Shown here piece by piece: positions 1 through 64,000 of a stretch of 64,000 nucleotides of DNA. Where the stretch lies: contig JAIBBZ010000003.1 in NCBI GenBank assembly GCA_019694435.1, positions 124,001-188,000 of the forward strand, in the 5' to 3' direction. A program made the translations under genes and the position numbers. Positions within the stretch are counted from its first letter, which is position 1. Each line of letters begins with the position of its first letter. The notes beneath the pieces are model-generated. The model was not told the DNA's origin. It made no database searches and worked only from the letters and a program-made list of their open reading frames with translations. This DNA comes from Pirellulales bacterium (lineage in GTDB: Bacteria > Planctomycetota > Planctomycetia > Pirellulales > JAEUIK01).

Positions 1-1
1 G

Positions 2-1069
2 CCCGTGTCGATCGGCCGCATCGAGCACCTGAGGCCCGGCGTCTGTGCGTGCCGGCAGGTGGTACTGCATGATCCCGAGACGGGCGCCCCCTGGCTGGCG
101 CTCGAACACTGCGAGCTGGCCCAAGCGACGACGCGCAACGTGATTACGGCCAGCGGCGTGCGCGTCGATGCCCGGGCCGCCGGTGAGCTTTGGACGCGCG
201 TCGAGCTCGCATTGCGGCGACGGAGCACCGGCACAACCCCACTGCGCGTGGTGCTCCAGGACATCATCGCCGCGACCGACGGGCCCGCACCGCTGGCGCG
301 CTACGAAGAACTGGTGGCGATGCTCGAGGGCAGCACCCAGGGGCCACACCTGGCGGTCGACATTCGCATCGCCGGAGTAGACGAGCCGTTGCAAATCGCG
401 CTCACGCGCGATCGCAGGCAGTCCCCCCCCGTAACGAGTATCGACCTGCGCTCGCCGGCCGCCCTGCCCTGCCGGCTGGCCGCGGCGTTTTGCCCGGCGC
501 TCGATCGCCTGGGCCCCGAGGCGACTTTTCGCGGTAACGCGACCCTGACGCTCGCCGCCGACGGTCTGCGCGCCGATGTCTACGGCGGCGAATTCCAACG
601 CGTCGACCTGGGACGCTTGCTGGCCGATGCAGTCCCGGCGCGGTGGTCGGGCCGGGCGAGGCTGACGCTCAAGGAACTCGTGGTCGCGCGCGGACGCTTG
701 CAGCTGGCCACCGGGCGCATCGACGGCGACGCGGGCCAGATCTCTTATGAGACCTTTATGGCCGCGGTCAACGAATTGGCGTTGCCGCTTCCTGCCGGAC
801 GTCCGCTCGTCGCGTCCATTCCCTACGAACGTCTCGCCACGGCTTTTCACTTGCATCCCGACGGCTTGACCATCGTCGGCGACTGCCCCGAACTGCCGCC
901 GGGCACGATCCTGGTCGGCGAGGGCCGCGCGATTCTCGCATCGCCGGCGTCGCAGCAGCCGGTCAGTGCGTGGTCGCGCACCTTGGCGGCCATTCAAGAC
1001 GCCAGCCGGCAGGCCCAGCGCACGGCGACGCGCGTCGCCCCGCGTCAGGCTGTCCCGCCGCGGCGCTAG
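2..1069 (+). CDS. AsmA/TamB-like envelope protein, 3' part (5' end outside window)
   Basis: The reading frame is open to the left edge. The first start-like codon is GTG at 5, but the opening text (RPGVCAC..VVLHDPETGAP) resembles the interior of AsmA-type proteins, where 'prpg...gv.l.dpetg' marks the start of a membrane-proximal repeat, so the true start probably lies upstream. About 355 residues are visible. They include a beta-rich stretch typical of that class (YGGEF at about residue 198, then ARLTLKELVVARGRLQ), and a Ser/Gln/Arg-rich tail. No catalytic motif is seen. The stop codon TAG (1067-1069) shares a CTAG tetranucleotide with the stop of the convergent ccsA-like gene. Function is unknown beyond a probable envelope role. 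The family assignment is inferred from texture only. Confidence 0.55.
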   Translation, partial: PVSIGRIEHLRPGVCACRQVVLHDPETGAPWLALEHCELAQATTRNVITASGVRVDARAAGELWTRVELALRRRSTGTTPLRVVLQDIIAATDGPAPLARYEELVAMLEGSTQGPHLAVDIRIAGVDEPLQIALTRDRRQSPPVTSIDLRSPAALPCRLAAAFCPALDRLGPEATFRGNATLTLAADGLRADVYGGEFQRVDLGRLLADAVPARWSGRARLTLKELVVARGRLQLATGRIDGDAGQISYETFMAAVNELALPLPAGRPLVASIPYERLATAFHLHPDGLTIVGDCPELPPGTILVGEGRAILASPASQQPVSAWSRTLAAIQDASRQAQRTATRVAPRQAVPPRR

Positions 1070-3975
1070 CTCTTTAATCCGGCGGTCAGTCCGGTTGAAG
1101 CTTGCGCGCCCGTGCCCAGCCCATCTTCCGTTCCGAGCGGCTGTTTTTCCTGCGTGCGCATGCTGTAGACAAAGGCGGCCGGTGCGACCCAGAACAGCCA
1201 GGCAGCGCAAATCGCACCGATGACGTAGGACTGCCCGCCGTCGCCAAAGCCGTAGGCATGCAGCCCTTCGCCGAGAATAAAATTCACGCCGTACCACGAC
1301 ATGCCAATCACCGTCGCCCCCAGGACGGCGCCCAGGTGCAATCCAAACGCACCGAACCACCCGGCAAACCGGCCATGAAGAATGGCCAGGTAGGTGAGCA
1401 GCGAGATCAGGGCCCAGACTTCCTTCGGATCCCAACCCCAAAAGCGTCCCCACGAGACGTCGGCCCAGAGACCGCCGAGCAAGGTTCCGGCCGCCAACAA
1501 GAGCACGGCCACTTGGATTGCCTTGTAGACGTATCCGGCCAACTCCGCAGCAGCCTGAGGCGGACGCAACTGCGAGCTGCCGCTGACCGGTTGCCAGGCG
1601 CCGAACATGTAATGTCCCATCGCGGCCATCGCCAAGCCGAACGCCAGCAGGCCCGCGCCATAGCTCGACACGATCGTCAGCACGTGAATCGTCAACCAGA
1701 AGTTGTCGCGCAACACGGGCTGCAGCGGGGTGAACCGCGGATCGAGCACCGGGGCATACCAGGCGACCATCCACAACACGGCGGCCAGCAGCGCCGACGA
1801 CATGACGAACATGCGCCGTGGATAGATCTCGGCCAAGGCCGTCGCGAAATGCCCACGCAAGGTCCACGGCACCATCCCCAGGCTCAGGGCGGCCGTCACG
1901 AGGGCGCGCGGCAGAAACCAAACCGTCGGCACGAGCACGAACATCCCGGCCGACCAGGTGAGCAGGTCGTTGAAGCTCGGCAGCCATTCGCCGACGGCCC
2001 GGTTCGGCAACAAATTGAGAATCGTTCGTCCGCCGGCCGCATACGGTGCCCGGGTTAGAATCCAGAAGACAACGGCCATCAACGCGACGCGCGGCAGGAT
2101 GCACAGGACGTTGCACATTTGCCAGAAGCCCGTCCCGGCGAGGCGTGTCTGCTCGCGTTCCAGGGGTGTGGCCTCCCAGGTGCCGGGAATGGCGCAACCG
2201 CGCCAGGCGTTCTTGAGGCCTTCCCAAGTGGCCGGCACAAACGCAAACCACAGGCCCAGCACCGCCACGACAAACGGCACGTAGACGACCGTTTCATACA
2301 TGTTTGTCACCGGCGCCCAACCGGTAATGAGAATCCGCAGGTAGAAACCGTACGCGGTCCACGCCAGGGCCCCGATCATGACGACCGTACCCAACCAGAA
2401 CAGCGGCTTGCGCCACGCGCCGAACGACAGGGCGAAGCACGCCACGCTCAGCAGCGCGATGACCCACGAGCCCAGGAAGGGCTGCACCGTGTTGTAGCGG
2501 ACTTCGGCCGCGGTCGCCCCCGGCGCGGGATAGGCCGTGTATGCGAACAGGTCTTCGTCGCGTCCGACGATCGACAACTGCCTCCGCAAGGGCTCCACCT
2601 GCGCGCCCAGATCGGCGAGTGCCGACGAAAACTGGTCGGCCGCCTGATGCACATCGTTCGGACGTGTGCGCCATTGGCGATAGGCGTCGGCCAGCCGCGC
2701 ATAGGCCGTGCGCACCGCGGCGACTTGCCCGGAGGGGTATTGGATCTCGGCATTCGGGTACCCGGCCAGCACCGCGTCGGTGCCGCCCAGCAGCGTCGGC
2801 AGGTTGATCCAAGGCTGCGCGTCGTCCGCGGCGTCGCGGTCTTTCTCGAGCGCCGGGCCCGACAACGCCGGTACCACACCCAGCGGGCAGCCGTCGTCGT
2901 ACAGCGACAAATGCGCACGTTGGGCCTGCTCGGCCATCTTCTGGGCGCGGGCCTGCGCCGTGACGAACATCGTCTGCAACTTCTTGACTTGTTCGGGATC
3001 CCAATCGGGCGACGGCTTGCTGCGGACCAGTTCCGCTTGCCGATGGATCACCTCCAGGATCGCGGCGGCCGCATTGCGCAGCCGCACGGCTGCTGGCTCG
3101 GCCTGGGCCGCGGTGAATGCACCCTGCTGTGTCAGCTTGAACAGCTCTTCGAACGCCGCGTCGATCGTCGCCACGTGCTCGGGCACCTTGGTATCGCCGA
3201 ACCCCTGGTGCGTGCCGCCCAGGATGTTCATGACCTCGTCGCCGCGCAGCTCGCCCCAGCTTTCGACCAGGCGACGCATACGTAGCCGCGAAAACTCCAA
3301 CCGCTCCAGCGGACGCTCGGGGCTCGTCGTCAACAGACGATATTGACGATAGGCCTTGTGCAGCTCTTCGACGCGGGCATCGACCCCGGTCAGCTTGAAC
3401 GGTTCGTTATCCATTGCCGCTTGACGCTGGCGCTCGACGAGTTGCGCGACCTTGTCCCAGAACGCCGTGGCCTGCGCTACTTGGCGCGGCGACGCGTACT
3501 GAAACTTGACCTTCGTCTTGGGGTCGGCCAGCGGCAGCCCCAAAAGCTCGCGCAGCTCGACGTGCTTGGCCATCAGCAGCGGCACGTCTTCCCAACTCTC
3601 GGGCTGCGTGAGCCAACTCAACAGCAGCTCGGCCGCGGAAAAACGGCGCGGCTTGCCGTCGACGAACAATCCGCGGGCCGCGTCGTACTTGGGCAGCGCC
3701 AATTCGTCGGCCGGTACCGCGTCGACGAGGCCCAGCGTGGGCGACTGTTTGTGGCAGATCGTCTCGGCCAGCTCACGTGCCAGCGTGTCCAGCGGCATGA
3801 TCCGCCCACTGGCCGCGCCGTCCTCGACGTAGAACACCGGCAGCGTTTGCCAGGCCGAAAGGTCGAGCCGCGCCGGCTCCTCGGCGGCTGCGCCGGTCGC
3901 AGCCACCATGGACAGCACGGCCCAAGCCGCGAGGACGGTCTGAACACGGCATACGATCCTGCGAATCGCGTTCAT
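1066..3975 (-). CDS. ccsA: CcsA/ResC-type cytochrome c biogenesis protein with large N-terminal extension
   Basis: This is the haem-handling half of system II cytochrome c maturation, working with ResB/CcsB in the inner membrane. Residues 1-31 form a Sec signal peptide ending AAAEE. Residues 32 to about 490 are a soluble, probably periplasmic, helical region with no close CcsA counterpart. From about 495 there are multiple membrane spans. The diagnostic features are GWAPVTNMYETV, a His-containing span (TIHVLTIVSSYGAG), the tryptophan-rich WWD-type motif VSWGRFWGWDPKEVWAL, and later histidines in AILHGR and GLHAYGFG that match the haem-ligand positions of the family. At 969 residues it is about three times the length of a minimal CcsA. 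It lies 128 bases downstream of resB on the same strand, so an operon resB-ccsA is likely. The stop overlaps the convergent neighbour. Confidence 0.9.
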   Translation of the reverse strand: MNAIRRIVCRVQTVLAAWAVLSMVAATGAAAEEPARLDLSAWQTLPVFYVEDGAASGRIMPLDTLARELAETICHKQSPTLGLVDAVPADELALPKYDAARGLFVDGKPRRFSAAELLLSWLTQPESWEDVPLLMAKHVELRELLGLPLADPKTKVKFQYASPRQVAQATAFWDKVAQLVERQRQAAMDNEPFKLTGVDARVEELHKAYRQYRLLTTSPERPLERLEFSRLRMRRLVESWGELRGDEVMNILGGTHQGFGDTKVPEHVATIDAAFEELFKLTQQGAFTAAQAEPAAVRLRNAAAAILEVIHRQAELVRSKPSPDWDPEQVKKLQTMFVTAQARAQKMAEQAQRAHLSLYDDGCPLGVVPALSGPALEKDRDAADDAQPWINLPTLLGGTDAVLAGYPNAEIQYPSGQVAAVRTAYARLADAYRQWRTRPNDVHQAADQFSSALADLGAQVEPLRRQLSIVGRDEDLFAYTAYPAPGATAAEVRYNTVQPFLGSWVIALLSVACFALSFGAWRKPLFWLGTVVMIGALAWTAYGFYLRILITGWAPVTNMYETVVYVPFVVAVLGLWFAFVPATWEGLKNAWRGCAIPGTWEATPLEREQTRLAGTGFWQMCNVLCILPRVALMAVVFWILTRAPYAAGGRTILNLLPNRAVGEWLPSFNDLLTWSAGMFVLVPTVWFLPRALVTAALSLGMVPWTLRGHFATALAEIYPRRMFVMSSALLAAVLWMVAWYAPVLDPRFTPLQPVLRDNFWLTIHVLTIVSSYGAGLLAFGLAMAAMGHYMFGAWQPVSGSSQLRPPQAAAELAGYVYKAIQVAVLLLAAGTLLGGLWADVSWGRFWGWDPKEVWALISLLTYLAILHGRFAGWFGAFGLHLGAVLGATVIGMSWYGVNFILGEGLHAYGFGDGGQSYVIGAICAAWLFWVAPAAFVYSMRTQEKQPLGTEDGLGTGAQASTGLTAGLKS

Positions 3976-4103
3976 CGATTCGGCTCCCGTCTGCTATTCG
4001 AAAAAGTGTTTCGCGAAGCGGCTTCGTGCGAAGCGACGCTGGCCAGCTCCTAGTTATTGCGCCCCGCGCTGGCCGTCGGGACGCCGGCGGCACCGCTCGA
4101 TCA

Positions 4104-6260
4104 TCAAATGGTGCCGGCGGCGACCGGTTTGGCCTCCGGCTCGACCGCTTCGGCCGGGCGCTTACGCGACGTGGCGGGCGCTGGCCGCGGACCGCCGGTG
4201 AGGAAGTAGGCCTTCATATAGAACATCGTGACGATACCGACGACGATCAACAGCCCCCCTGCGTACTTCGTGCCGCGGCCCGGGTCGTAATTCACCGTCA
4301 ATACCGAAGCGAACAATTGCTGCCGCGGTTGGGCCGGGTCGTACAGCAAGTTGAAGATCGGATCGCCGGGCAAATACGGCCCGTTGAAACTTTCCTGGAA
4401 CAGCCGGTACGAGCGCCGGGTTTTCGGATCGGTGAAGTCGACCGGGGCGTTCATCGTGATCAACGTGTCGCCGGAGCGGAGCAGCTTGGTCTCGTCTTGC
4501 CGGTCGCAAAACTGCACCACGCTCGAGTAGTGCGACGGCTGACTGGTGCCCGGGTCGAGCTTCCGCTCGAAGTCGAGCAGCTTGACCTGAAAGCCGACGT
4601 CGATCGTATCGAGCGGCATGGCCAGCGTGACCGAACGCTTGGCGCTGGCGACGGTTTCCTCTTCGTCCGAGCCGCGCCGGCCCGCGAGCAGCCCGACGGG
4701 TTTGCTGACGATCCAAAACTCGCGCGCAGCCTCGTCGACCGTCAGACGCACGCGCGCCGCGCGCGTCGACGTCGACGGGTGCTCCTTCTTGTCGAATGGC
4801 AGTGCCCGCACGTACTTGCCGGGCGCATCGAGCGCGACGTGCTCTTCGACCTTCATCTGCAACTGGGCAATCGGCATCTTGAAGGCATCGACCGGCGTCC
4901 CATCGCCCGGCAGCGGACCGGCGGCGACAACTTCCTTGCGGTTCCAGTAGCGGTAGTAGAGCTTGTGGTCGGCGCCCTGCAGGATGTCGATGCGCGAGCC
5001 GCGCTGGCCGCTCATACGCTGCTGCACATCCATCTCGCCGTGATCGAACCAATACGCGCCGAATACACCGTGCGCGTAGTCCTGCGCGTTCAAGTATGGC
5101 AAATCGGCGAACAGCACCAGCCGCCCGGCGGGCTCTTCGCCCCGATAGACGGCCAGTTCGATCGCCGGATTCTCGGCACCTGGCGCCTCGGCCGCGGCAC
5201 CTTCGGCGAGCGTGATCTGACCGGGCTTCGAGTCGGCCGCGGGCTGCGCCTGCCGGTAGACGTTCAATACCTCGAGTTGCAATCCGGTGTCGGGCAGATC
5301 AAAGCGTCCCTTACCGGCGCGCTCGTCGACCGCGACGACGTGCGCCCGGCCCCCGGCCCAGACGACGGCCTGACCTTGCCGACCGATCGGCGCCGTCGGC
5401 CGCAATTGGGTAAACGCCTCGGTCTCGCCCGCGTCGTTCGTCATGGCGAAAGTAATCTGGCCGCCGCCGGCCATTTGGCCGTCGCCAATTCCGAAGGGCC
5501 ATTGCGGGTTGGTCGAGCGCTGGATGCGCAGCGTCACGGCGCCCTTTTGCCATTTCATCTCGGCCGGCAGCGGACGGCCCGTCTCTTCGTCCATCCGGGG
5601 CTGACCCGGCGAAGTCATGGCCAACTGTACGTACGGCGCATCGGTCTGCTCGGCGCGGCTGTAAAAGTCGAGCACTTCCAACCGCACGCCGTCGCGATCG
5701 TAAACGACGCCTTGGTCGCGCTTGGCCAGCCGCCAGTACCACGGCATCTGGGCCAGATCGGGCCAATTCACCGGCCCGCAGGTGAACGGAACGACGTCGA
5801 CTTTCGACTCGGCCGAACCGGCTGCCGGAGCGATGCGAAGCTCGAAATGCGACGTGTCTTCGTAGGCGATCGCCCCGCTACGGCCTTCGAACAAGGGCAT
5901 CTGGGCATCGATGCCCCCGTTGCGGCTTAACAGGCAGCCGAACAGCAGGACCAGCAAACCGATGTGGGTAATCACGAACCCGGTCTGGTGCCGCTTCCAC
6001 GGATAACGAATCGCGGCAGCGCAAAAGATATTCACGGCCAAGGCCGTGTTGATCAGCGTGAACCACCAGGTGCCGTAGACGGCAAATTGCACGGCCGGGG
6101 TGCCGTAGCGCGACTCGACAAAGGTTCCCCAACCCAGGATGGCCGCGGCCAGAAAGATCAAAATGACCGCCAACTTGAGCGATGCACAGAACTCGTAAGC
6201 CCCCAACAGCACGCGCACGGGCCAGGGTTGTTCGGGCGAGCGCAAACGATAACGCGACAT
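4104..6260 (-). CDS. resB: ResB-like cytochrome c biogenesis protein
   Basis: System II partner of CcsA. ResB/CcsB proteins deliver haem and reduced apocytochrome at the outer face of the inner membrane. Three spans lie near the N-terminus: one around LKLAVILIFLAAAILGWGTF, one around WWFTLINTALAVNIF and one around HIGLLVLLFGCLLS. They are followed by a long periplasmic beta-rich domain of about 530 residues and a final span before the C-terminus (GGLLIVVGIVTMFYMKAYFL). The ATG at 6260 (MSRYRLRSPEQPW) is preferred over an in-frame start at 6329 because it places the first span at the usual distance. At 718 residues it is longer than Bacillus ResB, as is common in planctomycetes. It is followed by ccsA. 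Confident for the family. The exact start is less certain. Confidence 0.88.
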   Translation of the reverse strand: MSRYRLRSPEQPWPVRVLLGAYEFCASLKLAVILIFLAAAILGWGTFVESRYGTPAVQFAVYGTWWFTLINTALAVNIFCAAAIRYPWKRHQTGFVITHIGLLVLLFGCLLSRNGGIDAQMPLFEGRSGAIAYEDTSHFELRIAPAAGSAESKVDVVPFTCGPVNWPDLAQMPWYWRLAKRDQGVVYDRDGVRLEVLDFYSRAEQTDAPYVQLAMTSPGQPRMDEETGRPLPAEMKWQKGAVTLRIQRSTNPQWPFGIGDGQMAGGGQITFAMTNDAGETEAFTQLRPTAPIGRQGQAVVWAGGRAHVVAVDERAGKGRFDLPDTGLQLEVLNVYRQAQPAADSKPGQITLAEGAAAEAPGAENPAIELAVYRGEEPAGRLVLFADLPYLNAQDYAHGVFGAYWFDHGEMDVQQRMSGQRGSRIDILQGADHKLYYRYWNRKEVVAAGPLPGDGTPVDAFKMPIAQLQMKVEEHVALDAPGKYVRALPFDKKEHPSTSTRAARVRLTVDEAAREFWIVSKPVGLLAGRRGSDEEETVASAKRSVTLAMPLDTIDVGFQVKLLDFERKLDPGTSQPSHYSSVVQFCDRQDETKLLRSGDTLITMNAPVDFTDPKTRRSYRLFQESFNGPYLPGDPIFNLLYDPAQPRQQLFASVLTVNYDPGRGTKYAGGLLIVVGIVTMFYMKAYFLTGGPRPAPATSRKRPAEAVEPEAKPVAAGTI

Positions 6261-6483
6261 GCAGTTGGGCGCCTTGAGAAGGCAAAGTCGCTGTGCCGTG
6301 TCCGAGGCGGGACAAAATGGACCGGTCACACGTGTCTGGATGAGCCCCCTCGCTCATCAGACGATTATAGAAGGCCTCAGACGGCAGTGTACAGCGGCCG
6401 CTTGCAGCCGCCGCGTCAATTCGCCGCAAGGCGTTTCCCCGCATCGAGCACGCGGGTTACCACGGCGCGCCTTGCGCGGAAGA

Positions 6484-7257
6484 TTAACGATAGAGGGGCG
6501 CCATCGTGTCGACCCACCCCACGACGGGGGTTTCAGGGGCCATCACGAAAATCTCCACCCGGCGATTGCGTTCGCGCCCTGCTTCTTCCCCGCTGCTGGC
6601 AATCGGCTGCTGATCGGCAAAACCGGCGACTCCCAAGCGATCGGGGGAGATGCCCCGGTGCCGCAGATATTCGCTCACCGCCAGGGCCCGCGCGGTGCTC
6701 AGGTGCCAGTTGTCGCGATAGCGCTCACGCGTCTCCTTCTTGCCGACCAGACGATCGTCGGTATGACCGACCACCATCAATCGCAGACGGCTGGCCTCGG
6801 GCGAGGACATCACGTCGGCAAAATCGTCGAGCAGCCGCAGCGCCTCGGGCTTGAGCTGGCTTTCGGCCGTATCGAACAACACGTCGATGTCGAGTTTGCT
6901 CACCCCGGTTGCTGGGTCGAAATTGAGCGCCGGGTACCGGGCAGCGAGCTCGGCCAGATCGCGCCCCACGCCCGCGGGCACCAGGCCGGCGCCGCTGCGC
7001 AATCCGGCCAGCGTCTTGCGGTCGAGTCCTGCGCGGCCGGCAATCGCGGCCAGGTCGGTTTCGGCCGTCGCCAGTCGGTCTTCGAGCTGGCGGCGATCTG
7101 CCTTGAGATGTTCGATTTCGGCAGCCTGCGCCCGGGTCTTTTCCACCAGATCGCGATTGCCGTTCTCGGAAGCGGCCAATTGCGACTTGGGTACCCATTG
7201 GCAGCCAGCCGCCAGGGATATGGCCGCCAGCGTCGCCAAGATTGTAAGACGGGACAT
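6484..7257 (-). CDS. OmpA-family lipoprotein (Pal/MotB-like peptidoglycan-binding)
   Basis: Anchors the envelope to peptidoglycan. The ATG at 7257 is preceded by an AGGAG ribosome site (about 7266-7270), and the N-terminus is a lipoprotein signal with lipobox LAAGC. A coiled-coil region follows (about residues 35-90, EIEHLKADRRQLEDRL). The C-terminal OmpA-like domain shows VVGHTDDRLVG, LSTARALAVSEYL and RERNRRVEIFV, which contain the residues that contact diaminopimelate in this fold. It is 257 residues long and lies 47 bases downstream of the membrane-tethered HTH gene, so the two are probably co-transcribed. MotB would have an N-terminal membrane helix rather than a lipobox, so a Pal-like role is favoured. 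Confidence 0.87.
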   Translation of the reverse strand: MSRLTILATLAAISLAAGCQWVPKSQLAASENGNRDLVEKTRAQAAEIEHLKADRRQLEDRLATAETDLAAIAGRAGLDRKTLAGLRSGAGLVPAGVGRDLAELAARYPALNFDPATGVSKLDIDVLFDTAESQLKPEALRLLDDFADVMSSPEASRLRLMVVGHTDDRLVGKKETRERYRDNWHLSTARALAVSEYLRHRGISPDRLGVAGFADQQPIASSGEEAGRERNRRVEIFVMAPETPVVGWVDTMAPLYR

Positions 7258-7304
7258 GACGAGCGACTCCTTTCGCCCAAGGTCCGGACCGTCGCGTCCG
7301 GCAA

Positions 7305-8633
7305 TCAGATTCCTACGAGCCCGCAGATAAAGTCCATCAGACCGCTGTTGACCGAATAGGCCTGGTTCCAGCCCCACATGTTGCGCATCAGGTCAAAGGC
7401 CATCATGCCGCCGAGCAGCACAAACAGGGCACAAAAGCCCAGCGTGATCACGTTCAGCAGCGAGAAGTTCACGACGTCGCCGACGCGCATGGGCATGACG
7501 ACGGCGGCGCCGCCCGGCGTCATCCCCATCGTCGAACTGCTGAAGTCGCTCGACAGGTCGACGTCGTCGACCGCCGCCACGACGCCGGCCGGCGATTCGC
7601 CGAGCATGGCCGCCGAATCGCCGAAATCTTCCGCCGAATCGAGCGCGATGACCTGCGAACCGCTCCCCTCGGAGTCGTCCGATCCCAGGTCGCCCATTGG
7701 CGTCAGCAGGAACTCGTCGTCGCTCTGCAGCGACTTGACGGCGTCGGTTTCGCTCGACGAATCGTGCAATAGTTCGAAGTCGCTATCGTTGTCGCCGCCC
7801 AGTTCGAGCTCGGGGCCGCCGCCGCCGAGGTCGAGTGACTCCTCGAGCGACAGGCCACTGTCGGCCGGATCGGCCAGGGAAATGCCGCTGTCGGCCACGC
7901 TGACCTTGGTGACGTCGCTGTCCGGGCCCTGCAGCACGTGGTCCGCCGACGAATCGGCCAACCGCACGTCCGAGCCGCCGCGGCCGGCCGCCGACTTCTT
8001 GTCGTCGAGCAACGCGTAACTCACGTCTGCTTCTTCGTCCTTGGCCGTCGGCTTGTTGGCCTTGGGCGGTTTCGTCTTGGCCGTCGGCGCGGCCGGCAGG
8101 CTCAGGCCGGATTCTTCGCCAAGCTGCAATTTGCTGTCGCTGCGGCCCGCCTTGTTACCGGCAGCAGGCACGACGCGCACGCCGCTGTTGCCGGCGTCGT
8201 CGACATCGGGCACCAGCTTGACGTCGCTGCCCAGCTCCTCGGCCACCGAAATACGAATGTCGCTTTCCTCGGGCCGCTGTTGGGCGCCCGCGCGGCCGAT
8301 GATCGTGCTCGAAGTGTTCGGGTCGGATTCACCTAACTCCAGCTCGCTGGCGAGCACGAGGTCTTCGCCTTCGTCCATCGAGGTGACGGCGATCTCGCCG
8401 CTGGGAGCATCGAGCTCCAGAGGCAAATCGAGCAGATCGCCCGAATCGGCCGAGGCCGGGGCCTCGTCTTCCTGGTCGCGCAGATAGCGCTCGATCTCGT
8501 CTTCCTTGAACTTCCACGAGGCACCGTCGCGGTAGGCGTAAAGCTTGTGCCGCTCGCGCAGGCTGTTCAAATCGGCCGGCGAGATGTTCAGCCGCAGGGC
8601 GGCCTCTTCCAGCGTCAACAGCTTCGGGGCCAT
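7305..8633 (-). CDS. Membrane-tethered helix-turn-helix protein with acidic Ser/Asp-rich linker
   Basis: Residues 1-55 form an excisionase/MerR-like winged helix: LTLEEAALRLNISPADLNSL is the HTH, followed by WKFKEDEIERYL. Residues 56 to about 380 are low-complexity and very rich in Ser, Asp, Glu and Gly (SLEESLDLGGG, SDSKLQLGEES), probably disordered. The C-terminus has two hydrophobic segments (NVITLGFCALFVLLGGMMAF and a shorter one ending at the stop). The ATG at 8633 (MAPKLLTLEEAA) was chosen because the HTH starts immediately after it. An in-frame start at 8726 would add a basic tail without domain character. It lies between a small exported protein and an OmpA-type lipoprotein on the same strand. 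An N-terminal DNA-binding fold with C-terminal membrane anchors is unusual, and the function is not known. Confidence 0.75.
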   Translation of the reverse strand: MAPKLLTLEEAALRLNISPADLNSLRERHKLYAYRDGASWKFKEDEIERYLRDQEDEAPASADSGDLLDLPLELDAPSGEIAVTSMDEGEDLVLASELELGESDPNTSSTIIGRAGAQQRPEESDIRISVAEELGSDVKLVPDVDDAGNSGVRVVPAAGNKAGRSDSKLQLGEESGLSLPAAPTAKTKPPKANKPTAKDEEADVSYALLDDKKSAAGRGGSDVRLADSSADHVLQGPDSDVTKVSVADSGISLADPADSGLSLEESLDLGGGGPELELGGDNDSDFELLHDSSSETDAVKSLQSDDEFLLTPMGDLGSDDSEGSGSQVIALDSAEDFGDSAAMLGESPAGVVAAVDDVDLSSDFSSSTMGMTPGGAAVVMPMRVGDVVNFSLLNVITLGFCALFVLLGGMMAFDLMRNMWGWNQAYSVNSGLMDFICGLVGI

Positions 8634-8703
8634 GCGGGGCCTTTCACGTTCTCTGGTTCGCGCTTGCCGCCGCGGCGGTCGCGCGAAAAGCGAGACGCGG
8701 CCG

Positions 8704-9180
8704 TCAGCGAGGTGGAAACATGGCACGGACTTCGCCCGGCAGGGGATGTCCGCTGTTAAAGTCAGTGAGTTGCAGATCCCAGGAGATTTGCCGCACGCCT
8801 TTCAGCGTGATTGAGCCACTGGCCAGATCGACATGGTAGACGGCGATCGCGCGCGTCTGGCCGTCGATGACCGTCAGCACCTGGCGACCGTCCGCCAGGC
8901 TCGTGGCCAACGTCGTTATCCCGCCGGCCGTGGCGGCACTTGCTTGAGCACTGCTTCCCTGGGCGCTCGGTGTCGGAGGCATCGCGGGGCTGGCGGGCCC
9001 AACCGGTCGCCCGAGCGGCGTCGCCGGCGGGGTCAGCGCGGCGAGCGGCACCGTCTTGACCGTCTCGTCGCTGCCACCGCTGGGTGCTTGAGCCAGCGCA
9101 GTGGGCCCTGCGTTTCCGCCGCCCAGCGCTCCCCAAACCACCACGATTGCCATCAGGGCCGCCACCAACGTAACTCGCAT
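8704..9180 (-). CDS. Small exported protein of unknown function
   Basis: The 158-residue protein begins with a Sec signal (TLVAALMAIVVVWGAL, then ALAQA). A low-complexity Ala/Pro/Thr region (about 33-90) follows, and then a compact C-terminal domain of about 60 residues with TTLATSLADGRQVLTVIDGQ and SWDLQLTDFNSGHP. The pattern of the last domain suggests a short beta-sheet module. I recognise it as the kind of protein often seen in planctomycete genomes but can give no function. It is the first gene of a leftward run with the HTH protein (70-base gap) and the OmpA-like lipoprotein. Confidence 0.7.
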   Translation of the reverse strand: MRVTLVAALMAIVVVWGALGGGNAGPTALAQAPSGGSDETVKTVPLAALTPPATPLGRPVGPASPAMPPTPSAQGSSAQASAATAGGITTLATSLADGRQVLTVIDGQTRAIAVYHVDLASGSITLKGVRQISWDLQLTDFNSGHPLPGEVRAMFPPR

Positions 9181-9674
9181 AAGCCACCTTAAGGGTTAGG
9201 CAAATACGGAGATGGGGCCACATGTCCATTCTAAGTGGACCCCAAGTGGATTCAAGGAAAACTCAGCCCGCCCCGTCGCCTCGGCCGTGCAGATTGTGCG
9301 GCTTTTGCCGACATTCGTGCCCGGGGTTCGCGGCTGCGGTCGTGCTCGACGGCCGCGACTGCGATCTGCAGGCGCGGCAGCCGGACAGCCTACGCGTTTT
9401 CGCCCGGGGCCGGAGATAGGACGAGGTCGCCGGACGAGAACGTCATCTGCTCGTGCGCAGCCCCGAACGGGGCCGGCGCGCGGGGCGAAGTCTAGTGTCG
9501 CCGGCCAAGCAAACACAAGGCCTATCTGGCCTGTCCCGCCGAGCCGCTAGTAGCCCCCTGCTTTCAACAACGCCACCGCGCGATTAGGGTTAGCTCGTGT
9601 GACGTGCTGGCCGGGGCACGCTGTCGCCCTACAATGCCCAGCCGTTGATTGGAACACCTCCCTTGCGACCGTCT
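9181..9674. other. Intergenic region without a recognisable gene
   Basis: About 490 bases separate the leftward exported-protein gene from rightward queC, so promoters for both should lie here. No frame shows protein-like composition. The heptamer AAGTGGA occurs twice within 20 bases near 9233-9252. No tRNA, preQ1 riboswitch aptamer or clear terminator was seen. Confidence 0.4.
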
Positions 9675-10370
9675 ATGACCGCTGCCAGTGACAACGCGAC
9701 CACCGCATTGCTGCTGAGCGGCGGCCTCGACAGCGGAATCCTCCTGGGGCATCTGCTGGCCCAAGGGCATCGCGTGCGGCCGCTCTACGTGCGTAGCCAC
9801 CTGCACTGGGAACCCCAGGAACTCGACGCCATCGCCCGGCTGCTGGCGGTCCTCGAATCCCCGCGCTTGGGCCCGCTGGTGGTCTTGGACCAACCGTTGC
9901 AGGACGTCTACGGCAATCACTGGAGCATCACCGGCCAAGGCGTTCCCCGTCACGATACGCCGGACGAGGCCGTCTATCTTCCCGGCCGCAACGCCCTGCT
10001 GCTGATCAAGCCCCTGCTGTGGTGCCATTTGCACGGCGTGCCTGAACTGGCCCTTGCGCCGTTGAAGTCGAACCCGTTTGCCGACGCAACGACCGAATTC
10101 TTCGCCCAGTTTGCCGGCGCGTTGAATCGTGCCACTGGCGGCAGCGTGCGGGTGGTGCGCCCGTTCGCCACGCTGGAGAAGACCGCCGTCATGCAGCTCG
10201 GCCGTGAACTGCCACTCGAGCTGACTTTCTCGTGCATCGATCCCCAACGCGGCGAGCACTGCGGCCGCTGCAACAAGTGCGCGGAACGCCAGGCGGCGTT
10301 TCGCGACGCGGGGCTTGCCGACCCGACGACTTATGCCCAGGCGGTAGATCGCGCGACCGATCCCCGCTGA
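9675..10370 (+). CDS. queC: QueC-like 7-cyano-7-deazaguanine (preQ0) synthase
   Basis: ATP-dependent conversion of 7-carboxy-7-deazaguanine and ammonia to preQ0, the precursor of queuosine. The N-type PP-loop ATP site is SGGLDS (residues 15-20 from ATG 9675). A C-terminal cysteine cluster (CIDPQRGEHCGRCNKC) is the zinc site typical of QueC. The central motif DEAVYLPGRNALLL matches the family's 'vPgRN' segment. An in-frame TTG at 9645 would add ten residues. ATG is preferred, although neither has a strong ribosome site. It is followed 15 bases later by queD, so the pair is an operon. queE and queF are not in the window. Confidence 0.88.
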   Translation: MTAASDNATTALLLSGGLDSGILLGHLLAQGHRVRPLYVRSHLHWEPQELDAIARLLAVLESPRLGPLVVLDQPLQDVYGNHWSITGQGVPRHDTPDEAVYLPGRNALLLIKPLLWCHLHGVPELALAPLKSNPFADATTEFFAQFAGALNRATGGSVRVVRPFATLEKTAVMQLGRELPLELTFSCIDPQRGEHCGRCNKCAERQAAFRDAGLADPTTYAQAVDRATDPR

Positions 10371-10385
10371 GGAGATTCCCCCGAG

Positions 10386-10787
10386 ATGTTCCGCGTCACT
10401 CGCGAAATCGATTTCTGCTACGGCCATCGCTTGCTGAATTACGACGGCAAGTGCCGCCACCTCCACGGACACAACGGCCGCGCCGTGATCGTGATCGAGG
10501 CGCCGACCCTCGACGATCGCGGCATGGTGCTCGACTTCAGCGACATCAAGCGCGTCGTGAGCCGATGGATCGACGAGCAGCTCGACCACCGGATGCTGTT
10601 GCACCGCCAAGATCCGATGGTGCCGATCCTCCACGCGCAGGGCGAGCCGATGTACTTGCTCGACGTCAATCCCACGGCGGAAAACATCGCCCGGCTGATC
10701 TTCGAGTACACGGCCAGCCAGGGGTTTCCAATCGTTGAAGCCCATCTCTGGGAAACGCCGCACTGCTTTGCCACGTTTCGTCCGTAG
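10386..10787 (+). CDS. queD: QueD-like 6-carboxy-5,6,7,8-tetrahydropterin synthase
   Basis: Makes 6-carboxytetrahydropterin from dihydroneopterin triphosphate in the 7-deazaguanine pathway, or acts as a PTPS homologue. The zinc ligands and catalytic cysteine are visible: His14 in YGHRLL and Cys23, His27 and His29 in CRHLHGH. The C-terminal TPHCFATF and the preceding Glu (PIVEAHLWET) fit the family, as does the length of 133 residues. A strong ribosome site (GAGGAG at 10370-10375, overlapping the queC stop) supports ATG 10386. The CxxxHGH form favours QueD over eukaryotic-type PTPS. Confidence 0.9.
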   Translation: MFRVTREIDFCYGHRLLNYDGKCRHLHGHNGRAVIVIEAPTLDDRGMVLDFSDIKRVVSRWIDEQLDHRMLLHRQDPMVPILHAQGEPMYLLDVNPTAENIARLIFEYTASQGFPIVEAHLWETPHCFATFRP

Positions 10788-11220
10788 CGCCGCGGGCGGC
10801 CTCGGCGGCGCCAGCTTGTCCGTGCGTCGTCCAGTGCGCCGTTGGCTTTCGCTCGCCGCACGTAGCAATTCTGCGGAATTTGCGCTCCACCAGGTAGGCC
10901 TCCGTCGGGCCGGCATGCGCTGCTGCGCTGTCATCCTTTGGATGATTGTGTCGCGAGCTTGCAGCGCCCCCGCGCGCGCCGGGTTCCGTGCAAGCATGGG
11001 CACGCCCTCAGGATTTGGCCCGATTTTCCGCAGTTCTCTGCGGTTTGCCCAATCGGCATAGCGCGTGCTTCTGGTATCTACCAGAGCCACTGGGGCGAGG
11101 AAGCCCACAAGACTTTGGCGCCGGCAAGTAGGTCGCCCCAGGACGCTTTGGAACGCGCCATCGCGCGTTCCCACACCCCTCTCGCCTCTGCCGTGGCGCC
11201 AATCGTGGGAGAGTCTGGTT
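10788..11220. other. Intergenic region after queCD
   Basis: 433 bases between queD and the next small exported protein. One short hairpin (11028-11046) is the only structure noted. No frame has convincing coding character. Confidence 0.4.
11028..11046 (+). terminator. Possible weak terminator downstream of queD
   Basis: CCGCAG (11028-11033), loop TTCT and CTGCGG (11038-11043) form a perfect 6-bp stem followed by only three T. It lies 240 bases past the queD stop. The U-tract is short, so the call is weak. Confidence 0.25.
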
Positions 11221-11532
11221 ATGAAACGTTGTGGAAAGCAGGTCCTGTTGGCAGGCATGCTGGTGGCCGTTTTGGCCATCGGCGCGCCCCGCTCAGCCTC
11301 GGCCCAAGGCTGGTCGTTTTCGATCTCGAGCGGCTACCCAGGCGGGTTCTATGGCGGCCACGGGCACCGTCATTGCGGTCCGCCGGCGTTCGTTCCCCCG
11401 CCGCCACCGCCGCCGTGCCACGTGTATCCGTATCCGTCGGTGTACCGCTACCGCGCGTACTACGGGCCCTACGGCGGCATCGGTGCGTATGGCGGTTATG
11501 GTGGGTTCTACCGACCCGGCTACGGCTGGTGA
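11221..11532 (+). CDS. Small secreted Gly/Tyr/Pro-rich protein
   Basis: The 103-residue product begins MKRCGKQVLLAGMLVAVLA and has a signal peptide cleavable after SASA. The mature part is very rich in Gly, Tyr, Pro and His, with a run of Pro (about residues 60-66) and YGGIGAYGGYGGFY near the C-terminus. This composition is typical of small structural or surface-associated proteins. No catalytic motif is present. ATG 11221 has GGGAG at 11207-11211. The frame is open upstream, but that extension lacks protein character and would bury the signal peptide. Function is unknown. Confidence 0.65.
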   Translation: MKRCGKQVLLAGMLVAVLAIGAPRSASAQGWSFSISSGYPGGFYGGHGHRHCGPPAFVPPPPPPPCHVYPYPSVYRYRAYYGPYGGIGAYGGYGGFYRPGYGW

Positions 11533-11649
11533 GCAGGACTCGCTCGTTGCAGTGAGTAGGCGGCTTCGCGCGGCTCGCGGTTGCACGGTACCGCGGGCCG
11601 CCCTTTTCGAAAGCGCGATTGCACGACACCGCGCCACGCCGTGCGTGGG

Positions 11650-11699
11650 AAAAAAAGAAACAGTCCGGGAGACCCGCAAAAAGGCCTCACCGGACTGTT
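11650..11699 (-). terminator. Intrinsic terminator on the minus strand with no gene assigned
   Basis: AACAGTCCGG (11659-11668) and CCGGACTGTT (11690-11699) are perfect complements. On the minus strand the hairpin is followed by TTTCTTTTTTT (the A-rich run at 11650-11660 of the plus strand). It therefore stops leftward transcription, but no leftward gene lies immediately to its right. Confidence 0.7.
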
Positions 11700-12199
11700 G
11701 CCCTCCTGGGACACGCACCATCTAGCTGGCGATGTCTCTCCAAACCGAGCCCGCGCGAGACCTGTTCGAGTGTCGATCGCATCCTTCATCTGCGGGATGC
11801 GATGCCCCCAGATATCGGCCATCTGCAACGAGGCCTTTGGCAAACTTTGCCGATTCGTTCGGCAACGGTTAGCGCGCAGCCGCGAACATCCAGGAAGTCG
11901 CAACGAAAGAAGGTGCCGCCGCGGCTACGGGGCGATCAGAAAAACCTGCCCCTGAGAATGAAAATGACGGGACACGAGGCGGGCGACTGAAGGGGCAAAC
12001 ATAAGAGCCGTGGGGGGTGCTCTTGAGCCCCGCCGCCCGCCCCGTGTCTCCGTCTTTTCGGGGCCGATGGCGGCTGCTGTCCAATGTGGGGCAGTCGGAC
12101 GCAGCCAGCCGTCTTACTGGTTTCTACTCATAGGCCCCCCGATAAGTTTCATCGCAGGCTAACAATTTTTTGGATCCGGATTGAACCCTTGGGTTGCTT

Positions 12200-12260
12200 G
12201 GGGGTTTTGCGTTGCCATTCCCCATTACGTTGGCTTTTCCGCAAAACGGCTAAAACCCCC
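12200..12260 (+). promoter_or_regulatory. Possible alternative-pairing leader element
   Basis: One left arm can pair in two exclusive ways. GTTTTGCG (12204-12211) pairs with CGCAAAAC (12240-12247), or GGGGGTTTT (12200-12208) pairs with AAAACCCCC (12252-12260). The element lies about 225 bases before the first ExbD-like gene. Sequence shows the complementarity, and a regulatory role is inference. Confidence 0.3.
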
Positions 12261-12346
12261 GCCCCTGGCATGACGATGGAGATGTCGTTTTGGTACAGCC
12301 TCGCTGCGCGCCTGCATCGCGTACGGCGAATGTGTTACAAATCTTT

Positions 12347-12366
12347 ACTGGAAAAGGATTTCCAGT
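12347..12366. repeat. Perfect short hairpin with AGGA loop
   Basis: ACTGGAAA and TTTCCAGT flank the tetraloop AGGA. The structure is 120 bases before the ATG at 12487. It could be an operator or an mRNA leader hairpin. No tract of T follows it. Confidence 0.3.
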
Positions 12367-12486
12367 GTTGTGTACTCCCCTCATGGCAGCACTCCGGGTA
12401 GTGCGACTGCAACCGCAGTTCAGCACGGGCGAGTGCATTCATGACGGGCGCCGGCGCGCTTCTCTGTCCCAAGATGGGGAGAAGCC

Positions 12487-14343
12487 ATGAGTCGCGTGCG
12501 CCAGGGGTTGTCCCCCTCGCTGTTCCCTTTTCTGTCTGTGCTGCTCTGCACGATGGGATCGCTGATCTTGTTGCTGTTCTTTGTTGCCCGCGAGGCACGC
12601 CAGCACCGGGCCGAGGTCGTGCAGCCGATGATCGAGCAGGCCCGCAAGGCCATGCAGGCGCAATTGGCCCATGTGCGCCGCGAGCGCGAGGACGTCGAAT
12701 CGACGCTCGCCTTGACACGGCAACAGTTGGCCCACATCGAGGACCACTTCCGGCAGCTCCGCGAGGAAATCGTCGAAATCGAGGCCGCGCTGGCCCAGTT
12801 GCACAACGCTCGGGCCGCCGATGCCGCCGCCCAAGCTCAGACTGCCGCGCAGCGTCAACAGCTCGAGCAGCGTCTGGCGGAATTGCGCGAAGCGTTGGCC
12901 GGCGCACGACAAGCCGCGGCCCAGGTGGAGCGCGATTTTTCCATCGTGCCCTACGAGGGTCCCAACCAGACCTATCGACGGCCGATCTACATCGAGTGCC
13001 GCCCCGACTCGATCGTGCTGCAGCCCGAGGGGATCGAACTGTCGGCCGACGATTTCAGCGGTCCGATTGGGCCGGGTAACGCGCTGGCGTCGGCCATTCG
13101 CGCAGCCCACGAGTACCTGAGCTATCGCGCGGCGCCCGGCACGCAGGTCGGCGAGCCGTACCCCTTGCTGCTGGTCCGGCCCGAAGGCATCGGGGCGTAC
13201 TATGCGGCGCGGACAGCGCTCAAGAGCTGGGGCAGCGAGTTTGGCTACGAGCTGATCGAACGCGACTGGCCGTTGTCGTTTCCCGATGCCGACCCGCAAT
13301 TGGCGCAGGCCGAGCGCGATGCGGTCGAGGTGGCGCGCGAGCGGCAAGCTGAGTTGGCGCGCATGGCGCCGCAAGCTTATGGCGTCGCGCGCAACGACTT
13401 CAACGATTTCGAATCGGCTGGCACTGGTTCCGGCGGCGGGTCGAATCGCGGCCCACGGAATGCCGGCACGCGCGGAGGAATCCCCGGCGGCGATCTATCC
13501 GGCGACGACTCGAATAGCTCCGGAGGCGGCGGTCACGGTGGCACCGGCGACGGCGATCAACTGCTGGCCGGCGGTGGCGGCGGATCGGGCGCAGGCGGAA
13601 CCGGGTCCGGCAGCGAACGCGGAGCCAGCGGCGCGACGGGCTCGGCCGGAAGCCACGGCACGGGTCGCGGTGGCGATCGCAGCGGCAGCCCGGGCGGCAC
13701 CGCCACAGGTGGTGGCGTGCCGGGCGGCACTTTGGCGGCGGGCAGTTCGCGTCCGAGCTTTGGCGGCATGGCCGGCGCCGGCGGAAACGGCGCCGCAGGC
13801 GGTCAAGCCGGCGGACAGGCAGGCGGACAATCTGGTGGACAAGCCGGCGGGAATTCGACGAGCGGGTCCGCAGGAAGTTCGAGTGGAGCCGCCGACGCCG
13901 CCGGCGGCCCGTCCGACACGTCGGCCACGGTCTCGTCGAGCCTGGCCGAGGCCCGGGGGCGCGATTGGGCATTGCCCAACTCGGGCCGCAAGCAGATTGC
14001 CGTCAGCCGACCGATCCGCGTCGAATGCTCGGCAAACGAAATCCGCATTCCGTCGGATGAAGCGGGCAAGCCGCCGCGCGTCATCAAATTCGGTCCGCAA
14101 ACAGAGGACTCGATCGACGATTTCGTCTCGGCCGTTTGGGACCACATCGAGGGATGGGGGATCGCCGGCAATGGCATGTATTGGAAACCGATTCTGGAAA
14201 TGCACACCGCGTCCGACGGCGTTTGGCGCGCGGCCGATATGCGCGTGCTCTTGGCCGACAGCGGCCTGACCGTCGAAAACACTCCCGAGGCCGACCGTGT
14301 GAAAACGGCGCAACCGCAACCGGCGGCGCGCAAGCGGCGTTAG
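12487..14343 (+). CDS. ExbD/TolR-like single-span coiled-coil protein with duplicated C-terminal module
   Basis: A short cytoplasmic tail is followed by one membrane span (about residues 10-34, FPFLSVLLCTMGSLILLLFF), the arrangement of ExbD/TolR/MotB-like proteins. Residues 35-155 are a long coiled coil rich in Arg, Glu and Gln. A globular module near 160-290 starts RRPIYIECRPDSIVL. A Gly/Ser-rich segment (about 310-480, GGQAGGQAGGQ repeats) follows. The C-terminal module (about 495-600) starts SRPIRVECSANEIRI, which mirrors the first module. The next gene is a second protein of the same design, 41 bases downstream, so the two are probably translated together and may form a complex. No ExbB/TolQ/MotA partner is adjacent. 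Function unknown. Confidence 0.7.
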   Translation: MSRVRQGLSPSLFPFLSVLLCTMGSLILLLFFVAREARQHRAEVVQPMIEQARKAMQAQLAHVRREREDVESTLALTRQQLAHIEDHFRQLREEIVEIEAALAQLHNARAADAAAQAQTAAQRQQLEQRLAELREALAGARQAAAQVERDFSIVPYEGPNQTYRRPIYIECRPDSIVLQPEGIELSADDFSGPIGPGNALASAIRAAHEYLSYRAAPGTQVGEPYPLLLVRPEGIGAYYAARTALKSWGSEFGYELIERDWPLSFPDADPQLAQAERDAVEVARERQAELARMAPQAYGVARNDFNDFESAGTGSGGGSNRGPRNAGTRGGIPGGDLSGDDSNSSGGGGHGGTGDGDQLLAGGGGGSGAGGTGSGSERGASGATGSAGSHGTGRGGDRSGSPGGTATGGGVPGGTLAAGSSRPSFGGMAGAGGNGAAGGQAGGQAGGQSGGQAGGNSTSGSAGSSSGAADAAGGPSDTSATVSSSLAEARGRDWALPNSGRKQIAVSRPIRVECSANEIRIPSDEAGKPPRVIKFGPQTEDSIDDFVSAVWDHIEGWGIAGNGMYWKPILEMHTASDGVWRAADMRVLLADSGLTVENTPEADRVKTAQPQPAARKRR

Positions 14344-14384
14344 CTCACCCCAATCGCGCGCCCGACTCCGGGCCAGCAAACACC

Positions 14385-15395
14385 ATGTCCAAGCGTCAAC
14401 ACGGCGAAATCGAATCGTTCGGCAGCGACTCGTTCACCGACGTCGTGACGAACATGGTCGCGATCCTGATCATTCTCGTGTTGGTCGTCGGCATGCGCAT
14501 CAAGCAAGGTGCCGCCGTCGACGGCGATCCCCCTGCCCTGCCGGCCGACGTTGAAGAGCTGAAGCTCAAAATCTCCGCGCTCACGGCCGACGCCTTGCGT
14601 CAGGCAGGCGAAGTCGATCGGCTACGGGTCTCGATCGTCGCCCGCGGGCAGGAGCGCGATCGCTTGGCACAGGTTGCCGCCCTCAAGCGGCGCGATCTCG
14701 ACGCCCGTCGCGCCCAGCTCGATGCCGAAACGCGTCAGTCGTTCGACGGCCAACGGGCACTCGCCTCGCTCGAACAGCAGATCCAGCAGGTCGAGGCCGA
14801 GCTGAGCCAGTCGCAACAGGTCACTCGCCAGACCGTCAAGATCGTGTGCTATCCCACGCCCATCAGCAAGGTGGTGGAAGGCACCGAAGGACACTTTCAG
14901 CTCAAAGCCAACCGGATCATCGCGATTCCGCTCGATCGGCTGGTCGAGCGGCTCAAAGAAGACGCGCGCGAACAGGTTTGGAAGCTGCGCGATCGCGACT
15001 CGGTGACCGAGGTGCTGGGCCCGCTCGGCGGCTTTCGGCTGCGCTACACGATTGTCCGGCGCGACCTGCAGCCCCGGGCCATGCCTGGCGGCGCGGTGGC
15101 CACGGGCGGCAGCGTGGTCCAACTCGACGAATGGACGCTGATCCCCACCAGCGGTCAGCTCGGCGAAACCCTCGACGAGGCGCTGGCCAGCGGCTCCGAG
15201 TTCCGCGCAGCCTTGGGTCAATACGATCCCAAGAAGACGACCATCACGCTTTGGACCTACCCGGACAGCTTTGCCGAGTTCCGCGCGCTCAAGGAACAGT
15301 TGCACCTGGCCGGCTATCTTGTGGCCGGACGCCCCTTGCCCGATGGGGTGCCCATCTCCGGCTCGCCCGACGGCTCGAAGTCGTCGGCGCAATAG
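14385..15395 (+). CDS. ExbD/TolR-like single-span coiled-coil protein
   Basis: The 336-residue partner of the preceding gene. The N-terminus has SFTDVVTNMVAILIILVLVV, a membrane span preceded by an acidic residue as in ExbD-type proton-channel subunits. A coiled coil (about residues 45-145) follows, and then a C-terminal domain containing QTVKIVCYPTPISKVV and TITLWTYPDSFAEF. ATG 14385 gives the short cytoplasmic tail expected. An upstream in-frame extension overlaps the previous gene and has no domain. The two genes probably act as a heteromeric envelope complex spanning inner membrane to periplasm. This is inferred from topology, not from a named family. Confidence 0.7.
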   Translation: MSKRQHGEIESFGSDSFTDVVTNMVAILIILVLVVGMRIKQGAAVDGDPPALPADVEELKLKISALTADALRQAGEVDRLRVSIVARGQERDRLAQVAALKRRDLDARRAQLDAETRQSFDGQRALASLEQQIQQVEAELSQSQQVTRQTVKIVCYPTPISKVVEGTEGHFQLKANRIIAIPLDRLVERLKEDAREQVWKLRDRDSVTEVLGPLGGFRLRYTIVRRDLQPRAMPGGAVATGGSVVQLDEWTLIPTSGQLGETLDEALASGSEFRAALGQYDPKKTTITLWTYPDSFAEFRALKEQLHLAGYLVAGRPLPDGVPISGSPDGSKSSAQ

Positions 15396-15661
15396 CGCTC
15401 TGCCTGGGGCGCAATTCCGGCGAGAGCTGCACCGCACGGCGTCAACATCGCGCTGACCGTCACGACCGGACCCGGTCGCGAATCGCGGTCGCTTGGTCGG
15501 GTTGCTCCCGGCAAGTAGGATGAAGGGGTCGGCAAAACCTGTCGTTTTGGCGATCTGTTTCGGCTGGGGAGTCGGCCGATCTGCTCGTTTCCTCTGCGCC
15601 TGGCGGGCGATTGTCCGGGGACTGAAGGTCCAATCGCCGCGCCCTTCCCCGGCCTCCGCGC

Positions 15662-18001
15662 GTGCCTCGCTATCCGCAAGTTCGCACCGATCTCGACGTG
15701 GTCCGCACCGCCCCGGACGAGTTCGTCGTGCGCGATCCCACCAACGGTGATTGCTTCGCCATCCGGTTTGCCGAGCGCTGGTTGCTCGCCCAACTCGACG
15801 GCCAGCACGCGCCACGGGCAATCTGCCAACAATACTCGCAGCAATTCGGCGCGCGGCTCCGGCCGGGCGACTTCGACGATTTCGTCGAACAACTGCGGCT
15901 GCGCGGGCTGCTGCAGACCGGTGGCCGCCCGGCGGCGGTGGTCACGACGAAGGGGGCAGGTCCCTTGGAGATGGGCACCTCGTCGGTGCCGCGATCGCCG
16001 GGCAGCACGGCGGTCGCCGTCGCGCCGGCTGCGACCGCGGGCAATTTGCTCAATTTACTCTTCGACCTGCTGGCGATGTGCGCCGGGTGGCTGATTCACC
16101 GCATCTGGATCGTGCCGATCCTGGTGCTGGCGTTCGTGGCTGCGGTCGAGTTTTTTCACGAGTGCGGCGCGATCACCAATCAATTGCAAGGCCTGCAGCA
16201 ACGCTGGGGCGTGGCCGGGTTCCTGGCCGTGCTGCTGGCGCTGGTCCTGGTGTTGATCAGCCTGCCCAACGCGCTCCTGACGGGCATTGCCTGCCGCGTT
16301 TGCGGCGGCCGCATCCGCGGCTTTGGCCTGCACCTGCACGAGCGGCTGCTGCCTTATTTTGCCTGCGACATCGGCGATTCGATCGTCTGGATGAACGAAC
16401 CGGCGCAGTGGACCATGCTGAGTTTGCGCGTCTGGTCGCGCACGGCGATGGCGGCCCTCGTGCTGCTGGGCTGGAAGCTGACTTCGCCAGACACGCTGCT
16501 CAACGACGCCCTGGCGGTGCTGATCGTGCCGTCGCTGGTCGGGTTGTTCCTGCGGCTGAACATTTTTCTGCCGCTCGAGGGCAGCCTGCTGGTGGGTTAT
16601 GCGTTTGAAGTGCCGGACCTCTATCGCCGAGCGCGCGATGAGACGCGCGCTTGGTTGACTTGGAGCCCCGCACCCGAGGCGTTGTCCGAACTCGAGCGCC
16701 TGTGGTTTCGCGTTTACGGCGTCATTTCGTATGCCTGTACGGCGCTGCTGATGGCGGTGGTGATCGGCGGCGGCGGTTTGCTGATCACTTCGACTTACGG
16801 CGGCGTCGGTGCCGCCGTCGGCCTGGTCGCCCTGGCGGTTTGGTACCTGGATTCGCTGGAGAAAATTCCCATGCTCGACTGGTTCTTGCGCGTGCTGCGA
16901 GGCGGCGGACCGTGGTGGATCCGCTGGCCGATTCGCCTAGGGCTGCTGGCGGGAATCGTCGCCTGCGGATTTATTCCCTACCCGATCGAAGTCGGCGGCG
17001 AGTTTCGCCTGGTGCCCAAGAGCGAGTGCGGCATCCGCGCGCCGTTGGCCGGCGAGATTGCCGAAATCCTCGTCGAAGACGGCCAGACCGTGGCCGCCGG
17101 CGACACGATCGCCACGCTCATGGGCCGGCAGGAAAAATCCAACGTCGCCATGACCGAGGCCGAGTTGGACAAGGCTCGCGCCGACCTGGCACTCTTGCAT
17201 GCCGGGACTCGGCCCGAGCCGATCGAAATTGCCGAGCACAAGGTCGCCCTGGCCCAATCGAGCGTCGATTACTACCAGAGCGAACTCGACCGGCTGGAAA
17301 AGCTGTCCGCCCAAACCATCACCGAACAACAACGCGAGAACACCCGCTATCAGCACGACCAGGCGATCAAGATGCTCGCCTCGGCCCAGGCCGAGTTGAA
17401 CGGCTTGAAGGTCGGCCCACGCCAGGAGGAAATCCTCGCGGCAGAAGCCCAGGTCAAGAAGCTCGAAGCGTTGCTGGCCCATCACCGGGAACAGCTCGCG
17501 CTGACGAAGATCATCACGCCCATCGCCGGCCACGTCGTCACGGGCAACGTCAAGGAACGCCGCGGCCAGCACGTCGAACCAGGCGACCTGATTGCCCTGA
17601 TCCAGGACTCATCCGAGCTGCGCGTCGAGATCGCCTGCGGCGAAGACGCTGCGCCACAGGTCACGCCGGGCATGAAGGCCCGGTTGCACGTCACGGGGCT
17701 CGACGGCGACGAACTCCTGGCGACCGTCGAACGCCTCGGCGATCGCGCCCTCGATGGGGCCGAGGTAATGCAAGACCGCTATCGATCCGACCGCGAAAAC
17801 CTGGCCGAAGCCACCTTGCACCAGGAAGGCGTCCATTACATCCGCGTCTATGCCGTGCCCGACGCGAATCAGCCGGAATTGAAGCCCGACATGACCGGAT
17901 ACGCGCGGATCACGATTCAACAGGACACCCGGCTATGGGAAGCGCTGTGGCGCCACTTGCGCCGGTTCCTGATGGTCGAAGCCTGGTCGTGGTTGCCCTA
18001 A
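15662..18001 (+). CDS. PqqD-like / degenerate M50-like / HlyD-type fused membrane adaptor
   Basis: Residues 1-85 resemble the small PqqD-type binding domain fused to M50/HlyD proteins of bacteria (RTAPDEFVVRDP, FAERWLLAQLDG). Residues 130-450 hold several membrane spans in the layout of site-2-protease-like transporters, including GGRIRGFGLHLHERLLPYFACDI. The metal-binding HExxH is absent: the equivalent site reads LPNALLTGIACR (about 200-211). The second M50 motif (NxxPxxxxDG) is reduced to LPLEG (about 303). Residues 455-500 form a lipoyl-like half (IRAPLAGEIAEILVEDGQTV). A coiled-coil hairpin (500-610), a second lipoyl half (about 615-660) and a beta-barrel region complete an HlyD-type adaptor. 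It probably pairs with an outer-membrane channel, and a TolC-type gene is convergent 44 bases away. The start is GTG 15662. The protease is probably inactive. Confidence 0.8.
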   Translation: MPRYPQVRTDLDVVRTAPDEFVVRDPTNGDCFAIRFAERWLLAQLDGQHAPRAICQQYSQQFGARLRPGDFDDFVEQLRLRGLLQTGGRPAAVVTTKGAGPLEMGTSSVPRSPGSTAVAVAPAATAGNLLNLLFDLLAMCAGWLIHRIWIVPILVLAFVAAVEFFHECGAITNQLQGLQQRWGVAGFLAVLLALVLVLISLPNALLTGIACRVCGGRIRGFGLHLHERLLPYFACDIGDSIVWMNEPAQWTMLSLRVWSRTAMAALVLLGWKLTSPDTLLNDALAVLIVPSLVGLFLRLNIFLPLEGSLLVGYAFEVPDLYRRARDETRAWLTWSPAPEALSELERLWFRVYGVISYACTALLMAVVIGGGGLLITSTYGGVGAAVGLVALAVWYLDSLEKIPMLDWFLRVLRGGGPWWIRWPIRLGLLAGIVACGFIPYPIEVGGEFRLVPKSECGIRAPLAGEIAEILVEDGQTVAAGDTIATLMGRQEKSNVAMTEAELDKARADLALLHAGTRPEPIEIAEHKVALAQSSVDYYQSELDRLEKLSAQTITEQQRENTRYQHDQAIKMLASAQAELNGLKVGPRQEEILAAEAQVKKLEALLAHHREQLALTKIITPIAGHVVTGNVKERRGQHVEPGDLIALIQDSSELRVEIACGEDAAPQVTPGMKARLHVTGLDGDELLATVERLGDRALDGAEVMQDRYRSDRENLAEATLHQEGVHYIRVYAVPDANQPELKPDMTGYARITIQQDTRLWEALWRHLRRFLMVEAWSWLP

Positions 18002-18044
18002 AGCACGCACGAACCGTATCCGAAAAACTTGCCGAACGCGGCGT

Positions 18045-20441
18045 CTAAGGGCTCGTCGTGTGCGTTGCGCTGTGCGGTCCCGGCAAGGATTGGTGCTTGC
18101 CGGCGTTGGGCGCCAAGAACGCGGCCGGCTGTACGGCCTGATCGCGCAGCGGCGCGCGCCGCGGGGCGAGCGGGGCATCCGGCACGGCCTGGACGATGCC
18201 GGCCGCGGGCCGCGGTGAAGGTACGGCCGAACCTCCGCCCACCAGCGGCCCCTGAAGGGGTTGGTGGCGCGGGTCATCGAGCGGGTTCTCGAATACGGGT
18301 TCCACGACCGGTTGCCTCGGTGCGGCGGTCGGCAGCGGTTCGGGCAGCTGTCCCGGGGCCGGAGCGGGCAGTCGCTCCACGCCCTTGTCGGCCGGCTTTG
18401 CCGGAGACGGAGCGTGCTGCTGCGCGGCGCCCGGCGTCACCGGACCCGGCACGTCGTAGCCGTAATTCAATCGCCAAGCGGCCGAACGGCGCCGGGCTTC
18501 GTCGCGGGCATCTTGATAGGCCTTCATGGGCCAGCCGCCCTCGGCCAGGTGCACCTGGCAATAGTCGAGCAGGGCGCCCGACTCGAAATGCATTGCCTTG
18601 ATAGCCAGGTTGTATTCGACCAGCGAGCGGAAATAGGAGATTTCGGCCTCGGATTGATCGCTTTCGGCGTCGAGCAAGACGTCGAGCGTGATGTTGCCGA
18701 TGCCGGCCTCGTATTGCTCGCGCACCGCGGAGGCGCGCTGCACGGCCTTCAGCCGGGCGTTGAAGTTGGCCTGGCTCACGGCATAGGCCCGGTCCAGCTC
18801 GCGCAGTGCCGCGCCCAAATCGTGCACGACGAGGCGTTCCTGGTCGGCCAGCACTGCCCGTTCGCGGGCCAATGCGAGCTGCGCGTTGCGGACGGCCGTG
18901 TAACCTTCGCGGAAGCCGAGCGGCATGCTGAGCTGAATGCCGGTCTGCCATTCCTGGAAATCGCCGCTGGTAAGGTTTTGCCAGGCGTTGTCGAAGCGAT
19001 CGATGCTGTCGCCCTGGTTGATGAGCTGATCGCCGAAGCCGCGCCAGCGGTACTGCCCGAGCAGGTCCAACTGCGGCAAGAGGAAGTTGCGCGAGGCGAC
19101 CAACTCGAGCTCGCGCCGCTTGATGCGCCACTTCTGTTGCCTTAGCTCGACGCGCCGGACCAGTGCCTCGCCGGCAACTTCGTTCCAGTCATAAGCCACA
19201 CGGGCAATCGTCGGCTCGTTCGCCGGGCGGATCAAACGCCCGTCGTTGAGCGACACTCCCATGAGGAACCGCAGATTCGACTCGCGGGCATAGAGCCCGC
19301 CCGCGCCGGTAAAGGCGCCGCTGCGTGCCCCGGGCAGCGGCTGCGTGCTGCCCGCGGCGCGGCCGCTGAGGGCGTCCTGCACGGCCGACCAGAGGACGAA
19401 ATACCGCGCGCCGGCCTGCGCCTCGTCCGATGCCGAACCGCCCGCGGCGCCGGAACGATACAGCTCCTCGACCCGACGCCAGGTAGCCAGCGCACTGTCG
19501 CGCGCCTTGACGCGCGCATCGAGCAGCCGATAGGCGAAATAGAGGTCCCAATACGCATTTTCGACGTTGCTCACCAGGTCGCGCACGCCGGCTTCGAACT
19601 GGGCCAGCGAAATGTCGTTATCGACCCGCGCCAGCAACACGCCGTTGCGGAACACGAATCCCGGTTGTGCGTCGGGGCCCGCGATACGATTGAAGTCGAT
19701 CCCCCCGCCTCGCAACAGCGGATGCTGCACGGCGACCTCGAAATTCACGTCCCAGGCGCTGGGAAACAGATTGAACGGGCGGTTGTTCGCGTCGTAATCG
19801 ACGTTGTGCCGCACGGCGAACAGGGTGCCGGTCGCCGCACGCTTGCTCAATTCGCTGCGAAACTGGCCGATGTCTTGCTGCAATTCGCGCACGCCACCCC
19901 CGATGATGGCGTTGTTGATCACGCGATCGTTTTTCTCCCAGAACACCTGCGTGGCGAGCTGAGCATCGAACCGGCTGAGGGCCGCCTCGACGCCCAACTG
20001 CGGATCGGATTCCTGGATTGCCGGGTCGAAGTAGGTCGCAACGAGCTGCGGCGCGGTGATCACCCGGCCACCCAGGTCGTGCATCACCTTGCTGTTGACC
20101 AAGGCCATGCGGACGGCTTCTTCCAGTGTCAGGTCCCAGTATTCCGTGGGGCCGTGGGTCGCCAGCGTCCGCGGTGCCATTCCGCTGATCTCATCGGGCG
20201 CCTGGGCATTGCTCACGTCGGGATAGTCGATCGACGTCGCCACGTCACGGTAGTGGTCCAGCTCGTGACCTTCGAAGAAGTAGTACTCGCGTGCGGGCCC
20301 GCAGCCGCCGAGCAGCAACACGGCACAGACGATCCACCCCGACAGCGCGCGGCCATACGCCCGCAATCGCGGTTGACGCCGCAGCTTGTGCCAGCACTGG
20401 ATTGGCAGTGGAGGTCGTGGCATCCGTGGCCCGTCTTCCAA
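18045..20441 (-). CDS. TolC-family outer membrane efflux lipoprotein
   Basis: Outer-membrane channel component of a tripartite export system. The N-terminus has a long basic region, then a signal segment ending in the lipobox LLGGC (about residues 43-47), so this is a lipid-anchored TolC. Duplicated helical repeats of the OEP fold follow, with features such as LVSNVENAYWDLYFAYRLLDA and LAALRELDRAYAVSQANFNA-like coiled helices, and the conserved EAGIGNITLDVLLDAESD near residue 590. The C-terminal 130 residues are Pro/Ala-rich and probably disordered. The start may be ATG 20441 or 20423. It is convergent with the adaptor gene, so the two are neighbours but not one operon. Confidence 0.85.
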   Translation of the reverse strand: MEDGPRMPRPPLPIQCWHKLRRQPRLRAYGRALSGWIVCAVLLLGGCGPAREYYFFEGHELDHYRDVATSIDYPDVSNAQAPDEISGMAPRTLATHGPTEYWDLTLEEAVRMALVNSKVMHDLGGRVITAPQLVATYFDPAIQESDPQLGVEAALSRFDAQLATQVFWEKNDRVINNAIIGGGVRELQQDIGQFRSELSKRAATGTLFAVRHNVDYDANNRPFNLFPSAWDVNFEVAVQHPLLRGGGIDFNRIAGPDAQPGFVFRNGVLLARVDNDISLAQFEAGVRDLVSNVENAYWDLYFAYRLLDARVKARDSALATWRRVEELYRSGAAGGSASDEAQAGARYFVLWSAVQDALSGRAAGSTQPLPGARSGAFTGAGGLYARESNLRFLMGVSLNDGRLIRPANEPTIARVAYDWNEVAGEALVRRVELRQQKWRIKRRELELVASRNFLLPQLDLLGQYRWRGFGDQLINQGDSIDRFDNAWQNLTSGDFQEWQTGIQLSMPLGFREGYTAVRNAQLALARERAVLADQERLVVHDLGAALRELDRAYAVSQANFNARLKAVQRASAVREQYEAGIGNITLDVLLDAESDQSEAEISYFRSLVEYNLAIKAMHFESGALLDYCQVHLAEGGWPMKAYQDARDEARRRSAAWRLNYGYDVPGPVTPGAAQQHAPSPAKPADKGVERLPAPAPGQLPEPLPTAAPRQPVVEPVFENPLDDPRHQPLQGPLVGGGSAVPSPRPAAGIVQAVPDAPLAPRRAPLRDQAVQPAAFLAPNAGKHQSLPGPHSATHTTSP

Positions 20442-20629
20442 AGCACGGTGAATCCTTGCGTGCAGTCATTGCTCGCACGCAGGTGGCCGTCGCGCCAGCC
20501 GACCGCGCAGTCTCGAGAATGAATATCGGCAGAAAACTTTGCCGAAGTGGGAGAATCTTCGCGACAGGAACGCTCTTCTCAGACGCGCCAGAACCCTCAG
20601 TCCTCCGGGTTCATCGCCAAGCGTCTGGC

Positions 20630-20663
20630 AAAAAAAACCGGGCCGGAAGATCTCCGGCCCGGT
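20630..20663 (-). terminator. Intrinsic terminator of the giant exported protein gene
   Basis: A near-perfect palindrome (20637-20663, arms ACCGGGCCGG and CCGGCCCGGT) is followed on the minus strand by eight T (plus-strand A-run 20630-20637). It lies 57 bases past the stop at 20720. A strong rho-independent terminator. Confidence 0.9.
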
Positions 20664-20719
20664 ATCGCGGTCAGTAGATAGCTTGCCCGATCACCGTTTT
20701 GATCGGGGGGCCAGATCGG

Positions 20720-23700
20720 CTAGTTGGAGTCGGTTTCCAACTCGTTGATCTGGTTGTCGGTCGAGTTGTCCTGGCCTACGTCGTCGAAGAACCAGTCGAG
20801 ATCCGATCCGCCGATCAGCACGTCGACCGAGCCGTCGGTAATCACGGTATCGCCCGGCAACCAGGTGTCGTACTGCAGTTCGTCGACGTTGACCTGGTAC
20901 GGGTCGCTGTCCTGCCACAGGGCCTGCGAACCGGTCACGTACGCATAATAGTCGTCGATATTGGGCAGGTTGATGTAGTCGGCGATCAACAAGTCCTGAC
21001 CGGGCCCGCCATCGAGGGTGTCCGGACCGTAGCTGCCGATCAAGATGTCGTTGCCGTCGCCACCGAAGAGACGGTCGTTCACGTCCGAATTGTTCCACGG
21101 ACCGCCGACGAGCAAGTCGCCGCCAATCCCGCCGTCGAGCGTGTCTTGCCGCGTACCGCCGTACAAGGCATCGTCGCCGTTACCGCCGTAAAGTTCGGTC
21201 TGGCGGGTATACACCAGCTCCGTCGACAAGACGTCCAGGCCGTCGTAGCCGTACACACGGATACGCCCATTGATGCCGGTGACCTGGACGAGTTGATTGA
21301 CGAGAGCGCTGTTCTCGAACTGCAGGAAGATCGAGACCGTGGTACCCGAGTTGACGAAGTAGACGTAGTCGAACCCGTTGGTGCCGCCCCAGTACAGGTT
21401 GTTCTGGGCACCATTCGCCCGCACCAGGTAGGTGCTGACGGTCACATTGGTCGTGGAGCCCGCCCCGACGCCGCCGTCCTTGTCAGTGGCACGCACCTTG
21501 ATGGTCTTGGTGCCACTGGTCGTAAAGGCATGCGTGACCGTCGTGCCGACCGGGCCAGAGACCGTCTGGTCGTAGGTCCCGTTGTTGTCCCAATCGATGT
21601 TCCAGGTGAAGCTGCTGGCGGCATCGACCGACGAGACATCCGAGGCGCCCAGCGTATAGGTCACCGTCTCGCCGCGGTACTGCGCGGCAAACGCCGGCGT
21701 GATGGTCGCCGTGGGGGCCACGTTGTTGACCTGGACGTTAAACGTAAAGTCGTCGTACTTGGTCGGCGAGCCGGAGTCCGTTGCCCGGACGGTCACCTGA
21801 ACCGTGCCGCCGGTTCCATCGTTCGGCGTCCAGTTGAACGAACCGGCCGTGGGATGAATCGTCGCACCGGACGGCGGATTCACGAGGCTGTAGGTAATCG
21901 TCGTGTTTTCCGGATCGGTCGCCGTGACGAGGAACGACAGGTTGCTGCCCTCGTTGATCACCTTGTCGGAGATATCGGCGATGGTCGGCGGGATATTCAG
22001 CAGCTTCACATCGGTCCGAGTGATGCCGCTGAAATCGGTGCGCGGATCGACGTTCGTCGTGTACGTGAACGGGTCCGTACCCTGCTCGACGTTGAGGAAC
22101 ATCTGGCCGTTGATCATCAGGTTCACCGGGTTGGCGTGCATCGTGATGCGGCCGAGCAACGCATAGCTGCTGACGCCCACGTTGGCATTCGGGGTTTGGG
22201 CCCCGAAGTTCCGCACGCGGCCGGCCGGGTCGTCGATTGTGCCGGTCTGGTTCTGCGAGAAGATGCTGCTATACGCCAGCGAGACCGGGTCGACCTCGTC
22301 GGTGTCGAACACGAGGTCGATCGAGCCGTTCTTGACGCCCGTCGAGGTATTCGACTTGACCCAGATCTCGATGTAATAGTTCGAGTTCTCGTTGACGATC
22401 CCCGGCTCGTTCGGCAGCGATGCGACCGTTTCGGTGGCTGTCGGCGTCGTGACGATCCGCGGGAACACCTCGATCGGAGCTTCGGCCGGGTTGAACGACC
22501 CGAAGAGGAAGTTGTAGAAGACTCCGAGTTCCGACTTGGGATAGATGTGGTCGACGCCTTCCGCCACGTGGAACTTGTACTGATAGTTGCTCGTCGGGAT
22601 GCCGAGCGAATCCGACGTGTCGTGCATCGCGTTGTACATGTTCATGGCGCGATGCGTGCGCACCAGGCCCTGAGCCTGGGCCGCTTCGCTGATGTCGATC
22701 GCCAGCTCGTCACCCTGGCCCACGTAGAGCTGGATCCGCTTTGACAGGTACGCGGTCTTGTCGAGCGTGACACCATCGGGAGTCGGATGGGCCAGGTTCG
22801 GCGCGAAAGCGTAGGGGAAGGCGTATTGGCTCGTCGGGAACATGTGGTCGTCGGCACCAGCCACGCTGAGGGCCGCCACGCGCGTCGGGTGCGCCGCGGT
22901 AAAGCGTTCGGCAAAGCCGGCACCCTGTGAGAACCCGTGCAGGTACACCTGGCTCGTGTTCCCGATACCAGCGGCACCGAGAGAATCGAGGATGTCGATC
23001 AGCGCACGATCCGCATTCAGGGCGTCGGCCGTGTCCCACGATAAGGTGTTGCCGTAGTCGTCGTAAGGACCGCCCGCCGGGAAGTAGGGCGCGACGACGA
23101 CCAGGCCCGTCACCCCGTTAGCCGGATTCTTGACGTAGTCCTGCCAATCACGGGTGTGCATGTAGATTTCACGCAACGTACCGTGCACCGAGACCAGCAC
23201 CGGCGTCGAGGCGTTGACGGTGCCGAACTTGGCGACGCGGTAGTAGACGTTCGGGTCGGTCGAGTCGATCCGATGGAACACGTTGCTCGGCGTCGTGGCA
23301 ACGTCGATGAATTGCGCGTTGTCGTAAACCTTGACCTCATCAATGGCCCAACCGTCGGTGGGGAAGGCCGCGGTACCGAGCTGCGAAAAGCGAATCCGGA
23401 AGTTGTTGGTAAAGCTCAGATTCGCCGTCGGGAACTGGGTGTTGATGCGATCGATGTTGGCCTTGAGATCGAACTCCTGCAGCTGCCACAGGCCGTCGCC
23501 CAAGCGATCGATGCCAGTCGTGGGTTGCGAGGTGGAAGTACGGACATCTTCGAGCCGGTACCAATTGGTCCCATCGATGCTGATCGCCACGCCGTCGCCC
23601 AGCGAACCGGCTGAGCCCGTCGTGAACGACGAGGCCAGGGCATCGTTCTCGTCGTCCTGAGAGCCGCCGTACGCGCCTTCCAACTGGTGGAAGACGAGCA

Positions 23701-25381
23701 TGCCTTTGGTGCGGCCCGCCATATTGAGCGTGAGCGTCGCGCTGGCCAGGTCCTTCACGCTGTCGGCACCGTTCGACTGGAACAACAGGCCGTTGGTACC
23801 GGCGGTTACCGAGTTGGTCGCGTTGACCGTGACAGAGCCGCCTCCAGTGACGCTGGTCGACCAAGAGCCGCCCAGCGAGCCGCTGCTGAAGTTGTCGTAG
23901 AAGATCACCGGCCGGCGAATCCCCACGAAGACCGCTTGCGAATCGGTGCTGATTTGGGGCCCGCCATCGGTCGCGATGATCGTGATCGCAACATTCGACG
24001 GGTCGCTGGCCACGGGCGTGTAGGTGAACGCGCCGGTTGTCGGATTGATCGACGCACTCGCCGGGGCACCGGGGCCAAGGCTGTAGGTGATCGATTCGCT
24101 CTGCGGGTCCGTGGCATGGGCGGTGAAGCTGACCGTCTGGCCCGGGTTGATCTCGAACGTGTAGGGCGAGATCGGATCGAGCACCGGACTGTCGTTGATC
24201 GGCTTGAGCAAGAAGCCTTCCTGGTTGCCGCTGGGATTCTTCCCGTAGCCGGTAATCCAGCCGTCTTCATTCACGTCCATCGCGCTGATCAATTCCCAGC
24301 CCGAGAGATTGATCAGGCCGGTCAGTTCGAAAGTGCCTTGGCCGGGCACATACACCCAGGCCCGTTGGAAGGCGCTGGGGCCGGTGCCGAACTTGGCCCA
24401 ACCGACCGCGACGCCCGATTCGTTGGCCGCGGTGGCGGCCGATTCGCCCGAGAACTGTCCCGGCGAATTGGGATTCGGCACCAAGGGCAGCGGAATCGGC
24501 GCGGCATTGGGCACGGTGGTGTCCCAGACGGTAGCGACGACGACCGAACCGGTATTGTCGCTGAAGGCCGAGCGTCCAACGGCATAGCCGGTATTGGTGA
24601 CGTCGTAGGCTTCGGCGTATTGGTTGCCCGAGATCACGGCCCCGGCCTGCAAGGCTTGCATACCGTTGGTCTGGGTCCACACGAACGGCACCAGGCCGGT
24701 CGTGGCTCCGCTGGAGCCGACGATCACGCCGTCGTCGTTGATCCCGTAGGCGGCGCTAATGTCATTCCCGCCCGGCAGGTCGCCTAGATTGACCATGCCG
24801 CCGGCTTGGGTCCATCGGAAGGCGCGGAAACCCGTGCTCGAATCGCTCGCGCCCACGACGACGTTGCTGTTGTTCAGGTCGAAAGCCTCGGACGAGTTCT
24901 GACCGCCCGAGAAATCGCCGATGTCGATCTTCGACGAGCCGTTGTAATACAGGGCCTGGTCGAGATTGGTCGGCAAGTAAGGGAAGATATTGGCCTGGCC
25001 GCTGCGGCCGACGAAATTGCCGGCGCTATTGATGCGTCGGGCGTAAGAAGCGTTATCGCCGCTGAGCACGCCGATATTGGTCCAGGTCGCCGGCGGGACG
25101 ATGGTCGACGCTTTCTGCGTGGGGTAGCCACCCAGCGTATTGTCGGTGGCGTAGCCGGCGACTTTGCCGCTGTCGTTAATGCCGAGGCCGGCACTTTCGA
25201 ACGTGCCGCCGGACAAATCGCCCAGCGCCGTAAGCGTGTAACTCAGCGACAGCAGACGCCGCTCTTCGAGCGGATCGAGCCGCAGTGAGCGGCCTGAGAT
25301 ATCGAGCGTCCCACCTTTCTCGGTCCGTCCGTCAGCCGACTTACGATGCGGGCGAGATTTCGGTCCGGCGGTCAACGTCAT
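20720..25381 (-). CDS. Exported LEPR-XLL-type mosaic protein: HAF repeats, esterase-like domain, PKD/cadherin-like domains, RTX repeats
   Basis: The 1553-residue protein carries the planctomycete export-type N-terminus LDPLEERRLLS (residues 35-45). Residues 50-395 contain repeated HAF-like units (INDSGKVAGYA, INDDGVIVGSS, VNEDGWITGYG). An Ig/cadherin-like module (about 400-480) and a lectin-like region follow. Next is an alpha/beta-hydrolase domain with nucleophile Ser818 in GFSQG and candidate His945 in GVDHIYPKSE. A cohesin-like stretch (about 990-1120), a cadherin-like domain (about 1130-1220), a PKD domain (about 1225-1310) and RTX-type nonapeptide repeats (about 1397-1470, GGNGDDALYGG, GGDGNDILIG) complete it. 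RTX repeats bind calcium outside the cell. The protein is probably surface-bound or secreted. A dedicated terminator follows. Substrate unknown. Confidence 0.82.
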   Translation of the reverse strand: MTLTAGPKSRPHRKSADGRTEKGGTLDISGRSLRLDPLEERRLLSLSYTLTALGDLSGGTFESAGLGINDSGKVAGYATDNTLGGYPTQKASTIVPPATWTNIGVLSGDNASYARRINSAGNFVGRSGQANIFPYLPTNLDQALYYNGSSKIDIGDFSGGQNSSEAFDLNNSNVVVGASDSSTGFRAFRWTQAGGMVNLGDLPGGNDISAAYGINDDGVIVGSSGATTGLVPFVWTQTNGMQALQAGAVISGNQYAEAYDVTNTGYAVGRSAFSDNTGSVVVATVWDTTVPNAAPIPLPLVPNPNSPGQFSGESAATAANESGVAVGWAKFGTGPSAFQRAWVYVPGQGTFELTGLINLSGWELISAMDVNEDGWITGYGKNPSGNQEGFLLKPINDSPVLDPISPYTFEINPGQTVSFTAHATDPQSESITYSLGPGAPASASINPTTGAFTYTPVASDPSNVAITIIATDGGPQISTDSQAVFVGIRRPVIFYDNFSSGSLGGSWSTSVTGGGSVTVNATNSVTAGTNGLLFQSNGADSVKDLASATLTLNMAGRTKGMLVFHQLEGAYGGSQDDENDALASSFTTGSAGSLGDGVAISIDGTNWYRLEDVRTSTSQPTTGIDRLGDGLWQLQEFDLKANIDRINTQFPTANLSFTNNFRIRFSQLGTAAFPTDGWAIDEVKVYDNAQFIDVATTPSNVFHRIDSTDPNVYYRVAKFGTVNASTPVLVSVHGTLREIYMHTRDWQDYVKNPANGVTGLVVVAPYFPAGGPYDDYGNTLSWDTADALNADRALIDILDSLGAAGIGNTSQVYLHGFSQGAGFAERFTAAHPTRVAALSVAGADDHMFPTSQYAFPYAFAPNLAHPTPDGVTLDKTAYLSKRIQLYVGQGDELAIDISEAAQAQGLVRTHRAMNMYNAMHDTSDSLGIPTSNYQYKFHVAEGVDHIYPKSELGVFYNFLFGSFNPAEAPIEVFPRIVTTPTATETVASLPNEPGIVNENSNYYIEIWVKSNTSTGVKNGSIDLVFDTDEVDPVSLAYSSIFSQNQTGTIDDPAGRVRNFGAQTPNANVGVSSYALLGRITMHANPVNLMINGQMFLNVEQGTDPFTYTTNVDPRTDFSGITRTDVKLLNIPPTIADISDKVINEGSNLSFLVTATDPENTTITYSLVNPPSGATIHPTAGSFNWTPNDGTGGTVQVTVRATDSGSPTKYDDFTFNVQVNNVAPTATITPAFAAQYRGETVTYTLGASDVSSVDAASSFTWNIDWDNNGTYDQTVSGPVGTTVTHAFTTSGTKTIKVRATDKDGGVGAGSTTNVTVSTYLVRANGAQNNLYWGGTNGFDYVYFVNSGTTVSIFLQFENSALVNQLVQVTGINGRIRVYGYDGLDVLSTELVYTRQTELYGGNGDDALYGGTRQDTLDGGIGGDLLVGGPWNNSDVNDRLFGGDGNDILIGSYGPDTLDGGPGQDLLIADYINLPNIDDYYAYVTGSQALWQDSDPYQVNVDELQYDTWLPGDTVITDGSVDVLIGGSDLDWFFDDVGQDNSTDNQINELETDSN

Positions 25382-25580
25382 TGGGAAAAACCTCGTGGGG
25401 CGATTTACGCGCAGATTAGGTCAGTTCCAAGCGAAAACGAAACCCTGACGATCACAACCCTCGACCGACTGGCCGGCAAGTCGAAGGTCATCCATACGCT
25501 CTACACACTAGTACCGCGATGTTGGAAAGCTGGTGTCGCAAGAATCAAATTACGCTCGACCAAATCTTTCGCGCCGCGGC

Positions 25581-25640
25581 TTGCCCTGTATTCCGGTTGA
25601 TTGCCCTGTATTCCGGTTGATTGCCCTGTATTCCGGTCGA
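25581..25640. repeat. Three tandem copies of a 20-bp repeat
   Basis: The unit TTGCCCTGTATTCCGGTTGA occurs at 25581-25600 and 25601-25620 exactly, and at 25621-25640 with one change (TTGA to TCGA). There are no spacers, so it is not a CRISPR array. The unit length is not a multiple of three, which argues against coding. Confidence 0.95.
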
Positions 25641-26348
25641 TCAGCCTCTTCTTCTCGCTCTTGGCGAACGCCCTTGCATTCGTCGATCGGGGCGACACCA
25701 CGGTCCAACGAGCCCGCTTTGCATTCGCTGTGCTCGTTTGCCTTCGGGGGGGACTTCTGGACGGGTCTGGCAGGACCGGCCAACCGCTTGCGCGCGGCCG
25801 TCGGTGCTGGAACCCCGCGAGCTGCTACCTCATCAAGCCGTAGCCCCCGGTGTCGTGTTGTCGCCAACGTATGTCGAACCGGCCTCGAGCGACTTACTCT
25901 CTGTTACAGGTACCGGTTCGGCTGCGCGTCTTGGCACAGGCCGGCGACCGCTATGACATTCACAGCCGACGAACGCGGCCGCGTGATCCTTCTTGGCAGC
26001 ACCCTCTGCCCGTCGCGGGCGCCACCTGTTCCGCAATGCTGTCTCTGCTAACCCTGCGGCCTTGGCGAACCAACCTGCCGCCGTGCTGACACACCCTGCT
26101 GCCACGCCGCGCTTCGACCGATCGGACGGCCGCGTCTCTGATAGAGTCGCCGTAGTCCTATCAACCGCCACGTCCGACGTCCCCCCAAGGGGATCTCGGT
26201 GGGTCAGCAGGATCATGCACGCTTTGCAAGAATAACGGCGAACGTAAACTCTTGCAAGAATGAGGAAAGAAACGCTCAAAGAAAGTTTGACGCAGCGGAT
26301 GAATTCTCCTTCAGAAACACCCCCCGATAAGGGGTTTGGTGCAGCAGG

Positions 26349-26382
26349 AGCCGGCCGAAGGACAAAGCCAAGCCGGTTTTTA
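26349..26382 (+). terminator. Possible intrinsic terminator in the upstream interval
   Basis: AGCCGGC (26349-26355) can pair with GCCGGTT (26372-26378) with one G-U wobble. Five T follow (26377-26381). No gene to its left on this strand is known, so it may end an unannotated transcript or insulate the cluster. Confidence 0.35.
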
Positions 26383-26896
26383 ATTGCCGCCAAATGATTA
26401 GGCCGCTTAAAATATTTGAGGCCAGGCCATCAGTATAGAAAAATCCAACACAACCGGCAGAAAAACTCGCGAAGGCTTCCCTGGGTAAGTAACAGATGGC
26501 CGGTGGTCACGTCGGCGCGGCGACGAGCGGCCAGGTCGTCGGCCGAAGCCGCAGACCGGTTGTAGGCAGAGAGCAGCGGGTAAGTGGGCATTCGCTGCAA
26601 TGCTTCTGCGACGTCATCCGCAACCTAGGAAATGCTTGCGATTTCCTCCCGCCAGATTATGCTAAAAATCGCTTCTTTCCGCTGCGGAAACCCTTTACGT
26701 AAGTCTAAATCCCCAGACGGTTTTCAATGCCCCGGCCGCCCGAATGCCGGAGCGGATGCGGCGATGCGCGTTGCAACCGCCATGGACGGACCTGGGGAAA
26801 TCTGCCCGCTCAGCGTCAAGGGCTCCGCTGAACGGCGCAGTGCTCCTCGAAACGGCACTGGGCTCCGCTGCGCGGGACGCCGACGTCCGAGACAAA

Positions 26897-26924
26897 CATT
26901 TCACAGCGGTCATTTCACAGCGGT
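26897..26924. repeat. 14-bp direct duplication
   Basis: CATTTCACAGCGGT is present twice back to back, 140 bases before the megasynthase start. It could be a duplicated regulator site or a slippage product. Confidence 0.8.
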
Positions 26925-26938
26925 GACGACCTGGCCCT

Positions 26939-26961
26939 GCCTGACAGGTTCTCTGTCAGGC
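26939..26961. promoter_or_regulatory. Perfect inverted repeat upstream of the megasynthase gene
   Basis: GCCTGACAG and CTGTCAGGC flank a 5-base loop, about 100 bases before the GTG at 27064. There is no T-run, so an operator or leader hairpin is more likely than a terminator. Confidence 0.35.
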
Positions 26962-27063
26962 GAGCAACCAATTGAGCGAACGATGCATCGCGCACCCAGG
27001 ATTGGCTGCTGACGTCCTGATCGCACGAAGAATTAGCCTGCAAATCATGGAGTGACCTGACGC

Positions 27064-30000
27064 GTGAACTTGTACGGCTCCAAGAACGGGCAACCTCCAA
27101 TGGACGACGGCCCGGCCAGTTTTGACGCGATCGTCCTTTCCCTTCCCGGTACGTTTCAGGCCAGCCTGCCGATCGCCGCGGCTCGCGCCGGTGCGCTGGG
27201 ATTGCTCGATTTGTGCCATTTACGCGCGGAGCAAGCGGGCGACGCACGCGCCGAATTGGCCCGCCTGCAGAACTCGGTCGAACAGGGCCGGACGGGCGTT
27301 TGCGTCTTCGCGCGCTGGGACGAACTGCATCAGCAGATTCATGCAGCCGCCCGCGGCAGCGACACCGTCGTGCTGGTGGCCGAAAGTTCGGACGATCTGA
27401 GCACGGAGGTGAACCGCTGGCGCGAAGTCGCCGCGCGCGTGGGCCTGGTTGTCACGAATGGCCCCGCCGCGAGAGCAGCCATCGCCGCAGGCGCAGACTT
27501 TCTCATCGCCAAAGGACACGAGGCCGGCGGCCTCGTCGGCGAGGAAACGACGTTCATCCTCGTACAGCGTTTGATCGGTCAAATGCCGGCCAACGCCCGC
27601 GTGCCGGTGTATGCCTGGGGCGGGATCGGGCTGCGGACCGCGGCCGCCTGCGTCGCGGCCGGCGCGGCAGGCGTGGTCCTCGACTGGCAATTGGGCTTGT
27701 TGCGCGAATCGCCGCTGTCCGATTCGTTCAAACGCCGTCTCGCGCAAATGGACGGCAGCGAGACCGTGGCCATCACCGGCCCAGCAGGCGAAATCGTCCG
27801 CCTTTACTGGCAGCCCGGCATGACGGCGCGCGATCGCCTGCTGCAGCTTTCGGATCGCGTGCAAATGGGCCAGGAGGTAACGCTCGCCGAATGGCGGCAA
27901 ACCATCGGCGAATTGCTCGTGGCCGAGCAGGAAAACGATCGCCTCTGGGCACTCGGGCAAGACGCCGCGCTGGCGAGTTTGTGGGCGCGCGAGTTGACCG
28001 ATGTTCCGAACGTGGCTCGCGCGCTCGGCTTGTTGCGCGAACGCTCGGTGCGGGCCATCGAAGGTGCCCGAGAGGCTCGGGCGCTGGCCCCCGATGGCCC
28101 CCTGGCGGCCTCGCACGGGACCGAATTCCCGGTGGCCCAGGGGCCGATGACGCGCGTCAGCGACGTGCCCGATTTTGCCTTGAAGGTCGCCGAGGGGGGC
28201 GGTCTGCCGTTCTTGGCCTTGGCGCTGTTGAGCGGCGAGCAATCGCGCGATTTGCTCAAGGCCACGCAAACGCTGCTGGGCAAGCGTCCCTGGGGCGTTG
28301 GCGTGTTGGGCTTCGTGGATCGCGAGCTGCGGGCCAAGCAGTTTGCCGCGATCGAAGAGGTTTGCCCGCCGTTTGCGATCATCGCCGGCGGCCGCCCCGA
28401 CCAGGCGGCGGGCCTCGAGGCCAAGGGCATCTGCACGTACTTGCACGTCCCGTCGCCGGGCATGCTGTCGATGTTCCTGACCGAAGGCGGCCGGCGCTTC
28501 ATCTTCGAAGGCCGCGAGTGCGGCGGCCACGTCGGTCCGCGGAGCAGCTTCGTGCTCTGGGAAAGCATGATCCAGGTCCTGCTCGACGCAAAACTGCCCG
28601 ACGACGAGCTGGCCAAGATCCATGTGCTGTTCGCCGGCGGTGTGCATGACGCGCTGAGCGGCGCGATGGTGGCCACCCTGGCACAGCCGCTCGTGGAACG
28701 CGGCATCAAGATCGGCGTCTTGCTGGGCACGGCCTACCTGTTCACCGAGGAAATCGTCTCCAGCGGCGCCATCCTGCCAGGCTTCCAGGCCGCGGCTCTC
28801 GAGACGCAACACACGGTCCTGCTCGAGACGGGCCCCGGACACGCGACGCGCTGCGCCGACACGGAGTTTTATCGTGTGTTCCTCGAAGAGCGTGCCCGGC
28901 TGAAGCGCGAACAGGTGCCGGCCGAGCAGCTGCGCGAAGAGCTCGAAAGTCTCAACCTGGGTCGCCTGCGGATCGCGTCGAAAGGCGTGGCCCGCCGGTC
29001 AACCACGGCGCCCGGGGAGAGCCCCTATGTGCAGGTCGACGCCGACACGCAGCGGCGCGAAGGCATGTTCATGATCGGGCAAGTGGCTGCGTTGCGCGAG
29101 CGGCCCTGCACGGTGCGCGAACTGCATGACGACGTCTGCCGCGGCGCGCTGGCGCGGCTGGCGGCTTTGCACGACCAGGCCAGCGTGTCGATCGTGCCGG
29201 TCGAGCCGGCGCCCGCCCCGTTGGACATCGCCATCGTCGGCATGGGTTGCTTGATGCCTGGCGCCCACGGACTGGCCGACTACTGGAACAACATCCTCAG
29301 GAAGAAAGACCTCGTGCGCGAGGTGCCGGCCGATCGCTTCGACTGGCAACGCTGGTACGACGCCGACCGCAACGCGCGCGACAAGGTCTATAGCCGCTGG
29401 GGCGGTTTTCTCGAAGACGTCCCCTTCGATCCGCTCAAGTACGGCATTCCGCCGGCAGCCTTGGCGAGCATCGAGCCGATGCAGCTGCTTGCGTTGGAAC
29501 TCGTCGATCAGTGCTTGCGCGACGCCGGGTACCGCGATCACAACCCTTACAAAGAACGCACCAGCGTCATCCTCGGTGCCGGTGGCGGCATTGCCGAACT
29601 AGGTGCCGGCTACGCGGTCCGAGCTAGCATTCCCGGGCTGATCGAGAACCCGGACGAGCGGCTGTGGTCGCAACTGCCTGAGTGGACCGAAGACAGCTTC
29701 GCCGGCATTTTGCTGAATGTCGTCGCCGGGCGCATCAGCAATCGCTTCGACTTCGGTGGCGTGAATTTCACGGTCGACGCGGCCTGTGCCTCGTCTCTGT
29801 CGGCCGTGTATCTCGCCTGTCGTGAGTTAGCCGATGGTACGAGCGATTTGGTGATCACTGGCGGCTGCGACACGCTCCAGAGTCCGTTTACGTATCTTTG
29901 CTTCGCCAAGGCCGGTGCCTTATCGCCGCGCGGTAAGTCGCGCACCTTCGACTCCACGAGCGACGGCATCGCGATCAGCGAGGGCCTGGCCGCCGTGTGT

Positions 30001-33000
30001 CTCAAGCGGCGCGCCGATGCCGAACGCGACGGCGACCGGATCTATGCCGTGATCCGCGCGGTTTCCGGCGGATCGGACGGCCGCAGCAAGGGCATGACCG
30101 CGCCGCGCAAAGAAGGCCAGATTCGCACGCTCGAACGGGCTTATGCCCAGGCGCGGTTCAGCCCCGCCACGGTCGGGCTGTTCGAGGCGCACGGCACGGG
30201 CACGGCCGTCGGCGACCAGACCGAGTGCCAATCGGTCACCACCGTGCTGAAGAGCCGCGAAGTGCCGCCGCAAAGCATCGCGGTGGGCAGCGTGAAATCC
30301 ATGGTCGGCCACACCAAGTGCACGGCCGGCGTGGCGAGCCTGATCAAGTCGGCGCTGGCCCTGCACCACCGCGTGCTGCCGCCCACGCTGCACGTCGATA
30401 CGCCGAATGCCAAGGCCGGGCTGGTCGATGGGCCGTTATACGTCAACAGCGAGCTGCGGCCGTGGATTCGCGGCGAACATCCGCGCCGCGCGGCCGTGTC
30501 GTCGTTCGGTTTCGGTGGGACGAATTTCCACGCCGTGCTCGAAGAATACACCGGCGCGGCCTTATCCACGGAAAAACTGACGCCGCATCGCGAGCGCCCC
30601 GCCGAGCTGTTCTTGCTGGCGGGCAATTCGCCGTCGGCATTGGCGCAGCGCATCAAGTCGCTCGCCGACCCGTTGACCAAGGCACTCGCGGCCGGCAAGC
30701 GGATTCACCTGGGCGAATTGGCGCTCGCCTGGCAGCGGCGGCAAGGTGCCGCGGCCGGAACGTCGCGCGCCGCCGTCGTCGCCGCGACTCCCGAGCAGTT
30801 GCTCGAACGTCTGCAAGCCCTGGCCGCGCGTTTGGCCGGCACGGCCGCCGCCAGTGGTGGAGTGGCTGGGGTGTACTGCACCGAATCGCCGCTGGGTGGC
30901 ACCGGCCCCCTGGCCATGCTGTTCCCCGGCCAGGGTTCGCAGTATCCCAATATGCTGTGTCCCTTGGCCGTCGAGTTCTCCGAGGTGGCCGGCTGCTTCG
31001 AGCGTGCCGACGCCGAGCTGCGCGGCGCCTACGAACAACCGCTAAGCACATTCGTCTATCCGCCGCCGGCCTTCGATGACGCCCAGCGGCAACGCCAGAC
31101 CGAAGCGCTCAAAGCGACCGACGTCTTGCAGCCGGCCCTCGGCGCGGCCGACGTCGGCATGGCGCGCCTGCTGGCGGCTTGCGGCGTGGTGCCCGCCATG
31201 GTTGCGGGCCACAGCTATGGCGAACTGGTCGCGTTGCACGTGGCCGGCGCGATCGACGAGGCGGCGCTCTATCGCCTCTCTTTGGCCCGAGGCCGGGCCA
31301 TCGTCGAGATGAGCGCGGGCCACGAACGCGATCTCGGCCGGATGCTGGCGGTTCGTGCGCCGGAGCACGAGGTGCGCGCCGCGCTGGCGGGTTCGCCCGA
31401 GGTTTGGCTGGCGAACATGAACAGCCCGCGGCAGACGATCATCAGCGGCACCCAGGCCGGCCTGGCACACGCGACGCAACAGCTCGAGGCCGCGCGCCTG
31501 GCTTCGACACCCATCGCCGTTTCCTGCGGTTTCCACAGCCCGCTGATGGAGCCGGCCCGGGCGCGATTTGCCGAAGCGTTGGCCCAAGTCGACCTGCGAC
31601 CGGCGCAGATCGACGTGTTCAGCAACACGACGGCCGAGCCCTATCCCACGGAACCGGCTGCCATGCGGCAGCGTCTGGCCGAGCACCTCGTGCGTCAGGT
31701 GCACTTCGCCGCCGAGATCGAGGCCATGTACGCGGCGGGGGCCAGGGTGTTTGTCGAGGCGGGACCTGGCCGCGTGCTGACCAAGTTGACCAGCGAGATC
31801 CTGGGTAACCGTCCGCACGTGGTCGTGGCCACGCAGATCACGGCCCAGAACGGCTACCCGGAATTCCTCGCGACGCTCGGCGAACTCTACGCACACGGCG
31901 TGTCGATCGACGTCGAGCGGCTCTACCAGGGCCGCGAACTGAAGACCCTGGACCTGGCCGAACTGGCCGCTCCGTCGAAGCCGTTGCCCAAGCACTTTGT
32001 CCTGATCAACGGCAGCTATCTTCGCCCCGCCGGAACACCGCCGCGGCAGTTGGCGTCGCGCGTCAGCCTGCTGGGCGACCAACCTACGGCGCCGCAGCCC
32101 GCCGCAGCAGCCCCATCGGCGGCGCCGAAAGTGGGCGCCACGCCGAGCCTGGCCGTGAAACCGCCGGTGAGCGCGCCTATCGCCGCGACAGCGGGCAGCC
32201 ACGCCGCTCCGGCTGCTGCCGCTGGACCCATCGCGGCGCCGCCAGTGCCGGTCGCGCCCGCAGCTTCTCCGGCACCGCTTGCCGTACAGCCGCCCGCGCC
32301 CGAGATGGGCGACGTGGCCATGCGCGAATTCCAGCACACAATGCGGGCCTTCCTCGACGCCCAAGAGAAAGTGCTGACCGCCTACCTGACCGGCTCGCCG
32401 GCGATGGCTGCTTCGCCGCCTGCGCCTCCGATCACGGTCGAAGCGCTGCCCCTTGCCGCGAGCGGACCGGTCGTGGCGATGCCCACCGTCGAGGCATCGA
32501 CGCCGCTTGCTCCCACGGTAGCTGCTTCGGCATCCGCCGCGCCGCCTTTGGCTGCCCCTGTGCCGCCGCCGGCACCGCGCACGATCGCTGCGGCCACTTA
32601 TATCGGCGCCGCGGGGCCAATTATCTCGCCCGCACCGGCGCCGCGCGAACAACAGCCGACCAAGGCGGCCGAGTCGACGCCAGTCACCAGCACGCCGCTC
32701 GACGAATTCCTGGTCGAAATCGTCAGCGATCGCACGGGCTATCCCGGCGACATGTTGTCGATGCAAGCCAATCTCGAGGCCGACCTCGGTATCGATTCGA
32801 TCAAACGCGTCGAGATCATCGGCGCTTTCCGCCGCGCGGCGCTACCCTCGATCGACGAACCGCCCGGTTGGTTCATGGAGAAGATGACGGGCGCCAGCAC
32901 GCTGCAACAAATCCTCGACGGCGTACACGAACTCGTCGGGGAACAAGCACCGCAAGCCGCGTCACGAACGGACGGAGCAAAAGCCCCGGCCGCGCCGGCC

Positions 33001-36000
33001 ACCGTGTCAGAAGCTGCCGCCGTCGACCCGGCACAGCTCGAACAGATGCTCGTCGAAGTGGTGAGCGATCGCACGGGCTATCCCGGCGATATGCTCGCGC
33101 TGGACGCCAACCTCGAGGCCGACCTGGGCATCGATTCGATCAAACGCGTCGAGATCATTGGCGCTTTCCGCCGCGCGGCGCTGCCGTCGATCGACGAACC
33201 GCCAGGATGGTTCATGGAGCGCATGACTGGCGCCAGCACCTTGCGGCAGATCCTCGCCGGTGTGGCCGATCTGGCCGGCACGGCAGCCGCGCCCGAAGCG
33301 CAAGCGGCGGCTGCGCCGGCGCACACCGCACCGCACGCTGCGGCTCCTGCCGAGGCCGCCGCGCTCGACCAGGACCAACTGACCGACATGTTGCTGGGCG
33401 TGGTGTCGGACCGCACGGGTTACCCCAAAGAGATGCTCGGTTTGACGGCCAATCTCGAGGCCGACCTGGGCATCGACTCGATCAAGAAGGTCGAAATCGT
33501 CGGCGCCTTCCGCCGCGCGGCGTTGCCGAGCGTCGATGAACCGCCGGCCTGGTTCATGGAGCGACTGTCGGGCGCCGGTACCTTGGCGCAAATCCTCGAC
33601 GGCGTGACCGCGCTACATGCCCAAATCACTCCCGCCGCCGCGCATCCGGAAACGTCTGCCGTTTCCGCCGCTTCGACCGAAGTCGCGGGCACGCCGTCCG
33701 TGGCGCCGGAGCAACTACAACAACTGCTGGTCGACGTCGTCAGCGAGCGGACCGGGTATCCGGCCGACATGCTGGCCTTGGATGCCAACCTTGAAGCCGA
33801 CCTGGGCATCGACTCGATCAAGCGCGTGGAAATCATCGGCGCATTTCGTCGCGCCGTGTTCCCGCACATCGACGAGCCGCCCGCGTGGTTCATGGAGGAA
33901 ATGACCTCGGCCGCGAATTTGCGGGCCATTCTCAACGGCGTCGAACGGCTCAGCGTTGCAGCCCACGGCAATGCCCCCAGCAACGGGACCAGTCATGGGC
34001 CCAGCAACGGGTACAGCCGTGCTGAAGGCAACGGGGCCAAGGCCAACGGTGCCTTGCCGGCCTCCGCGCCGGCCGCCGAGACCACTGAGTCGACGCCGCG
34101 TTGCGTCCCGGCGATTCTCGAAGCGCCGCTCGCGAAGGAGACACGGATGCCGCAAATCGCCGGCGCCGTGGTGCTCACAGATGATGGCCGCGGCGTCACC
34201 GCCGCCTTGCAGCGCGAACTTCAGGCCCAAGGCCTGCCCGCGGAGATCATTCCCGCCGAGGTGCTCGCTTCGCGCGATGCCACGACGGCCACGCTCTCGC
34301 TGGTACGTCAACGCTACGGGGCAATCGGTGCGTTGGTGCATCTGGTGCCTCTGACGCAGACGCCGGAGTTTCCCGGCATCGATCCCGGCACCTGGCGCTC
34401 GCGCGTCGAGGCCGAGCTCAAGGGACTATTGCACCTGTTGCAAGGTGCTGCGCCCGACCTGGGCGGCGCTTACGACGGCAACCTGATTGTCCTGGCCGCC
34501 ACGCTCGGCGGCGGAGACTTCGGCGGCGACGCCGCTCAGGAAGCCTCGCGCCCCTGGCGCGGTGGCATTGCCGGCATGCTCAAGACCGCGGCCAAGGAAT
34601 GGATCGGGGCGCGCTTCCGGGCCATCGATTTCGACGCCGTGCCGGAAATCGAGCTGCTGCTCGCCGAGCTGCAGAGCACTGGTCCGGTCGAGGTGGGTTA
34701 TCGCCATGCCCGCCGGCTGACTGTCGCCCCGATGCGGCAAGAGTTTGCGACCTCGGCCGCGGGCGAGCGGGCCCAACTGCCCGGACTTCGGCGCGAGAGC
34801 GTCGTGCTGGTGACCGGTGGGGCCCGGGGCATCACGGCGCATGTCGCGCGGGCGCTGGCCGCGCGTTCGCAGGCCACAATGGTTCTGTTGGGGCGTAGCC
34901 CCCTGCCGGTCGAAGCCCCCCACCCCTGGGCCGAATCGCTCGCCGATCCCGGCCAGGTACGGAAAGAGTTGATCAACCGGCTGCGCGCGGCCGGCACGAG
35001 CCCCTCGCCGCGCGAAGTCGAGCGCGAGCTGGTTCGCATCCTGGCCGATCGCGAGATCCGCGAAAACCTCCAGGCCATCGCGCAAGCCGGCAGCCGGGTC
35101 GAGTATCACGCCTGCGACGTGCGCGACGAACAGGCCTTGGCCGCGGTGATCAACGACGTGCAATCGCGCCTGGGCCCGATTGACGCTCTGATTCACGGAG
35201 CCGGCGTGATCGAAGACCGCTACATCGTCGACAAGTCCGACGATTCGTTCGACCGCGTCGTCGGCACCAAGCTCGACGGGGCGTTTGCCTTCACCCGGCT
35301 GCTCGACCCCCGACAATTGAGATATTGCCTGCTGTTCTCCTCGGTCTCGGGCTTCTTCGGCAACCCGGGCCAGGTCGACTATGCTGCGGCCAACGAGGTG
35401 CTCAACCGCATGGCCGCCCGGCTGGCGCGGGTGTGGTCGCAGACCAAGGTCGCCGCGCTGAACTGGGGCCCCTGGTCCGGCGCCGGCATGGTTACCGCCG
35501 AAGTGGCGCGCCAGTTTGCCGAACGCGGCGTCGGCATGGTCACCCTGCCCGGCGGCTGCCAGGCAGTGGTCAACGAGTTCGAGTTCGCCGACGGCACGAC
35601 GAATGTCCTGTATGGCCCTGGACCGTGGCTGGCCGACGCAGAGCGCCTGGCCGCGCAGTGCGCCGCGGTGTCCGTGGCGACCGCGTTGCTCGCCGGTCAG
35701 GTCGTGCATCGCCTGAGCAACGGTACGATCGAGGCCTACGTCACGCTCGACGCGGCACAGCACGGCTTTCTCCGCGATCACATGATCGACCAGAAACCGG
35801 TCTTCCCCGCGGCGTTTGCCCTGGAGTTGATGGCCGAAACGGCGCTGGCCGCGGCCCCGCCCGGCTGGCACGTGACCCACGTCGAAAACCTGCGGGCCTT
35901 CGCGGGCATCGTGCTCGACGAGCCCACGCGGACGATCCTGGTGCGCGCCGAAGCGATCGACTGGCAGGAATCGGGCGGAGTGTGGCGCGTGCGGATTGTC

Positions 36001-36558
36001 GATCCGCAAAAGCCCGGCCGGCCGATGTACGAATCGCTGGTCCGCGTGTCGGCCTTCGAGCCGGAGGTGCCGGAAGCGCCGAATTTGCCGCGCATCGAAA
36101 GCGCTTTTCCGCTGCCGGTGCCCGAGGCCTATGAGCGCTGGCTCTTCCACGGCCCGATCCTGCAGGCCATCATCGAATTACGGGGACTCGATCCGAGCGG
36201 GGTCGACGCGGTCTTTGCCCCGGGCAATGTCGAACATTGCCTGGGCGGGGCGCGCCCGGCAGGCTGGTTGATCGATCCGGTGATTCTCGACGCTGCGCCG
36301 CAACTGGGAATGTTGTGGTCACGGGCCGTGCACGACACGAGCCCGTTGCCCAACCGCGTAGCCGTGTATCATCGATTCGGACCGCTGGGCAGCGAGCCGG
36401 TCGAAGCGTTGTTCCGCCTGGATCCGAGCTCGAACGAGAACTGGTATAAGGCCGACGTCTGGCTGCTGCGCGGGAACCGCGTGGTCGGACTCATGGAAGG
36501 ACTCGAAGGCGCCGGATCGGCCGCGTTGAATCGCATTGCCCGGAGCGCTTCTCGATGA
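27064..36558 (+). CDS. Pfa-like type I megasynthase: NMO-NMO-KS-AT-ACP4-KR-DH
   Basis: A 3164-residue iterative synthase of the polyunsaturated-fatty-acid/secondary-lipid type. Domain order by residue: nitronate-monooxygenase/PfaD-like barrel 1 (about 10-235, site EAGGLVG, Leu157 where the family has His), barrel 2 (about 355-640, ECGGHVG with His489), KS (720-1165; Cys908, His1043, His1083), AT (about 1285-1590; Ser1384 in GHSYGE), an Ala/Pro linker with a conserved helix (1753-1780), four ACPs with phosphopantetheine Ser1912, Ser2025, Ser2139 and Ser2251, KR (nucleotide site from about 2580, Tyr2773), and a DH hot-dog pair (His2906, Asp3076 in DAAPQ). All key residues except that of barrel 1 are present. 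GTG 27064 has GGAG at 27049-27052; an internal ATG at 27100 is possible. The stop overlaps the next start. Its chemistry is chain extension, ketoreduction, dehydration and probably enoyl reduction. Confidence 0.93.
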   Translation: MNLYGSKNGQPPMDDGPASFDAIVLSLPGTFQASLPIAAARAGALGLLDLCHLRAEQAGDARAELARLQNSVEQGRTGVCVFARWDELHQQIHAAARGSDTVVLVAESSDDLSTEVNRWREVAARVGLVVTNGPAARAAIAAGADFLIAKGHEAGGLVGEETTFILVQRLIGQMPANARVPVYAWGGIGLRTAAACVAAGAAGVVLDWQLGLLRESPLSDSFKRRLAQMDGSETVAITGPAGEIVRLYWQPGMTARDRLLQLSDRVQMGQEVTLAEWRQTIGELLVAEQENDRLWALGQDAALASLWARELTDVPNVARALGLLRERSVRAIEGAREARALAPDGPLAASHGTEFPVAQGPMTRVSDVPDFALKVAEGGGLPFLALALLSGEQSRDLLKATQTLLGKRPWGVGVLGFVDRELRAKQFAAIEEVCPPFAIIAGGRPDQAAGLEAKGICTYLHVPSPGMLSMFLTEGGRRFIFEGRECGGHVGPRSSFVLWESMIQVLLDAKLPDDELAKIHVLFAGGVHDALSGAMVATLAQPLVERGIKIGVLLGTAYLFTEEIVSSGAILPGFQAAALETQHTVLLETGPGHATRCADTEFYRVFLEERARLKREQVPAEQLREELESLNLGRLRIASKGVARRSTTAPGESPYVQVDADTQRREGMFMIGQVAALRERPCTVRELHDDVCRGALARLAALHDQASVSIVPVEPAPAPLDIAIVGMGCLMPGAHGLADYWNNILRKKDLVREVPADRFDWQRWYDADRNARDKVYSRWGGFLEDVPFDPLKYGIPPAALASIEPMQLLALELVDQCLRDAGYRDHNPYKERTSVILGAGGGIAELGAGYAVRASIPGLIENPDERLWSQLPEWTEDSFAGILLNVVAGRISNRFDFGGVNFTVDAACASSLSAVYLACRELADGTSDLVITGGCDTLQSPFTYLCFAKAGALSPRGKSRTFDSTSDGIAISEGLAAVCLKRRADAERDGDRIYAVIRAVSGGSDGRSKGMTAPRKEGQIRTLERAYAQARFSPATVGLFEAHGTGTAVGDQTECQSVTTVLKSREVPPQSIAVGSVKSMVGHTKCTAGVASLIKSALALHHRVLPPTLHVDTPNAKAGLVDGPLYVNSELRPWIRGEHPRRAAVSSFGFGGTNFHAVLEEYTGAALSTEKLTPHRERPAELFLLAGNSPSALAQRIKSLADPLTKALAAGKRIHLGELALAWQRRQGAAAGTSRAAVVAATPEQLLERLQALAARLAGTAAASGGVAGVYCTESPLGGTGPLAMLFPGQGSQYPNMLCPLAVEFSEVAGCFERADAELRGAYEQPLSTFVYPPPAFDDAQRQRQTEALKATDVLQPALGAADVGMARLLAACGVVPAMVAGHSYGELVALHVAGAIDEAALYRLSLARGRAIVEMSAGHERDLGRMLAVRAPEHEVRAALAGSPEVWLANMNSPRQTIISGTQAGLAHATQQLEAARLASTPIAVSCGFHSPLMEPARARFAEALAQVDLRPAQIDVFSNTTAEPYPTEPAAMRQRLAEHLVRQVHFAAEIEAMYAAGARVFVEAGPGRVLTKLTSEILGNRPHVVVATQITAQNGYPEFLATLGELYAHGVSIDVERLYQGRELKTLDLAELAAPSKPLPKHFVLINGSYLRPAGTPPRQLASRVSLLGDQPTAPQPAAAAPSAAPKVGATPSLAVKPPVSAPIAATAGSHAAPAAAAGPIAAPPVPVAPAASPAPLAVQPPAPEMGDVAMREFQHTMRAFLDAQEKVLTAYLTGSPAMAASPPAPPITVEALPLAASGPVVAMPTVEASTPLAPTVAASASAAPPLAAPVPPPAPRTIAAATYIGAAGPIISPAPAPREQQPTKAAESTPVTSTPLDEFLVEIVSDRTGYPGDMLSMQANLEADLGIDSIKRVEIIGAFRRAALPSIDEPPGWFMEKMTGASTLQQILDGVHELVGEQAPQAASRTDGAKAPAAPATVSEAAAVDPAQLEQMLVEVVSDRTGYPGDMLALDANLEADLGIDSIKRVEIIGAFRRAALPSIDEPPGWFMERMTGASTLRQILAGVADLAGTAAAPEAQAAAAPAHTAPHAAAPAEAAALDQDQLTDMLLGVVSDRTGYPKEMLGLTANLEADLGIDSIKKVEIVGAFRRAALPSVDEPPAWFMERLSGAGTLAQILDGVTALHAQITPAAAHPETSAVSAASTEVAGTPSVAPEQLQQLLVDVVSERTGYPADMLALDANLEADLGIDSIKRVEIIGAFRRAVFPHIDEPPAWFMEEMTSAANLRAILNGVERLSVAAHGNAPSNGTSHGPSNGYSRAEGNGAKANGALPASAPAAETTESTPRCVPAILEAPLAKETRMPQIAGAVVLTDDGRGVTAALQRELQAQGLPAEIIPAEVLASRDATTATLSLVRQRYGAIGALVHLVPLTQTPEFPGIDPGTWRSRVEAELKGLLHLLQGAAPDLGGAYDGNLIVLAATLGGGDFGGDAAQEASRPWRGGIAGMLKTAAKEWIGARFRAIDFDAVPEIELLLAELQSTGPVEVGYRHARRLTVAPMRQEFATSAAGERAQLPGLRRESVVLVTGGARGITAHVARALAARSQATMVLLGRSPLPVEAPHPWAESLADPGQVRKELINRLRAAGTSPSPREVERELVRILADREIRENLQAIAQAGSRVEYHACDVRDEQALAAVINDVQSRLGPIDALIHGAGVIEDRYIVDKSDDSFDRVVGTKLDGAFAFTRLLDPRQLRYCLLFSSVSGFFGNPGQVDYAAANEVLNRMAARLARVWSQTKVAALNWGPWSGAGMVTAEVARQFAERGVGMVTLPGGCQAVVNEFEFADGTTNVLYGPGPWLADAERLAAQCAAVSVATALLAGQVVHRLSNGTIEAYVTLDAAQHGFLRDHMIDQKPVFPAAFALELMAETALAAAPPGWHVTHVENLRAFAGIVLDEPTRTILVRAEAIDWQESGGVWRVRIVDPQKPGRPMYESLVRVSAFEPEVPEAPNLPRIESAFPLPVPEAYERWLFHGPILQAIIELRGLDPSGVDAVFAPGNVEHCLGGARPAGWLIDPVILDAAPQLGMLWSRAVHDTSPLPNRVAVYHRFGPLGSEPVEALFRLDPSSNENWYKADVWLLRGNRVVGLMEGLEGAGSAALNRIARSASR

Positions 36559-39500
36559 CCTTGCCGGCCGACGCCACGGCGGCTGACCTTTCGCCGCCCG
36601 CTGCGCGCGCGGACGAAGACATTGCCATCGTCGGTATGGCATGTTTTCTCCCCGGTGCCGACGGTCCGCGCCGCTATTGGCAGAACATCGTCGGCAAGGT
36701 CGATTGCGTCGGCGAGCCGACTCCCGATTGGCAGCCGGAGTTCTTCGCGCCGCATGTGTACGTGCGCCGGGGCGGCTTTCTCGGCGAGATCGCGCGGTTC
36801 AACCCCGCACGCTATGGCATCATGCCTTCGAGCATCGAGGGTGCCGAGCCGGATCAGTTCCTCGCGTTCCGCTGTGCCGTCGAGGCACTGCACGACGCCG
36901 GGTATCCCGAGATCCCGATCAATCGGCCCAAGACGGGCGTGATCCTCGGCCGCGGCATTTTCATCAACCGCGGCCTGCTGACGATGATCTCGCAGGGGTA
37001 CATGATCGGCCAGTTCGTCGATCTGCTGCGCCAACTCGAGCCCGAACGCACGGCCGACGACCTGGCGCTGATCGAGCGCGAGCTGCGCAAGCGGATGCCG
37101 CCGTTCAATTCGGAGACCGTGCCGGGGCTGACGCACAACATTCTCGCCGGCCGCGTTGCCAATCGCCTCGATCTGAACGGCCCGGCCTACACGGTCGATG
37201 CGGCGTGTTCGTCGGCGCTGTTGGCGGTCGATCAGTCGATCCGCGAGTTGCGGAGCGGGCGCTGCGACATGGTCCTCGCCGGCGGCGTGCAGGTCTCGAC
37301 GCCCGGCATGGTCCACATGGCATTTTGCTATCTCGACGCGCTGAGCAAGCAAGGCAAGATCGCCCCTTTCTCGGCCGAGGCCAGTGGGACCTTGCTCGGC
37401 CAGGGCTGCGGCGTGCTCGTGCTCAAGCGGCGCAGCGACGCCGAACGCGACGGCAACCGCATCTACGCACTCGTCAAGGGCGTGGGCACTTCGAGCGACG
37501 GGAAAGGCTCGGGCCTGTTGGCCCCCAGCCAGGCCGGCCAGGAAATCGCCCTCCGGCAGGCCTACGGCACGACCGGCGTCGATCCGGCGACGATCGGCCT
37601 CGTCGAAGCGCACGGCACCGGCATCCCGTTGGGGGATCAAACCGAAATCAAGACGCTGACCAGCGTTTTCGGCGCGCGCCACGGTGCCAAGCCCACCGTG
37701 GCGGTGGGCAGCGTCAAGTCGATGATCAGCCACTTGATTCCCGCCTCGGGGGCCGCGTCGCTGATCAAGACGGCGCTGGCGCTGTATCACCGCGTGCTGC
37801 CGCCGATGCTGCACGCCGAGCAGCCCAATCCCGCACTCGGACTGGAGCGCACGCCCTTTTACCTGTCGACGACGACGCGGCCGTGGATTCACGGCGAGCG
37901 CCGGCATCCGCGTCGCGCAGGCGTCAACGCGTTTGGATTCGGCGGTATCAACACGCACGCGATTCTCGAAGAGCATCTGCCGGCCGCCGAGTCGGACCTG
38001 CCGCGGCTAGAAGACAACTGGCCGGTCGAGTTGGTGGTCGTGTCGGCCGAGTCGCGCGAGGCGCTATGCACGCGGCTGGGCCAATTGCGCGTGTGGCTCG
38101 AACGCGCGCCGCACGTTCGCCTGCTCGACGTGGCCGCCAGTACCGCCGCCGAGTCGGGGGCGCTGCGCGTCGCGATCGTGGCCCAGTCGGTTGCCGATCT
38201 GCTCAAGAAGCTCGTGACCGCCGAGAAGATGCTCAGCGACCCGGCACGCGAGAAGATCCAAGACCGCAGTGGCATCTTCTGGTACGCCCAACCGCTGGCG
38301 GCCGCGGGGCGCGTCGCGTTTGTCTTCCCCGGCGAGGGCGCGCAGTATCCGAACATGCTGGCCGACCTGTGCCGTCACTTCCCCGAAGTGCGGCGCGAGT
38401 TCGATTTGACCGATGCAGCCTTTCTCCGCACCCCTGGCCGCCAGCCGCTCAGCCGGTTGATCTATCCATTGCCGGACGAGACGCAGGCGGCCGAGGCCGA
38501 GTTGCTCGAACTGGGCGGCGCGGTGACGAGCGTCACGCTAGCCTCCCGGGCCTTGTTGGCGCTGCTCCGCACGCTGGCCATCGAGCCGCAGGCCATCGTC
38601 GGACATTCCAGCGGCGAATTCGGCGCGTTGATGGCCGCCGGCGCCATCGCGCCCGAAGGCGACGAGGCGCTCATCGATGCGCTCAGCGAGGGCGCCAACA
38701 ACGCCGCCCGGCTATCCAGCTCGGGTCTGGTGCCGCCGGCCGTGCTGCTGGCGGTGGGTGGGGCTGAGCGCGCGGCGGTCGACGCGGTCGTCGAGCATGC
38801 CGCGGGACGGCTGACCATCGCGATGGACAACTGCCCCAGCCAGGTCATTCTTTCCGGCGACGAGGCGGCGGTCGACGCGGCCATCGAAGGGCTGCGCGGC
38901 AAGGGCGGTCTCTGTGAAAAGCTGCCGTGGGGCCGTGCCTATCACACCGCGGCATTCGAGCCGGCCAGCGGCATCATCGAAGACTATTTCCGCACGATCG
39001 GCTTGCAGTCGCCGCGCGTCGAGACCTGGTCGTGCGCCTCGGTCGAGCGGTTTCCGGCAGAGCCCCCGGGCGTGCAGGAATTGGCCGTGCGGCAATGGCG
39101 TTCGCCCGTGCGGTTCCGCGAAACGGTCGAGGCGATGTACGCGGCCGGCGTGCGGATCTTTCTCGAGGTCGGACCGCGCGGCAATCTGGCTGCGTTCGTG
39201 TCCGACACGTTGAAGAAGCAGCCCCACCTGTCGGTCGCGCTCGATGTACCGCGCTACGATGGGGTGACGCAGCTCTGTCGTGCGCTCGGCCAGCTCGTGG
39301 CACACGGCGTGCCGCTGAATCTCGACGCGCTGTATCGCCGGCGCCAGCCGCAGCGATTGGATCTGGCGGCCGAACCGCCGGCGGCGCCCAAGACCGACCC
39401 CGTGCTGCGGCTCGACCTGCCGACCTTCGCGCTTTCGGACGAAACGCTGGCCACGTTGCGCCAATCGAAGCCGGACGTGAATACCGCCTCGGCCATGCCG

Positions 39501-41939
39501 TCTGCGCCGGCTGCCACCTCGGCGCCGTCAACAGCGGCTGTCTCCGCGTCGCCCGCCTCACACGCGGCCGCGGCGCCGCCCTTGCCCCGGGCCGCGACTC
39601 CGGTCAAGCCAGCGCCTGCACTTCCCACAGGTACGCCGACCGTCGCCGCTTCGGCAACGTATGCCAACGGCCATGCATCGGCCGCTACCCCTCGGTCGCC
39701 GGCCACCCCGTCGCAGCCCGCGGTTGCGGCGAGCGCGGCCATCGACCCGCGCACCCAGGCCGTGGTCGACTACCAGCGCACGATGCGTCATTTCGTCGAG
39801 ATGCAGCAGCGCATCATGTCGACGCGTCTCCAAGGCAGGCAGCCGGCCTCGACGCATAACGGTGTCGCGGCCCCGGGTTCCGTAGCGGCGAATCCGGCGG
39901 CAGTGAAACCTGCACCCGTGGTATCGGCGTCTGTAGTACCAGCGGCAACGCCGCCGGCTGTGTCTGCCGTTGCCGCGCCAGCCACACGCCCGACGCCGCC
40001 GGTGGTCGCGCCCGTCGTTCATGCGCCGGCACCGGCGCCGCCCCCCGCCGCGCCATTGGCGGCGACACAAAATGGTCATACCGCGGCGGCAACTCAGGCG
40101 ATCGCAGTCACTCGCGCCAGCGCGTCTTCTCCCGCTCCTCGTGAAGCCGCGAAGGCACCCGGCAGTCCGCCACCCGCGAGCAGTGCGCCAGCGACGGGCA
40201 CCGCCACGTTGCCGCGCACGCAGCGCTCGACGCTGCCGCTGCTGGAAACGGTGTTGATCCACGAACCCGGCTCCCGGCTGCTGGCCGAATGCGAGTTGGA
40301 CATCGAGCGACATCGCTTCCTGCTGGATCACACGTTCCTGGGCCGGGCGTTGTCGACGGTCGATTCGAACCTACAAGGCCTGCCGGTCATGCCGCTGGCC
40401 ATGTCGTTGGAGTTGATGGCCGAGGCGGCTGCCAAGCTCTGCCCGGACCTGACCGTGGTCGCGATGGATAACGTGCGGACCATGCGTTGGCTGGCCTTCG
40501 AGACCAGCAATCGCCGCGTGCGCATGGAGGCCCGGCAGCTCGACGAGACGCACGTGCACGTCACAGTGTCCGAAGCCGATCGCGAAGGCTTCAGCGCCGT
40601 GATCGTCGAAGGCAACGTCGAACTGGGCGAATTCGAACCGGAGCTTGGACCCGCGGTCGTGCCCGATCGGGCCACCGAGCCTGCCCCCTGGGCCGAAAAC
40701 CTCTACGACTGGATTCTGTTCCACGGCCCGGCGTTTCAAGGCATCGATTCGATCGACGCCTACGAGCCGACGGCGATTCGCGCCACGGTGCACGAGCCCG
40801 ACGCCGGGCTGCTGTTCGCGCCGGGCGCCGGTGGTCCGCTCGTATTGCCGTCGGCGCTGGTCGATGTCGCGTCGCAAGTGCCGGGCATGATCTACGGCCA
40901 ATGGCACCCGGAAGACCCCGAGGTGTACATGGTCTTCCCGAACAGCATCGGCCGGCTAGAGTTTGTCGCCGACCGGCCGAAAGCCGCGCTCACGGCCGTA
41001 GCCACGATGCACCGCGAAGGTGCGTTGCTGCACTCCGACGTCGAGCTCAAAGCGCCCGACGGCCGGATCGTGCTTCGGATGACGGGGCGTGTGTGCCAGG
41101 TGGTCGATTTCCCCACGGGCCTACACCACTACTCGAAGGCCTCGACGCGGGTCACCTGCAGCCGCGATATCACCGAGGTGTTCGCCGGCGTGCCACATAT
41201 CGAAGCGTGCCGCGTGTGCGAAACTTTGACGGCGGGCAGCCCGATCTTGCTTAATCGCCTCTGGTCGCAAGTCGTGGCGCGGATGATCCTCGATCGCCAG
41301 GAACGGGCGGCGTTCGCCGGGCAAAAGCTCTCGCCTGCCGCCGCGGCCTACTGGCTGGCCGGGCGCATCGCGGCCAAAGACGCCGTGCGGTTGTTCGCCG
41401 GGGCACCGATTTGCATGGCCGACGTCGCCATCACGGCCAACGGCGACGGCAAGCCGCACGCCCATCTGCCTGGCGATCTGGCGGCGCCGGCCGTGAGCAT
41501 CGCACATAAGGAATTCAAGGCCGTCGCCCTGGCCGCGCCGGCCCAGCTGGCCGCGGTGGGAATCGACATCGAGGCCCTGATCGCGATGGACCCGGGCCTG
41601 GTGGCCGACGCGTTCACCCCGGAGGAACTGGCCCTCCTGGCCGCAGCGGCCACGGCGTCGCAAGAGCCGGTCGACAACTGGTATCTCTCGGCCTGGAGCG
41701 CCAAAGAGGCCCTCGGCAAGGCCTTAGGTCGCGGCGTGCTCGGCGGCCCGCGAGCCGTCGAAGTCCGCCAGGCCTGCGCCACCACCGGACGCTTCTTGTT
41801 AGCACTGCGCGGGCCGATGGCCGAAGCATTTCCGAAATTAACGTCGAACGAGGCCGGTGAGATTTGCCTGCCGGCGTATCGCCGTTTACACGGTCCCTAC
41901 TGCGTGGCGATCTGTTTGTTAGAATCGCTGCCTGCCTGA
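36555..41939 (+). CDS. Pfa-like megasynthase subunit: KS-AT-DH-phosphopantetheinyl transferase
   Basis: An 1794-residue partner of the preceding synthase, translationally coupled through ATGA. KS (about 15-450) has Cys218, His353 and His393, so it is a condensing enzyme rather than a chain-length-factor-type KS. AT (about 590-900) has Ser685 in GHSSGE. A long Ala/Pro linker (about 960-1215) contains a helix (about 1070-1096) that echoes the one in the first synthase. A DH-type hot-dog region has His1259 in LLDHTFLG and the DxxxQ pair Asp1437/Gln1441. The C-terminus is an Sfp-type 4'-phosphopantetheinyl transferase with GIDIE (Asp1671, Glu1673) and WSAKEALGKALG (Lys1717, Glu1718). There is no ACP here, so it must act on the four ACPs of the partner or the separate ACP. 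The fused transferase presumably activates those carriers. Confidence 0.92.
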   Translation: MTLPADATAADLSPPAARADEDIAIVGMACFLPGADGPRRYWQNIVGKVDCVGEPTPDWQPEFFAPHVYVRRGGFLGEIARFNPARYGIMPSSIEGAEPDQFLAFRCAVEALHDAGYPEIPINRPKTGVILGRGIFINRGLLTMISQGYMIGQFVDLLRQLEPERTADDLALIERELRKRMPPFNSETVPGLTHNILAGRVANRLDLNGPAYTVDAACSSALLAVDQSIRELRSGRCDMVLAGGVQVSTPGMVHMAFCYLDALSKQGKIAPFSAEASGTLLGQGCGVLVLKRRSDAERDGNRIYALVKGVGTSSDGKGSGLLAPSQAGQEIALRQAYGTTGVDPATIGLVEAHGTGIPLGDQTEIKTLTSVFGARHGAKPTVAVGSVKSMISHLIPASGAASLIKTALALYHRVLPPMLHAEQPNPALGLERTPFYLSTTTRPWIHGERRHPRRAGVNAFGFGGINTHAILEEHLPAAESDLPRLEDNWPVELVVVSAESREALCTRLGQLRVWLERAPHVRLLDVAASTAAESGALRVAIVAQSVADLLKKLVTAEKMLSDPAREKIQDRSGIFWYAQPLAAAGRVAFVFPGEGAQYPNMLADLCRHFPEVRREFDLTDAAFLRTPGRQPLSRLIYPLPDETQAAEAELLELGGAVTSVTLASRALLALLRTLAIEPQAIVGHSSGEFGALMAAGAIAPEGDEALIDALSEGANNAARLSSSGLVPPAVLLAVGGAERAAVDAVVEHAAGRLTIAMDNCPSQVILSGDEAAVDAAIEGLRGKGGLCEKLPWGRAYHTAAFEPASGIIEDYFRTIGLQSPRVETWSCASVERFPAEPPGVQELAVRQWRSPVRFRETVEAMYAAGVRIFLEVGPRGNLAAFVSDTLKKQPHLSVALDVPRYDGVTQLCRALGQLVAHGVPLNLDALYRRRQPQRLDLAAEPPAAPKTDPVLRLDLPTFALSDETLATLRQSKPDVNTASAMPSAPAATSAPSTAAVSASPASHAAAAPPLPRAATPVKPAPALPTGTPTVAASATYANGHASAATPRSPATPSQPAVAASAAIDPRTQAVVDYQRTMRHFVEMQQRIMSTRLQGRQPASTHNGVAAPGSVAANPAAVKPAPVVSASVVPAATPPAVSAVAAPATRPTPPVVAPVVHAPAPAPPPAAPLAATQNGHTAAATQAIAVTRASASSPAPREAAKAPGSPPPASSAPATGTATLPRTQRSTLPLLETVLIHEPGSRLLAECELDIERHRFLLDHTFLGRALSTVDSNLQGLPVMPLAMSLELMAEAAAKLCPDLTVVAMDNVRTMRWLAFETSNRRVRMEARQLDETHVHVTVSEADREGFSAVIVEGNVELGEFEPELGPAVVPDRATEPAPWAENLYDWILFHGPAFQGIDSIDAYEPTAIRATVHEPDAGLLFAPGAGGPLVLPSALVDVASQVPGMIYGQWHPEDPEVYMVFPNSIGRLEFVADRPKAALTAVATMHREGALLHSDVELKAPDGRIVLRMTGRVCQVVDFPTGLHHYSKASTRVTCSRDITEVFAGVPHIEACRVCETLTAGSPILLNRLWSQVVARMILDRQERAAFAGQKLSPAAAAYWLAGRIAAKDAVRLFAGAPICMADVAITANGDGKPHAHLPGDLAAPAVSIAHKEFKAVALAAPAQLAAVGIDIEALIAMDPGLVADAFTPEELALLAAAATASQEPVDNWYLSAWSAKEALGKALGRGVLGGPRAVEVRQACATTGRFLLALRGPMAEAFPKLTSNEAGEICLPAYRRLHGPYCVAICLLESLPA

Positions 41940-42077
41940 ATTCCGCGATGAGCAGCTCGTTGAACTCATATCGATAAACCCTCGTCCGCCCCGGAACTCG
42001 GCTGCCTGCTGATGGTGGCCGTGCAGCAACCCGGGGCGTCCTTGTTGGACAACTGCCTAGTTGGGAAATTGCGCGGC

Positions 42078-43655
42078 ATGAAGACGGTCTTGCTCGGTCT
42101 CGATGGGGCAACATTCACGATTCTCGATCACCTCGTCGCCACCGGCGTGATGCCGCACCTGGGCGAGATGTATCGTCGCGGCGCGCGGGCCCTGCTGGGC
42201 TCGACGCCCCTGCCGCTCACGCCACAGGCCTGGACGACGATGGCCACGGGCCGCAACCCCGGCCATCACGGCATCGCCGATTGGATTCGTTGCGAGCAGG
42301 GTGCCAGTGGCACGTATTGCCATCTGAACAATGCCCGCGACAACCACTGCGAGACGCTGTGGAGCTACGCCTCGCGGCAGGGCAAGCGCGTCACGGTGCT
42401 GAACTACTTCGGCCTGGCCCCGCCTTCGCCCATCAACGGCCATACGATGCCCGGCTTCACTTCGGGACGGCACTTGCGCCGCTCGAGCTATCCGGCCGAT
42501 CTGTTCGCGCGGCTCGAAGGCGTCTCGGGTTTCGACGTCAAAGTCCTCGGCATGGACTTCGACGTCGAGATGCAAGGTCTGCAGGAAATGGACCACGAGA
42601 ATTGGGCTCGTTGGATCGATCATCAAATTGCGCGCGACCGGGTGTGGATGAGCGTGATGGAGCACCTGATGCGCACCGAGCCGAGCGACCTGACGGCGAT
42701 GGTCCTCGACGGTACCGACAAGTTGCAGCACCTGGCCTACCGCTTCCTCGATCCGGCGCTGCGCCCGGCTCAACCCACCCCGTGGGAACAACAAGTCACC
42801 GAACGCTGCCAGGCCTACTATCGCCAGGTCGACGATTTCCTTGGCCGCCTTGCCGAATTGGTCGGCGCTTGGGGACGATTGTTCATCGTCTCCGATCACG
42901 GCTTCACCGGCACGCAGGAGATCGTCTACATCAACCGCTGGCTGTGCGATCAGGGGTTGCTGCACTGGCGCGGCGAGGTGCCCGAGGACCAGGCCGAGGC
43001 CTGCCAGACCGATCGCCCCGCGCAGGATGCCAACCTGGTCGACCTCGAGCGCAGCCGGGCCTATGCCCTGACGCCCAGTTCGAACGGTGTGTTCCTGAAT
43101 GTGCCGCCGAGCGAGTACGTGGCGTTTCGCGACGATCTGATCGACAAGCTGCTCGCCCTGCGCGGCCCCGACGGCGGGCAAGTCATCACCGAGGTCAAGA
43201 AACGCGAAGACTGGTTCGCAGGCCCGTATATCAACCACTTCCCCGACCTGACGCTGACGCTCCGCGACCACGGCTTCGTTTCCGTGCTCAACGGCCGCGC
43301 GCCGGTCGTGCCGCGCAGCGTGCCCAACGGCACTCACCATCCCGACGGCATCCTCGTGGCCACGGGCACCGGCGTTCAAGCGGGCGTCGACGCGGGCAAG
43401 TACTACCTGTTGGATATCGCGCCGCTCTTGGCCCATAGCCTGGGTCTGGAGATTCCGGCCGATTACGAGGGTGAGCTCCCCGAGCGGATTTACGATCCGG
43501 CCTATCTGGCCAGCGATCGGCCGCGTCAGGCTCAGGCGGCCGCGGAACCCGCGCCGGCGAGCGTGGCCTCGGGCGGCGATGCTGCCGGCGAACTCGATGC
43601 CGAAGACGAAGCGATCATCATGGCGCGGCTTAAGAGCCTGGGGTACATCGAGTGA
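42078..43655 (+). CDS. AlkP-superfamily phosphodiesterase/transferase, paralogue 1
   Basis: A metal-dependent enzyme of the nucleotide pyrophosphatase/phosphodiesterase branch. From ATG 42078 the first metal ligand is Asp9 in GLDGA and the nucleophile is Thr54 in WTTMATG, followed by RNPGHHGI. Further ligands are visible in LDGTDKLQH, SDHGF and HHPDGILVATG, so the site looks intact. There is no signal peptide, so it is probably cytoplasmic. The C-terminus ends LKSLGYIE, as in many planctomycete AlkP relatives. The gene lies 138 bases after the second megasynthase. A close paralogue lies at 46692. In-frame codons from 42012 are not favoured because the domain begins right at MKTVLLGLDG. The substrate is unknown. 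A role in releasing, trimming or transferring a phosphorylated group on the cluster product is inference. Confidence 0.85.
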   Translation: MKTVLLGLDGATFTILDHLVATGVMPHLGEMYRRGARALLGSTPLPLTPQAWTTMATGRNPGHHGIADWIRCEQGASGTYCHLNNARDNHCETLWSYASRQGKRVTVLNYFGLAPPSPINGHTMPGFTSGRHLRRSSYPADLFARLEGVSGFDVKVLGMDFDVEMQGLQEMDHENWARWIDHQIARDRVWMSVMEHLMRTEPSDLTAMVLDGTDKLQHLAYRFLDPALRPAQPTPWEQQVTERCQAYYRQVDDFLGRLAELVGAWGRLFIVSDHGFTGTQEIVYINRWLCDQGLLHWRGEVPEDQAEACQTDRPAQDANLVDLERSRAYALTPSSNGVFLNVPPSEYVAFRDDLIDKLLALRGPDGGQVITEVKKREDWFAGPYINHFPDLTLTLRDHGFVSVLNGRAPVVPRSVPNGTHHPDGILVATGTGVQAGVDAGKYYLLDIAPLLAHSLGLEIPADYEGELPERIYDPAYLASDRPRQAQAAAEPAPASVASGGDAAGELDAEDEAIIMARLKSLGYIE

Positions 43656-43710
43656 CCTGCACGCGCCCCCTATCGATCCTTTGCGCAGCGCGCCTGCGGC
43701 GGAGTGCCTG

Positions 43711-46305
43711 ATGGTCGCCTCGCCTGCTAGTGCAGCGTCCGCGAGCGGACCCGAGGGGCCGAGTACCGGGCCGCGCCCCGTCGGCCTGAGCACCGGTCAC
43801 TTTCGGCGGATCGCCGCCAACGGGTTTGGCGACCCGCACAATTCTTACGCCTACGGCTATGCCTGGTACCGCGATAACCTGTTCGTCGGCACCAACCGCG
43901 ACATCCTGGTGCAGGCCCGTAAGCGTTTCAAATTCAGCGTGCCCACGGCGATGTGGCCGGTCGAGGTGCCGGAAAGCATCGATACGTTCGACTTGGGCGC
44001 GCAGATTTGGCGTTATAACCCGCGCATCGATCAATGGAAGCAGGTGTTTCGCTCGCCGTACGTGCCGGGGCTCGAGGGGAAGACGGTGCCCCTGGCGAGC
44101 GGCTTTCGCAACATGGCGGTGTTTCAGGGCAAGAGCGACCCCTGCCCTGCCCTTTACACGATCCCGAGCTGCGGCTCCTACGGCATCGGCCCCGTGCTGA
44201 TGCGCACGCTCGACGGTGAACGGTTCGAGCAGGTCAGCGAACAAGGTCTCGGCCTCGACGACCCGAACGTGACTTCGTTCCGCTCGATGGTCGTGTTCAA
44301 GAACCGGTTGTTCATGACGCCGGCCGGTTCGCGCGGGTTCGATCCGAACGTGTCGTACTTTGCGCTGATCCTTTGCAGCGACGACCCTTCGCGCGGAAAC
44401 TGGAAGATTACCAATCCCGGCAGCTTCGGCGATCCGACGAACTACGGCATCTACGACATGTGCGTCCGCGGCGACTTTCTTTATGCCGGGACGATGAACA
44501 TCCGCGAAGGCTTTCAGCTTTGGAAAACCGACGGCGAAGGCGAGCCGCCTTTCCACTGGACCAAGGTGCTCGATCGCGGGGCCGATCGCGGGCCGTGGAA
44601 CCAGGGCGTCGTGTCGATCAATCCCTTCGGCGATTGCGTCTATCTGGGCACCGGCATCCAGAACGGCGGCTTCGATCGCAACAACAACATCGGTCCTGGC
44701 GCCGGCGAGGTAATTCGCGTCTGGCCCGACGACACCTGGGACCTGGTCGTCGGTCAACCGCGCATGACGCGCTGGGGACTGAAGATCCCCACGAGCGGCA
44801 TGGGCCCCGGCTGGGACAACGGCTTTGCCGGCTATATCTGGCGCATGTGCCAGCACCAGGGCGCGTTCTACGTCGGCACGTTCGACTCGACGGCCATGTT
44901 TCCGTTTGCGCCGCTCGACGAACGCGCGCAACGTGTGTTCGATCGCCACACGCAGGAACAGTTCATGCAGTTTCGCGGCGGCACCGAGCTGTGGCGCACC
45001 GTCGATGGCGACAACTGGGTGCCTGTCACGCGTAACGGCTTCGGCAATCCGTACAACTGGGGCATTCGCACGCTGATTTCCACTCCCGCGGGTCTGTTCG
45101 TAGGCACGGCCAACCCCTTCGGACCGAAAGTCGCGGTGCGCGGTCCCTCGGGCTGGCGGTACGAGTTCAATCCGCAGGGCGGGGTCGAAGTCTGGCACGG
45201 CAACCACGATCACGTCGCGACCCAAGCCACTCCCGATCACCCGGCGGGCGTGCAGATCATTCCCGAGCCGACGCTGGCCGGCGAGCAGATCACGCCGGGC
45301 GAGGCCGCGTTGAAGATGCCCGAAATGGGCGACGATTCGTTACGGGTCATCGACGAATTGATCGCTGCGGCGCCTCTGTCCGACGTGCGCGAAGACGACG
45401 ATCGGCCGACGCATTCGCTCGACACCTGGAGCGAACGCCCGCTGGACAATCGCGACTTCGACCCTCGGCTGCAGTTGGCCGATCAGGAGCAACTCGAAGC
45501 CTTCCACGAACAAGTCGCGGCCGAAATCGACGACTATTTCCTGGGGACCCGGCTGCGTTCGGTCGGCTACTGGCGCTTCGAGCATTGGACCCCCGCCGAG
45601 GCGGCCCGTGCCCTGGTGAACGAGGCTCTGGCCGTGGCGACCGGCGACCTGGCCAAGGACGATACGGTCGACCTTCTGCCGCGCACGGGGCGCACGCTGG
45701 CCATCGGCTACGGCGCCGACGAATTGGCCGCGGAGCTACACCGGCTGCGGCCGCTACTCTCGATCGAACCCGTCGAGTTGGCCGGGTTGGTGGGTCAGGT
45801 GTCGAGCCTGACGGGCCGTCCCAACTGGCGATTGCCCGCCGAGAGCGCCGCGGTCGAACTGGTCGTGTGGATCGACGGGCCGGGCGAAGTCGACCGATTC
45901 ACGGCGCTCCGCGAGGTCGCGCGCGTGCTACGGCCTGGCGGCTGTTTTGTCGCCGCCGATTCGGTGGGCCCGTTGTTGTCTGAGTTGACCGAGCCGCTCA
46001 ACGCGCCTCAAGACATCCATCAACCCGCCGCGCCCGAAACGTTGTATGCGAAGGCACTCGGCAAGATGGGCCTGACGCAGATCCGCATTGCCGATTGCAC
46101 GCGCGACGGCTGGATGCGATTCTGCCGGCACAGCCGCAACTATTTCGGCGTCCGCTTCCTGATGAACCAGATCGATGCTGACCGGTTCCGCGCGATCTGC
46201 CAGGCGCTGCCCTGCGGGCGGCGGATGATCGAGCAGCAGCTGCTGATCTGTGCCGTCAAGCCGGGCGAGGTGCCCGAAGCGCCTGCGAATTCACCTACCA
46301 CCTGA
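43711..46305 (+). CDS. Beta-propeller protein fused to a degenerate methyltransferase-like domain
   Basis: The ATG at 43711 has GGAG at 43701-43704. About 520 residues form roughly seven propeller-type repeats with the pattern 'hydrophobic-G-x-LYVGT ... ELW-T-DG' (DNLFVGTNRD, DFLYAGTMN, CVYLGTGIQ, AFYVGTFDS, TELWRTVDGD, GLFVGTANP). A linker of about 110 residues follows. The last 280 residues look like a class I SAM methyltransferase: VLRPGGCFVAADS fits the post-motif region, but the glycine-rich SAM loop is reduced to LAIGYGADELA, so binding is doubtful. No signal peptide is present. It sits between two AlkP-type genes and next to an ACP gene, all on the same strand. I do not recognise a family with this fusion. 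Function unknown. A scaffold or docking role in the cluster is possible. Confidence 0.75.
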   Translation: MVASPASAASASGPEGPSTGPRPVGLSTGHFRRIAANGFGDPHNSYAYGYAWYRDNLFVGTNRDILVQARKRFKFSVPTAMWPVEVPESIDTFDLGAQIWRYNPRIDQWKQVFRSPYVPGLEGKTVPLASGFRNMAVFQGKSDPCPALYTIPSCGSYGIGPVLMRTLDGERFEQVSEQGLGLDDPNVTSFRSMVVFKNRLFMTPAGSRGFDPNVSYFALILCSDDPSRGNWKITNPGSFGDPTNYGIYDMCVRGDFLYAGTMNIREGFQLWKTDGEGEPPFHWTKVLDRGADRGPWNQGVVSINPFGDCVYLGTGIQNGGFDRNNNIGPGAGEVIRVWPDDTWDLVVGQPRMTRWGLKIPTSGMGPGWDNGFAGYIWRMCQHQGAFYVGTFDSTAMFPFAPLDERAQRVFDRHTQEQFMQFRGGTELWRTVDGDNWVPVTRNGFGNPYNWGIRTLISTPAGLFVGTANPFGPKVAVRGPSGWRYEFNPQGGVEVWHGNHDHVATQATPDHPAGVQIIPEPTLAGEQITPGEAALKMPEMGDDSLRVIDELIAAAPLSDVREDDDRPTHSLDTWSERPLDNRDFDPRLQLADQEQLEAFHEQVAAEIDDYFLGTRLRSVGYWRFEHWTPAEAARALVNEALAVATGDLAKDDTVDLLPRTGRTLAIGYGADELAAELHRLRPLLSIEPVELAGLVGQVSSLTGRPNWRLPAESAAVELVVWIDGPGEVDRFTALREVARVLRPGGCFVAADSVGPLLSELTEPLNAPQDIHQPAAPETLYAKALGKMGLTQIRIADCTRDGWMRFCRHSRNYFGVRFLMNQIDADRFRAICQALPCGRRMIEQQLLICAVKPGEVPEAPANSPTT

Positions 46306-46350
46306 CCCCCTGTCGCCGCGTCGATTGCGACGCGGACGCGGAGCCATGCG

Positions 46351-46635
46351 ATGCCTACGACCGACACGATTCTCAGCGATTTGAAGTCGCTGCTGGCCGA
46401 TATGACCAGCGACTGGGACACCAGCTTCGAGGGCGAAATCACGCCCCAGACCCGGCTGATCACCGACCTGGGCTTCGAGTCGATCGACGTCGTGCAACTC
46501 GTCACCGCCATTGAAGAGCACTATGGCCGGCGCGATTTCCGCTTCGAAGAGCTGTTGATGGAAGGTGGAACCTACGTCAACGAAGTCAGCGTCGGGCGGA
46601 TCGTCGCGTTCCTCGAGCGTCATTTGAACAAGTAG
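46351..46635 (+). CDS. Free-standing acyl carrier protein
   Basis: A 94-residue acidic carrier protein. The phosphopantetheine attachment site is Ser44 in DLGFESIDVVQL, a DSL-motif variant with Glu before Ser. This resembles discrete ACPs from secondary pathways more than the housekeeping AcpP form. Helix II continues VTAIEEHYG. ATG 46351 has GGAG at 46340-46343. It sits between the propeller protein and the second AlkP gene, so it may carry an intermediate to the tailoring enzymes, with the fused transferase in the second synthase as its likely activator. Confidence 0.92.
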   Translation: MPTTDTILSDLKSLLADMTSDWDTSFEGEITPQTRLITDLGFESIDVVQLVTAIEEHYGRRDFRFEELLMEGGTYVNEVSVGRIVAFLERHLNK

Positions 46636-46691
46636 TTTCCCCGCCTTCGCCCCGTTCCTGCCAGCACCGCCGCAGCGCGCAAAGGTCTGCC

Positions 46692-48272
46692 ATGCAACCC
46701 ACCGTATTGATCGGCCTCGACGGCGCCACCTACTCGATTCTCGACCCGCTGATGGCGGCCGGGCAGATGCCGCACCTGCAACAGTTCCTGGCCCGTGGCG
46801 TCCGCGCCGAGCTGCTGACGACGCCGCATCCGCTCACGCCCCCGGCCTGGACGACGCTGATGACCGGTCGCAGCCCGGGGCATCACGGAATCTTCGATTT
46901 CTTGCGTTCCGAGGTCCGCGCCGGCGGCGCGTTCTTCACGCTCAACAACTTTCGCGACATTCACTGCGAAACGATCTGGTCGATCGTCAGCCGCCAGGGC
47001 GGTAGCGTCACTTCGCTCAACTTTCCGCTGATGGCGCCGCCGCCCAAGGTTTCCGGCTCGATCGTGCCCGGCCTGCTGTCGTGGCGGCATCTGCGCCGCA
47101 ACATCCACCCGGTCGAGCTGTATGACGAGCTCAAGGGCCTGCCCGGCTTCAATCCCAACGAGATCTCGTGGGATTTCGAGCACGAGAAGAAGGCCATGCA
47201 GATCCTCGAAGACGAGGAGCTCGAACCGTGGACCCAGTTTCACATCGTGCGCGAACGGCACTGGTTCGAGATCACCAGGCACATCATGGAACAACACCCG
47301 GCCGACCTGACGGCCGTCATGTTCGACGGGGTCGACAAGCTCCAGCACGGCTGTTGGCGATTCCTCGATCCGCGCTACTTCAGCGCTCAGCCTAGCGCGT
47401 TCGAACGGCGGATGCGCGAGCTGTGCGTGCAATACTTCCACGAGCTCGACGGCTTCATCGGCCGCATCGTCGCGCTGGCCGGCCCGCAGGCGCGCGTCTT
47501 CATCGCTTCGGACCACGGCTTCGGGCCTACCGAGACGGTGTTCCGCATCAACAAATGGCTCGAAAGCCAGGGCTACCTCCAATGGGCCGATCGTACGGCC
47601 GAGAAGCCCGCCGCCGGCCATTTCGTGGCGCTCGATTGGGAGCGGACGATAGCCTATGCCCCCAGCGGCGCGACCAACGGCATTCACATCCGCGTGGCGC
47701 ACGGCCCTGGTGAAACGGGCGTGGCGGCAAACGAATATCACGCCTTCCGCGAGCAGCTTATCGCCAAGCTCAAGGAGCTGCGCCACCCGGAAACCGGCGT
47801 GCCGCTGGTACGTGACGTGTTGCTGCGCGAGCAGGCATTTCCTGGCGAGGCCGGCAAGTCGGGGCCCGACTTGACGCTCGTCCTGTTCGATCACGGTTTC
47901 TTCTCGGTGCTCGACGCCGAGCCGATCGTCTGGCAACGGCCGCTGGTCGCGGGAACGCACTGTCCCGAGGGGGTCTTCGCCGCGGCTGGCCCCGGCATTC
48001 CGCGCGGCATTGCCGTGTCGCAGCAGTCGATTCTCGACGTGGCGGCCACGCTGCTTTACAGCCTAGGCTTGCCGGTTCCCAGCGACTTCGAGGGGAAGGT
48101 GATGCAGGCGGCGTTCGAGCCGGCCCAGCTTCAGGCCCAGCCGATCGTCACCGGGCCGCCGACGACTTCGCCCTCGGGCACGGTCGAGCGCGTCGCGGTC
48201 GACGCGGACGCCGAAGCCGACTCGGACGAAAAGATCCTGCAGCGATTGCGAGCCCTGGGCTACGTCGAATAG
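46692..48272 (+). CDS. AlkP-superfamily phosphodiesterase/transferase, paralogue 2
   Basis: A 526-residue paralogue of the enzyme at 42078, matching it along its length. Asp10 in GLDGA, nucleophile Thr55 in WTTLMTG followed by RSPGHHGI, then FDGVDKLQH, SDHGFGPTE and GTHCPEGVFAAAGPGI provide the family's metal ligands. The C-terminus ends LRALGYVE. There is no signal peptide. It follows the ACP gene by 56 bases with an AAAGG ribosome site. Two intact copies in one cluster suggest different substrates or a heterodimer. A substrate cannot be read from sequence. Confidence 0.87.
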   Translation: MQPTVLIGLDGATYSILDPLMAAGQMPHLQQFLARGVRAELLTTPHPLTPPAWTTLMTGRSPGHHGIFDFLRSEVRAGGAFFTLNNFRDIHCETIWSIVSRQGGSVTSLNFPLMAPPPKVSGSIVPGLLSWRHLRRNIHPVELYDELKGLPGFNPNEISWDFEHEKKAMQILEDEELEPWTQFHIVRERHWFEITRHIMEQHPADLTAVMFDGVDKLQHGCWRFLDPRYFSAQPSAFERRMRELCVQYFHELDGFIGRIVALAGPQARVFIASDHGFGPTETVFRINKWLESQGYLQWADRTAEKPAAGHFVALDWERTIAYAPSGATNGIHIRVAHGPGETGVAANEYHAFREQLIAKLKELRHPETGVPLVRDVLLREQAFPGEAGKSGPDLTLVLFDHGFFSVLDAEPIVWQRPLVAGTHCPEGVFAAAGPGIPRGIAVSQQSILDVAATLLYSLGLPVPSDFEGKVMQAAFEPAQLQAQPIVTGPPTTSPSGTVERVAVDADAEADSDEKILQRLRALGYVE

Positions 48273-48306
48273 GCGGACGCCACGAACGGCACGCAACAGG
48301 ACGCCT

Positions 48307-49194
48307 ATGCCTTACCTCGTTCATGAAGGCGTCCGTTTGAACTATCGCGATGCCGGCCAGCGCGGGGCCGCGGGTGTCGTGTTGCTGCACGGCCTGGCGG
48401 CCAACCAGGCGTTCTGGAACCTGGAGCTGGTCGGCCAATTGGCGGCCGACTGGCGCGTCATCACCTACGATTTGCGCGGCCACGGATACAGCGACACTCC
48501 GGCCGACGGCTACGAGCCGGAGGCCCAGGCACGCGATCTCGTGGCGCTTTTGGACCACCTCGAGCTGCCCGCGGCGCATCTCGTGGGGCACAGCTTCGGT
48601 GGGCTGATCGCGCTGCAGGCCGCGATCGACTCTGCGCCGCGCGTACGTTCGCTCGTGCTGGCCGATTCGCGCCTGGCGGGCCTTGCTCCGGAGCAGATTC
48701 TGCCGCAGCAATTCGATTGGCGCGACTTGCAACGGCGCCTGCGGCGCAGCGGCGTGCGCCTCGCAGAACACGAAGCGGAAATCGGGCTGTGCCTGCTCGA
48801 AGCGATCGCTGGTCCGCGCTGGCTGGGCGTGCGTCAAAAGGCCCGCGGACAGGTCAAGTTTCTCCCCTTTGCCGCCTCAAAACGCTCGGGCGAACAATGG
48901 CTGAAGCTGCTGCAGGCGACGCAAGCAGATCGCGGCTTTCGCGACCGGGGCCAGGTCTTGCCCACGACGATCGCGGCGCTCGACATCCCCTTGTTGGCCG
49001 TCTACGGGGAACGGTCGCCGCATCGCGCCAGCATGCAGGCGCTGGCCCATTGGGGACGGCACGTGCGGTGCGAAACGGTCGCCGACGGCGGACACTTTCA
49101 CCCGGCTGCCGAACCGCTGCGATTCGCCGCCATCGTGCGCGCGTTTCTCGGCGAAGTCGCTACAATCTCCCCGGGGGCAGCGGAGCACGCCTGA
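48307..49194 (+). CDS. Alpha/beta hydrolase, candidate thioesterase/lipase of the cluster
   Basis: A 295-residue single-domain hydrolase. The oxyanion segment is LLHGLAANQAFW, the nucleophile Ser96 in GHSFGG, and the catalytic His is likely in DGGHFHP near the C-terminus. The acid is probably in PLLAVYGERS, where the usual Asp is replaced by Glu. There is no signal peptide, so it is cytoplasmic. The gene lies 34 bases after AlkP paralogue 2 with an AGGA ribosome site, so it fits the same operon. The synthases have no thioesterase domain, so this enzyme could release the chain. That is inferred from position. Confidence 0.8.
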   Translation: MPYLVHEGVRLNYRDAGQRGAAGVVLLHGLAANQAFWNLELVGQLAADWRVITYDLRGHGYSDTPADGYEPEAQARDLVALLDHLELPAAHLVGHSFGGLIALQAAIDSAPRVRSLVLADSRLAGLAPEQILPQQFDWRDLQRRLRRSGVRLAEHEAEIGLCLLEAIAGPRWLGVRQKARGQVKFLPFAASKRSGEQWLKLLQATQADRGFRDRGQVLPTTIAALDIPLLAVYGERSPHRASMQALAHWGRHVRCETVADGGHFHPAAEPLRFAAIVRAFLGEVATISPGAAEHA

Positions 49195-49212
49195 TACCCG
49201 GGAGGCGGTACG

Positions 49213-50235
49213 ATGGAGCGATCCCTGACACGATTTGGGATCCGGACGCGGCTAGGCCTTGTGGTCCTGGCGGCCGTGGGTGTTTGGCCGGCGTGTGCGC
49301 AAGCGCAGTTTCCCCGGCCGGACCAACCGCGTCTGCTCGCGCAGCGCGGCTTTGGCGGCAAAGAGGCAACGGGCGTGGAAATTTTCTACCTGAATCACAA
49401 CGGCCTGAAGCGCCGCTACCTGGTCCACTTGCCCCAGGGTCGCGAGACCCAGGCAAATCTGCCGCTGGTGCTGGCGTTTCATGGCGGCGCCGGCCGGGCC
49501 GACAGCCAGGTGCGCCAGAGCCTGATGAACGATACGTCGGATCAGCAAGGTTTTATCGTCGCCTATCCCGACGGCACGGGCCGAGCCGGGTTTCTCACCT
49601 GGAACGCCGGCACCTGCTGCGGCTATGCCATCGAGCACCAGATTGACGACGTCGGATTCACCGCCGCGCTGATCGATCAACTGCAACAGCAGTACAAGAT
49701 CGACCCCAAGGGGGTGTACGCGACGGGCATGAGCAACGGCGGCATGTTGTGCTATCGGCTCGCCTGCGAGTTGTCCGACCGCATCGCCGCGATCGCTCCC
49801 GTGGCCTGCGCGCTGCACGTCAACGGCCCGCAGCCCAAGCGGCCGGTGCCGATCTGCCATTTCCACGGCCTGAAGGACCCCAACGTCCTGTTCCAGGGCG
49901 GGTTGGGCCCCAACCAATTGCAGAAGACCCCGCACCGCTCGAACGCCGAGACCTTGGGCTTCTTCATCAAGGCCTACGGCCTGAGCCCTCAGCCGACCGA
50001 CGTGCACCGGGAACAGGACTATATCCTCGAGCGATATGAGCCCGCTCCCGGCCAGGGCGGCGCGCCAATCTGGCTCTACAAGCTGCCCGAGGGTGGTCAC
50101 ACCTGGCCCGGCGGCGTCGACATCACCGCCCGCTTCAATACCGGCAAGCTCATTGCAAGCGTTAAGGCCAACACCCTGATGTGGGAATTCTTCCAGCATT
50201 TCACCACCGACGGACCGGTGGGGGGCGGCCGATAA
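49213..50235 (+). CDS. Secreted PHB-depolymerase/feruloyl-esterase-like hydrolase
   Basis: A 340-residue protein with a signal peptide (LGLVVLAAVGVWPACAQA) and an alpha/beta-hydrolase fold: LVLAFHGGAGRADS is the oxyanion region, GMSNGGM gives nucleophile Ser174, and PEGGHTWPGG near the C-terminus supplies the His. The pattern matches the LpqC/polyhydroxybutyrate depolymerase group. It lies 18 bases after the cytoplasmic hydrolase with GGGAGG as ribosome site, so it may be the last gene of the cluster or an unrelated passenger. The substrate is unknown. Confidence 0.85.
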   Translation: MERSLTRFGIRTRLGLVVLAAVGVWPACAQAQFPRPDQPRLLAQRGFGGKEATGVEIFYLNHNGLKRRYLVHLPQGRETQANLPLVLAFHGGAGRADSQVRQSLMNDTSDQQGFIVAYPDGTGRAGFLTWNAGTCCGYAIEHQIDDVGFTAALIDQLQQQYKIDPKGVYATGMSNGGMLCYRLACELSDRIAAIAPVACALHVNGPQPKRPVPICHFHGLKDPNVLFQGGLGPNQLQKTPHRSNAETLGFFIKAYGLSPQPTDVHREQDYILERYEPAPGQGGAPIWLYKLPEGGHTWPGGVDITARFNTGKLIASVKANTLMWEFFQHFTTDGPVGGGR

Positions 50236-50313
50236 GACGCTCGTCCGCGGCCGGGCAACTATAATGAGCCAAGAACTGCCGTCCTTTTGGCTCTGGTTTT
50301 CCCCGTTGGTTCG

Positions 50314-51252
50314 ATGGCCGACCTGATTCCTCGACTCCGGCCGCTCGGCGGCGATTCGGCAGCACACCTGGCGCTTGCGCGGGGGCTGTTCCAATGCGGT
50401 CGCCACGGGCAGGCCCTGGCCGAGCTCGACAAGGTGCTGCGCGAGAATCCCGAGCTGGGGGCCGCCCACTATCTGCGCGGGCTCGTCCTGGCACGCCTGG
50501 CCGACTTCAGCGCCGCCACCACGGCCCTGGAAAACGCTGTCCGGCTCGACGAAGAGCTGGACGGGGCCTGGATGGCCCTGAGTTATGTGCGCACCGAGCT
50601 CGGCCTCAAAGAAGAGGCCCTCGAAGCCGCGCGGCGGGCCGTACAGATCGACGAAAAGAACGCTCAAGCCTATCTGATGCTCGGCAACGCGCTGGCTGCG
50701 CTCGACCGGGTCAAGCTGGCCATTGCCGCTTACCGCAGGGCTGTGCACTACAACCCGCAATTGCAGATGGCCCATTACCGCCTGGCGAGCCAATTGCAAA
50801 AGGCCGGGCGCGAACAAGAGGCCTTCGACCAGGTGCTCAAGTCGCAACGGCTCAACCCGATGGACGCCAACAGCCGCCTGACGCTGGGCGATATGCTGCT
50901 GTCGCGCGGCGATGTCGACGGAGCCTTGCGCGAATATAAGATCGCCTCGGAGCTTTCGCCGACGCAGGGCACGCCCACCTACAAGGTCGGGCTCGCGTTT
51001 CTGCAAGCCGAGATGCGCAAAGAGGCCATCGGCGCGTTCCGCAACGCCGTGCGCCGCGATCCCAAGCACATCGACAGCTTTCTAGCGCTGGCGAAGATCT
51101 ATCTCGAAGACGGCGAACCTGTCGAGGCCGAGGCCATGTGCAAGGCAGCCCTGGAAGTCGACAAGCGTTGTCCGGCGGCCAACGAGTTGATGCAGCAGGT
51201 GCAGGCGGCGCTCGGCAACCCGGCGCCGGCACCGCCTGATCCAAACGCGTAG
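50314..51252 (+). CDS. TPR-repeat protein
   Basis: The 312-residue protein consists almost wholly of about eight tetratricopeptide repeats (for example GAAHYLRGLVLARLADFSAA, AQAYLMLGNALAALDRVKLA). There is no signal peptide or membrane span. The ATG at 50314 (MADLIPRLRP) is preferred over an in-frame TTG at 50287. TPR proteins act as protein-interaction scaffolds, and the partner cannot be named. It lies 78 bases after the secreted esterase and is convergent with the CPBP gene. Confidence 0.82.
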   Translation: MADLIPRLRPLGGDSAAHLALARGLFQCGRHGQALAELDKVLRENPELGAAHYLRGLVLARLADFSAATTALENAVRLDEELDGAWMALSYVRTELGLKEEALEAARRAVQIDEKNAQAYLMLGNALAALDRVKLAIAAYRRAVHYNPQLQMAHYRLASQLQKAGREQEAFDQVLKSQRLNPMDANSRLTLGDMLLSRGDVDGALREYKIASELSPTQGTPTYKVGLAFLQAEMRKEAIGAFRNAVRRDPKHIDSFLALAKIYLEDGEPVEAEAMCKAALEVDKRCPAANELMQQVQAALGNPAPAPPDPNA

Positions 51253-51295
51253 GCAGCCGTTGCCCCCGCAGCGACGCGCACGGCCCCCCCTTGCG

Positions 51296-52762
51296 TCAGA
51301 TCAAGAGCAGCACCAGCGAGGTCGTCAGGCCGTTGGTAACAGCATGGGCCACCATGCAGGGAATCAGCGTTCCGCGCCACTGCCGAACCAACGAAAACCC
51401 GACGGCCAAGGTGCTCAGCAGCGGAATTCCCAGCAGGCCCTGGGGATGGACCGCGGCGAACATCACCGCATTGATCAACGTGGCCGCGACCACGCTCATC
51501 GTCACTTGCCAGCGCCCGGTCAACTCGCGCAGATGGCGAAACAACACGCCGCGATAGAACGTCTCCTCGACCAGCGGCGCCATGACACAGGCCAGAATCA
51601 TCAACTGGACCCGCGCGCCCCAGCCCGACTGCACGAGCCAGTCGACCACAGGGTGGCCGGGTACGTCCGACCCGTCGGGCCCCGCGGCGCCGGACAGCGC
51701 ACTCATCAAGGCGATGGTCACGAACATGGCCACCGCCAGCAGCGGCCAGACGGCGATATAGGTCACGAGTCCCAGGGGCGCCTCGACGAGCAATCCCGCG
51801 CCCCGGGTCCAGCCGATGTCTTCGCGCACCTGGCGCCACGGCACACCCCGACACACCGGCCAGGCGAGCGCTCCCAACGTCGCCGGAAAGAGCACCAGCA
51901 GCGCCGCGAACTGGTGTTCCTCGGCCACGAGCAAGTCCGCGGCGAGGCTGGCTAAAAGAAACGTCACGACCCACACGGCAAACGTTTCGGCATACACCCC
52001 GCCGTGGGGCAATCCGGTCACAACGCGCGATCGCAGCTTGCCGGCGAGCCACAAGACGGCCAGCAGAAACAGGGCTGCACAGCCGGCGATTAGTACGATG
52101 GTCACAAGGAAGAGCCCGCCGAAGACAACTCCGAGCATCCGCGCGGCCGAATGCAATAACCGCTGGCGCGCCGCCTGGTCGGGCCCTTTCTCTGGCGTGA
52201 CTGCAAGCTGACCGGACCAGCCGAGCACCTCGCACAAAACGGCCCGATCGGCGGCGGAAACGCTCGTAGCGGCCCAATCGTCCGCCAGGTAGGCGGCATA
52301 CAGGTCGGTAAGCACTCGATAGGCAGTGTGCAGCTCATCGGACGTCCGCCCATCGGGCAGTTTGACCTCGGCCAGTTCCTGGGCCGCGCGCTCTGGCCCC
52401 AGCAGTTCGCCGGCGAGAACCGCTCTGCGCAGAGCGCCCAGCGGTCCGGGGAGCTGGGCCGATTGAAGTTGGCGGTAAAAATCCTCGCGGTTCACGCCCG
52501 GCATCTGCGCCGCGGCGACCAGGTACTGGGCCAACACATCGCCGATGCGCGACTGCAAATGTTGCAGCCCGGCACGCACGACCGGCACCTCGGGTTCGTC
52601 GCGCGAGCGCTGGCTCCAACCGATTTCCAGCGCGGTCACGGCGGCAATCACCAGCCAGGCGAGCAGCGTCCAGCCGCGAGGGCCCGCCGGCATCACGTCG
52701 AGAGGCACTTCGGAACCGCCAGAGGGATCTGCCCCCGAGGCCATGCTGGCATCTTCGTCCAT
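51296..52762 (-). CDS. CPBP-family intramembrane glutamic endopeptidase
   Basis: A multi-span membrane protein with the C-terminal CPBP (Abi/Rce1-like) domain. The motifs EETFYRGVLF (EExxxR), FAAVHPQG (FxxxH) and HAVTNG (HxxxN) contain the catalytic residues. The N-terminal half has one span near residue 30 and a soluble region with a long helical stretch before the second set of spans. The start is ambiguous. ATG 52762 (MDEDASMASG) is chosen because the longer frame to 53029 is Arg-rich and overlaps the promoter region of the divergent VIT/VWA gene. Members cleave prenylated or bacteriocin-type substrates or confer immunity. The role here is unknown. Confidence 0.8.
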   Translation of the reverse strand: MDEDASMASGADPSGGSEVPLDVMPAGPRGWTLLAWLVIAAVTALEIGWSQRSRDEPEVPVVRAGLQHLQSRIGDVLAQYLVAAAQMPGVNREDFYRQLQSAQLPGPLGALRRAVLAGELLGPERAAQELAEVKLPDGRTSDELHTAYRVLTDLYAAYLADDWAATSVSAADRAVLCEVLGWSGQLAVTPEKGPDQAARQRLLHSAARMLGVVFGGLFLVTIVLIAGCAALFLLAVLWLAGKLRSRVVTGLPHGGVYAETFAVWVVTFLLASLAADLLVAEEHQFAALLVLFPATLGALAWPVCRGVPWRQVREDIGWTRGAGLLVEAPLGLVTYIAVWPLLAVAMFVTIALMSALSGAAGPDGSDVPGHPVVDWLVQSGWGARVQLMILACVMAPLVEETFYRGVLFRHLRELTGRWQVTMSVVAATLINAVMFAAVHPQGLLGIPLLSTLAVGFSLVRQWRGTLIPCMVAHAVTNGLTTSLVLLLI

Positions 52763-53029
52763 GTCGAGATGATCTCTTGCACTTCGAGTCACAGGGCCGC
52801 GGTGAGCGCGACCGCAGATCGCTTCAACAACCTTAACATAGCGTCTTTGGCCCGACGGTTGCCGTGGTAAGGAGGGCAATCTCGCGAACCGCGACGCGGC
52901 TGATTTCGTGCGTGGTCGAGGCCGCAAAAAATAATCTGCAATGCGGGGAACTAACGCCGGTCCCCGATCGTCTCTTACCTCGGGAAGTACTGCGGCCTCG
53001 TCTCCCCCCCTGTCTCCGAGGGATATCAC

Positions 53030-55282
53030 ATGCGACGCCTTTTGCGTTTGGCGCCGGCGAGTCTACGCCTGGCGGTGTTGCTCTGCTTGCCATTCATGCC
53101 CCACCTGGCCCGGGCCCAAGGATTGCTCGTCGTCATCGACCCGGCGCAGCATGTTCGCCTGCCGCGGCCCATCTTGCCCCCCCAGCCGTCGCCCCCGCCG
53201 GCGACCTATGCCATCAAGGAAATCGCCGCCCACGCCCGGTTGACGGATAACGTGGCCCAGGTCGAAGTCAGCCAGACGTTTGTCAATACGGGCAGCAGTC
53301 CGCTGGAAGTCGCCTTCGTCTTTCCGTTGCCCGCCGACGCGGCAGTCGACCGGCTGACGTTCCTGGTTGATGGACACGAGCTGGCCGGCAAATTGCTCTC
53401 CGCGACCGAGGCTCGCGCGGCCTACGAAGCCATCGTCCGCAAGAACCGTGACCCGGCCCTGCTCGAATGGCTCGGCACGGGCATGTTCCAGACGAGCGTG
53501 TTTCCGGTCCCGCCGGGGCAGTCGCGCGCCGTGTCGCTGCGCTACGCGCAGGTCTGCCGATCGGACCGCGGCCTGACCGATTTCCTGTTTCCACTCTCGA
53601 CGGCCAAGTACACCGCCGCACCCGTGTCGAAGGTACTGGTCGAGCTGGCCTTGGAAAGTTCGCAGCCGCTGAAGAACATCTACAGCCCTTCGCACACGGT
53701 CGAAATCAAGCGGAGTGACGAGCACCACGCCACGGTGCGCTGGTCGGCCGAAAACATCGTCCCGCAGAGCGATTTCCGCCTGATGTACGACCTGGGTTCG
53801 GGCGCGGTGGGGACGAGCGTTCTCAGCTACCGGCCCGACGCCAAGGACGACGGCTATCTGCTGTTGCTGGCGAGCCCGCAACTGCCGACCGCCGACGCGG
53901 CGCCGGCAGCCAAGACCGTGGTATTCGTCGTCGACCGCTCGGGGAGCATGAGCGGCGAAAAGATCGAGCAAGCCAAGTCGGCCTTGCGCTTCGTGCTGAA
54001 CAATCTGCGCGAGGGCGACCTGTTCAACGTCGTGGCCTACGACAGCGAAGTCGTGAGTTTTCGCCCCGAGCTGCAGCGGTTCGACGATGCGTCGCGCGCC
54101 GCGGCGCTGGGCTTCGTCGAAGGTCTCTACGCCGGCGGCAGCACGAATATCGACGGGGCGCTGCGCGCGGCGCTCGGCCAGCTCCAAGATTCGAGCCGTC
54201 CGAATTTCGTCATCTTCCTCACCGACGGCCTGCCCACGGCCGGTGAAACGGGTGAAGCACAGATCGTCGCCAATGCCAAATCGGCCAACCAGGTGCGGGC
54301 TCGCGTATTCAGCTTTGGCGTCGGCTACGACGTCAATAGCCGGCTGTTGGACAAGCTGGTCCGTGCGAATTTCGGCACCAGCGAATACGTCCGGCCGCAG
54401 GAGGATATCGAGACACACGTGGCGCGGCTGTACCAACGCATCGGCTCGCCCGTGCTGACCGACGTGCAGATCGCGTTCGAACACGATGGCCTCACGGCAG
54501 CCGAAGGGCAACCGGTCAATCGGGTCTACCCGAGCCAGGTGTTCGACCTGTTCGCTGGCGAGCAATTGGTAGTCGCCGGGCGGTATCGCAAGGCGGGTGC
54601 CGTCAAGGTCGTGCTGTCCGGCACCATCCACGGTGCGCAACAGCGGTTCGAGTTCCCCGCCACGCTGGTCGAACAGAGCGGCGACGAATCGCAAGCGTTT
54701 GTGGAGAAGATTTGGGCAGCACGGCGGATCGGCGAGATCATCGATCAGCTCGACTTGCAGGGCAAGAACGAAGAACTGATCAAGGAACTCGTGGAGCTGT
54801 CGACGCGCCACGGCATCCTCACGCCGTACACGTCCTTCCTGGCCGACGAAAGCACCGCGCTGGAGGACGTGTCGGCGAACGCGTCGACGGCGCGTTATCA
54901 CCTGCGGAGCCTAGAGGAAGCAGCTGGCGAAGGTGGTTTCTCGCAGCGCGCGGCGAAGCTTGGTCTGCAGAATGCAGCCGCGGCGCCCGCCAGCGGCGAG
55001 GCACGCTTTTTTGCCGCCGAGCGCGACGAGGCCGTCGCGGTCCAAGCGGTGCGCAATATCGGCGCCAAGTCCTTCTTCCAGCGCGGCGGCCGCTGGATCG
55101 ATTCGACGGCCAGCGAAACCCAACAACAGCAGGCGCAACGCGTCGTGCAATTCAGCGACGAGTATTTCGCACTCGCGGCCAGCCACGGCCGCACCCTGTC
55201 GCAATACCTGGTGTTCGACGAGCCGGTCGTGCTCAACCTGGCGGGGCAGGTCTACTTGATCGAACCGCCGACCGCGCCCTAG
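53030..55282 (+). CDS. Exported VIT and von Willebrand A domain protein
   Basis: A signal peptide (about residues 1-29, ending ARAQ) is followed by a VIT domain (about 60-190; VEVSQTFVNTGSSPLEVAF, ATEARAAYEAI, QTSVFPVPPGQ) and a VWA domain (about 295-480). The VWA MIDAS metal site begins at Asp302 (DRSGSMSG), with further ligands in AGGSTNIDGAL and FLTDGLPT. About 270 residues of C-terminal region follow. The layout matches bacterial inter-alpha-trypsin-inhibitor-heavy-chain-like proteins, thought to bind ligands at the cell surface. It is divergent from the CPBP gene and has its own terminator. Confidence 0.88.
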   Translation: MRRLLRLAPASLRLAVLLCLPFMPHLARAQGLLVVIDPAQHVRLPRPILPPQPSPPPATYAIKEIAAHARLTDNVAQVEVSQTFVNTGSSPLEVAFVFPLPADAAVDRLTFLVDGHELAGKLLSATEARAAYEAIVRKNRDPALLEWLGTGMFQTSVFPVPPGQSRAVSLRYAQVCRSDRGLTDFLFPLSTAKYTAAPVSKVLVELALESSQPLKNIYSPSHTVEIKRSDEHHATVRWSAENIVPQSDFRLMYDLGSGAVGTSVLSYRPDAKDDGYLLLLASPQLPTADAAPAAKTVVFVVDRSGSMSGEKIEQAKSALRFVLNNLREGDLFNVVAYDSEVVSFRPELQRFDDASRAAALGFVEGLYAGGSTNIDGALRAALGQLQDSSRPNFVIFLTDGLPTAGETGEAQIVANAKSANQVRARVFSFGVGYDVNSRLLDKLVRANFGTSEYVRPQEDIETHVARLYQRIGSPVLTDVQIAFEHDGLTAAEGQPVNRVYPSQVFDLFAGEQLVVAGRYRKAGAVKVVLSGTIHGAQQRFEFPATLVEQSGDESQAFVEKIWAARRIGEIIDQLDLQGKNEELIKELVELSTRHGILTPYTSFLADESTALEDVSANASTARYHLRSLEEAAGEGGFSQRAAKLGLQNAAAAPASGEARFFAAERDEAVAVQAVRNIGAKSFFQRGGRWIDSTASETQQQQAQRVVQFSDEYFALAASHGRTLSQYLVFDEPVVLNLAGQVYLIEPPTAP

Positions 55283-55323
55283 GCCAGGGCAAGCCGTGGT
55301 CGCGGCCGCACCGATCGAGCGGA

Positions 55324-55375
55324 GCAAGGCTCGTCGGGACCTCCTCAGGGTCCTGGCGAGCCTTGTGGCATTTTT
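55324..55375 (+). terminator. Intrinsic terminator after the VIT/VWA gene
   Basis: Outer stem CAAGGCTCG (55325-55333) with CGAGCCTTG (55357-55365), inner stem GGACC/GGTCC, then five T at 55371-55375. It lies 42 bases past the stop codon. Confidence 0.8.
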
Positions 55376-55427
55376 CGGGAAAGACACCCCCGGCCAAGCA
55401 CCGCCGCGGCAAAAACATAGCTATCTG

Positions 55428-55452
55428 CTGCAAATTATTGCCTGATTTGCAG
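55428..55452. promoter_or_regulatory. Perfect inverted repeat, possible operator
   Basis: CTGCAAAT and ATTTGCAG are separated by 9 bases. The site lies in an AT-rich patch between the VIT/VWA terminator and the PEP-CTERM gene. Its symmetry suits a dimeric regulator. No protein is assigned. Confidence 0.3.
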
Positions 55453-55821
55453 AATTTGATTGACTGCCGGGGTTTGTTGCGAGACGATCACGTGCCGTGG
55501 CGCAGGGCAGCCGCACGAGCGGGCCGGGATTGACGGTCGGCGCCACGGGTTCTTCTCTCAACCGTCGAGGTAAAGCTAGTGCTGATGGTGAGCTGACGGC
55601 TTGGTCCGTGCAGCGAATTTCGCGCTGGCTTGGTCACCTCTTCTGCTACCGGTGCGGCTCTTGGAGCCGCGTTCACCCCGGTTCCGCAGACCAGTCTCTG
55701 TGTCGCACTCCGTGGCGATGACTTGCGCGACAGCTGTGCGTTCTTCAGGCCTGTCGGCGGCTCGTGCTCAGGATGGGGCATGACAAAGTCACAGTCATTT
55801 TGTTCGCTAGGAGTCAACATC

Positions 55822-56358
55822 ATGTCGAAGGGCCATACGTGTCTTGCGCTGTCGCTGTTCTTGCTGGTGGGCCTGCCGAATGCGGCTTGGGCCATTGACG
55901 ACGAAGATCCTCCGCCGGTTTCGGCTACCGAGTCGATCGACGTCACGGTCGGACCCACGAATCCGTTCGATGCGGTCTACCCCAATGTCTTTGACCTCAA
56001 ACATCCCAAGCTGTTGCATCTTCAAGGCATCGCCCGCGTCTCCAACCCCGAGCCCGGTAGCACGCTGTTTGTGCAGTTCGACTGGTTCGATGAAATGGGC
56101 GGCCAACACTTTTCCGATGTGTTCAGCCCCTTCATCGTGCTGAATCAGCCACAGAGCATCGACCTCAGCTGGACGATTCCGTTCTGCCCGCCTGAAGTCA
56201 GCCTGCACCTGTCGACGCAAGGTCCCGGTTCGATCACGTTCATCGGCGATTTTACGCACACCTGCCTCGTGCCCGAGCCGTCGAGCCTGCTGCTGGCCGG
56301 TTGCGGCGCGGCAGGGCTGGGTCTCGTCGTTCGCAAACGGCGCCGCCCGCGCGGCTAA
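55822..56358 (+). CDS. Exported protein with C-terminal PEP-CTERM sorting tail
   Basis: The 178-residue protein has a signal peptide (CLALSLFLLVGLPNAAWA) and ends with a PEP-CTERM-type tail: VPEPSS, a hydrophobic segment LLLAGCGAAGLGLVV and a basic RKRRRPRG. Such tails are cut by exosortase and direct proteins to the cell surface. The middle (residues 25-145) is beta-rich with no named domain. ATG 55822 is supported by AGGAG at 55809-55813. An in-frame start about 42 bases upstream would hide the signal peptide. No exosortase gene is in the window. A strong terminator follows. Confidence 0.85.
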   Translation: MSKGHTCLALSLFLLVGLPNAAWAIDDEDPPPVSATESIDVTVGPTNPFDAVYPNVFDLKHPKLLHLQGIARVSNPEPGSTLFVQFDWFDEMGGQHFSDVFSPFIVLNQPQSIDLSWTIPFCPPEVSLHLSTQGPGSITFIGDFTHTCLVPEPSSLLLAGCGAAGLGLVVRKRRRPRG

Positions 56359-56394
56359 CCGCGCGACGGTCCGCATGCCGTCCCGATTGCAATC

Positions 56395-56434
56395 CTGCCC
56401 GCGGCGGTTGCCATTCCGCCGCGGGCAGTTTGCT
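56395..56434 (+). terminator. Intrinsic terminator after the PEP-CTERM gene
   Basis: A perfect 13-bp stem: CTGCCCGCGGCGG (56395-56407), 8-base loop, CCGCCGCGGGCAG (56416-56428), then TTTGCTT. The T-run is interrupted, but the stem is very stable and is 37 bases past the stop. Confidence 0.75.
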
Positions 56435-56626
56435 TGATATCCGCCAGCGCTCGCCGCACCAGGTTTGGAAGTTCCGTCCTGCCGGCAACAGCCGCGTTTC
56501 GCAGGCCGCCTGTGACGATTATTCCCAGGACGCATGGCCGGGGGCGGCCGCCCGGTTGCTGACAAGCCCCGGCGACAAATTACGATGGAAGCAGGCCCGC
56601 TACTCGCTGCACGAGGGCAATCTGCC

Positions 56627-56968
56627 ATGAGCGACGACCCCGAAACGCTGCCCTACAAGTCCGCCGAGCCCGACGAAGCCGCGGCCCCGCCGCACACCTT
56701 CGAGGATCTGGGGCGCAAGCTCGACGCCATGCCCCAGGTACAATCGGCGCAACGGCTGTTGGAAGAGGCTCGCGCCGAGTTGACCAAGGCCCAAGCGCAT
56801 TACGCCCAGATCCGTGCCGATGCTGCGGCGCAAATGCGCTCCGTTCGTTCGGGCAACGTTGGCGACGTCGTCGAATCGACTCTGCAGTACGTCCGCCGGC
56901 ATCCCGGACAGGGGGTCATCGGCTCCGTCTTGATCGGTTTTCTCCTCGGACGCATCTTGCGCCGCTAG
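56627..56968 (+). CDS. YqjD/ElaB-like (DUF883-type) small membrane protein
   Basis: A 113-residue protein: an acidic N-terminus, a helical region (about 25-70; SAQRLLEEARAELTKAQAHY) and a C-terminal membrane segment, VRRHPGQGVIGSVLIGFLLGRILRR. The 'RRHPGQG..G...GFLLG.L' ending matches the tail-anchored YqjD/ElaB family, which in E. coli bind ribosomes at the inner membrane in stationary phase. The next two genes have the same character, and together they resemble the yqjD-yqjE-type operon. ATG 56627 starts the acidic region directly. Confidence 0.72.
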   Translation: MSDDPETLPYKSAEPDEAAAPPHTFEDLGRKLDAMPQVQSAQRLLEEARAELTKAQAHYAQIRADAAAQMRSVRSGNVGDVVESTLQYVRRHPGQGVIGSVLIGFLLGRILRR

Positions 56969-56982
56969 TCTCGGTGCGCGCC

Positions 56983-57327
56983 ATGAAATCGCCGCCACTC
57001 ACGATCGCCGAATGCGAAACGGCCAAGCGCGAGCTTCGCGCCGAGATTGGCCGTCTGCGGCGGCGCGTCGATCGCCGGCTGCAAACGACCCGTGGCGAGC
57101 TGCGCGGCCTGGTGTCGTGGCAATCGCAGGTTCGCCGGCATCCGGCCTGGACGGTTGGACTGGGTCTGGGCCTGGGTTGGCTGCTGGCCGGCGGCTGGAA
57201 TCGCTCACCCTGGCTGCGCACCTTCACCCGCGAGGCCGGCAAGCTGGCCGCCGGCTTGGCCCGCGAGCGCGCCTTCGGTGAATTGGCCACGTTCCTGCAA
57301 ACCGCACTTCGTTCGCGTTCCAATTAG
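56983..57327 (+). CDS. Small membrane protein, YqjK-like position
   Basis: A 114-residue basic protein with an N-terminal helix (KRELRAEIGRLRRRVDRRLQ), a short hydrophobic span after RRHPAWTVG (TVGLGLGLGWLLAGGW) and a helical tail. The 'RHPAWTVGLGLGLGWL' segment parallels the membrane segment of the preceding gene, so the two are probably related by duplication. It starts 14 bases after it. ATG 56983 is preferred over GTG 56974. Function is inferred from position only. Confidence 0.65.
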   Translation: MKSPPLTIAECETAKRELRAEIGRLRRRVDRRLQTTRGELRGLVSWQSQVRRHPAWTVGLGLGLGWLLAGGWNRSPWLRTFTREAGKLAAGLARERAFGELATFLQTALRSRSN

Positions 57328-57346
57328 GCAATCGGCAAAGAACCGC

Positions 57347-57820
57347 ATGTCGCCCGGCAACGATCGCTCTGACCCGCCGCTTGGGAGCGGCCTCGCCGCC
57401 GCGGGCGAGGGTCTGCGCGCCGATCTGCTGGCCTTGCTCACGGCCCGTGGCAAGCTGTTGCGCCTGGAACTGCAGGCGGCAGCGGCCGTGCTTCGCCGCG
57501 CGGCAGTCGCATCGACCGTCGGCGGCGTGTTGGCCATCGTTGGTCTGGCCGGGGCTCTCGTCGCCGCGGCGCCCTGGCTCGAACAACAGCTGGCGCTCCC
57601 CGCTGGCTCGGTCTTGCCGATCTTGTCGATCGTGCTGCTGGCCGCCGGGCTGACGATTCTCACCCAGGCATCGCGGCGATTCCGCCGCGACTTTGCCGGG
57701 CTGCGCGACACACTGGCCGAGACCCAAGAGGATGTGTTGTGGCTGCGGGAAATCCTTCACCGCGGCCCCCGCGGGGCCGATGATGGCATGCAGGCGCAGG
57801 GCGACTATCCGCCCGCGTAA
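57347..57820 (+). CDS. YqjE-like (phage-holin-III/DUF1469-type) membrane protein
   Basis: A 157-residue protein with two membrane spans (about 55-80, VGGVLAIVGLAGALVAAAPW, and about 90-105, SVLPILSIVLLAAGLTIL) flanked by amphipathic helices, the layout of YqjE/DUF1469 proteins. It lies 19 bases after the preceding small gene, so the three form one unit. ATG 57347 begins MSPGNDRSD. Members are of unclear function. Confidence 0.72.
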   Translation: MSPGNDRSDPPLGSGLAAAGEGLRADLLALLTARGKLLRLELQAAAAVLRRAAVASTVGGVLAIVGLAGALVAAAPWLEQQLALPAGSVLPILSIVLLAAGLTILTQASRRFRRDFAGLRDTLAETQEDVLWLREILHRGPRGADDGMQAQGDYPPA

Positions 57821-57888
57821 TCGCCGCACTGGCCCTGCCTTCGGCGGGTGACCTTTTGCTGGCCGCGGTTCCCCCTGGATCAACGGAC

Positions 57889-58749
57889 GTGACAGCCCCT
57901 TATCTGATTACCGGCGCGGGCGGACAACTCGGCAGCGAACTTTGTCGCCAATTGGGCACAGCCGCGATCGGCTTGCCGCGCGAAGAGCTGGACCTGGCGG
58001 ATCACGCCGCAGTCCTGGCGAGGATCGACGAGCTGCGTCCCCGGGTCGTGATCAATACGGCCGCATACACGCTCGTCGACAAGGCGGAGCAGGAGCTGGG
58101 ACCTTGCTGGACGATCAACGCGGCGGCCGTGGGTCATCTGGCCGAAGCCTGCCGCAGAATCGACGCCACGCTCGTCCAGATCAGCACCGATTACGTGTTC
58201 GCCGGCTATACAAGCCACGGCAAGCCCTGGCGCGAGACCGATCCGCCGCGGCCGGTCGGGCAATACGCCTCGAGCAAGCTGGCCGGCGAAGCGTTGGCGG
58301 CGACCTGCCCGCGCCATTTCGTCGTCCGGACCTGCGGTCTGTACGGTCAATTGCGCCCGGGCGCCAAGACCGGTAATTTCGTCAACACGATGCTCCGCCT
58401 GGGACGCGAACGGGACCGCTTGCGGATCGTGGCCGATCAACAATGCACGCCGAGCTATGTGCCGCACGTGGCACGGGCCATCGAATTTCTCGCCGCGACC
58501 GAGGCCTACGGCCTGTATCACGTGACGAACGCCGGCGCGGTCCGCTGGTATGATTTTGCCGCCGAGATCTTCCGGCAGGCGGGTATCTCGATCGAGCTCG
58601 AGGCCATCACGACGGCCGAATACGGCGCGCCTGCGCCACGGCCGGCCTATAGCGTGCTCGACACCTCGAAATACTCCGCGTTGGGCGGGCCCGAATTGCC
58701 CGATTGGCGTGCAGGCCTGGCCGAGTACCTGGCCCTGCGAACGGCGTAA
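57889..58749 (+). CDS. rfbD: dTDP-4-dehydrorhamnose reductase
   Basis: Last step of dTDP-L-rhamnose synthesis: NAD(P)H reduction of dTDP-4-dehydro-L-rhamnose. The Rossmann motif GAGGQLG lies at residues 9-15, the family motif STDYVFAG is present, and the catalytic YxxxK is Tyr126/Lys130. The C-terminal half has RTCGLYG and APRPAYSVLDTSKY, which match RmlD substrate-binding segments. GTG 57889 (MTAPYLITGAGG) gives the normal distance to the Rossmann loop. TTG 57856 is an alternative that adds 11 residues. No rmlA, rmlB or rmlC is adjacent, so this copy is isolated. Confidence 0.9.
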   Translation: MTAPYLITGAGGQLGSELCRQLGTAAIGLPREELDLADHAAVLARIDELRPRVVINTAAYTLVDKAEQELGPCWTINAAAVGHLAEACRRIDATLVQISTDYVFAGYTSHGKPWRETDPPRPVGQYASSKLAGEALAATCPRHFVVRTCGLYGQLRPGAKTGNFVNTMLRLGRERDRLRIVADQQCTPSYVPHVARAIEFLAATEAYGLYHVTNAGAVRWYDFAAEIFRQAGISIELEAITTAEYGAPAPRPAYSVLDTSKYSALGGPELPDWRAGLAEYLALRTA

Positions 58750-58765
58750 AGTCGCCACCCCGTGC

Positions 58766-58796
58766 CGGGCGCAATCCCGGCTTGGGTTTGCGCCCG
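58766..58796. terminator. Bidirectional hairpin between convergent genes
   Basis: CGGGCGCAA (58766-58774) pairs with TTGCGCCCG (58788-58796). It sits in the 54-base gap between rfbD and the convergent unknown gene. There is no clear T-run, so it may be a factor-assisted end or a simple mRNA stabiliser. Confidence 0.4.
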
Positions 58797-58803
58797 AGGA
58801 CCA

Positions 58804-59538
58804 TCACCACGCCGAGAACGACTCGCTGTCGCCGGCCGAATGCGAGCGATATTGGGGAGCGTCCATGCCGAGCCGGGTCTTGAATTCCTCGAACTCTTCC
58901 TGGAATTGATCGCTCGACGAGTGGACGTGCTCGGCCTCGGTGATGAACTTGATCTGATCGCAGCAAGGAATGCCGTGACGCTCGAGCACGTCTTCGAAGG
59001 CCGTCAGGTCCTGCCCGTACATGATCAACAGCTTGTGCTCGTCGAACTGAATTTCCAGCGGCAGGTGCGGGTTTAATACCGCGATGCCTGTACAGCCGTC
59101 GTTGAGCAGCAGCTCCTCGTAATCGTAGAGAATGCTCTTGAGCACCGGCATGTCGATGTGCTCGCGGTAGAGATCGACGTGTCCGCGCTGCTCGCGGTTG
59201 TGGCTCGTTTCGAGCACGACGTCGACCTCGCAGCCCAGCGGCTCGAGCAGATCGATAAACAGCTCGAAGAGCTGTTCGCGCGAGGCGGCCGCCATGAGCA
59301 CCGGCACCGACGAGTGATTCTCGTCGTCGTGGTAGACGTCGTGACGATAGCCTGCCTGCGGCACGACCTGCAGGTCGTAGGACGGGCGCACGGCGTCTGT
59401 CAGGAAGAAATCGCCGTAGCGCACGACGCCCAGATGGGCTTCGAGTTCTTCCTCGGAAAGCCGCTCAAAGCTGCTCGCCTGCACTTGGGGAGCGCCGTCG
59501 CGGAACACGCTGCGGAAAAACTTCTTCAGGAAACCCAT
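58804..59538 (-). CDS. Conserved-looking acidic protein of unknown function
   Basis: A 244-residue protein without signal peptide or membrane span. It is rich in Glu, Asp and Phe, with segments such as LEEEELEAHLGVVRYG-like text near residue 30 and ILYDYEELLLNDGCTGIAVL near 145. The C-terminus contains EHVHSSSDQFQEEFEEF. I recognise no family. ATG 59538 (MGFLKKFFRSVF) opens with a basic amphipathic helix that could touch the membrane. An in-frame start at 59571 adds 11 residues. Convergent with rfbD. Confidence 0.65.
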   Translation of the reverse strand: MGFLKKFFRSVFRDGAPQVQASSFERLSEEELEAHLGVVRYGDFFLTDAVRPSYDLQVVPQAGYRHDVYHDDENHSSVPVLMAAASREQLFELFIDLLEPLGCEVDVVLETSHNREQRGHVDLYREHIDMPVLKSILYDYEELLLNDGCTGIAVLNPHLPLEIQFDEHKLLIMYGQDLTAFEDVLERHGIPCCDQIKFITEAEHVHSSSDQFQEEFEEFKTRLGMDAPQYRSHSAGDSESFSAW

Positions 59539-59995
59539 CGATGCACGCACCTCGGTCGAGACTTCAGGCACTTCGCTGCAAGCCGCGTTCAGGAACGCAG
59601 CCCGAACAAACCTAGGTCACTCCCTTGGCAACGCCGAGCCGGGCGGGCGGCGCGGTAACGCCGAACCCAACTCGCGGTCGGAGCGATCGCTACGACCGTC
59701 ATCCGTGTCCTGTTCGCCATGCGGCCTGCCCGCCCCGAACCGACCGCTGACCGGTCGCTTGCCCGAGGCGCCGCACGGCTGCCAGACCTACGAATAATCT
59801 AGCACTGTCCCGGCCGATGCGCGGCTTGCAGACCGCGTGGCCAGGCCAGATTTCTCTCCGCCGTTGTGAAGCTATTCGCGTTGAGCCGGAGATAGCCCGG
59901 GGTTCTGGGTCCACCCCGGGCTTCGCTCCGCCCCGCGTCAAATTCCGGTACCCTGGCCGCTCTCTTGGCGGGCGCCTCGCCGCCGCCCGCGCAAC

Positions 59996-60053
59996 AAAAA
60001 GGGAAGTCACCCGCCTCCCAGGCCCGACGGCCTGGAAAAACGTCGGACTTCCC
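59996..60053 (-). terminator. Intrinsic terminator on the minus strand with no gene assigned
   Basis: Outer stem GGGAAGTC (60001-60008) with GACTTCCC (60046-60053), inner stem CCAGGCC (60018-60024) with GGCCTGG (60029-60035). On the minus strand five T follow (plus-strand A-run 59996-60000). It would stop a leftward transcript that begins right of 60053, where the only gene is rightward. Confidence 0.7.
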
Positions 60054-60194
60054 GTATCCGCTGCCTTGTGCCGCACTGCTGTCGGCGGTGCGAACGGCCC
60101 CCTCGGGTCTGCCGCGCTGACGGCGAGAGGTCTGTCGACCCGCGATGCCAGCACGGCACCGGCCGGCTTTTCGCGCCGTCCCGAGAGGGTTCGC

Positions 60195-60200
60195 TATACT
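60195..60200 (+). promoter_or_regulatory. Possible -10 element for the transglutaminase-like gene
   Basis: TATACT, one mismatch from TATAAT, lies 44 bases before ATG 60244. The -35 region is poor (TTTTCG at 60168-60173 gives too long a spacer). GAGGG at 60228-60232 is the likely ribosome site. Confidence 0.35.
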
Positions 60201-60243
60201 TACTGGTCACTACGTAAACCCGCACGCGAGGGTTCAAGCCGCG

Positions 60244-61842
60244 ATGGATATGGCGCTACGGATTGCCGGTCGCTCGGGCCAAGGCGGGCCCTGCTCATGG
60301 ATGCGGACTGTTGTTCTAATCGTGCTGGCCGTGATGCCAGTGCTGCAAGTGCAGGCGATCGCGCGGGCCCAAGAGCCCCCGGCATCTTCGCCGGCGCAAA
60401 CCACCTCGACGCTCAACGAGGAATACTGGGAGGCGATCTACCTCAAAGGCGCCAAGGTCGGCTATTCGCACACCGTGGTGCGCCCGGTCGAAGAAGAAGG
60501 TCGGCTGCTGTCGCGCATCGAGCACACCGATTTGCTCTCGCTCAGCCGGTTCGGTCAGACCCACGAAAGCCGGATCCTGCTAGTCAGCTTCGAAACCACG
60601 CTCGGCGAACTCGTACGGTTCGAGTGCCGCGCTGAATTGGGTTCGACTCCACTGGAATCGCGCGGCCGCGTGGCGGGAAGCGAATTGATCGTCGAGACCA
60701 CCACGGCCGGCAAGCAGACCGCGGCGCGGCAACCTTGGCCCGCCGGCGGCGGCGGATTTCGGGCCGTGGCCCGCAGCCTGGCCGATCAACCGCTCGAAGT
60801 CGGCGACTCGCGCCAGGTCCAGGAGATGATGCCGCTGGTGAATCGACTCGTGCCGGTGCACCTGGCGGCCGTGCGTTACGAACCGACGCGTCTGCCCGGA
60901 GGCGAATACCGTCTGCTCCGCGTCGAGGCGCGCGCGCAGCTCGACCCACAACAGTCGATCGAAACGATCCTCTGGGCCGACCATCGGGGCCGAATCATCA
61001 AGAGCCGGCTCGACTCGCTCGACCAGGAATCGGTACGCACCACGTCGGACATTGCGCTGGCCCCCTCGACGGCCGCCGACTTCGACCTGGGACTCGATAC
61101 GACGATCAAGCTCAGCTCGGCGCTGCCCGGCGGACACTCGAGCAGCCAGGCCCGGTACCGCATCCAGTTGCGCGACGGCGATCCGACCAAGGTCTTTCTC
61201 GTCACCGACGCGCAACAGGTCCGTTCGCTTGGCGATCATGCGGCCGAGGTGATCGTTACCGCCCGGCACCCCGCGCGCCCCCAATCCCAGGGCCCGCCCG
61301 CCTTGGCTCCGGGCGAAGACGCTTGCGCGGCGCCGTCCGTCGATGATCGCCGCGCCAACCACTTCATCCAATGCGACGATCCACGCATCGTCGCCATGGC
61401 CAAGGAAGCCGCCGGCGAACGGACCGATGCGTGGGAAGTCGCCGTGGCCTGCGAACAATACGTCCATCGCGCCATCACGCGCCAGAACTACTCGCAGGCC
61501 TTTGCCACGGCCGCCGAGGTCGCAGAAACCCGGCAAGGCGATTGCACCGAACACGCCGTGCTGCTGGCGGCCTTGGCCCGCGCCTGCGGATTACCGGCAC
61601 GCGTGGCGATCGGCCTGGTCTACATCGAATCCGAGCAAGGCTTTGGCTACCACATGTGGGACGAAGTGTGGATCGACGATCACTGGTATGCGCTTGACGC
61701 AACGCTGGCCCGCGCCGGCATCGGTGCCGGCCATCTGCAGCTCGGCTATTCGAGCTTGGCGGGCGATTCGGCCTTCTTGAGCGTGTTGCCGGTAGCGCAG
61801 GTGCTGGGCCGGCTATCGATCGAAGTCGTCGAGGCCCATTGA
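60244..61842 (+). CDS. Exported transglutaminase-like protein
   Basis: A 532-residue protein with a signal-anchor or signal peptide (TVVLIVLAVMPVLQVQAIARA, after a basic N-terminus) and a C-terminal transglutaminase-like fold. The catalytic triad is complete: Cys434 in GDCTEHA, His470 in GYHMWDEVW and Asp485 in ALDATL. Residues 60-370 are a beta-rich region with WEAIYLKGAKVGYSHT near its start. Bacterial members are usually proteases or amidases rather than cross-linking enzymes. The start may also be ATG 60250 or 60301. No partner is clear from the neighbours. Confidence 0.85.
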   Translation: MDMALRIAGRSGQGGPCSWMRTVVLIVLAVMPVLQVQAIARAQEPPASSPAQTTSTLNEEYWEAIYLKGAKVGYSHTVVRPVEEEGRLLSRIEHTDLLSLSRFGQTHESRILLVSFETTLGELVRFECRAELGSTPLESRGRVAGSELIVETTTAGKQTAARQPWPAGGGGFRAVARSLADQPLEVGDSRQVQEMMPLVNRLVPVHLAAVRYEPTRLPGGEYRLLRVEARAQLDPQQSIETILWADHRGRIIKSRLDSLDQESVRTTSDIALAPSTAADFDLGLDTTIKLSSALPGGHSSSQARYRIQLRDGDPTKVFLVTDAQQVRSLGDHAAEVIVTARHPARPQSQGPPALAPGEDACAAPSVDDRRANHFIQCDDPRIVAMAKEAAGERTDAWEVAVACEQYVHRAITRQNYSQAFATAAEVAETRQGDCTEHAVLLAALARACGLPARVAIGLVYIESEQGFGYHMWDEVWIDDHWYALDATLARAGIGAGHLQLGYSSLAGDSAFLSVLPVAQVLGRLSIEVVEAH

Positions 61843-61848
61843 CGCCAC

Positions 61849-61882
61849 GCGGGCGGCCTCGTGCCTCGCCGAACCCGCCCGC
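61849..61882. terminator. Hairpin between convergent genes
   Basis: GCGGGCGG (61849-61856) and CCGCCCGC (61875-61882) are perfect complements in the 58-base gap between the transglutaminase-like and TolB-like genes. There is no T-run. Confidence 0.35.
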
Positions 61883-61900
61883 CTGTTGGGCCCGTCCTGT

Positions 61901-63007
61901 TCATTCGGGCAGCGTGAAGTCGCCGATGAACAATTGGCTCGAATGGTCGTCCGTCCGGCTGCTGGTCCACATCAGCTTCGCGCCGTCGGGCGAAAAGACC
62001 GGCAGCACGTCGGCCGCCGGATTGTCCGTGACCCGGGTGATGGGGCCGGGGTCCAGTTGACCGTCGCGCTCGGCGTAGCGCATCAACCACAGGTCGTAGT
62101 TCGGCCGGGCCTGCGGATCGCTGTGGTCGGCCCCCGTCCAGATGATATACGGCTTGCTCGGGTGCCAGTACGGGGCCCAATTGACGCCCACATTGTCGGT
62201 CAGGGCCACCTCGTGCTGGCCGTCGACGCCGATCGCGTAGATCTGCAAGAAGCCTTCCTGCTTGCGATCGCTACGGAAGATGACCCAGCGGCCGTCGGGC
62301 GAGATAAACGGACCGCCGTCGTAGCGCGGCGCGTTGGTCAATTGCTTCAGGCCCGTGCCGTCGGCATTCATGATGTAGATGTCGGGGTCGCCGTCGCGAT
62401 CGCTGCAAAACGCGATTTTCTGCCCGTCGCGCGAATAGGCCCCCTCGGCGTCGTAGCCGGCCGTGTTCGTCAACTGCTTGAGCTGGCCCGGACGTTCGAG
62501 ATCGAGCTCGAACAGGTCCATGTAGGGGTCGAAATCCCACTGGTAGCGGCGGCGTTTGCCGGTCCGGGCGTCTTCGGCCAATTGCTTGCGCTCGGCGTCC
62601 TCGGTGGCGTCAAGCTGCGGATCCAAATGGCTCGAAGCAAACAACACGCGCCGGCCATCGGGTGAAAAGTAGCTGCACGTCGTCCGCCCACGGCCGGTGC
62701 TCAACATCGTCGGTCGCGGGTGCTCGGCGGCCAGCGGCTGCGTGAAAATCTGGTAGAAGGGATAATCTCCCTGCACGGCCTGGTAGATGATCTGCGTGCC
62801 GTCAGGCGAAAAATAACCTTCGCCTGCTTTGACGAAGCCGTGGGTTACCTGCCGCACGTTCTTCAAGAACTGCGCCTCGAGTGCCGACTCGTTTGCCGGC
62901 TCGTCGGCTGCCACGCGACCAGACGCCGCACAGGCCAGCAAGACCGCCGCCGCAAATTGTCTGCACCGTGCGCCGCCCCCATTCAGTCGCGTGCCGCTCA
63001 ACTGCAT
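61901..63007 (-). CDS. Exported TolB/WD40-like beta-propeller protein
   Basis: A 368-residue protein with a signal peptide (FAAAVLLACAASGRVAA) and about six propeller repeats of the TolB/PD40 type: YFSPDGTQIIYQ, YFSPDGRRVLFAS, YSRDGQKIAFCSDRDGD, ISPDGRWVIFRSD and FSPDGAKLMWTSSR. The DPDIYIMNADG segment is typical. There is no C-terminal prolyl oligopeptidase domain, so it is not a peptidase. It probably binds protein or ligand in the periplasm. ATG 63007 starts directly before the signal peptide. An in-frame start at 63070 is less likely. Confidence 0.85.
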   Translation of the reverse strand: MQLSGTRLNGGGARCRQFAAAVLLACAASGRVAADEPANESALEAQFLKNVRQVTHGFVKAGEGYFSPDGTQIIYQAVQGDYPFYQIFTQPLAAEHPRPTMLSTGRGRTTCSYFSPDGRRVLFASSHLDPQLDATEDAERKQLAEDARTGKRRRYQWDFDPYMDLFELDLERPGQLKQLTNTAGYDAEGAYSRDGQKIAFCSDRDGDPDIYIMNADGTGLKQLTNAPRYDGGPFISPDGRWVIFRSDRKQEGFLQIYAIGVDGQHEVALTDNVGVNWAPYWHPSKPYIIWTGADHSDPQARPNYDLWLMRYAERDGQLDPGPITRVTDNPAADVLPVFSPDGAKLMWTSSRTDDHSSQLFIGDFTLPE

Positions 63008-63121
63008 CGAAAACTCCGCTACAATGTTCTGCGATTGTCCTTGGCGGCTGGTCCCGGGGTGGGCCAACATGCCGCATTATAGGTTCACGCCTGCCCTGCC
63101 ACGCTAGTCCCTGGGCGCTTG

Positions 63122-63679
63122 ATGAAAATCTATACCCGCACCGGTGACCAGGGCGAAACGGGCTTGTTCGGCGGTCCCCGCGTCAGCAAAGACGCGCCGC
63201 GCATCGAGGCCTATGGCACCGTCGACGAGTTGAACGCGGTGCTGGGCCTGGTGTTGACGGCCCCGTTGCCACCGGCGATCGGCGAGATTCTCCGGCGCGT
63301 GCAGCACGAGCTTTTCGAGCTTGGCGCGCAACTGGCCACGCCCGACCCGGCCAAGCACAACCTGTCGCTCATCGGTCCGGACAAAGTGGCGGCGATCGAG
63401 GCGGAGATCGACCGTTACGAGGCAACTTTGCCACCCCTCAAGAATTTCATTCTGCCGGGCGGCAGTCCGGCCGCGGCCTGGCTGCATCTGGCGCGGACGG
63501 TGAGCCGTCGCGCCGAGCGGCGCGTGGTCACTCTGGCCCGGTCGCCCGGAGAGCACGTCTCGATCGATGCCGGTATCTACCTCAACCGGCTGAGCGACTT
63601 GCTGTTCGTCCTGGCCCGGGCCGTGAACGCCCAGGCCGGCGTCGCCGATGTACCCTGGCATCGACCAGCGGCACCATGA
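63122..63679 (+). CDS. pduO: PduO-type cob(I)alamin adenosyltransferase
   Basis: Transfers adenosyl from ATP to cob(I)alamin to make coenzyme B12. The N-terminal nucleotide-binding motif is TRTGDQGETGLFGG, followed by AYGTVDELNAVLG. The conserved RRAERRVV lies near residue 125 and INRLSDLLFVLARAVN-like text (YLNRLSDLLFVLARAVN) near the C-terminus. Its 185 residues match the single-domain PduO/CobA2 family. ATG 63122 is preferred over an adjacent TTG at 63119. It is divergent from the TolB-like gene with a 114-base gap. No other cobalamin gene is visible. Confidence 0.93.
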   Translation: MKIYTRTGDQGETGLFGGPRVSKDAPRIEAYGTVDELNAVLGLVLTAPLPPAIGEILRRVQHELFELGAQLATPDPAKHNLSLIGPDKVAAIEAEIDRYEATLPPLKNFILPGGSPAAAWLHLARTVSRRAERRVVTLARSPGEHVSIDAGIYLNRLSDLLFVLARAVNAQAGVADVPWHRPAAP

Positions 63680-63727
63680 AGCGCTTTGGTCGCGTGCGTC
63701 GATCGCTCGCCGGTTGAGCAATCCGGC

Positions 63728-64000
63728 TTAGCGCGTCGCCACGAAGGCCATCCAGTAGAACACCCAGCCGGTGACGGCCGTCATGAACATGGCAAACGCG
63801 GCCAGCCGCGCCCAGAACATGTGACTCGCACTATGCGCCGACGGTGCGATGGGACTGGGGAATTGTCGCAATGCCCGGACCGTCACGGCAACCCAGAGCA
63901 CGGCCGCACTCACAGCGAAGCAAAGATGCACCCACAGCGCCAGGTCCAGTGGAGACGTGCCGCTGGCGCTGGAATACGGCGACGCCTCGGCCCGGTCTCG
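63728..64000 (-). CDS. DUF420-like membrane protein, C-terminal part (5' end outside window)
   Basis: The frame is open to the right edge. The visible 90 residues have two membrane spans (LWVHLCFAVSAAVLWVAVTV and ARLAAFAMFMTAVTGWVFYW). The ending AVTGWVFYWMAFVATR with SHMFWARLAAF before it resembles the end of DUF420 proteins, often found near cytochrome oxidase or haem-related genes. Neighbouring genes in the window do not confirm this. A GTG at 63931 could be mistaken for the start, but the codons before it continue the first span. Confidence 0.6.
   Translation of the reverse strand, partial: RDRAEASPYSSASGTSPLDLALWVHLCFAVSAAVLWVAVTVRALRQFPSPIAPSAHSASHMFWARLAAFAMFMTAVTGWVFYWMAFVATR

Follow-up and report, generated by a model that had tools for sequence, protein, structure and literature searches.

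A Pfa-like megasynthase locus of a Pirellulales bacterium and its accessory genes conserved across phyla

Layout of the locus and its megasynthases

Which kind of synthase is encoded by two adjoining Pfa-like megasynthase genes of a Pirellulales bacterium, and do the genes that follow them belong to the same pathway? We analyzed a 64,000-nucleotide stretch of DNA from this organism (the window), in which positions 27064-49194 hold seven genes on the forward strand, separated by intergenic gaps of -4 to 138 bp (-4, 138, 55, 45, 56, and 34 bp in gene order). From 5' to 3', the gene products are the megasynthases MS1 and MS2, the AlkP1 protein, a propeller/methyltransferase-like fusion, a discrete acyl carrier protein (ACP), AlkP2, and an α/β-hydrolase (Table 1). 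The coding signal is strong across the cluster genes on the forward strand, with GC3 of 0.79-0.85. The original prediction of a one-strand cluster with short gaps is borne out for every gene that it listed, including the discrete ACP and the hydrolase, and the two megasynthases are coupled by an ATGA overlap. Other PKS clusters are carried by the same genome.

The cluster probably runs beyond position 49194, because the gene of a secreted esterase follows the hydrolase gene after only 18 bp, and the same neighbor is found in three orthologous loci with flanking sequence. The TPR protein gene further downstream is possibly the last gene of the operon.

Table 1 Features of the megasynthase locus, in positions of the window
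Feature	Position	Strand	Characteristics
MS1, 3164 aa, NMO-NMO-KS-AT-ACPx4-KR-DH	27064..36558	+	TIGR02813 1285 bits, cut-off 1010
MS1 first NMO/FabK-like (enoyl-reductase-like) domain	27151..27813	+	PF03060; HEAGG motif; FabK model weak
MS1 second NMO/FabK-like domain	28096..28983	+	ECGGHVG motif, kept in relatives
MS1 KS	29224..30558	+	C908, H1043, H1083
MS1 malonyl-type AT	30910..31827	+	GQG, GHSYG, Arg1409, FHS
MS1 tandem ACP domains, four	32671..33933	+	LGIDSI x4
MS1 KR	34801..35478	+	S2760, Y2773, N2777
MS1 DH, PKS-type	35695..36366	+	H2906, D3076
MS2, 1794 aa, KS-AT-DH-PPTase	36555..41939	+	4 bp overlap with MS1
MS2 KS	36612..37979	+	C218, H353, H393; clade apart from MS1/PfaA KS and PfaC
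MS2 non-malonyl AT	38313..39257	+	FPGEG, GHSSG, RAYHT; without malonyl-binding Arg
MS2 DH, PKS-type	40236..41105	+	H1259, D1437
MS2 PPTase domain	41553..41792	+	PF01648; GIDIE, WSAKEA
AlkP1, NPP-fold phosphodiesterase-like, 525 aa	42078..43655	+	PF01663; no evident signal peptide
Propeller (residues ~25-500) fused to degenerate methyltransferase-like domain	43711..46305	+	no Pfam match
Discrete acyl carrier protein, 94 aa	46351..46635	+	FESID
AlkP2, paralogue of AlkP1 (43% identical)	46692..48272	+	PF01663
α/β-hydrolase	48307..49194	+	GHSFG ... GGHFH; adjoins ACP in relatives
Secreted PHB-depolymerase-like esterase	49213..50235	+	18 bp after hydrolase gene; adjoins clusters of G005, G006, G018
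TPR protein	50287..51252	+	also near G005 and G018 clusters

The domains of both megasynthases were assigned using Pfam and NCBIfam models, and the catalytic residues of the KS, AT, KR, DH, and PPTase domains are all intact. MS1 scores well above the cut-off of the PfaA model, in agreement with the description of the cluster as Pfa-like and complete. Its catalytic residues are invariant among its relatives. The Cys-His-His triads, predicted to be intact in both KS domains, are invariant in 40 aligned relatives of MS1 and in five of MS2. The part of MS1 that precedes the KS had been read as a fused enoyl reductase. The fusion of a reductase stands, but its identity as PfaD does not, as a search of the genome with the PfaD model (TIGR02814) found nothing at E<=0.001, while control genomes including B. 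subtilis were positive; the same search was positive in 43 of 294 genomes of the phylum. Judged by its domain matches, the MS1 reductase is a tandem FabK/NMO-like pair common to the whole clade, including the type P protein ArsA, and it forms the N-terminus of all 40 MS1 relatives collected.

The AT domain of MS2 lacks the malonyl-binding arginine in every member of the family, and the glutamine of the GQG motif is lost as well. The signature of FPGEG, absent arginine, and RxYHT is conserved in the MS2 proteins of loci of the window's kind, here called alpha, and in AT-DH-PPTase paralogues. Because the arginine is missing throughout, the MS2 AT probably transfers finished chains. PfaB, a terminal acyltransferase, lacks the same arginine (PMC12895367). 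The predicted C-terminal fusion of a PPTase to MS2 is confirmed by the domain match and both motifs given in Table 1, and KS-AT-DH-PPTase subunits with this fusion recur in dozens of genomes. The DH domains of both megasynthases match PF21089/PF14765 and are thus of the PKS type, not the FabA type.

Placement among lipid synthases

The KS tree covers PfaA, PfaC, CLF, and type P sequences together with relatives of the window's synthases. In this tree, the MS1 KS groups with type P synthases as a sister to PfaA-type KS (SH-aLRT 95-98%). The MS2 KS forms a clade of its own (99%), located away from PfaC KS and CLF, and is placed as a sister to PfaA-type KS. The KS phylogeny suggested alongside the original prediction thus upholds an affinity to the PfaA side of the family, but none to PfaC or CLF. 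An interpretation of MS2 as a fusion of PfaC and PfaE is ruled out by this placement.

The megasynthases belong to a recognized but largely uncharacterized group. According to the accessible text of Shulse & Allen 2011, PPTases of secondary lipid synthases of Types M-T carry the motifs P1a x(G/D)xP and P1b' hShxH, not FNxSH, and Type O comprises Dinoroseobacter, Gloeobacter, and Parvularcula members with an uncharacterized product. The MS2 PPTase motifs DGKP and VSIAH fit P1a and P1b'. The synthase of the window is probably of Type O, because it shares these motifs and because alpha relatives occur in the same orders, Gloeobacterales and Rhodobacterales; two loci from the shared orders (L070 and L074) group with the window's KS in the tree. 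The accessible text on Type O, which is likewise Pfa-like, does not mention the AlkP, propeller, ACP, and hydrolase genes, and we infer the identity of the two systems.

The sister clusters, here called beta, from Frankia, Streptomyces, Chitinophaga, and Chryseobacterium probably correspond to Types M and N as far as the accessible text describes them. They share with the window, in identical order, MS1 (NMO-NMO-KS-AT-ACP-KR), the KS-AT-DH-PPTase subunit, the ACP, and the α/β-hydrolase. These are then followed by one or more glycosyltransferases, and often a methyltransferase, in place of the AlkP and propeller, and the KS of their MS2 is a separate clade. The type P proteins ArsA and ArsD of Azotobacter and Beijerinckia provide fatty acids for alkylresorcinols; ArsA makes C23-C25 fatty acids destined for phenolic lipids (PMC4824345). 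Type P lacks the AlkP, propeller, ACP, and hydrolase, as well as the second KS-AT and a DH that are present in the window. Unlike the window, type P releases its chain by a type III PKS; there are no type III PKS genes among the flanking genes scanned around the window cluster. In the type P-like clusters of Beijerinckia and Methylosinus, both of which include KAS III-type genes, the NMO-NMO-KS-AT-ACP-KR subunit is 42-47% identical, and the DH-PPTase subunit 27-30%.

The PfaA-like subunit with tandem ACPs could instead belong to a variant EPA/DHA-like PUFA synthase (Types A/B), with PfaD, PfaC, and PfaE fused into other subunits; a second KS subunit carrying a non-malonyl AT resembles the division of labor between PfaB and PfaC. 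We consider such a variant quite improbable, since the genome has no PfaD-family match, a KS of the PfaC type, a CLF, and a FabA-type DH pair are absent, the PPTase is fused, and genuine PfaD/PfaA/PfaC clusters occur separately in the same phylum. The expectation that the product is not EPA or DHA is supported by the same lack of PfaD and of a relationship to PfaC/CLF, and by ArsA as the nearest characterized relative. The order KS-AT-...-DH-PPTase of MS2 resembles that of enediyne PKSE. However, PKSE is a single polypeptide (KS-AT-ACP-KR-DH-PPTase), whereas the window divides the domains between two subunits, and MS1 carries four tandem ACPs. As the neighboring genes also include no recognized enediyne-type accessories, an enediyne-type or heterocyst-glycolipid-type (HglE) synthase is highly implausible. 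A polyene or partly reduced polyketide, in which the second KS and second DH introduce conjugated or skipped double bonds into a pigment or antibiotic-like compound released by the hydrolase, would agree with the intact DHs and active KS domains of both subunits, with the programmable ER of PKS-like systems, and with the company of other PKS clusters in the genome. Nevertheless, we regard this as unlikely, as nearly all MS1 relatives retain the tandem reductase domains, type P relatives make long fatty-acyl chains, and the genes adjoining the cluster do not include a resistance and regulatory set typical of antibiotics.

Conserved accessory cassette

The predicted AlkP pair is real, as PF01663 matches both paralogous proteins. 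The AF2 model of AlkP1 has a pLDDT of 86.8 and matches in fold comparison Xac NPP (Z 29.0, rmsd 3.6, 345 aligned residues) and ENPP7 (Z 28.4); a PDB sequence search gave no match for AlkP1. Residues D9, T48, D214, H218, D273, H274, and H420, which we take to be the two-metal ligands and threonine nucleophile of NPP-type enzymes, are invariant in an alignment of 13 sequences. The AlkPs are NPP-fold phosphodiesterase-like proteins with a complete metal and nucleophile set, in common with the NPP family of the alkaline phosphatase superfamily. They differ from NPPs in their low identity of ~17%, the lack of a visible signal peptide, and their location beside a lipid synthase.

The fusion protein had been predicted to join a propeller to a methyltransferase-like domain. 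Its propeller part is supported by an AF2 model, mostly at pLDDT 70-96. Fold comparison is unspecific, as numerous WD40 and YncE-like propellers unrelated to each other score Z 23-26. A stand-alone propeller occurs in Ca. Tectomicrobia (L132), and some arginine residues of the propeller are invariant. Sequence comparison with the PDB gave weak methyltransferase matches only. The C-terminal part shares ancestry with genuine methyltransferases. However, SAM motif I (DxGxGxG-like) is degenerate in all four fused copies, whereas the copies encoded separately in G006 and G018 keep it intact. The prediction therefore holds for the propeller and the methyltransferase homology; with the SAM motif lost, a working methyltransferase is ruled out for the fusion.

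Relatives of the locus were gathered by searches with the NMO pair and with the propeller. The cassette of ACP, AlkP, α/β-hydrolase, and propeller genes recurs in Ca. Brocadia, Ca. Tectomicrobia, Solimonas, Rhodobacterales, Acidobacteria, and relatives of the window's genome, that is, in at least five bacterial phyla, and its gene order is kept in Ca. Brocadia, Ca. Tectomicrobia, Actibacterium, and others. The propeller is present in all 11 genomes with alpha clusters, but a search of 294 genomes of the window's phylum found it only in the window's own genome, besides one weak match. A comparison of gene neighborhoods had been proposed within planctomycetes; here it extends across phyla. AlkP genes flank nine of 10 alpha loci and none of 44 beta loci (Fisher p ~2e-9, ignoring shared ancestry). 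Two loci depart from the pattern: in G005, whose MS2 has an internal ACP, the discrete ACP and hydrolase were not recognized within 48 kb, and in Acuticoccus (L075) there is no AlkP, ACP, or hydrolase within 10 kb of the cluster. The Ca. Brocadia genome MAG_8 has the cluster (L067, L069); a link to anammox ladderanes was considered on this account, and we make no claim of one. Some relatives encode HlyD-type exporters.

The AlkP, propeller, and other accessory genes might be bystanders that share the operon and have a separate function in the cell envelope. PF01663 AlkPs are found in many prokaryotes, and a plasmid search returned mostly distant haloarchaeal proteins for AlkP and no match for the propeller, which has no known function. 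Against this, the same set adjoins such synthases, or shares a genome with them, in at least five phyla, while the sister beta clusters lack AlkP. We therefore find a bystander role improbable, and the recurrence also rules out a local oddity. The original prediction of atypical accessory genes and an unusual composition is not supported, since the N-terminal reductase pair, the PPTase fusion, the KS-AT-DH-PPTase subunit, and the accessory set all recur in relatives. We found no description of the combination of AlkP, propeller, and PKS in the open-licence literature.

Proposed pathway and its meaning

Gene content, domain integrity, phylogenetic placement, and conservation of the cassette are established here. 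On balance, we favor an iterative type I secondary lipid synthase of the NMO-NMO-KS branch that includes type P, probably Type O to judge by the accessible description, with a tailoring and release cassette of its own. Judging from its domain and motifs, the MS2 PPTase would activate the carrier domains. The MS1 AT would load malonyl units for elongation on the tandem ACPs, and the KR, two DHs, and FMN-type reductase pair would reduce each cycle to give a long, largely reduced acyl chain, as suggested by the preserved catalytic residues and by what type P makes. MS2 would contribute a second active KS, and its AT most likely shuttles either the completed acyl chain or a starter other than malonyl between synthase and discrete ACP, given the loss of the malonate-binding arginine and GQG glutamine and the analogy to PfaB. 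The α/β-hydrolase may free or edit the ACP-bound chain. We speculate that the NPP-fold AlkP cuts or transfers a phosphodiester on a lipid, head-group donor, or carrier, and that the propeller is a scaffold or binding partner. The secreted esterase and the HlyD-type exporters of some relatives hint at an envelope lipid, which might be phosphorylated. Type P, the nearest characterized kin, serves as the model for both chain length and degree of reduction, although it releases its chain by a different route; two DHs and two active KS domains could as well yield polyenes.

A bolder and rather doubtful idea is that the cassette represents an undescribed, widespread pathway. Long acyl chains made by PKS/FAS would be turned into a new class of envelope lipids with a phospho-head-group by an NPP-fold phosphodiesterase together with a propeller family of a new kind, in place of the glycosyltransferase step that the sister clusters of actinobacteria and Bacteroidetes have.

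What carries over to other systems is the conserved set of partners rather than the megasynthases. A propeller family without a Pfam match tracks such synthases across phyla, and an NPP-type phosphodiesterase stands where the sister group has glycosyltransferases. The partner set offers a testable handle on the nature of the secondary lipids, and the product could be sought in the culturable carriers Solimonas and Actibacterium.

Composition of the gene cluster

The cluster is formed by seven adjacent genes at positions 27064-49194, separated by gaps of -4, 138, 55, 45, 56, and 34 bp. Their codon-position GC pattern is that of real genes. The original prediction of two coupled megasynthases (MS1 and MS2), an AlkP pair (AlkP1 and AlkP2), a propeller-methyltransferase-like fusion, a discrete ACP, and a hydrolase, closely spaced on one strand, is confirmed. 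The neighboring esterase is a probable part of the cluster, since its homologs also adjoin the orthologous clusters in the related genomes G005, G006, and G018, and the TPR gene is a possible member. The protein encoded divergently upstream of MS1 contains Ig, PKD, and RTX repeats, and its gene has a lower GC1. HlyD-type adaptors are also located near the cluster, or directly adjoin the propeller, in L069:15094-17967 and L071:23700-25604. The position of the adaptors, accompanied in the window by a TolC-like OEP, suggests export.

Features of the cluster and its surroundings
Feature	Position	Strand	Length	Description
HlyD-type adaptor and TolC-like OEP	15662-20441			near cluster
Repeat protein	20720-25381	-	1553 aa	divergent
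MS1		+	3164 aa	NMO-NMO-KS-AT-ACPx4-KR-DH
MS2		+	1794 aa	KS-AT-DH-PPTase
AlkP1		+		after MS2; PF01663
Propeller/methyltransferase-like fusion		+		after AlkP1; without Pfam match
Discrete ACP		+	94 aa	after propeller fusion
AlkP2		+		after ACP; PF01663
Alpha/beta-hydrolase		+		after AlkP2; last of the seven
AlkP tail	43620-43655			LxxLGY
AlkP tail	48240-48272			LxxLGY
PHB-depolymerase-like esterase	49213-50235	+		18 bp past hydrolase; signal-peptide-like N-terminus
TPR gene	50287-51252	+		

Identity of the megasynthases

MS1 matches the NCBI PfaA-subfamily model with 1285 bits (cut-off 1010). In a quick LG+G4 tree with SH-aLRT support and without bootstrap, which included same-phylum PfaA and PfaC sequences linked to PfaD, the MS1 KS clusters with type P and other NMO-NMO synthases as a sister to PfaA. 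The MS2 KS falls in a separate clade with 99% SH-aLRT support, which adjoins that of PfaA and MS1 and is distant from PfaC KS and CLF; MS2 is therefore not a PfaC-PfaE fusion. No PfaD-family protein was found in the genome by a search that gives matches in control genomes. Together with the placement of the MS2 KS, this indicates that the system is not a PUFA synthase and agrees with the predicted absence of the canonical PfaABCDE layout.

The ER-like part is fused N-terminally to the KS, as predicted, and is composed of two tandem FabK/NMO-like reductase domains (NMO). The fusion is not unusual, since the pair is present across the MS1 relatives examined, including type P-like synthases of Beijerinckia and Methylosinus; judged from these 40 sequences, which were gathered by similarity to the pair itself, it is a trait of the clade and no oddity of this genome.

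MS1 has intact KS Cys-His-His, AT Ser-His-Arg-Gln-Gln, KR Ser-Tyr-Asn, and DH His-Asp residues. In the alignment of 40 MS1 sequences, those of the KS and AT are invariant, and those of the KR and DH are identical wherever the domain aligns. MS2 residues C218/H353/H393, S685/H797, and H1259/D1437 do not vary across five homologs, one of them from Streptomyces, and neither do the PPTase motifs. Both KS domains thus keep the Cys-His-His triad, as originally proposed.

Shulse & Allen define 20 synthase types, among them Type O from Dinoroseobacter, Gloeobacter, and Parvularcula, whose product is not characterized there (PMC3098273). The synthase studied here likely belongs to Type O, judged by shared orders and PPTase motifs. 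The same genome contains a paralogous cluster (L038, G000:C7:30001-48000) with an MS1 of 47% identity, a KS-less AT-DH-PPTase, an ACP-like ORF, and an alpha/beta-hydrolase, a layout repeated in G005:C10, G001:C171, and G652. It also encodes a 3735-aa KS-KS(AT)...KR protein (L044, G000:C25:50001-70000), the second KS of which groups with PfaC-type CLF on a long branch. Another variant lies on a plasmid of Rhodobacteraceae bacterium SC52 (L147, 11892-26746), where an NMO-NMO synthase occurs together with an AT-DH-PPTase subunit, an ACP, a TauD dioxygenase, and a methyltransferase.

The AlkP-propeller cassette

The MS2 alignment was searched against one genome per species (84,980 species), and the best 80 loci were kept. 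Two cluster types occur among them. Beta clusters have the order MS1-MS2-ACP-alpha/beta-hydrolase-glycosyltransferase, optionally followed by a methyltransferase or second glycosyltransferase, in Streptomyces, Frankia, Chryseobacterium, Pedobacter, Chitinophaga, and others; judged by these genera, they are probably Types M and N of Shulse & Allen. In alpha clusters, MS2 is followed, frequently in this order and with short gaps, by ACP, AlkP, alpha/beta-hydrolase, and usually the propeller. They were found in Ca. Brocadia (L069), Ca. Tectomicrobia (L132), two Solimonas (L073, L083), a Lake Pavin gammaproteobacterium (L071), Actibacterium mucosum (L074), TMED88 (L077), an acidobacterial MAG (L072), MAG L068, and as orthologous clusters in G005, G006, and G018. 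The accessory genes are therefore not atypical, contrary to the original prediction. AlkP adjoins MS2 in nine of ten alpha loci, the exception being Acuticoccus (L075), versus none of 44 beta loci, among loci with sufficient downstream sequence (Fisher p ~2e-9, with loci treated as independent despite shared ancestry). The propeller is present in 11 of the 11 alpha genomes counted, including Ca. Cyanaurora (Gloeobacterales); in the 294-genome phylum sample, it was detected only in the window's own genome, apart from one weak partial match. Of the clusters seen, those of the window and G005 alone have AlkP in duplicate. The anammox Ca. Brocadia MAG has two loci of the synthase type studied here, L067 and L069. 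The megasynthases are of a known kind, and we found no description of the AlkP-propeller cassette in the open-licence literature.

The AlkP1 model (pLDDT 86.8) is most similar to NPPs: Xac NPP (Z 29.0, rmsd 3.6, 345 aligned), ENPP7 (28.4), and ENPP6 (27.9), scores that are ties among many matches. Seven residues do not vary across 13 homologs; we take them to be the NPP-type metal ligands and the Thr nucleophile. No signal peptide is evident in AlkP1 on sequence inspection. The AlkP homologs end with an invariant tail that follows a disordered linker (alignment A3).

Several lineages (L132, L069, L071) have the propeller as a protein of its own. In L074 it is joined to what reads in the sequence as an NAD-epimerase-like part, and its fusion to the methyltransferase-like domain is confined to relatives of the window's genome. 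SAM motif I of this domain is lost in all four fused copies, which argues against an active methyltransferase in the fusion; the motif is retained in stand-alone copies of G006 and G018, and the window's cluster contains no intact stand-alone copy. The propeller model (pLDDT mostly 70-96) resembles many unrelated propellers (Z 23-26), so its fold does not indicate its function. Nine columns invariant among nine sequences are Arg, which would suit a putative anionic ligand.

Proposed product and mechanism

The AT of alpha-type MS2 (ACYLTRANSFERASE) and of the KS-less AT-DH-PPTase paralogs contains FPGEG (once YPGEG), not FPGQG, and RxYHT (or YHS/YHC) where xxFHS is expected. It retains Ser and His and lacks the malonate-binding Arg; the malonyl residue set is present in MS1 ATs. 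The Arg is likewise absent from PfaB, which has been shown to act as the terminal acyltransferase of PUFA synthases (PMC12895367). From these differences and the analogy with PfaB, the MS2 AT probably moves either a completed chain or a starter other than malonyl, with the discrete ACP as a plausible donor or acceptor. In G005, no discrete ACP is recognizable and an ACP lies within MS2 instead, which fits such a transfer.

Among characterized synthases, the closest is type P ArsA, whose C23-C25 fatty acids go into alkylresorcinols (PMC4824345). Considering this product and the presence of a KR, two DHs, and the reductase pair, the most economical reading is that the cluster would make a long, largely reduced acyl chain. 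The chain may be released through the discrete ACP and alpha/beta-hydrolase, since both are kept in alpha and beta clusters. Intact methyltransferases and SDRs surround or follow the propeller gene in G018 (L150:5265-13000), together with a TauD dioxygenase, and in G006, which has homologous ORFs; tailoring thus differs between relatives. AlkP holds the position occupied by glycosyltransferases in beta clusters, and it may therefore act on the lipid head group. A phosphorylated lipid is a possible product of the cluster.

Follow-up and report, generated by a model that had tools for sequence, protein, structure and literature searches.

Pfa-like secondary lipid synthases have been sorted into Types A–T (Shulse and Allen 2011, PMC3098273); they are built around a PfaA-type synthase with multiple acyl carrier protein (ACP) domains and are scattered across phyla. 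The cluster analysed here shares both features and, as for Types A–T, its product is uncharacterised. It is carried by a stretch of 64,000 nucleotides (here the window; contig positions 124001–188000) from a planctomycete genome of 6.1 Mb. The described planctomycete cluster, Type J, is composed of two genes only, and Type O synthases were reported in Dinoroseobacter, Parvularcula and Gloeobacter (PMC3098273). Relatives carrying the present cluster are found among Rhodobacteraceae and cyanobacteria, and it is possibly of Type O. The text of the survey which defined the types describes synthase genes and mentions neither a phosphodiesterase nor a hydrolase (PMC3098273), and a phosphodiesterase is also unmentioned in a 2026 survey of hybrid clusters (PMC13291983). 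No description of an enzyme of the alkaline phosphatase (AlkP) superfamily in Pfa-like clusters was found in the literature searched, subscription journals being outside its coverage. Both the enzyme superfamily and the synthase class are known, while their widespread combination is apparently undescribed.

The AlkP superfamily includes the GPI ethanolamine-phosphate transferases, membrane proteins active in the ER lumen which move phospho-headgroups onto lipids, as well as nucleotide pyrophosphatases/phosphodiesterases (NPP). The original prediction placed two intact members of this superfamily on either side of a propeller gene and an ACP gene in a lipid synthase cluster, and the gene map agrees with it (Table 1). 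AlkP1 and AlkP2 are complete ORFs, 45% identical over their full length, for which PF01663 was the sole Pfam family matched, with scores of 123.8 and 127.7 bits against a Pfam gathering score of 23. Full-length orthologues in about 10 phyla (see below) further place this match far above chance. Downstream of AlkP2 are located, in order, the α/β hydrolase, esterase and TPR genes, and all genes from AlkP1 through the TPR gene share the + orientation and follow the two synthase genes. Since PKS1 exceeds the PfaA cut-off, the cluster can be considered as a lipid synthase of the Pfa kind; PKS2 reached 539 bits with the same model (TIGR02813), under the cut-off of 1010.

Table 1. Features of the window (positions of the window; residue numbering of each protein).
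Feature	Coordinates	Strand	Residues or domains	Match
AlkP1, 525 aa, NPP-type AlkP superfamily enzyme	42078..43655	+	D9 T48 D214 H218 D273 H274 H420 (catalytic set)	PF01663, E 1.6e-35
AlkP2, 526 aa, second NPP-type enzyme	46692..48272	+	D10 T49 D215 H219 D274 H275 H423 (catalytic set)	PF01663, E 1e-36
β-propeller–methyltransferase-like fusion	43711..46305	+	seven-bladed type propeller (~residues 25–500), C-terminal methyltransferase-like domain	
Discrete ACP, 94 aa	46351..46635	+	phosphopantetheine Ser44	PF00550, E 1e-5
α/β hydrolase	48307..49194	+	Ser96 and His263, conserved among homologues	PF00561, E 1e-27
PKS1, PfaA-type synthase	27064..36558	+	in order: PfaD-like ER region, KS, AT, four ACP repeats (visible in sequence), KR, DH (Pfam)	TIGR02813 PfaA, 1285 bits (cut-off 1010)
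PKS2	36555..41939	+	KS-AT-DH-phosphopantetheinyl transferase	Pfam domains
PHB-depolymerase-like esterase	49213..50235	+		NF050058, 154 bits (cut-off 150); homologues in 21 loci
TPR protein	50287..51252	+		TPR families; homologues in planctomycete loci and in some others
HlyD/RND-type membrane-fusion adaptor	15662..18001	+		PF13437/PF16576
Outer-membrane efflux (TolC-like) protein, adjoining the HlyD gene	18045..20441	-		PF02321, E 2e-20

The gene between AlkP1 and the ACP gene had been read as a propeller alone. A propeller domain is indeed present, with a methyltransferase-like domain fused to its C-terminus. No usable match was obtained in Pfam or NCBIfam; in the AlphaFold model (pLDDT 81) the propeller gave structural matches with Z of 24–27 and the C-terminal part resembled SpnF/MitM/AtmM-type methyltransferases. 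In a Pseudomonas locus (L100, 11609–14188), propeller and hydrolase are carried by one fused gene.

We examined the putative active site in an alignment of 44 AlkP family members. The seven residues listed for AlkP1 in Table 1 were invariant (44/44), confirming that the metal-ligand motifs are complete in both proteins, and they correspond to the Thr nucleophile and six metal ligands of the NPP branch. The N-terminal register was set by alignments to Xac NPP and phosphonoacetate hydrolase and by structural range, the later ligands by motif. AlkP1 T48 and AlkP2 T49 align with T90 of Xac NPP, and D9 corresponds, by structural range, to D54. We take T90 to be the nucleophile of Xac NPP, and D54, D210, H214, D257, H258 and H363 to be its ligands. 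The phosphonoacetate hydrolase alignment puts the nucleophile on the same Thr, which belongs to an ‘LTPxAW’ motif. The nucleophile named previously, Thr54/Thr55 (the second T of ‘WTT’), must therefore be abandoned, as the ‘LTPxAW’ Thr is invariant while the two WTT positions read TT, TS, VS, PA or IT among the 44 members. At the position of Xac N111 (PafA N100), as counted from an alignment in which a one-residue shift is possible, the NPP active-site Asn is replaced by F/W, with a conserved Asp (D68) adjacent. This suggests an active site of a distinct branch, not a plain NPP one; in view of the possible shift, we use the term NPP-type rather than NPP.

The AlphaFold model of AlkP1 (mean pLDDT 90) is closest in fold to Xac NPP (7mw8_B; Z 29.0, 3.4 Å, 346 residues), followed by ENPP5, ENPP4, ENPP7 and ENPP6 (Z around 28), and then by PhnA and PafA (Z around 26). 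The overall fold of this predicted structure agrees with the NPP branch. PafA (Z 26.2), however, is a monoesterase, and the fold alone does not prove diesterase specificity. AlkP1 and AlkP2 share with Xac NPP (2gsn, 7mw8) and ENPP4–7 the fold (Z 28–29) and the seven catalytic and metal-ligand positions. They differ from them by an identity of only ~17%, ~140 extra residues, the N111 site, a probable cytosolic location and a genomic partnership with a lipid synthase and an ACP. The best PDB-sequence profile match was phosphonoacetate hydrolase PhnA (1ei6, 3szy; E 3e-9, nucleophile Thr aligned), although a score of ~22 bits with TIGR02335, compared to an NCBIfam cut-off of 407, places both proteins outside this family. 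No signal peptide was seen by eye in AlkP1 or AlkP2. As judged from these sequence features, they are most likely cytosolic, catalytically complete NPP-type enzymes, and an active phosphodiester-type enzyme is very probable given both residues and modelled fold.

To what extent AlkP is associated with the synthase was investigated at two scales. Among 196 genomes of the window's order, AlkP orthologues (at least 43% identity, E ≤1e-124) occur in six, window included. PKS2, searched by its KS domain, is present at 61% identity or more in exactly these six, the next best match being 48%. In the five other genomes AlkP adjoins PKS2, ACP, hydrolase or propeller (5/5), and AlkP1 shares 56–63% identity with the AlkPs encoded in other planctomycete clusters. 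Similarly, of the 193 genomes in the order of G487, the eight with AlkP all have the PKS2 KS; four further KS genomes are without AlkP, possibly as a result of fragmented assemblies. A wider scan of one genome per species (84,980 species), in which loci were picked on AlkP similarity alone, gave 80 loci with full-length orthologues. These span about 10 phyla: Planctomycetota, Pseudomonadota, Cyanobacteriota, Nitrospirota, Thermodesulfobacteriota, Myxococcota, Acidobacteriota, Actinomycetota, Poribacteria and Tectomicrobia. Many are metagenome bins and, as the loci are ranked by likeness to the window's AlkP, the fractions given below describe its closest relatives and not PF01663 at large. No AlkP match was found in a plasmid collection at E 1e-40.

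PKS2 is located directly 5′ of AlkP in 70 of the 74 loci with upstream sequence, and the genomes of the four others hold a PKS2 KS elsewhere (51–54% identity). A discrete ACP is found beside AlkP in 64/67 loci and directly upstream of it in 50/67, with mostly 14–45 bp between the end of the ACP match and the AlkP start; it is retained in three of the four loci without a nearby synthase. The α/β hydrolase accompanies AlkP in 62/66 loci and the propeller in 49 of the 61 having 9 kb downstream. Rubrivivax gelatinosus, a cultured relative, has PKS1, PKS2, ACP, AlkP, α/β hydrolase and propeller in its cluster. AlkP, ACP and hydrolase thus travel with the synthase over about 10 phyla, as expected of a core pathway step. 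AlkP is a core accessory enzyme of a widespread Pfa-like cluster, not a passenger, and almost certainly belongs to the Pfa-like lipid pathway. What is conserved is a single AlkP: two AlkPs of one family at the core were observed only in the window and in its relative G294, nearly always one elsewhere, and no second family AlkP was found in the other loci among the 80. The original prediction is therefore upheld for pathway membership and for a phosphodiesterase-type fold and residues, and set aside for the pair as a conserved unit.

What could this enzyme do? In our preferred model, to which we give a probability of about one half, AlkP would be a cytosolic two-metal phosphodiesterase/phosphotransferase which, once the chain has been made, acts together with ACP and hydrolase. 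The synthase would build the chain and pass it to the discrete ACP; the AlkP/hydrolase cassette would finish or release it, and export would follow via HlyD/TolC-type proteins. Thr48/49 would attack in-line a phosphodiester held between two metals (sites D9, D273, H274 and D214, H218, H420), and the resulting phospho-threonine intermediate would be resolved by water or an acceptor alcohol. The substrate may be a phosphodiester on the lipid or on a headgroup donor, with cleavage or transfer of the phospho-headgroup. Metals and reaction, post-synthase timing, ACP co-import (see below) and substrate are the parts of this model that we infer. From the linkage of ACP, AlkP and hydrolase, the step is located at the discrete ACP or immediately follows it, and AlkP probably acts with these two partners after synthesis, a timing read from the gene neighbours. 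In canonical Pfa systems PfaB was reported as the terminal acyltransferase (PMC12895367); as PKS2 has its own AT, the discrete ACP and the hydrolase suggest a further step late in the pathway.

Our first choice of substrate, albeit a tentative one, is a lipid or headgroup diester. Beyond AlkP, no obvious phospholipid-headgroup enzyme was found among the genes examined, which argues against the headgroup model. The tight ACP–AlkP–hydrolase linkage is compatible with both lipid and phosphopantetheine-arm substrates. The HlyD-type adaptor family occurs in 27/81 loci, and in G294 a HlyD and outer-membrane efflux pair lies just 3′ of ACP; a role of the HlyD/RND adaptor in product export is likely. 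An additional sulfotransferase and an outer-membrane efflux protein are present in a Nitrospira locus (L077). Together with the HlyD/TolC-like proteins and the propeller–hydrolase fusion, these two genes suggest an exported, tailored lipid.

The enzyme could instead target the carrier, removing phosphopantetheine or acyl-phosphopantetheine from the discrete ACP. This would either release the product as acyl-phosphopantetheine or serve to reset or regulate the carrier. The position of ACP as nearest partner and its retention in loci lacking a synthase favour this reading, as do the phosphodiester nature of the phosphopantetheine linkage, matched by a fold of the diesterase type, and the lack of a signal peptide, expected of a carrier-processing enzyme. 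The phosphopantetheinyl transferase domain at the end of PKS2 also recalls PptT and PptH of M. tuberculosis, which have consecutive locus tags (PMC8557913). However, the established phosphopantetheine hydrolases, with which AlkP would have the reaction in common if it acts on ACP, are of the HD (AcpH) or metallophosphoesterase (PptH) type (PMC8557913), folds unrelated to AlkP. In addition, the cluster hydrolase could already free the chain as a thioesterase, and although Ser44 and Asp46 of ACP are kept in 78/78 homologues, universal conservation of Ser44 is expected under any model. To our knowledge, no AlkP member removes phosphopantetheine from a carrier. We consider this reading rather unlikely and, equally, it is doubtful that an AlkP-fold enzyme represents a new class in fatty-acyl assembly which, as a finishing step of the Pfa-like synthase, either cuts the phosphopantetheine diester of the carrier or puts a phospho-headgroup on the tethered product. 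If the carrier were the target, AlkP would, by its fold, add a third class to the carrier-protein phosphodiesterases, one that arose by convergence. Less likely still is an action on a small diester of nucleotide or coenzyme type (CoA, acyl-CoA, CDP-alcohol or NDP-sugar) which would supply a building block and leave ACP and lipid untouched. The closest solved relatives are nucleotide pyrophosphatases/phosphodiesterases and CoA-transferase III genes occur in several loci, including members of the AlkP2 clade. But no nucleotide-sugar or CDP-alcohol enzyme was found among the recurrent families examined, and neither the ACP–AlkP–hydrolase cassette nor the co-inheritance of AlkP2 and hydrolase would be explained.

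Two further readings concern the presence of the AlkPs rather than their reaction. Within the phylum, distant PF01663 proteins are frequent (94/294 genomes), as would suit housekeeping phosphodiesterases found in the cluster by chance. Yet these distant homologues lie away from synthases: the cluster neighbours were absent around them (41 loci, ~3–4.6 kb each), and the lone control locus having such neighbours, L050, proved to be that of G294 AlkP1. With every active-site residue retained, the exact co-occurrence of AlkP and PKS2 KS in the order and a position conserved over about 10 phyla, co-occurrence and synteny rule out the passenger reading, to which we leave next to no chance. It had been proposed that AlkPs would be passengers if related clusters usually lacked them; these usually have one. 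Highly improbable too is a recent duplication of AlkP1 with a dosage effect only, as might be suspected of 45% identical neighbours in a single apparent operon. In the AlkP tree, unrooted in effect since the outgroup rows were too divergent for rooting, AlkP1 groups with planctomycete AlkPs as the resident orthologue, while AlkP2 and the G294 AlkP2 cluster with L079, L093, L117 and L128, loci of Desulfobulbaceae/gamma/delta affiliation (split support 100/96). The hydrolase of the window groups with the same four loci (98/95). These two concordant trees argue against a recent local duplication, so that AlkP1 and AlkP2 are paralogous, as predicted, but of different origin. As AlkP2 and hydrolase share four sister loci, the simplest reading is that an AlkP2–hydrolase cassette was apparently imported beside resident AlkP1. 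The ACP was probably imported with it, although its best hits gave no clear placement with the AlkP2 clade; propeller, PKS2 and esterase have their nearest relatives in planctomycete clusters. In G294, AlkP2 adjoins a transposase-like ORF and tandem SDR domains, and a third, distant AlkP lies beside its ACP, upstream of the HlyD and outer-membrane efflux genes. A search for this third AlkP in the window matched only AlkP1 and AlkP2.

Many Pfa-like secondary lipid synthases are without a known product. The ACP–AlkP–hydrolase–propeller cassette was observed in about 10 phyla and in some cases seems to have been acquired as one unit. Moving with one synthase type, it constitutes a recognisable sub-pathway and a direct handle on the fate and release of the lipid. 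If AlkP moves a headgroup, a phospholipid-type product would be predicted.

Since ORFs overlapping the sulfotransferase gene of the Nitrospira cluster had matches in about nine loci, this gene is suggested to recur among the clusters. The propeller and the alpha/beta hydrolase, separate neighbours of the AlkP genes in the window, are fused into a single protein in Pseudomonas, where a DUF6316 region separates them.

The related genome G294 carries a third AlkP, more distant than AlkP1 and AlkP2 and flanked by an ACP and an HlyD adaptor; its type was found again in further genomes of the phylum. The transposase-like ORF adjoining AlkP2 in G294 would fit mobility of the AlkP2 gene. A large Ig/cadherin/RTX-like protein, possibly connected with the export genes, lies close to the cluster in G294 as well (L056, L161).

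Elsewhere in the genome carrying the window, no AlkP match was found on the contig bearing a further synthase KS. Another discrete ACP of this genome, a paralogue, is preceded by a SAM methyltransferase gene, relatives of which are present in several AlkP clusters.

Coordinates of features in the window and related loci
Feature	Location	Strand	Remark
Alpha/beta hydrolase-propeller fusion	L100 11609-14188		Pseudomonas
Paralogous discrete ACP	G000:C8:41118-41390 (L162)		47%
Further synthase KS	G000:C7:40183-41706		45% to PKS2-KS
Transposase-like ORF	L054 8206-9336		G294, immediate neighbour of AlkP2
Large Ig/cadherin/RTX-like secreted protein	window 20720-25381	-	near lipid synthase cluster
Third AlkP region	L161 (G294:C1) 4477-8957		469 aa, 'GLDCAE' type
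Sulfotransferase gene	L077 16681-17589		within Nitrospira cluster
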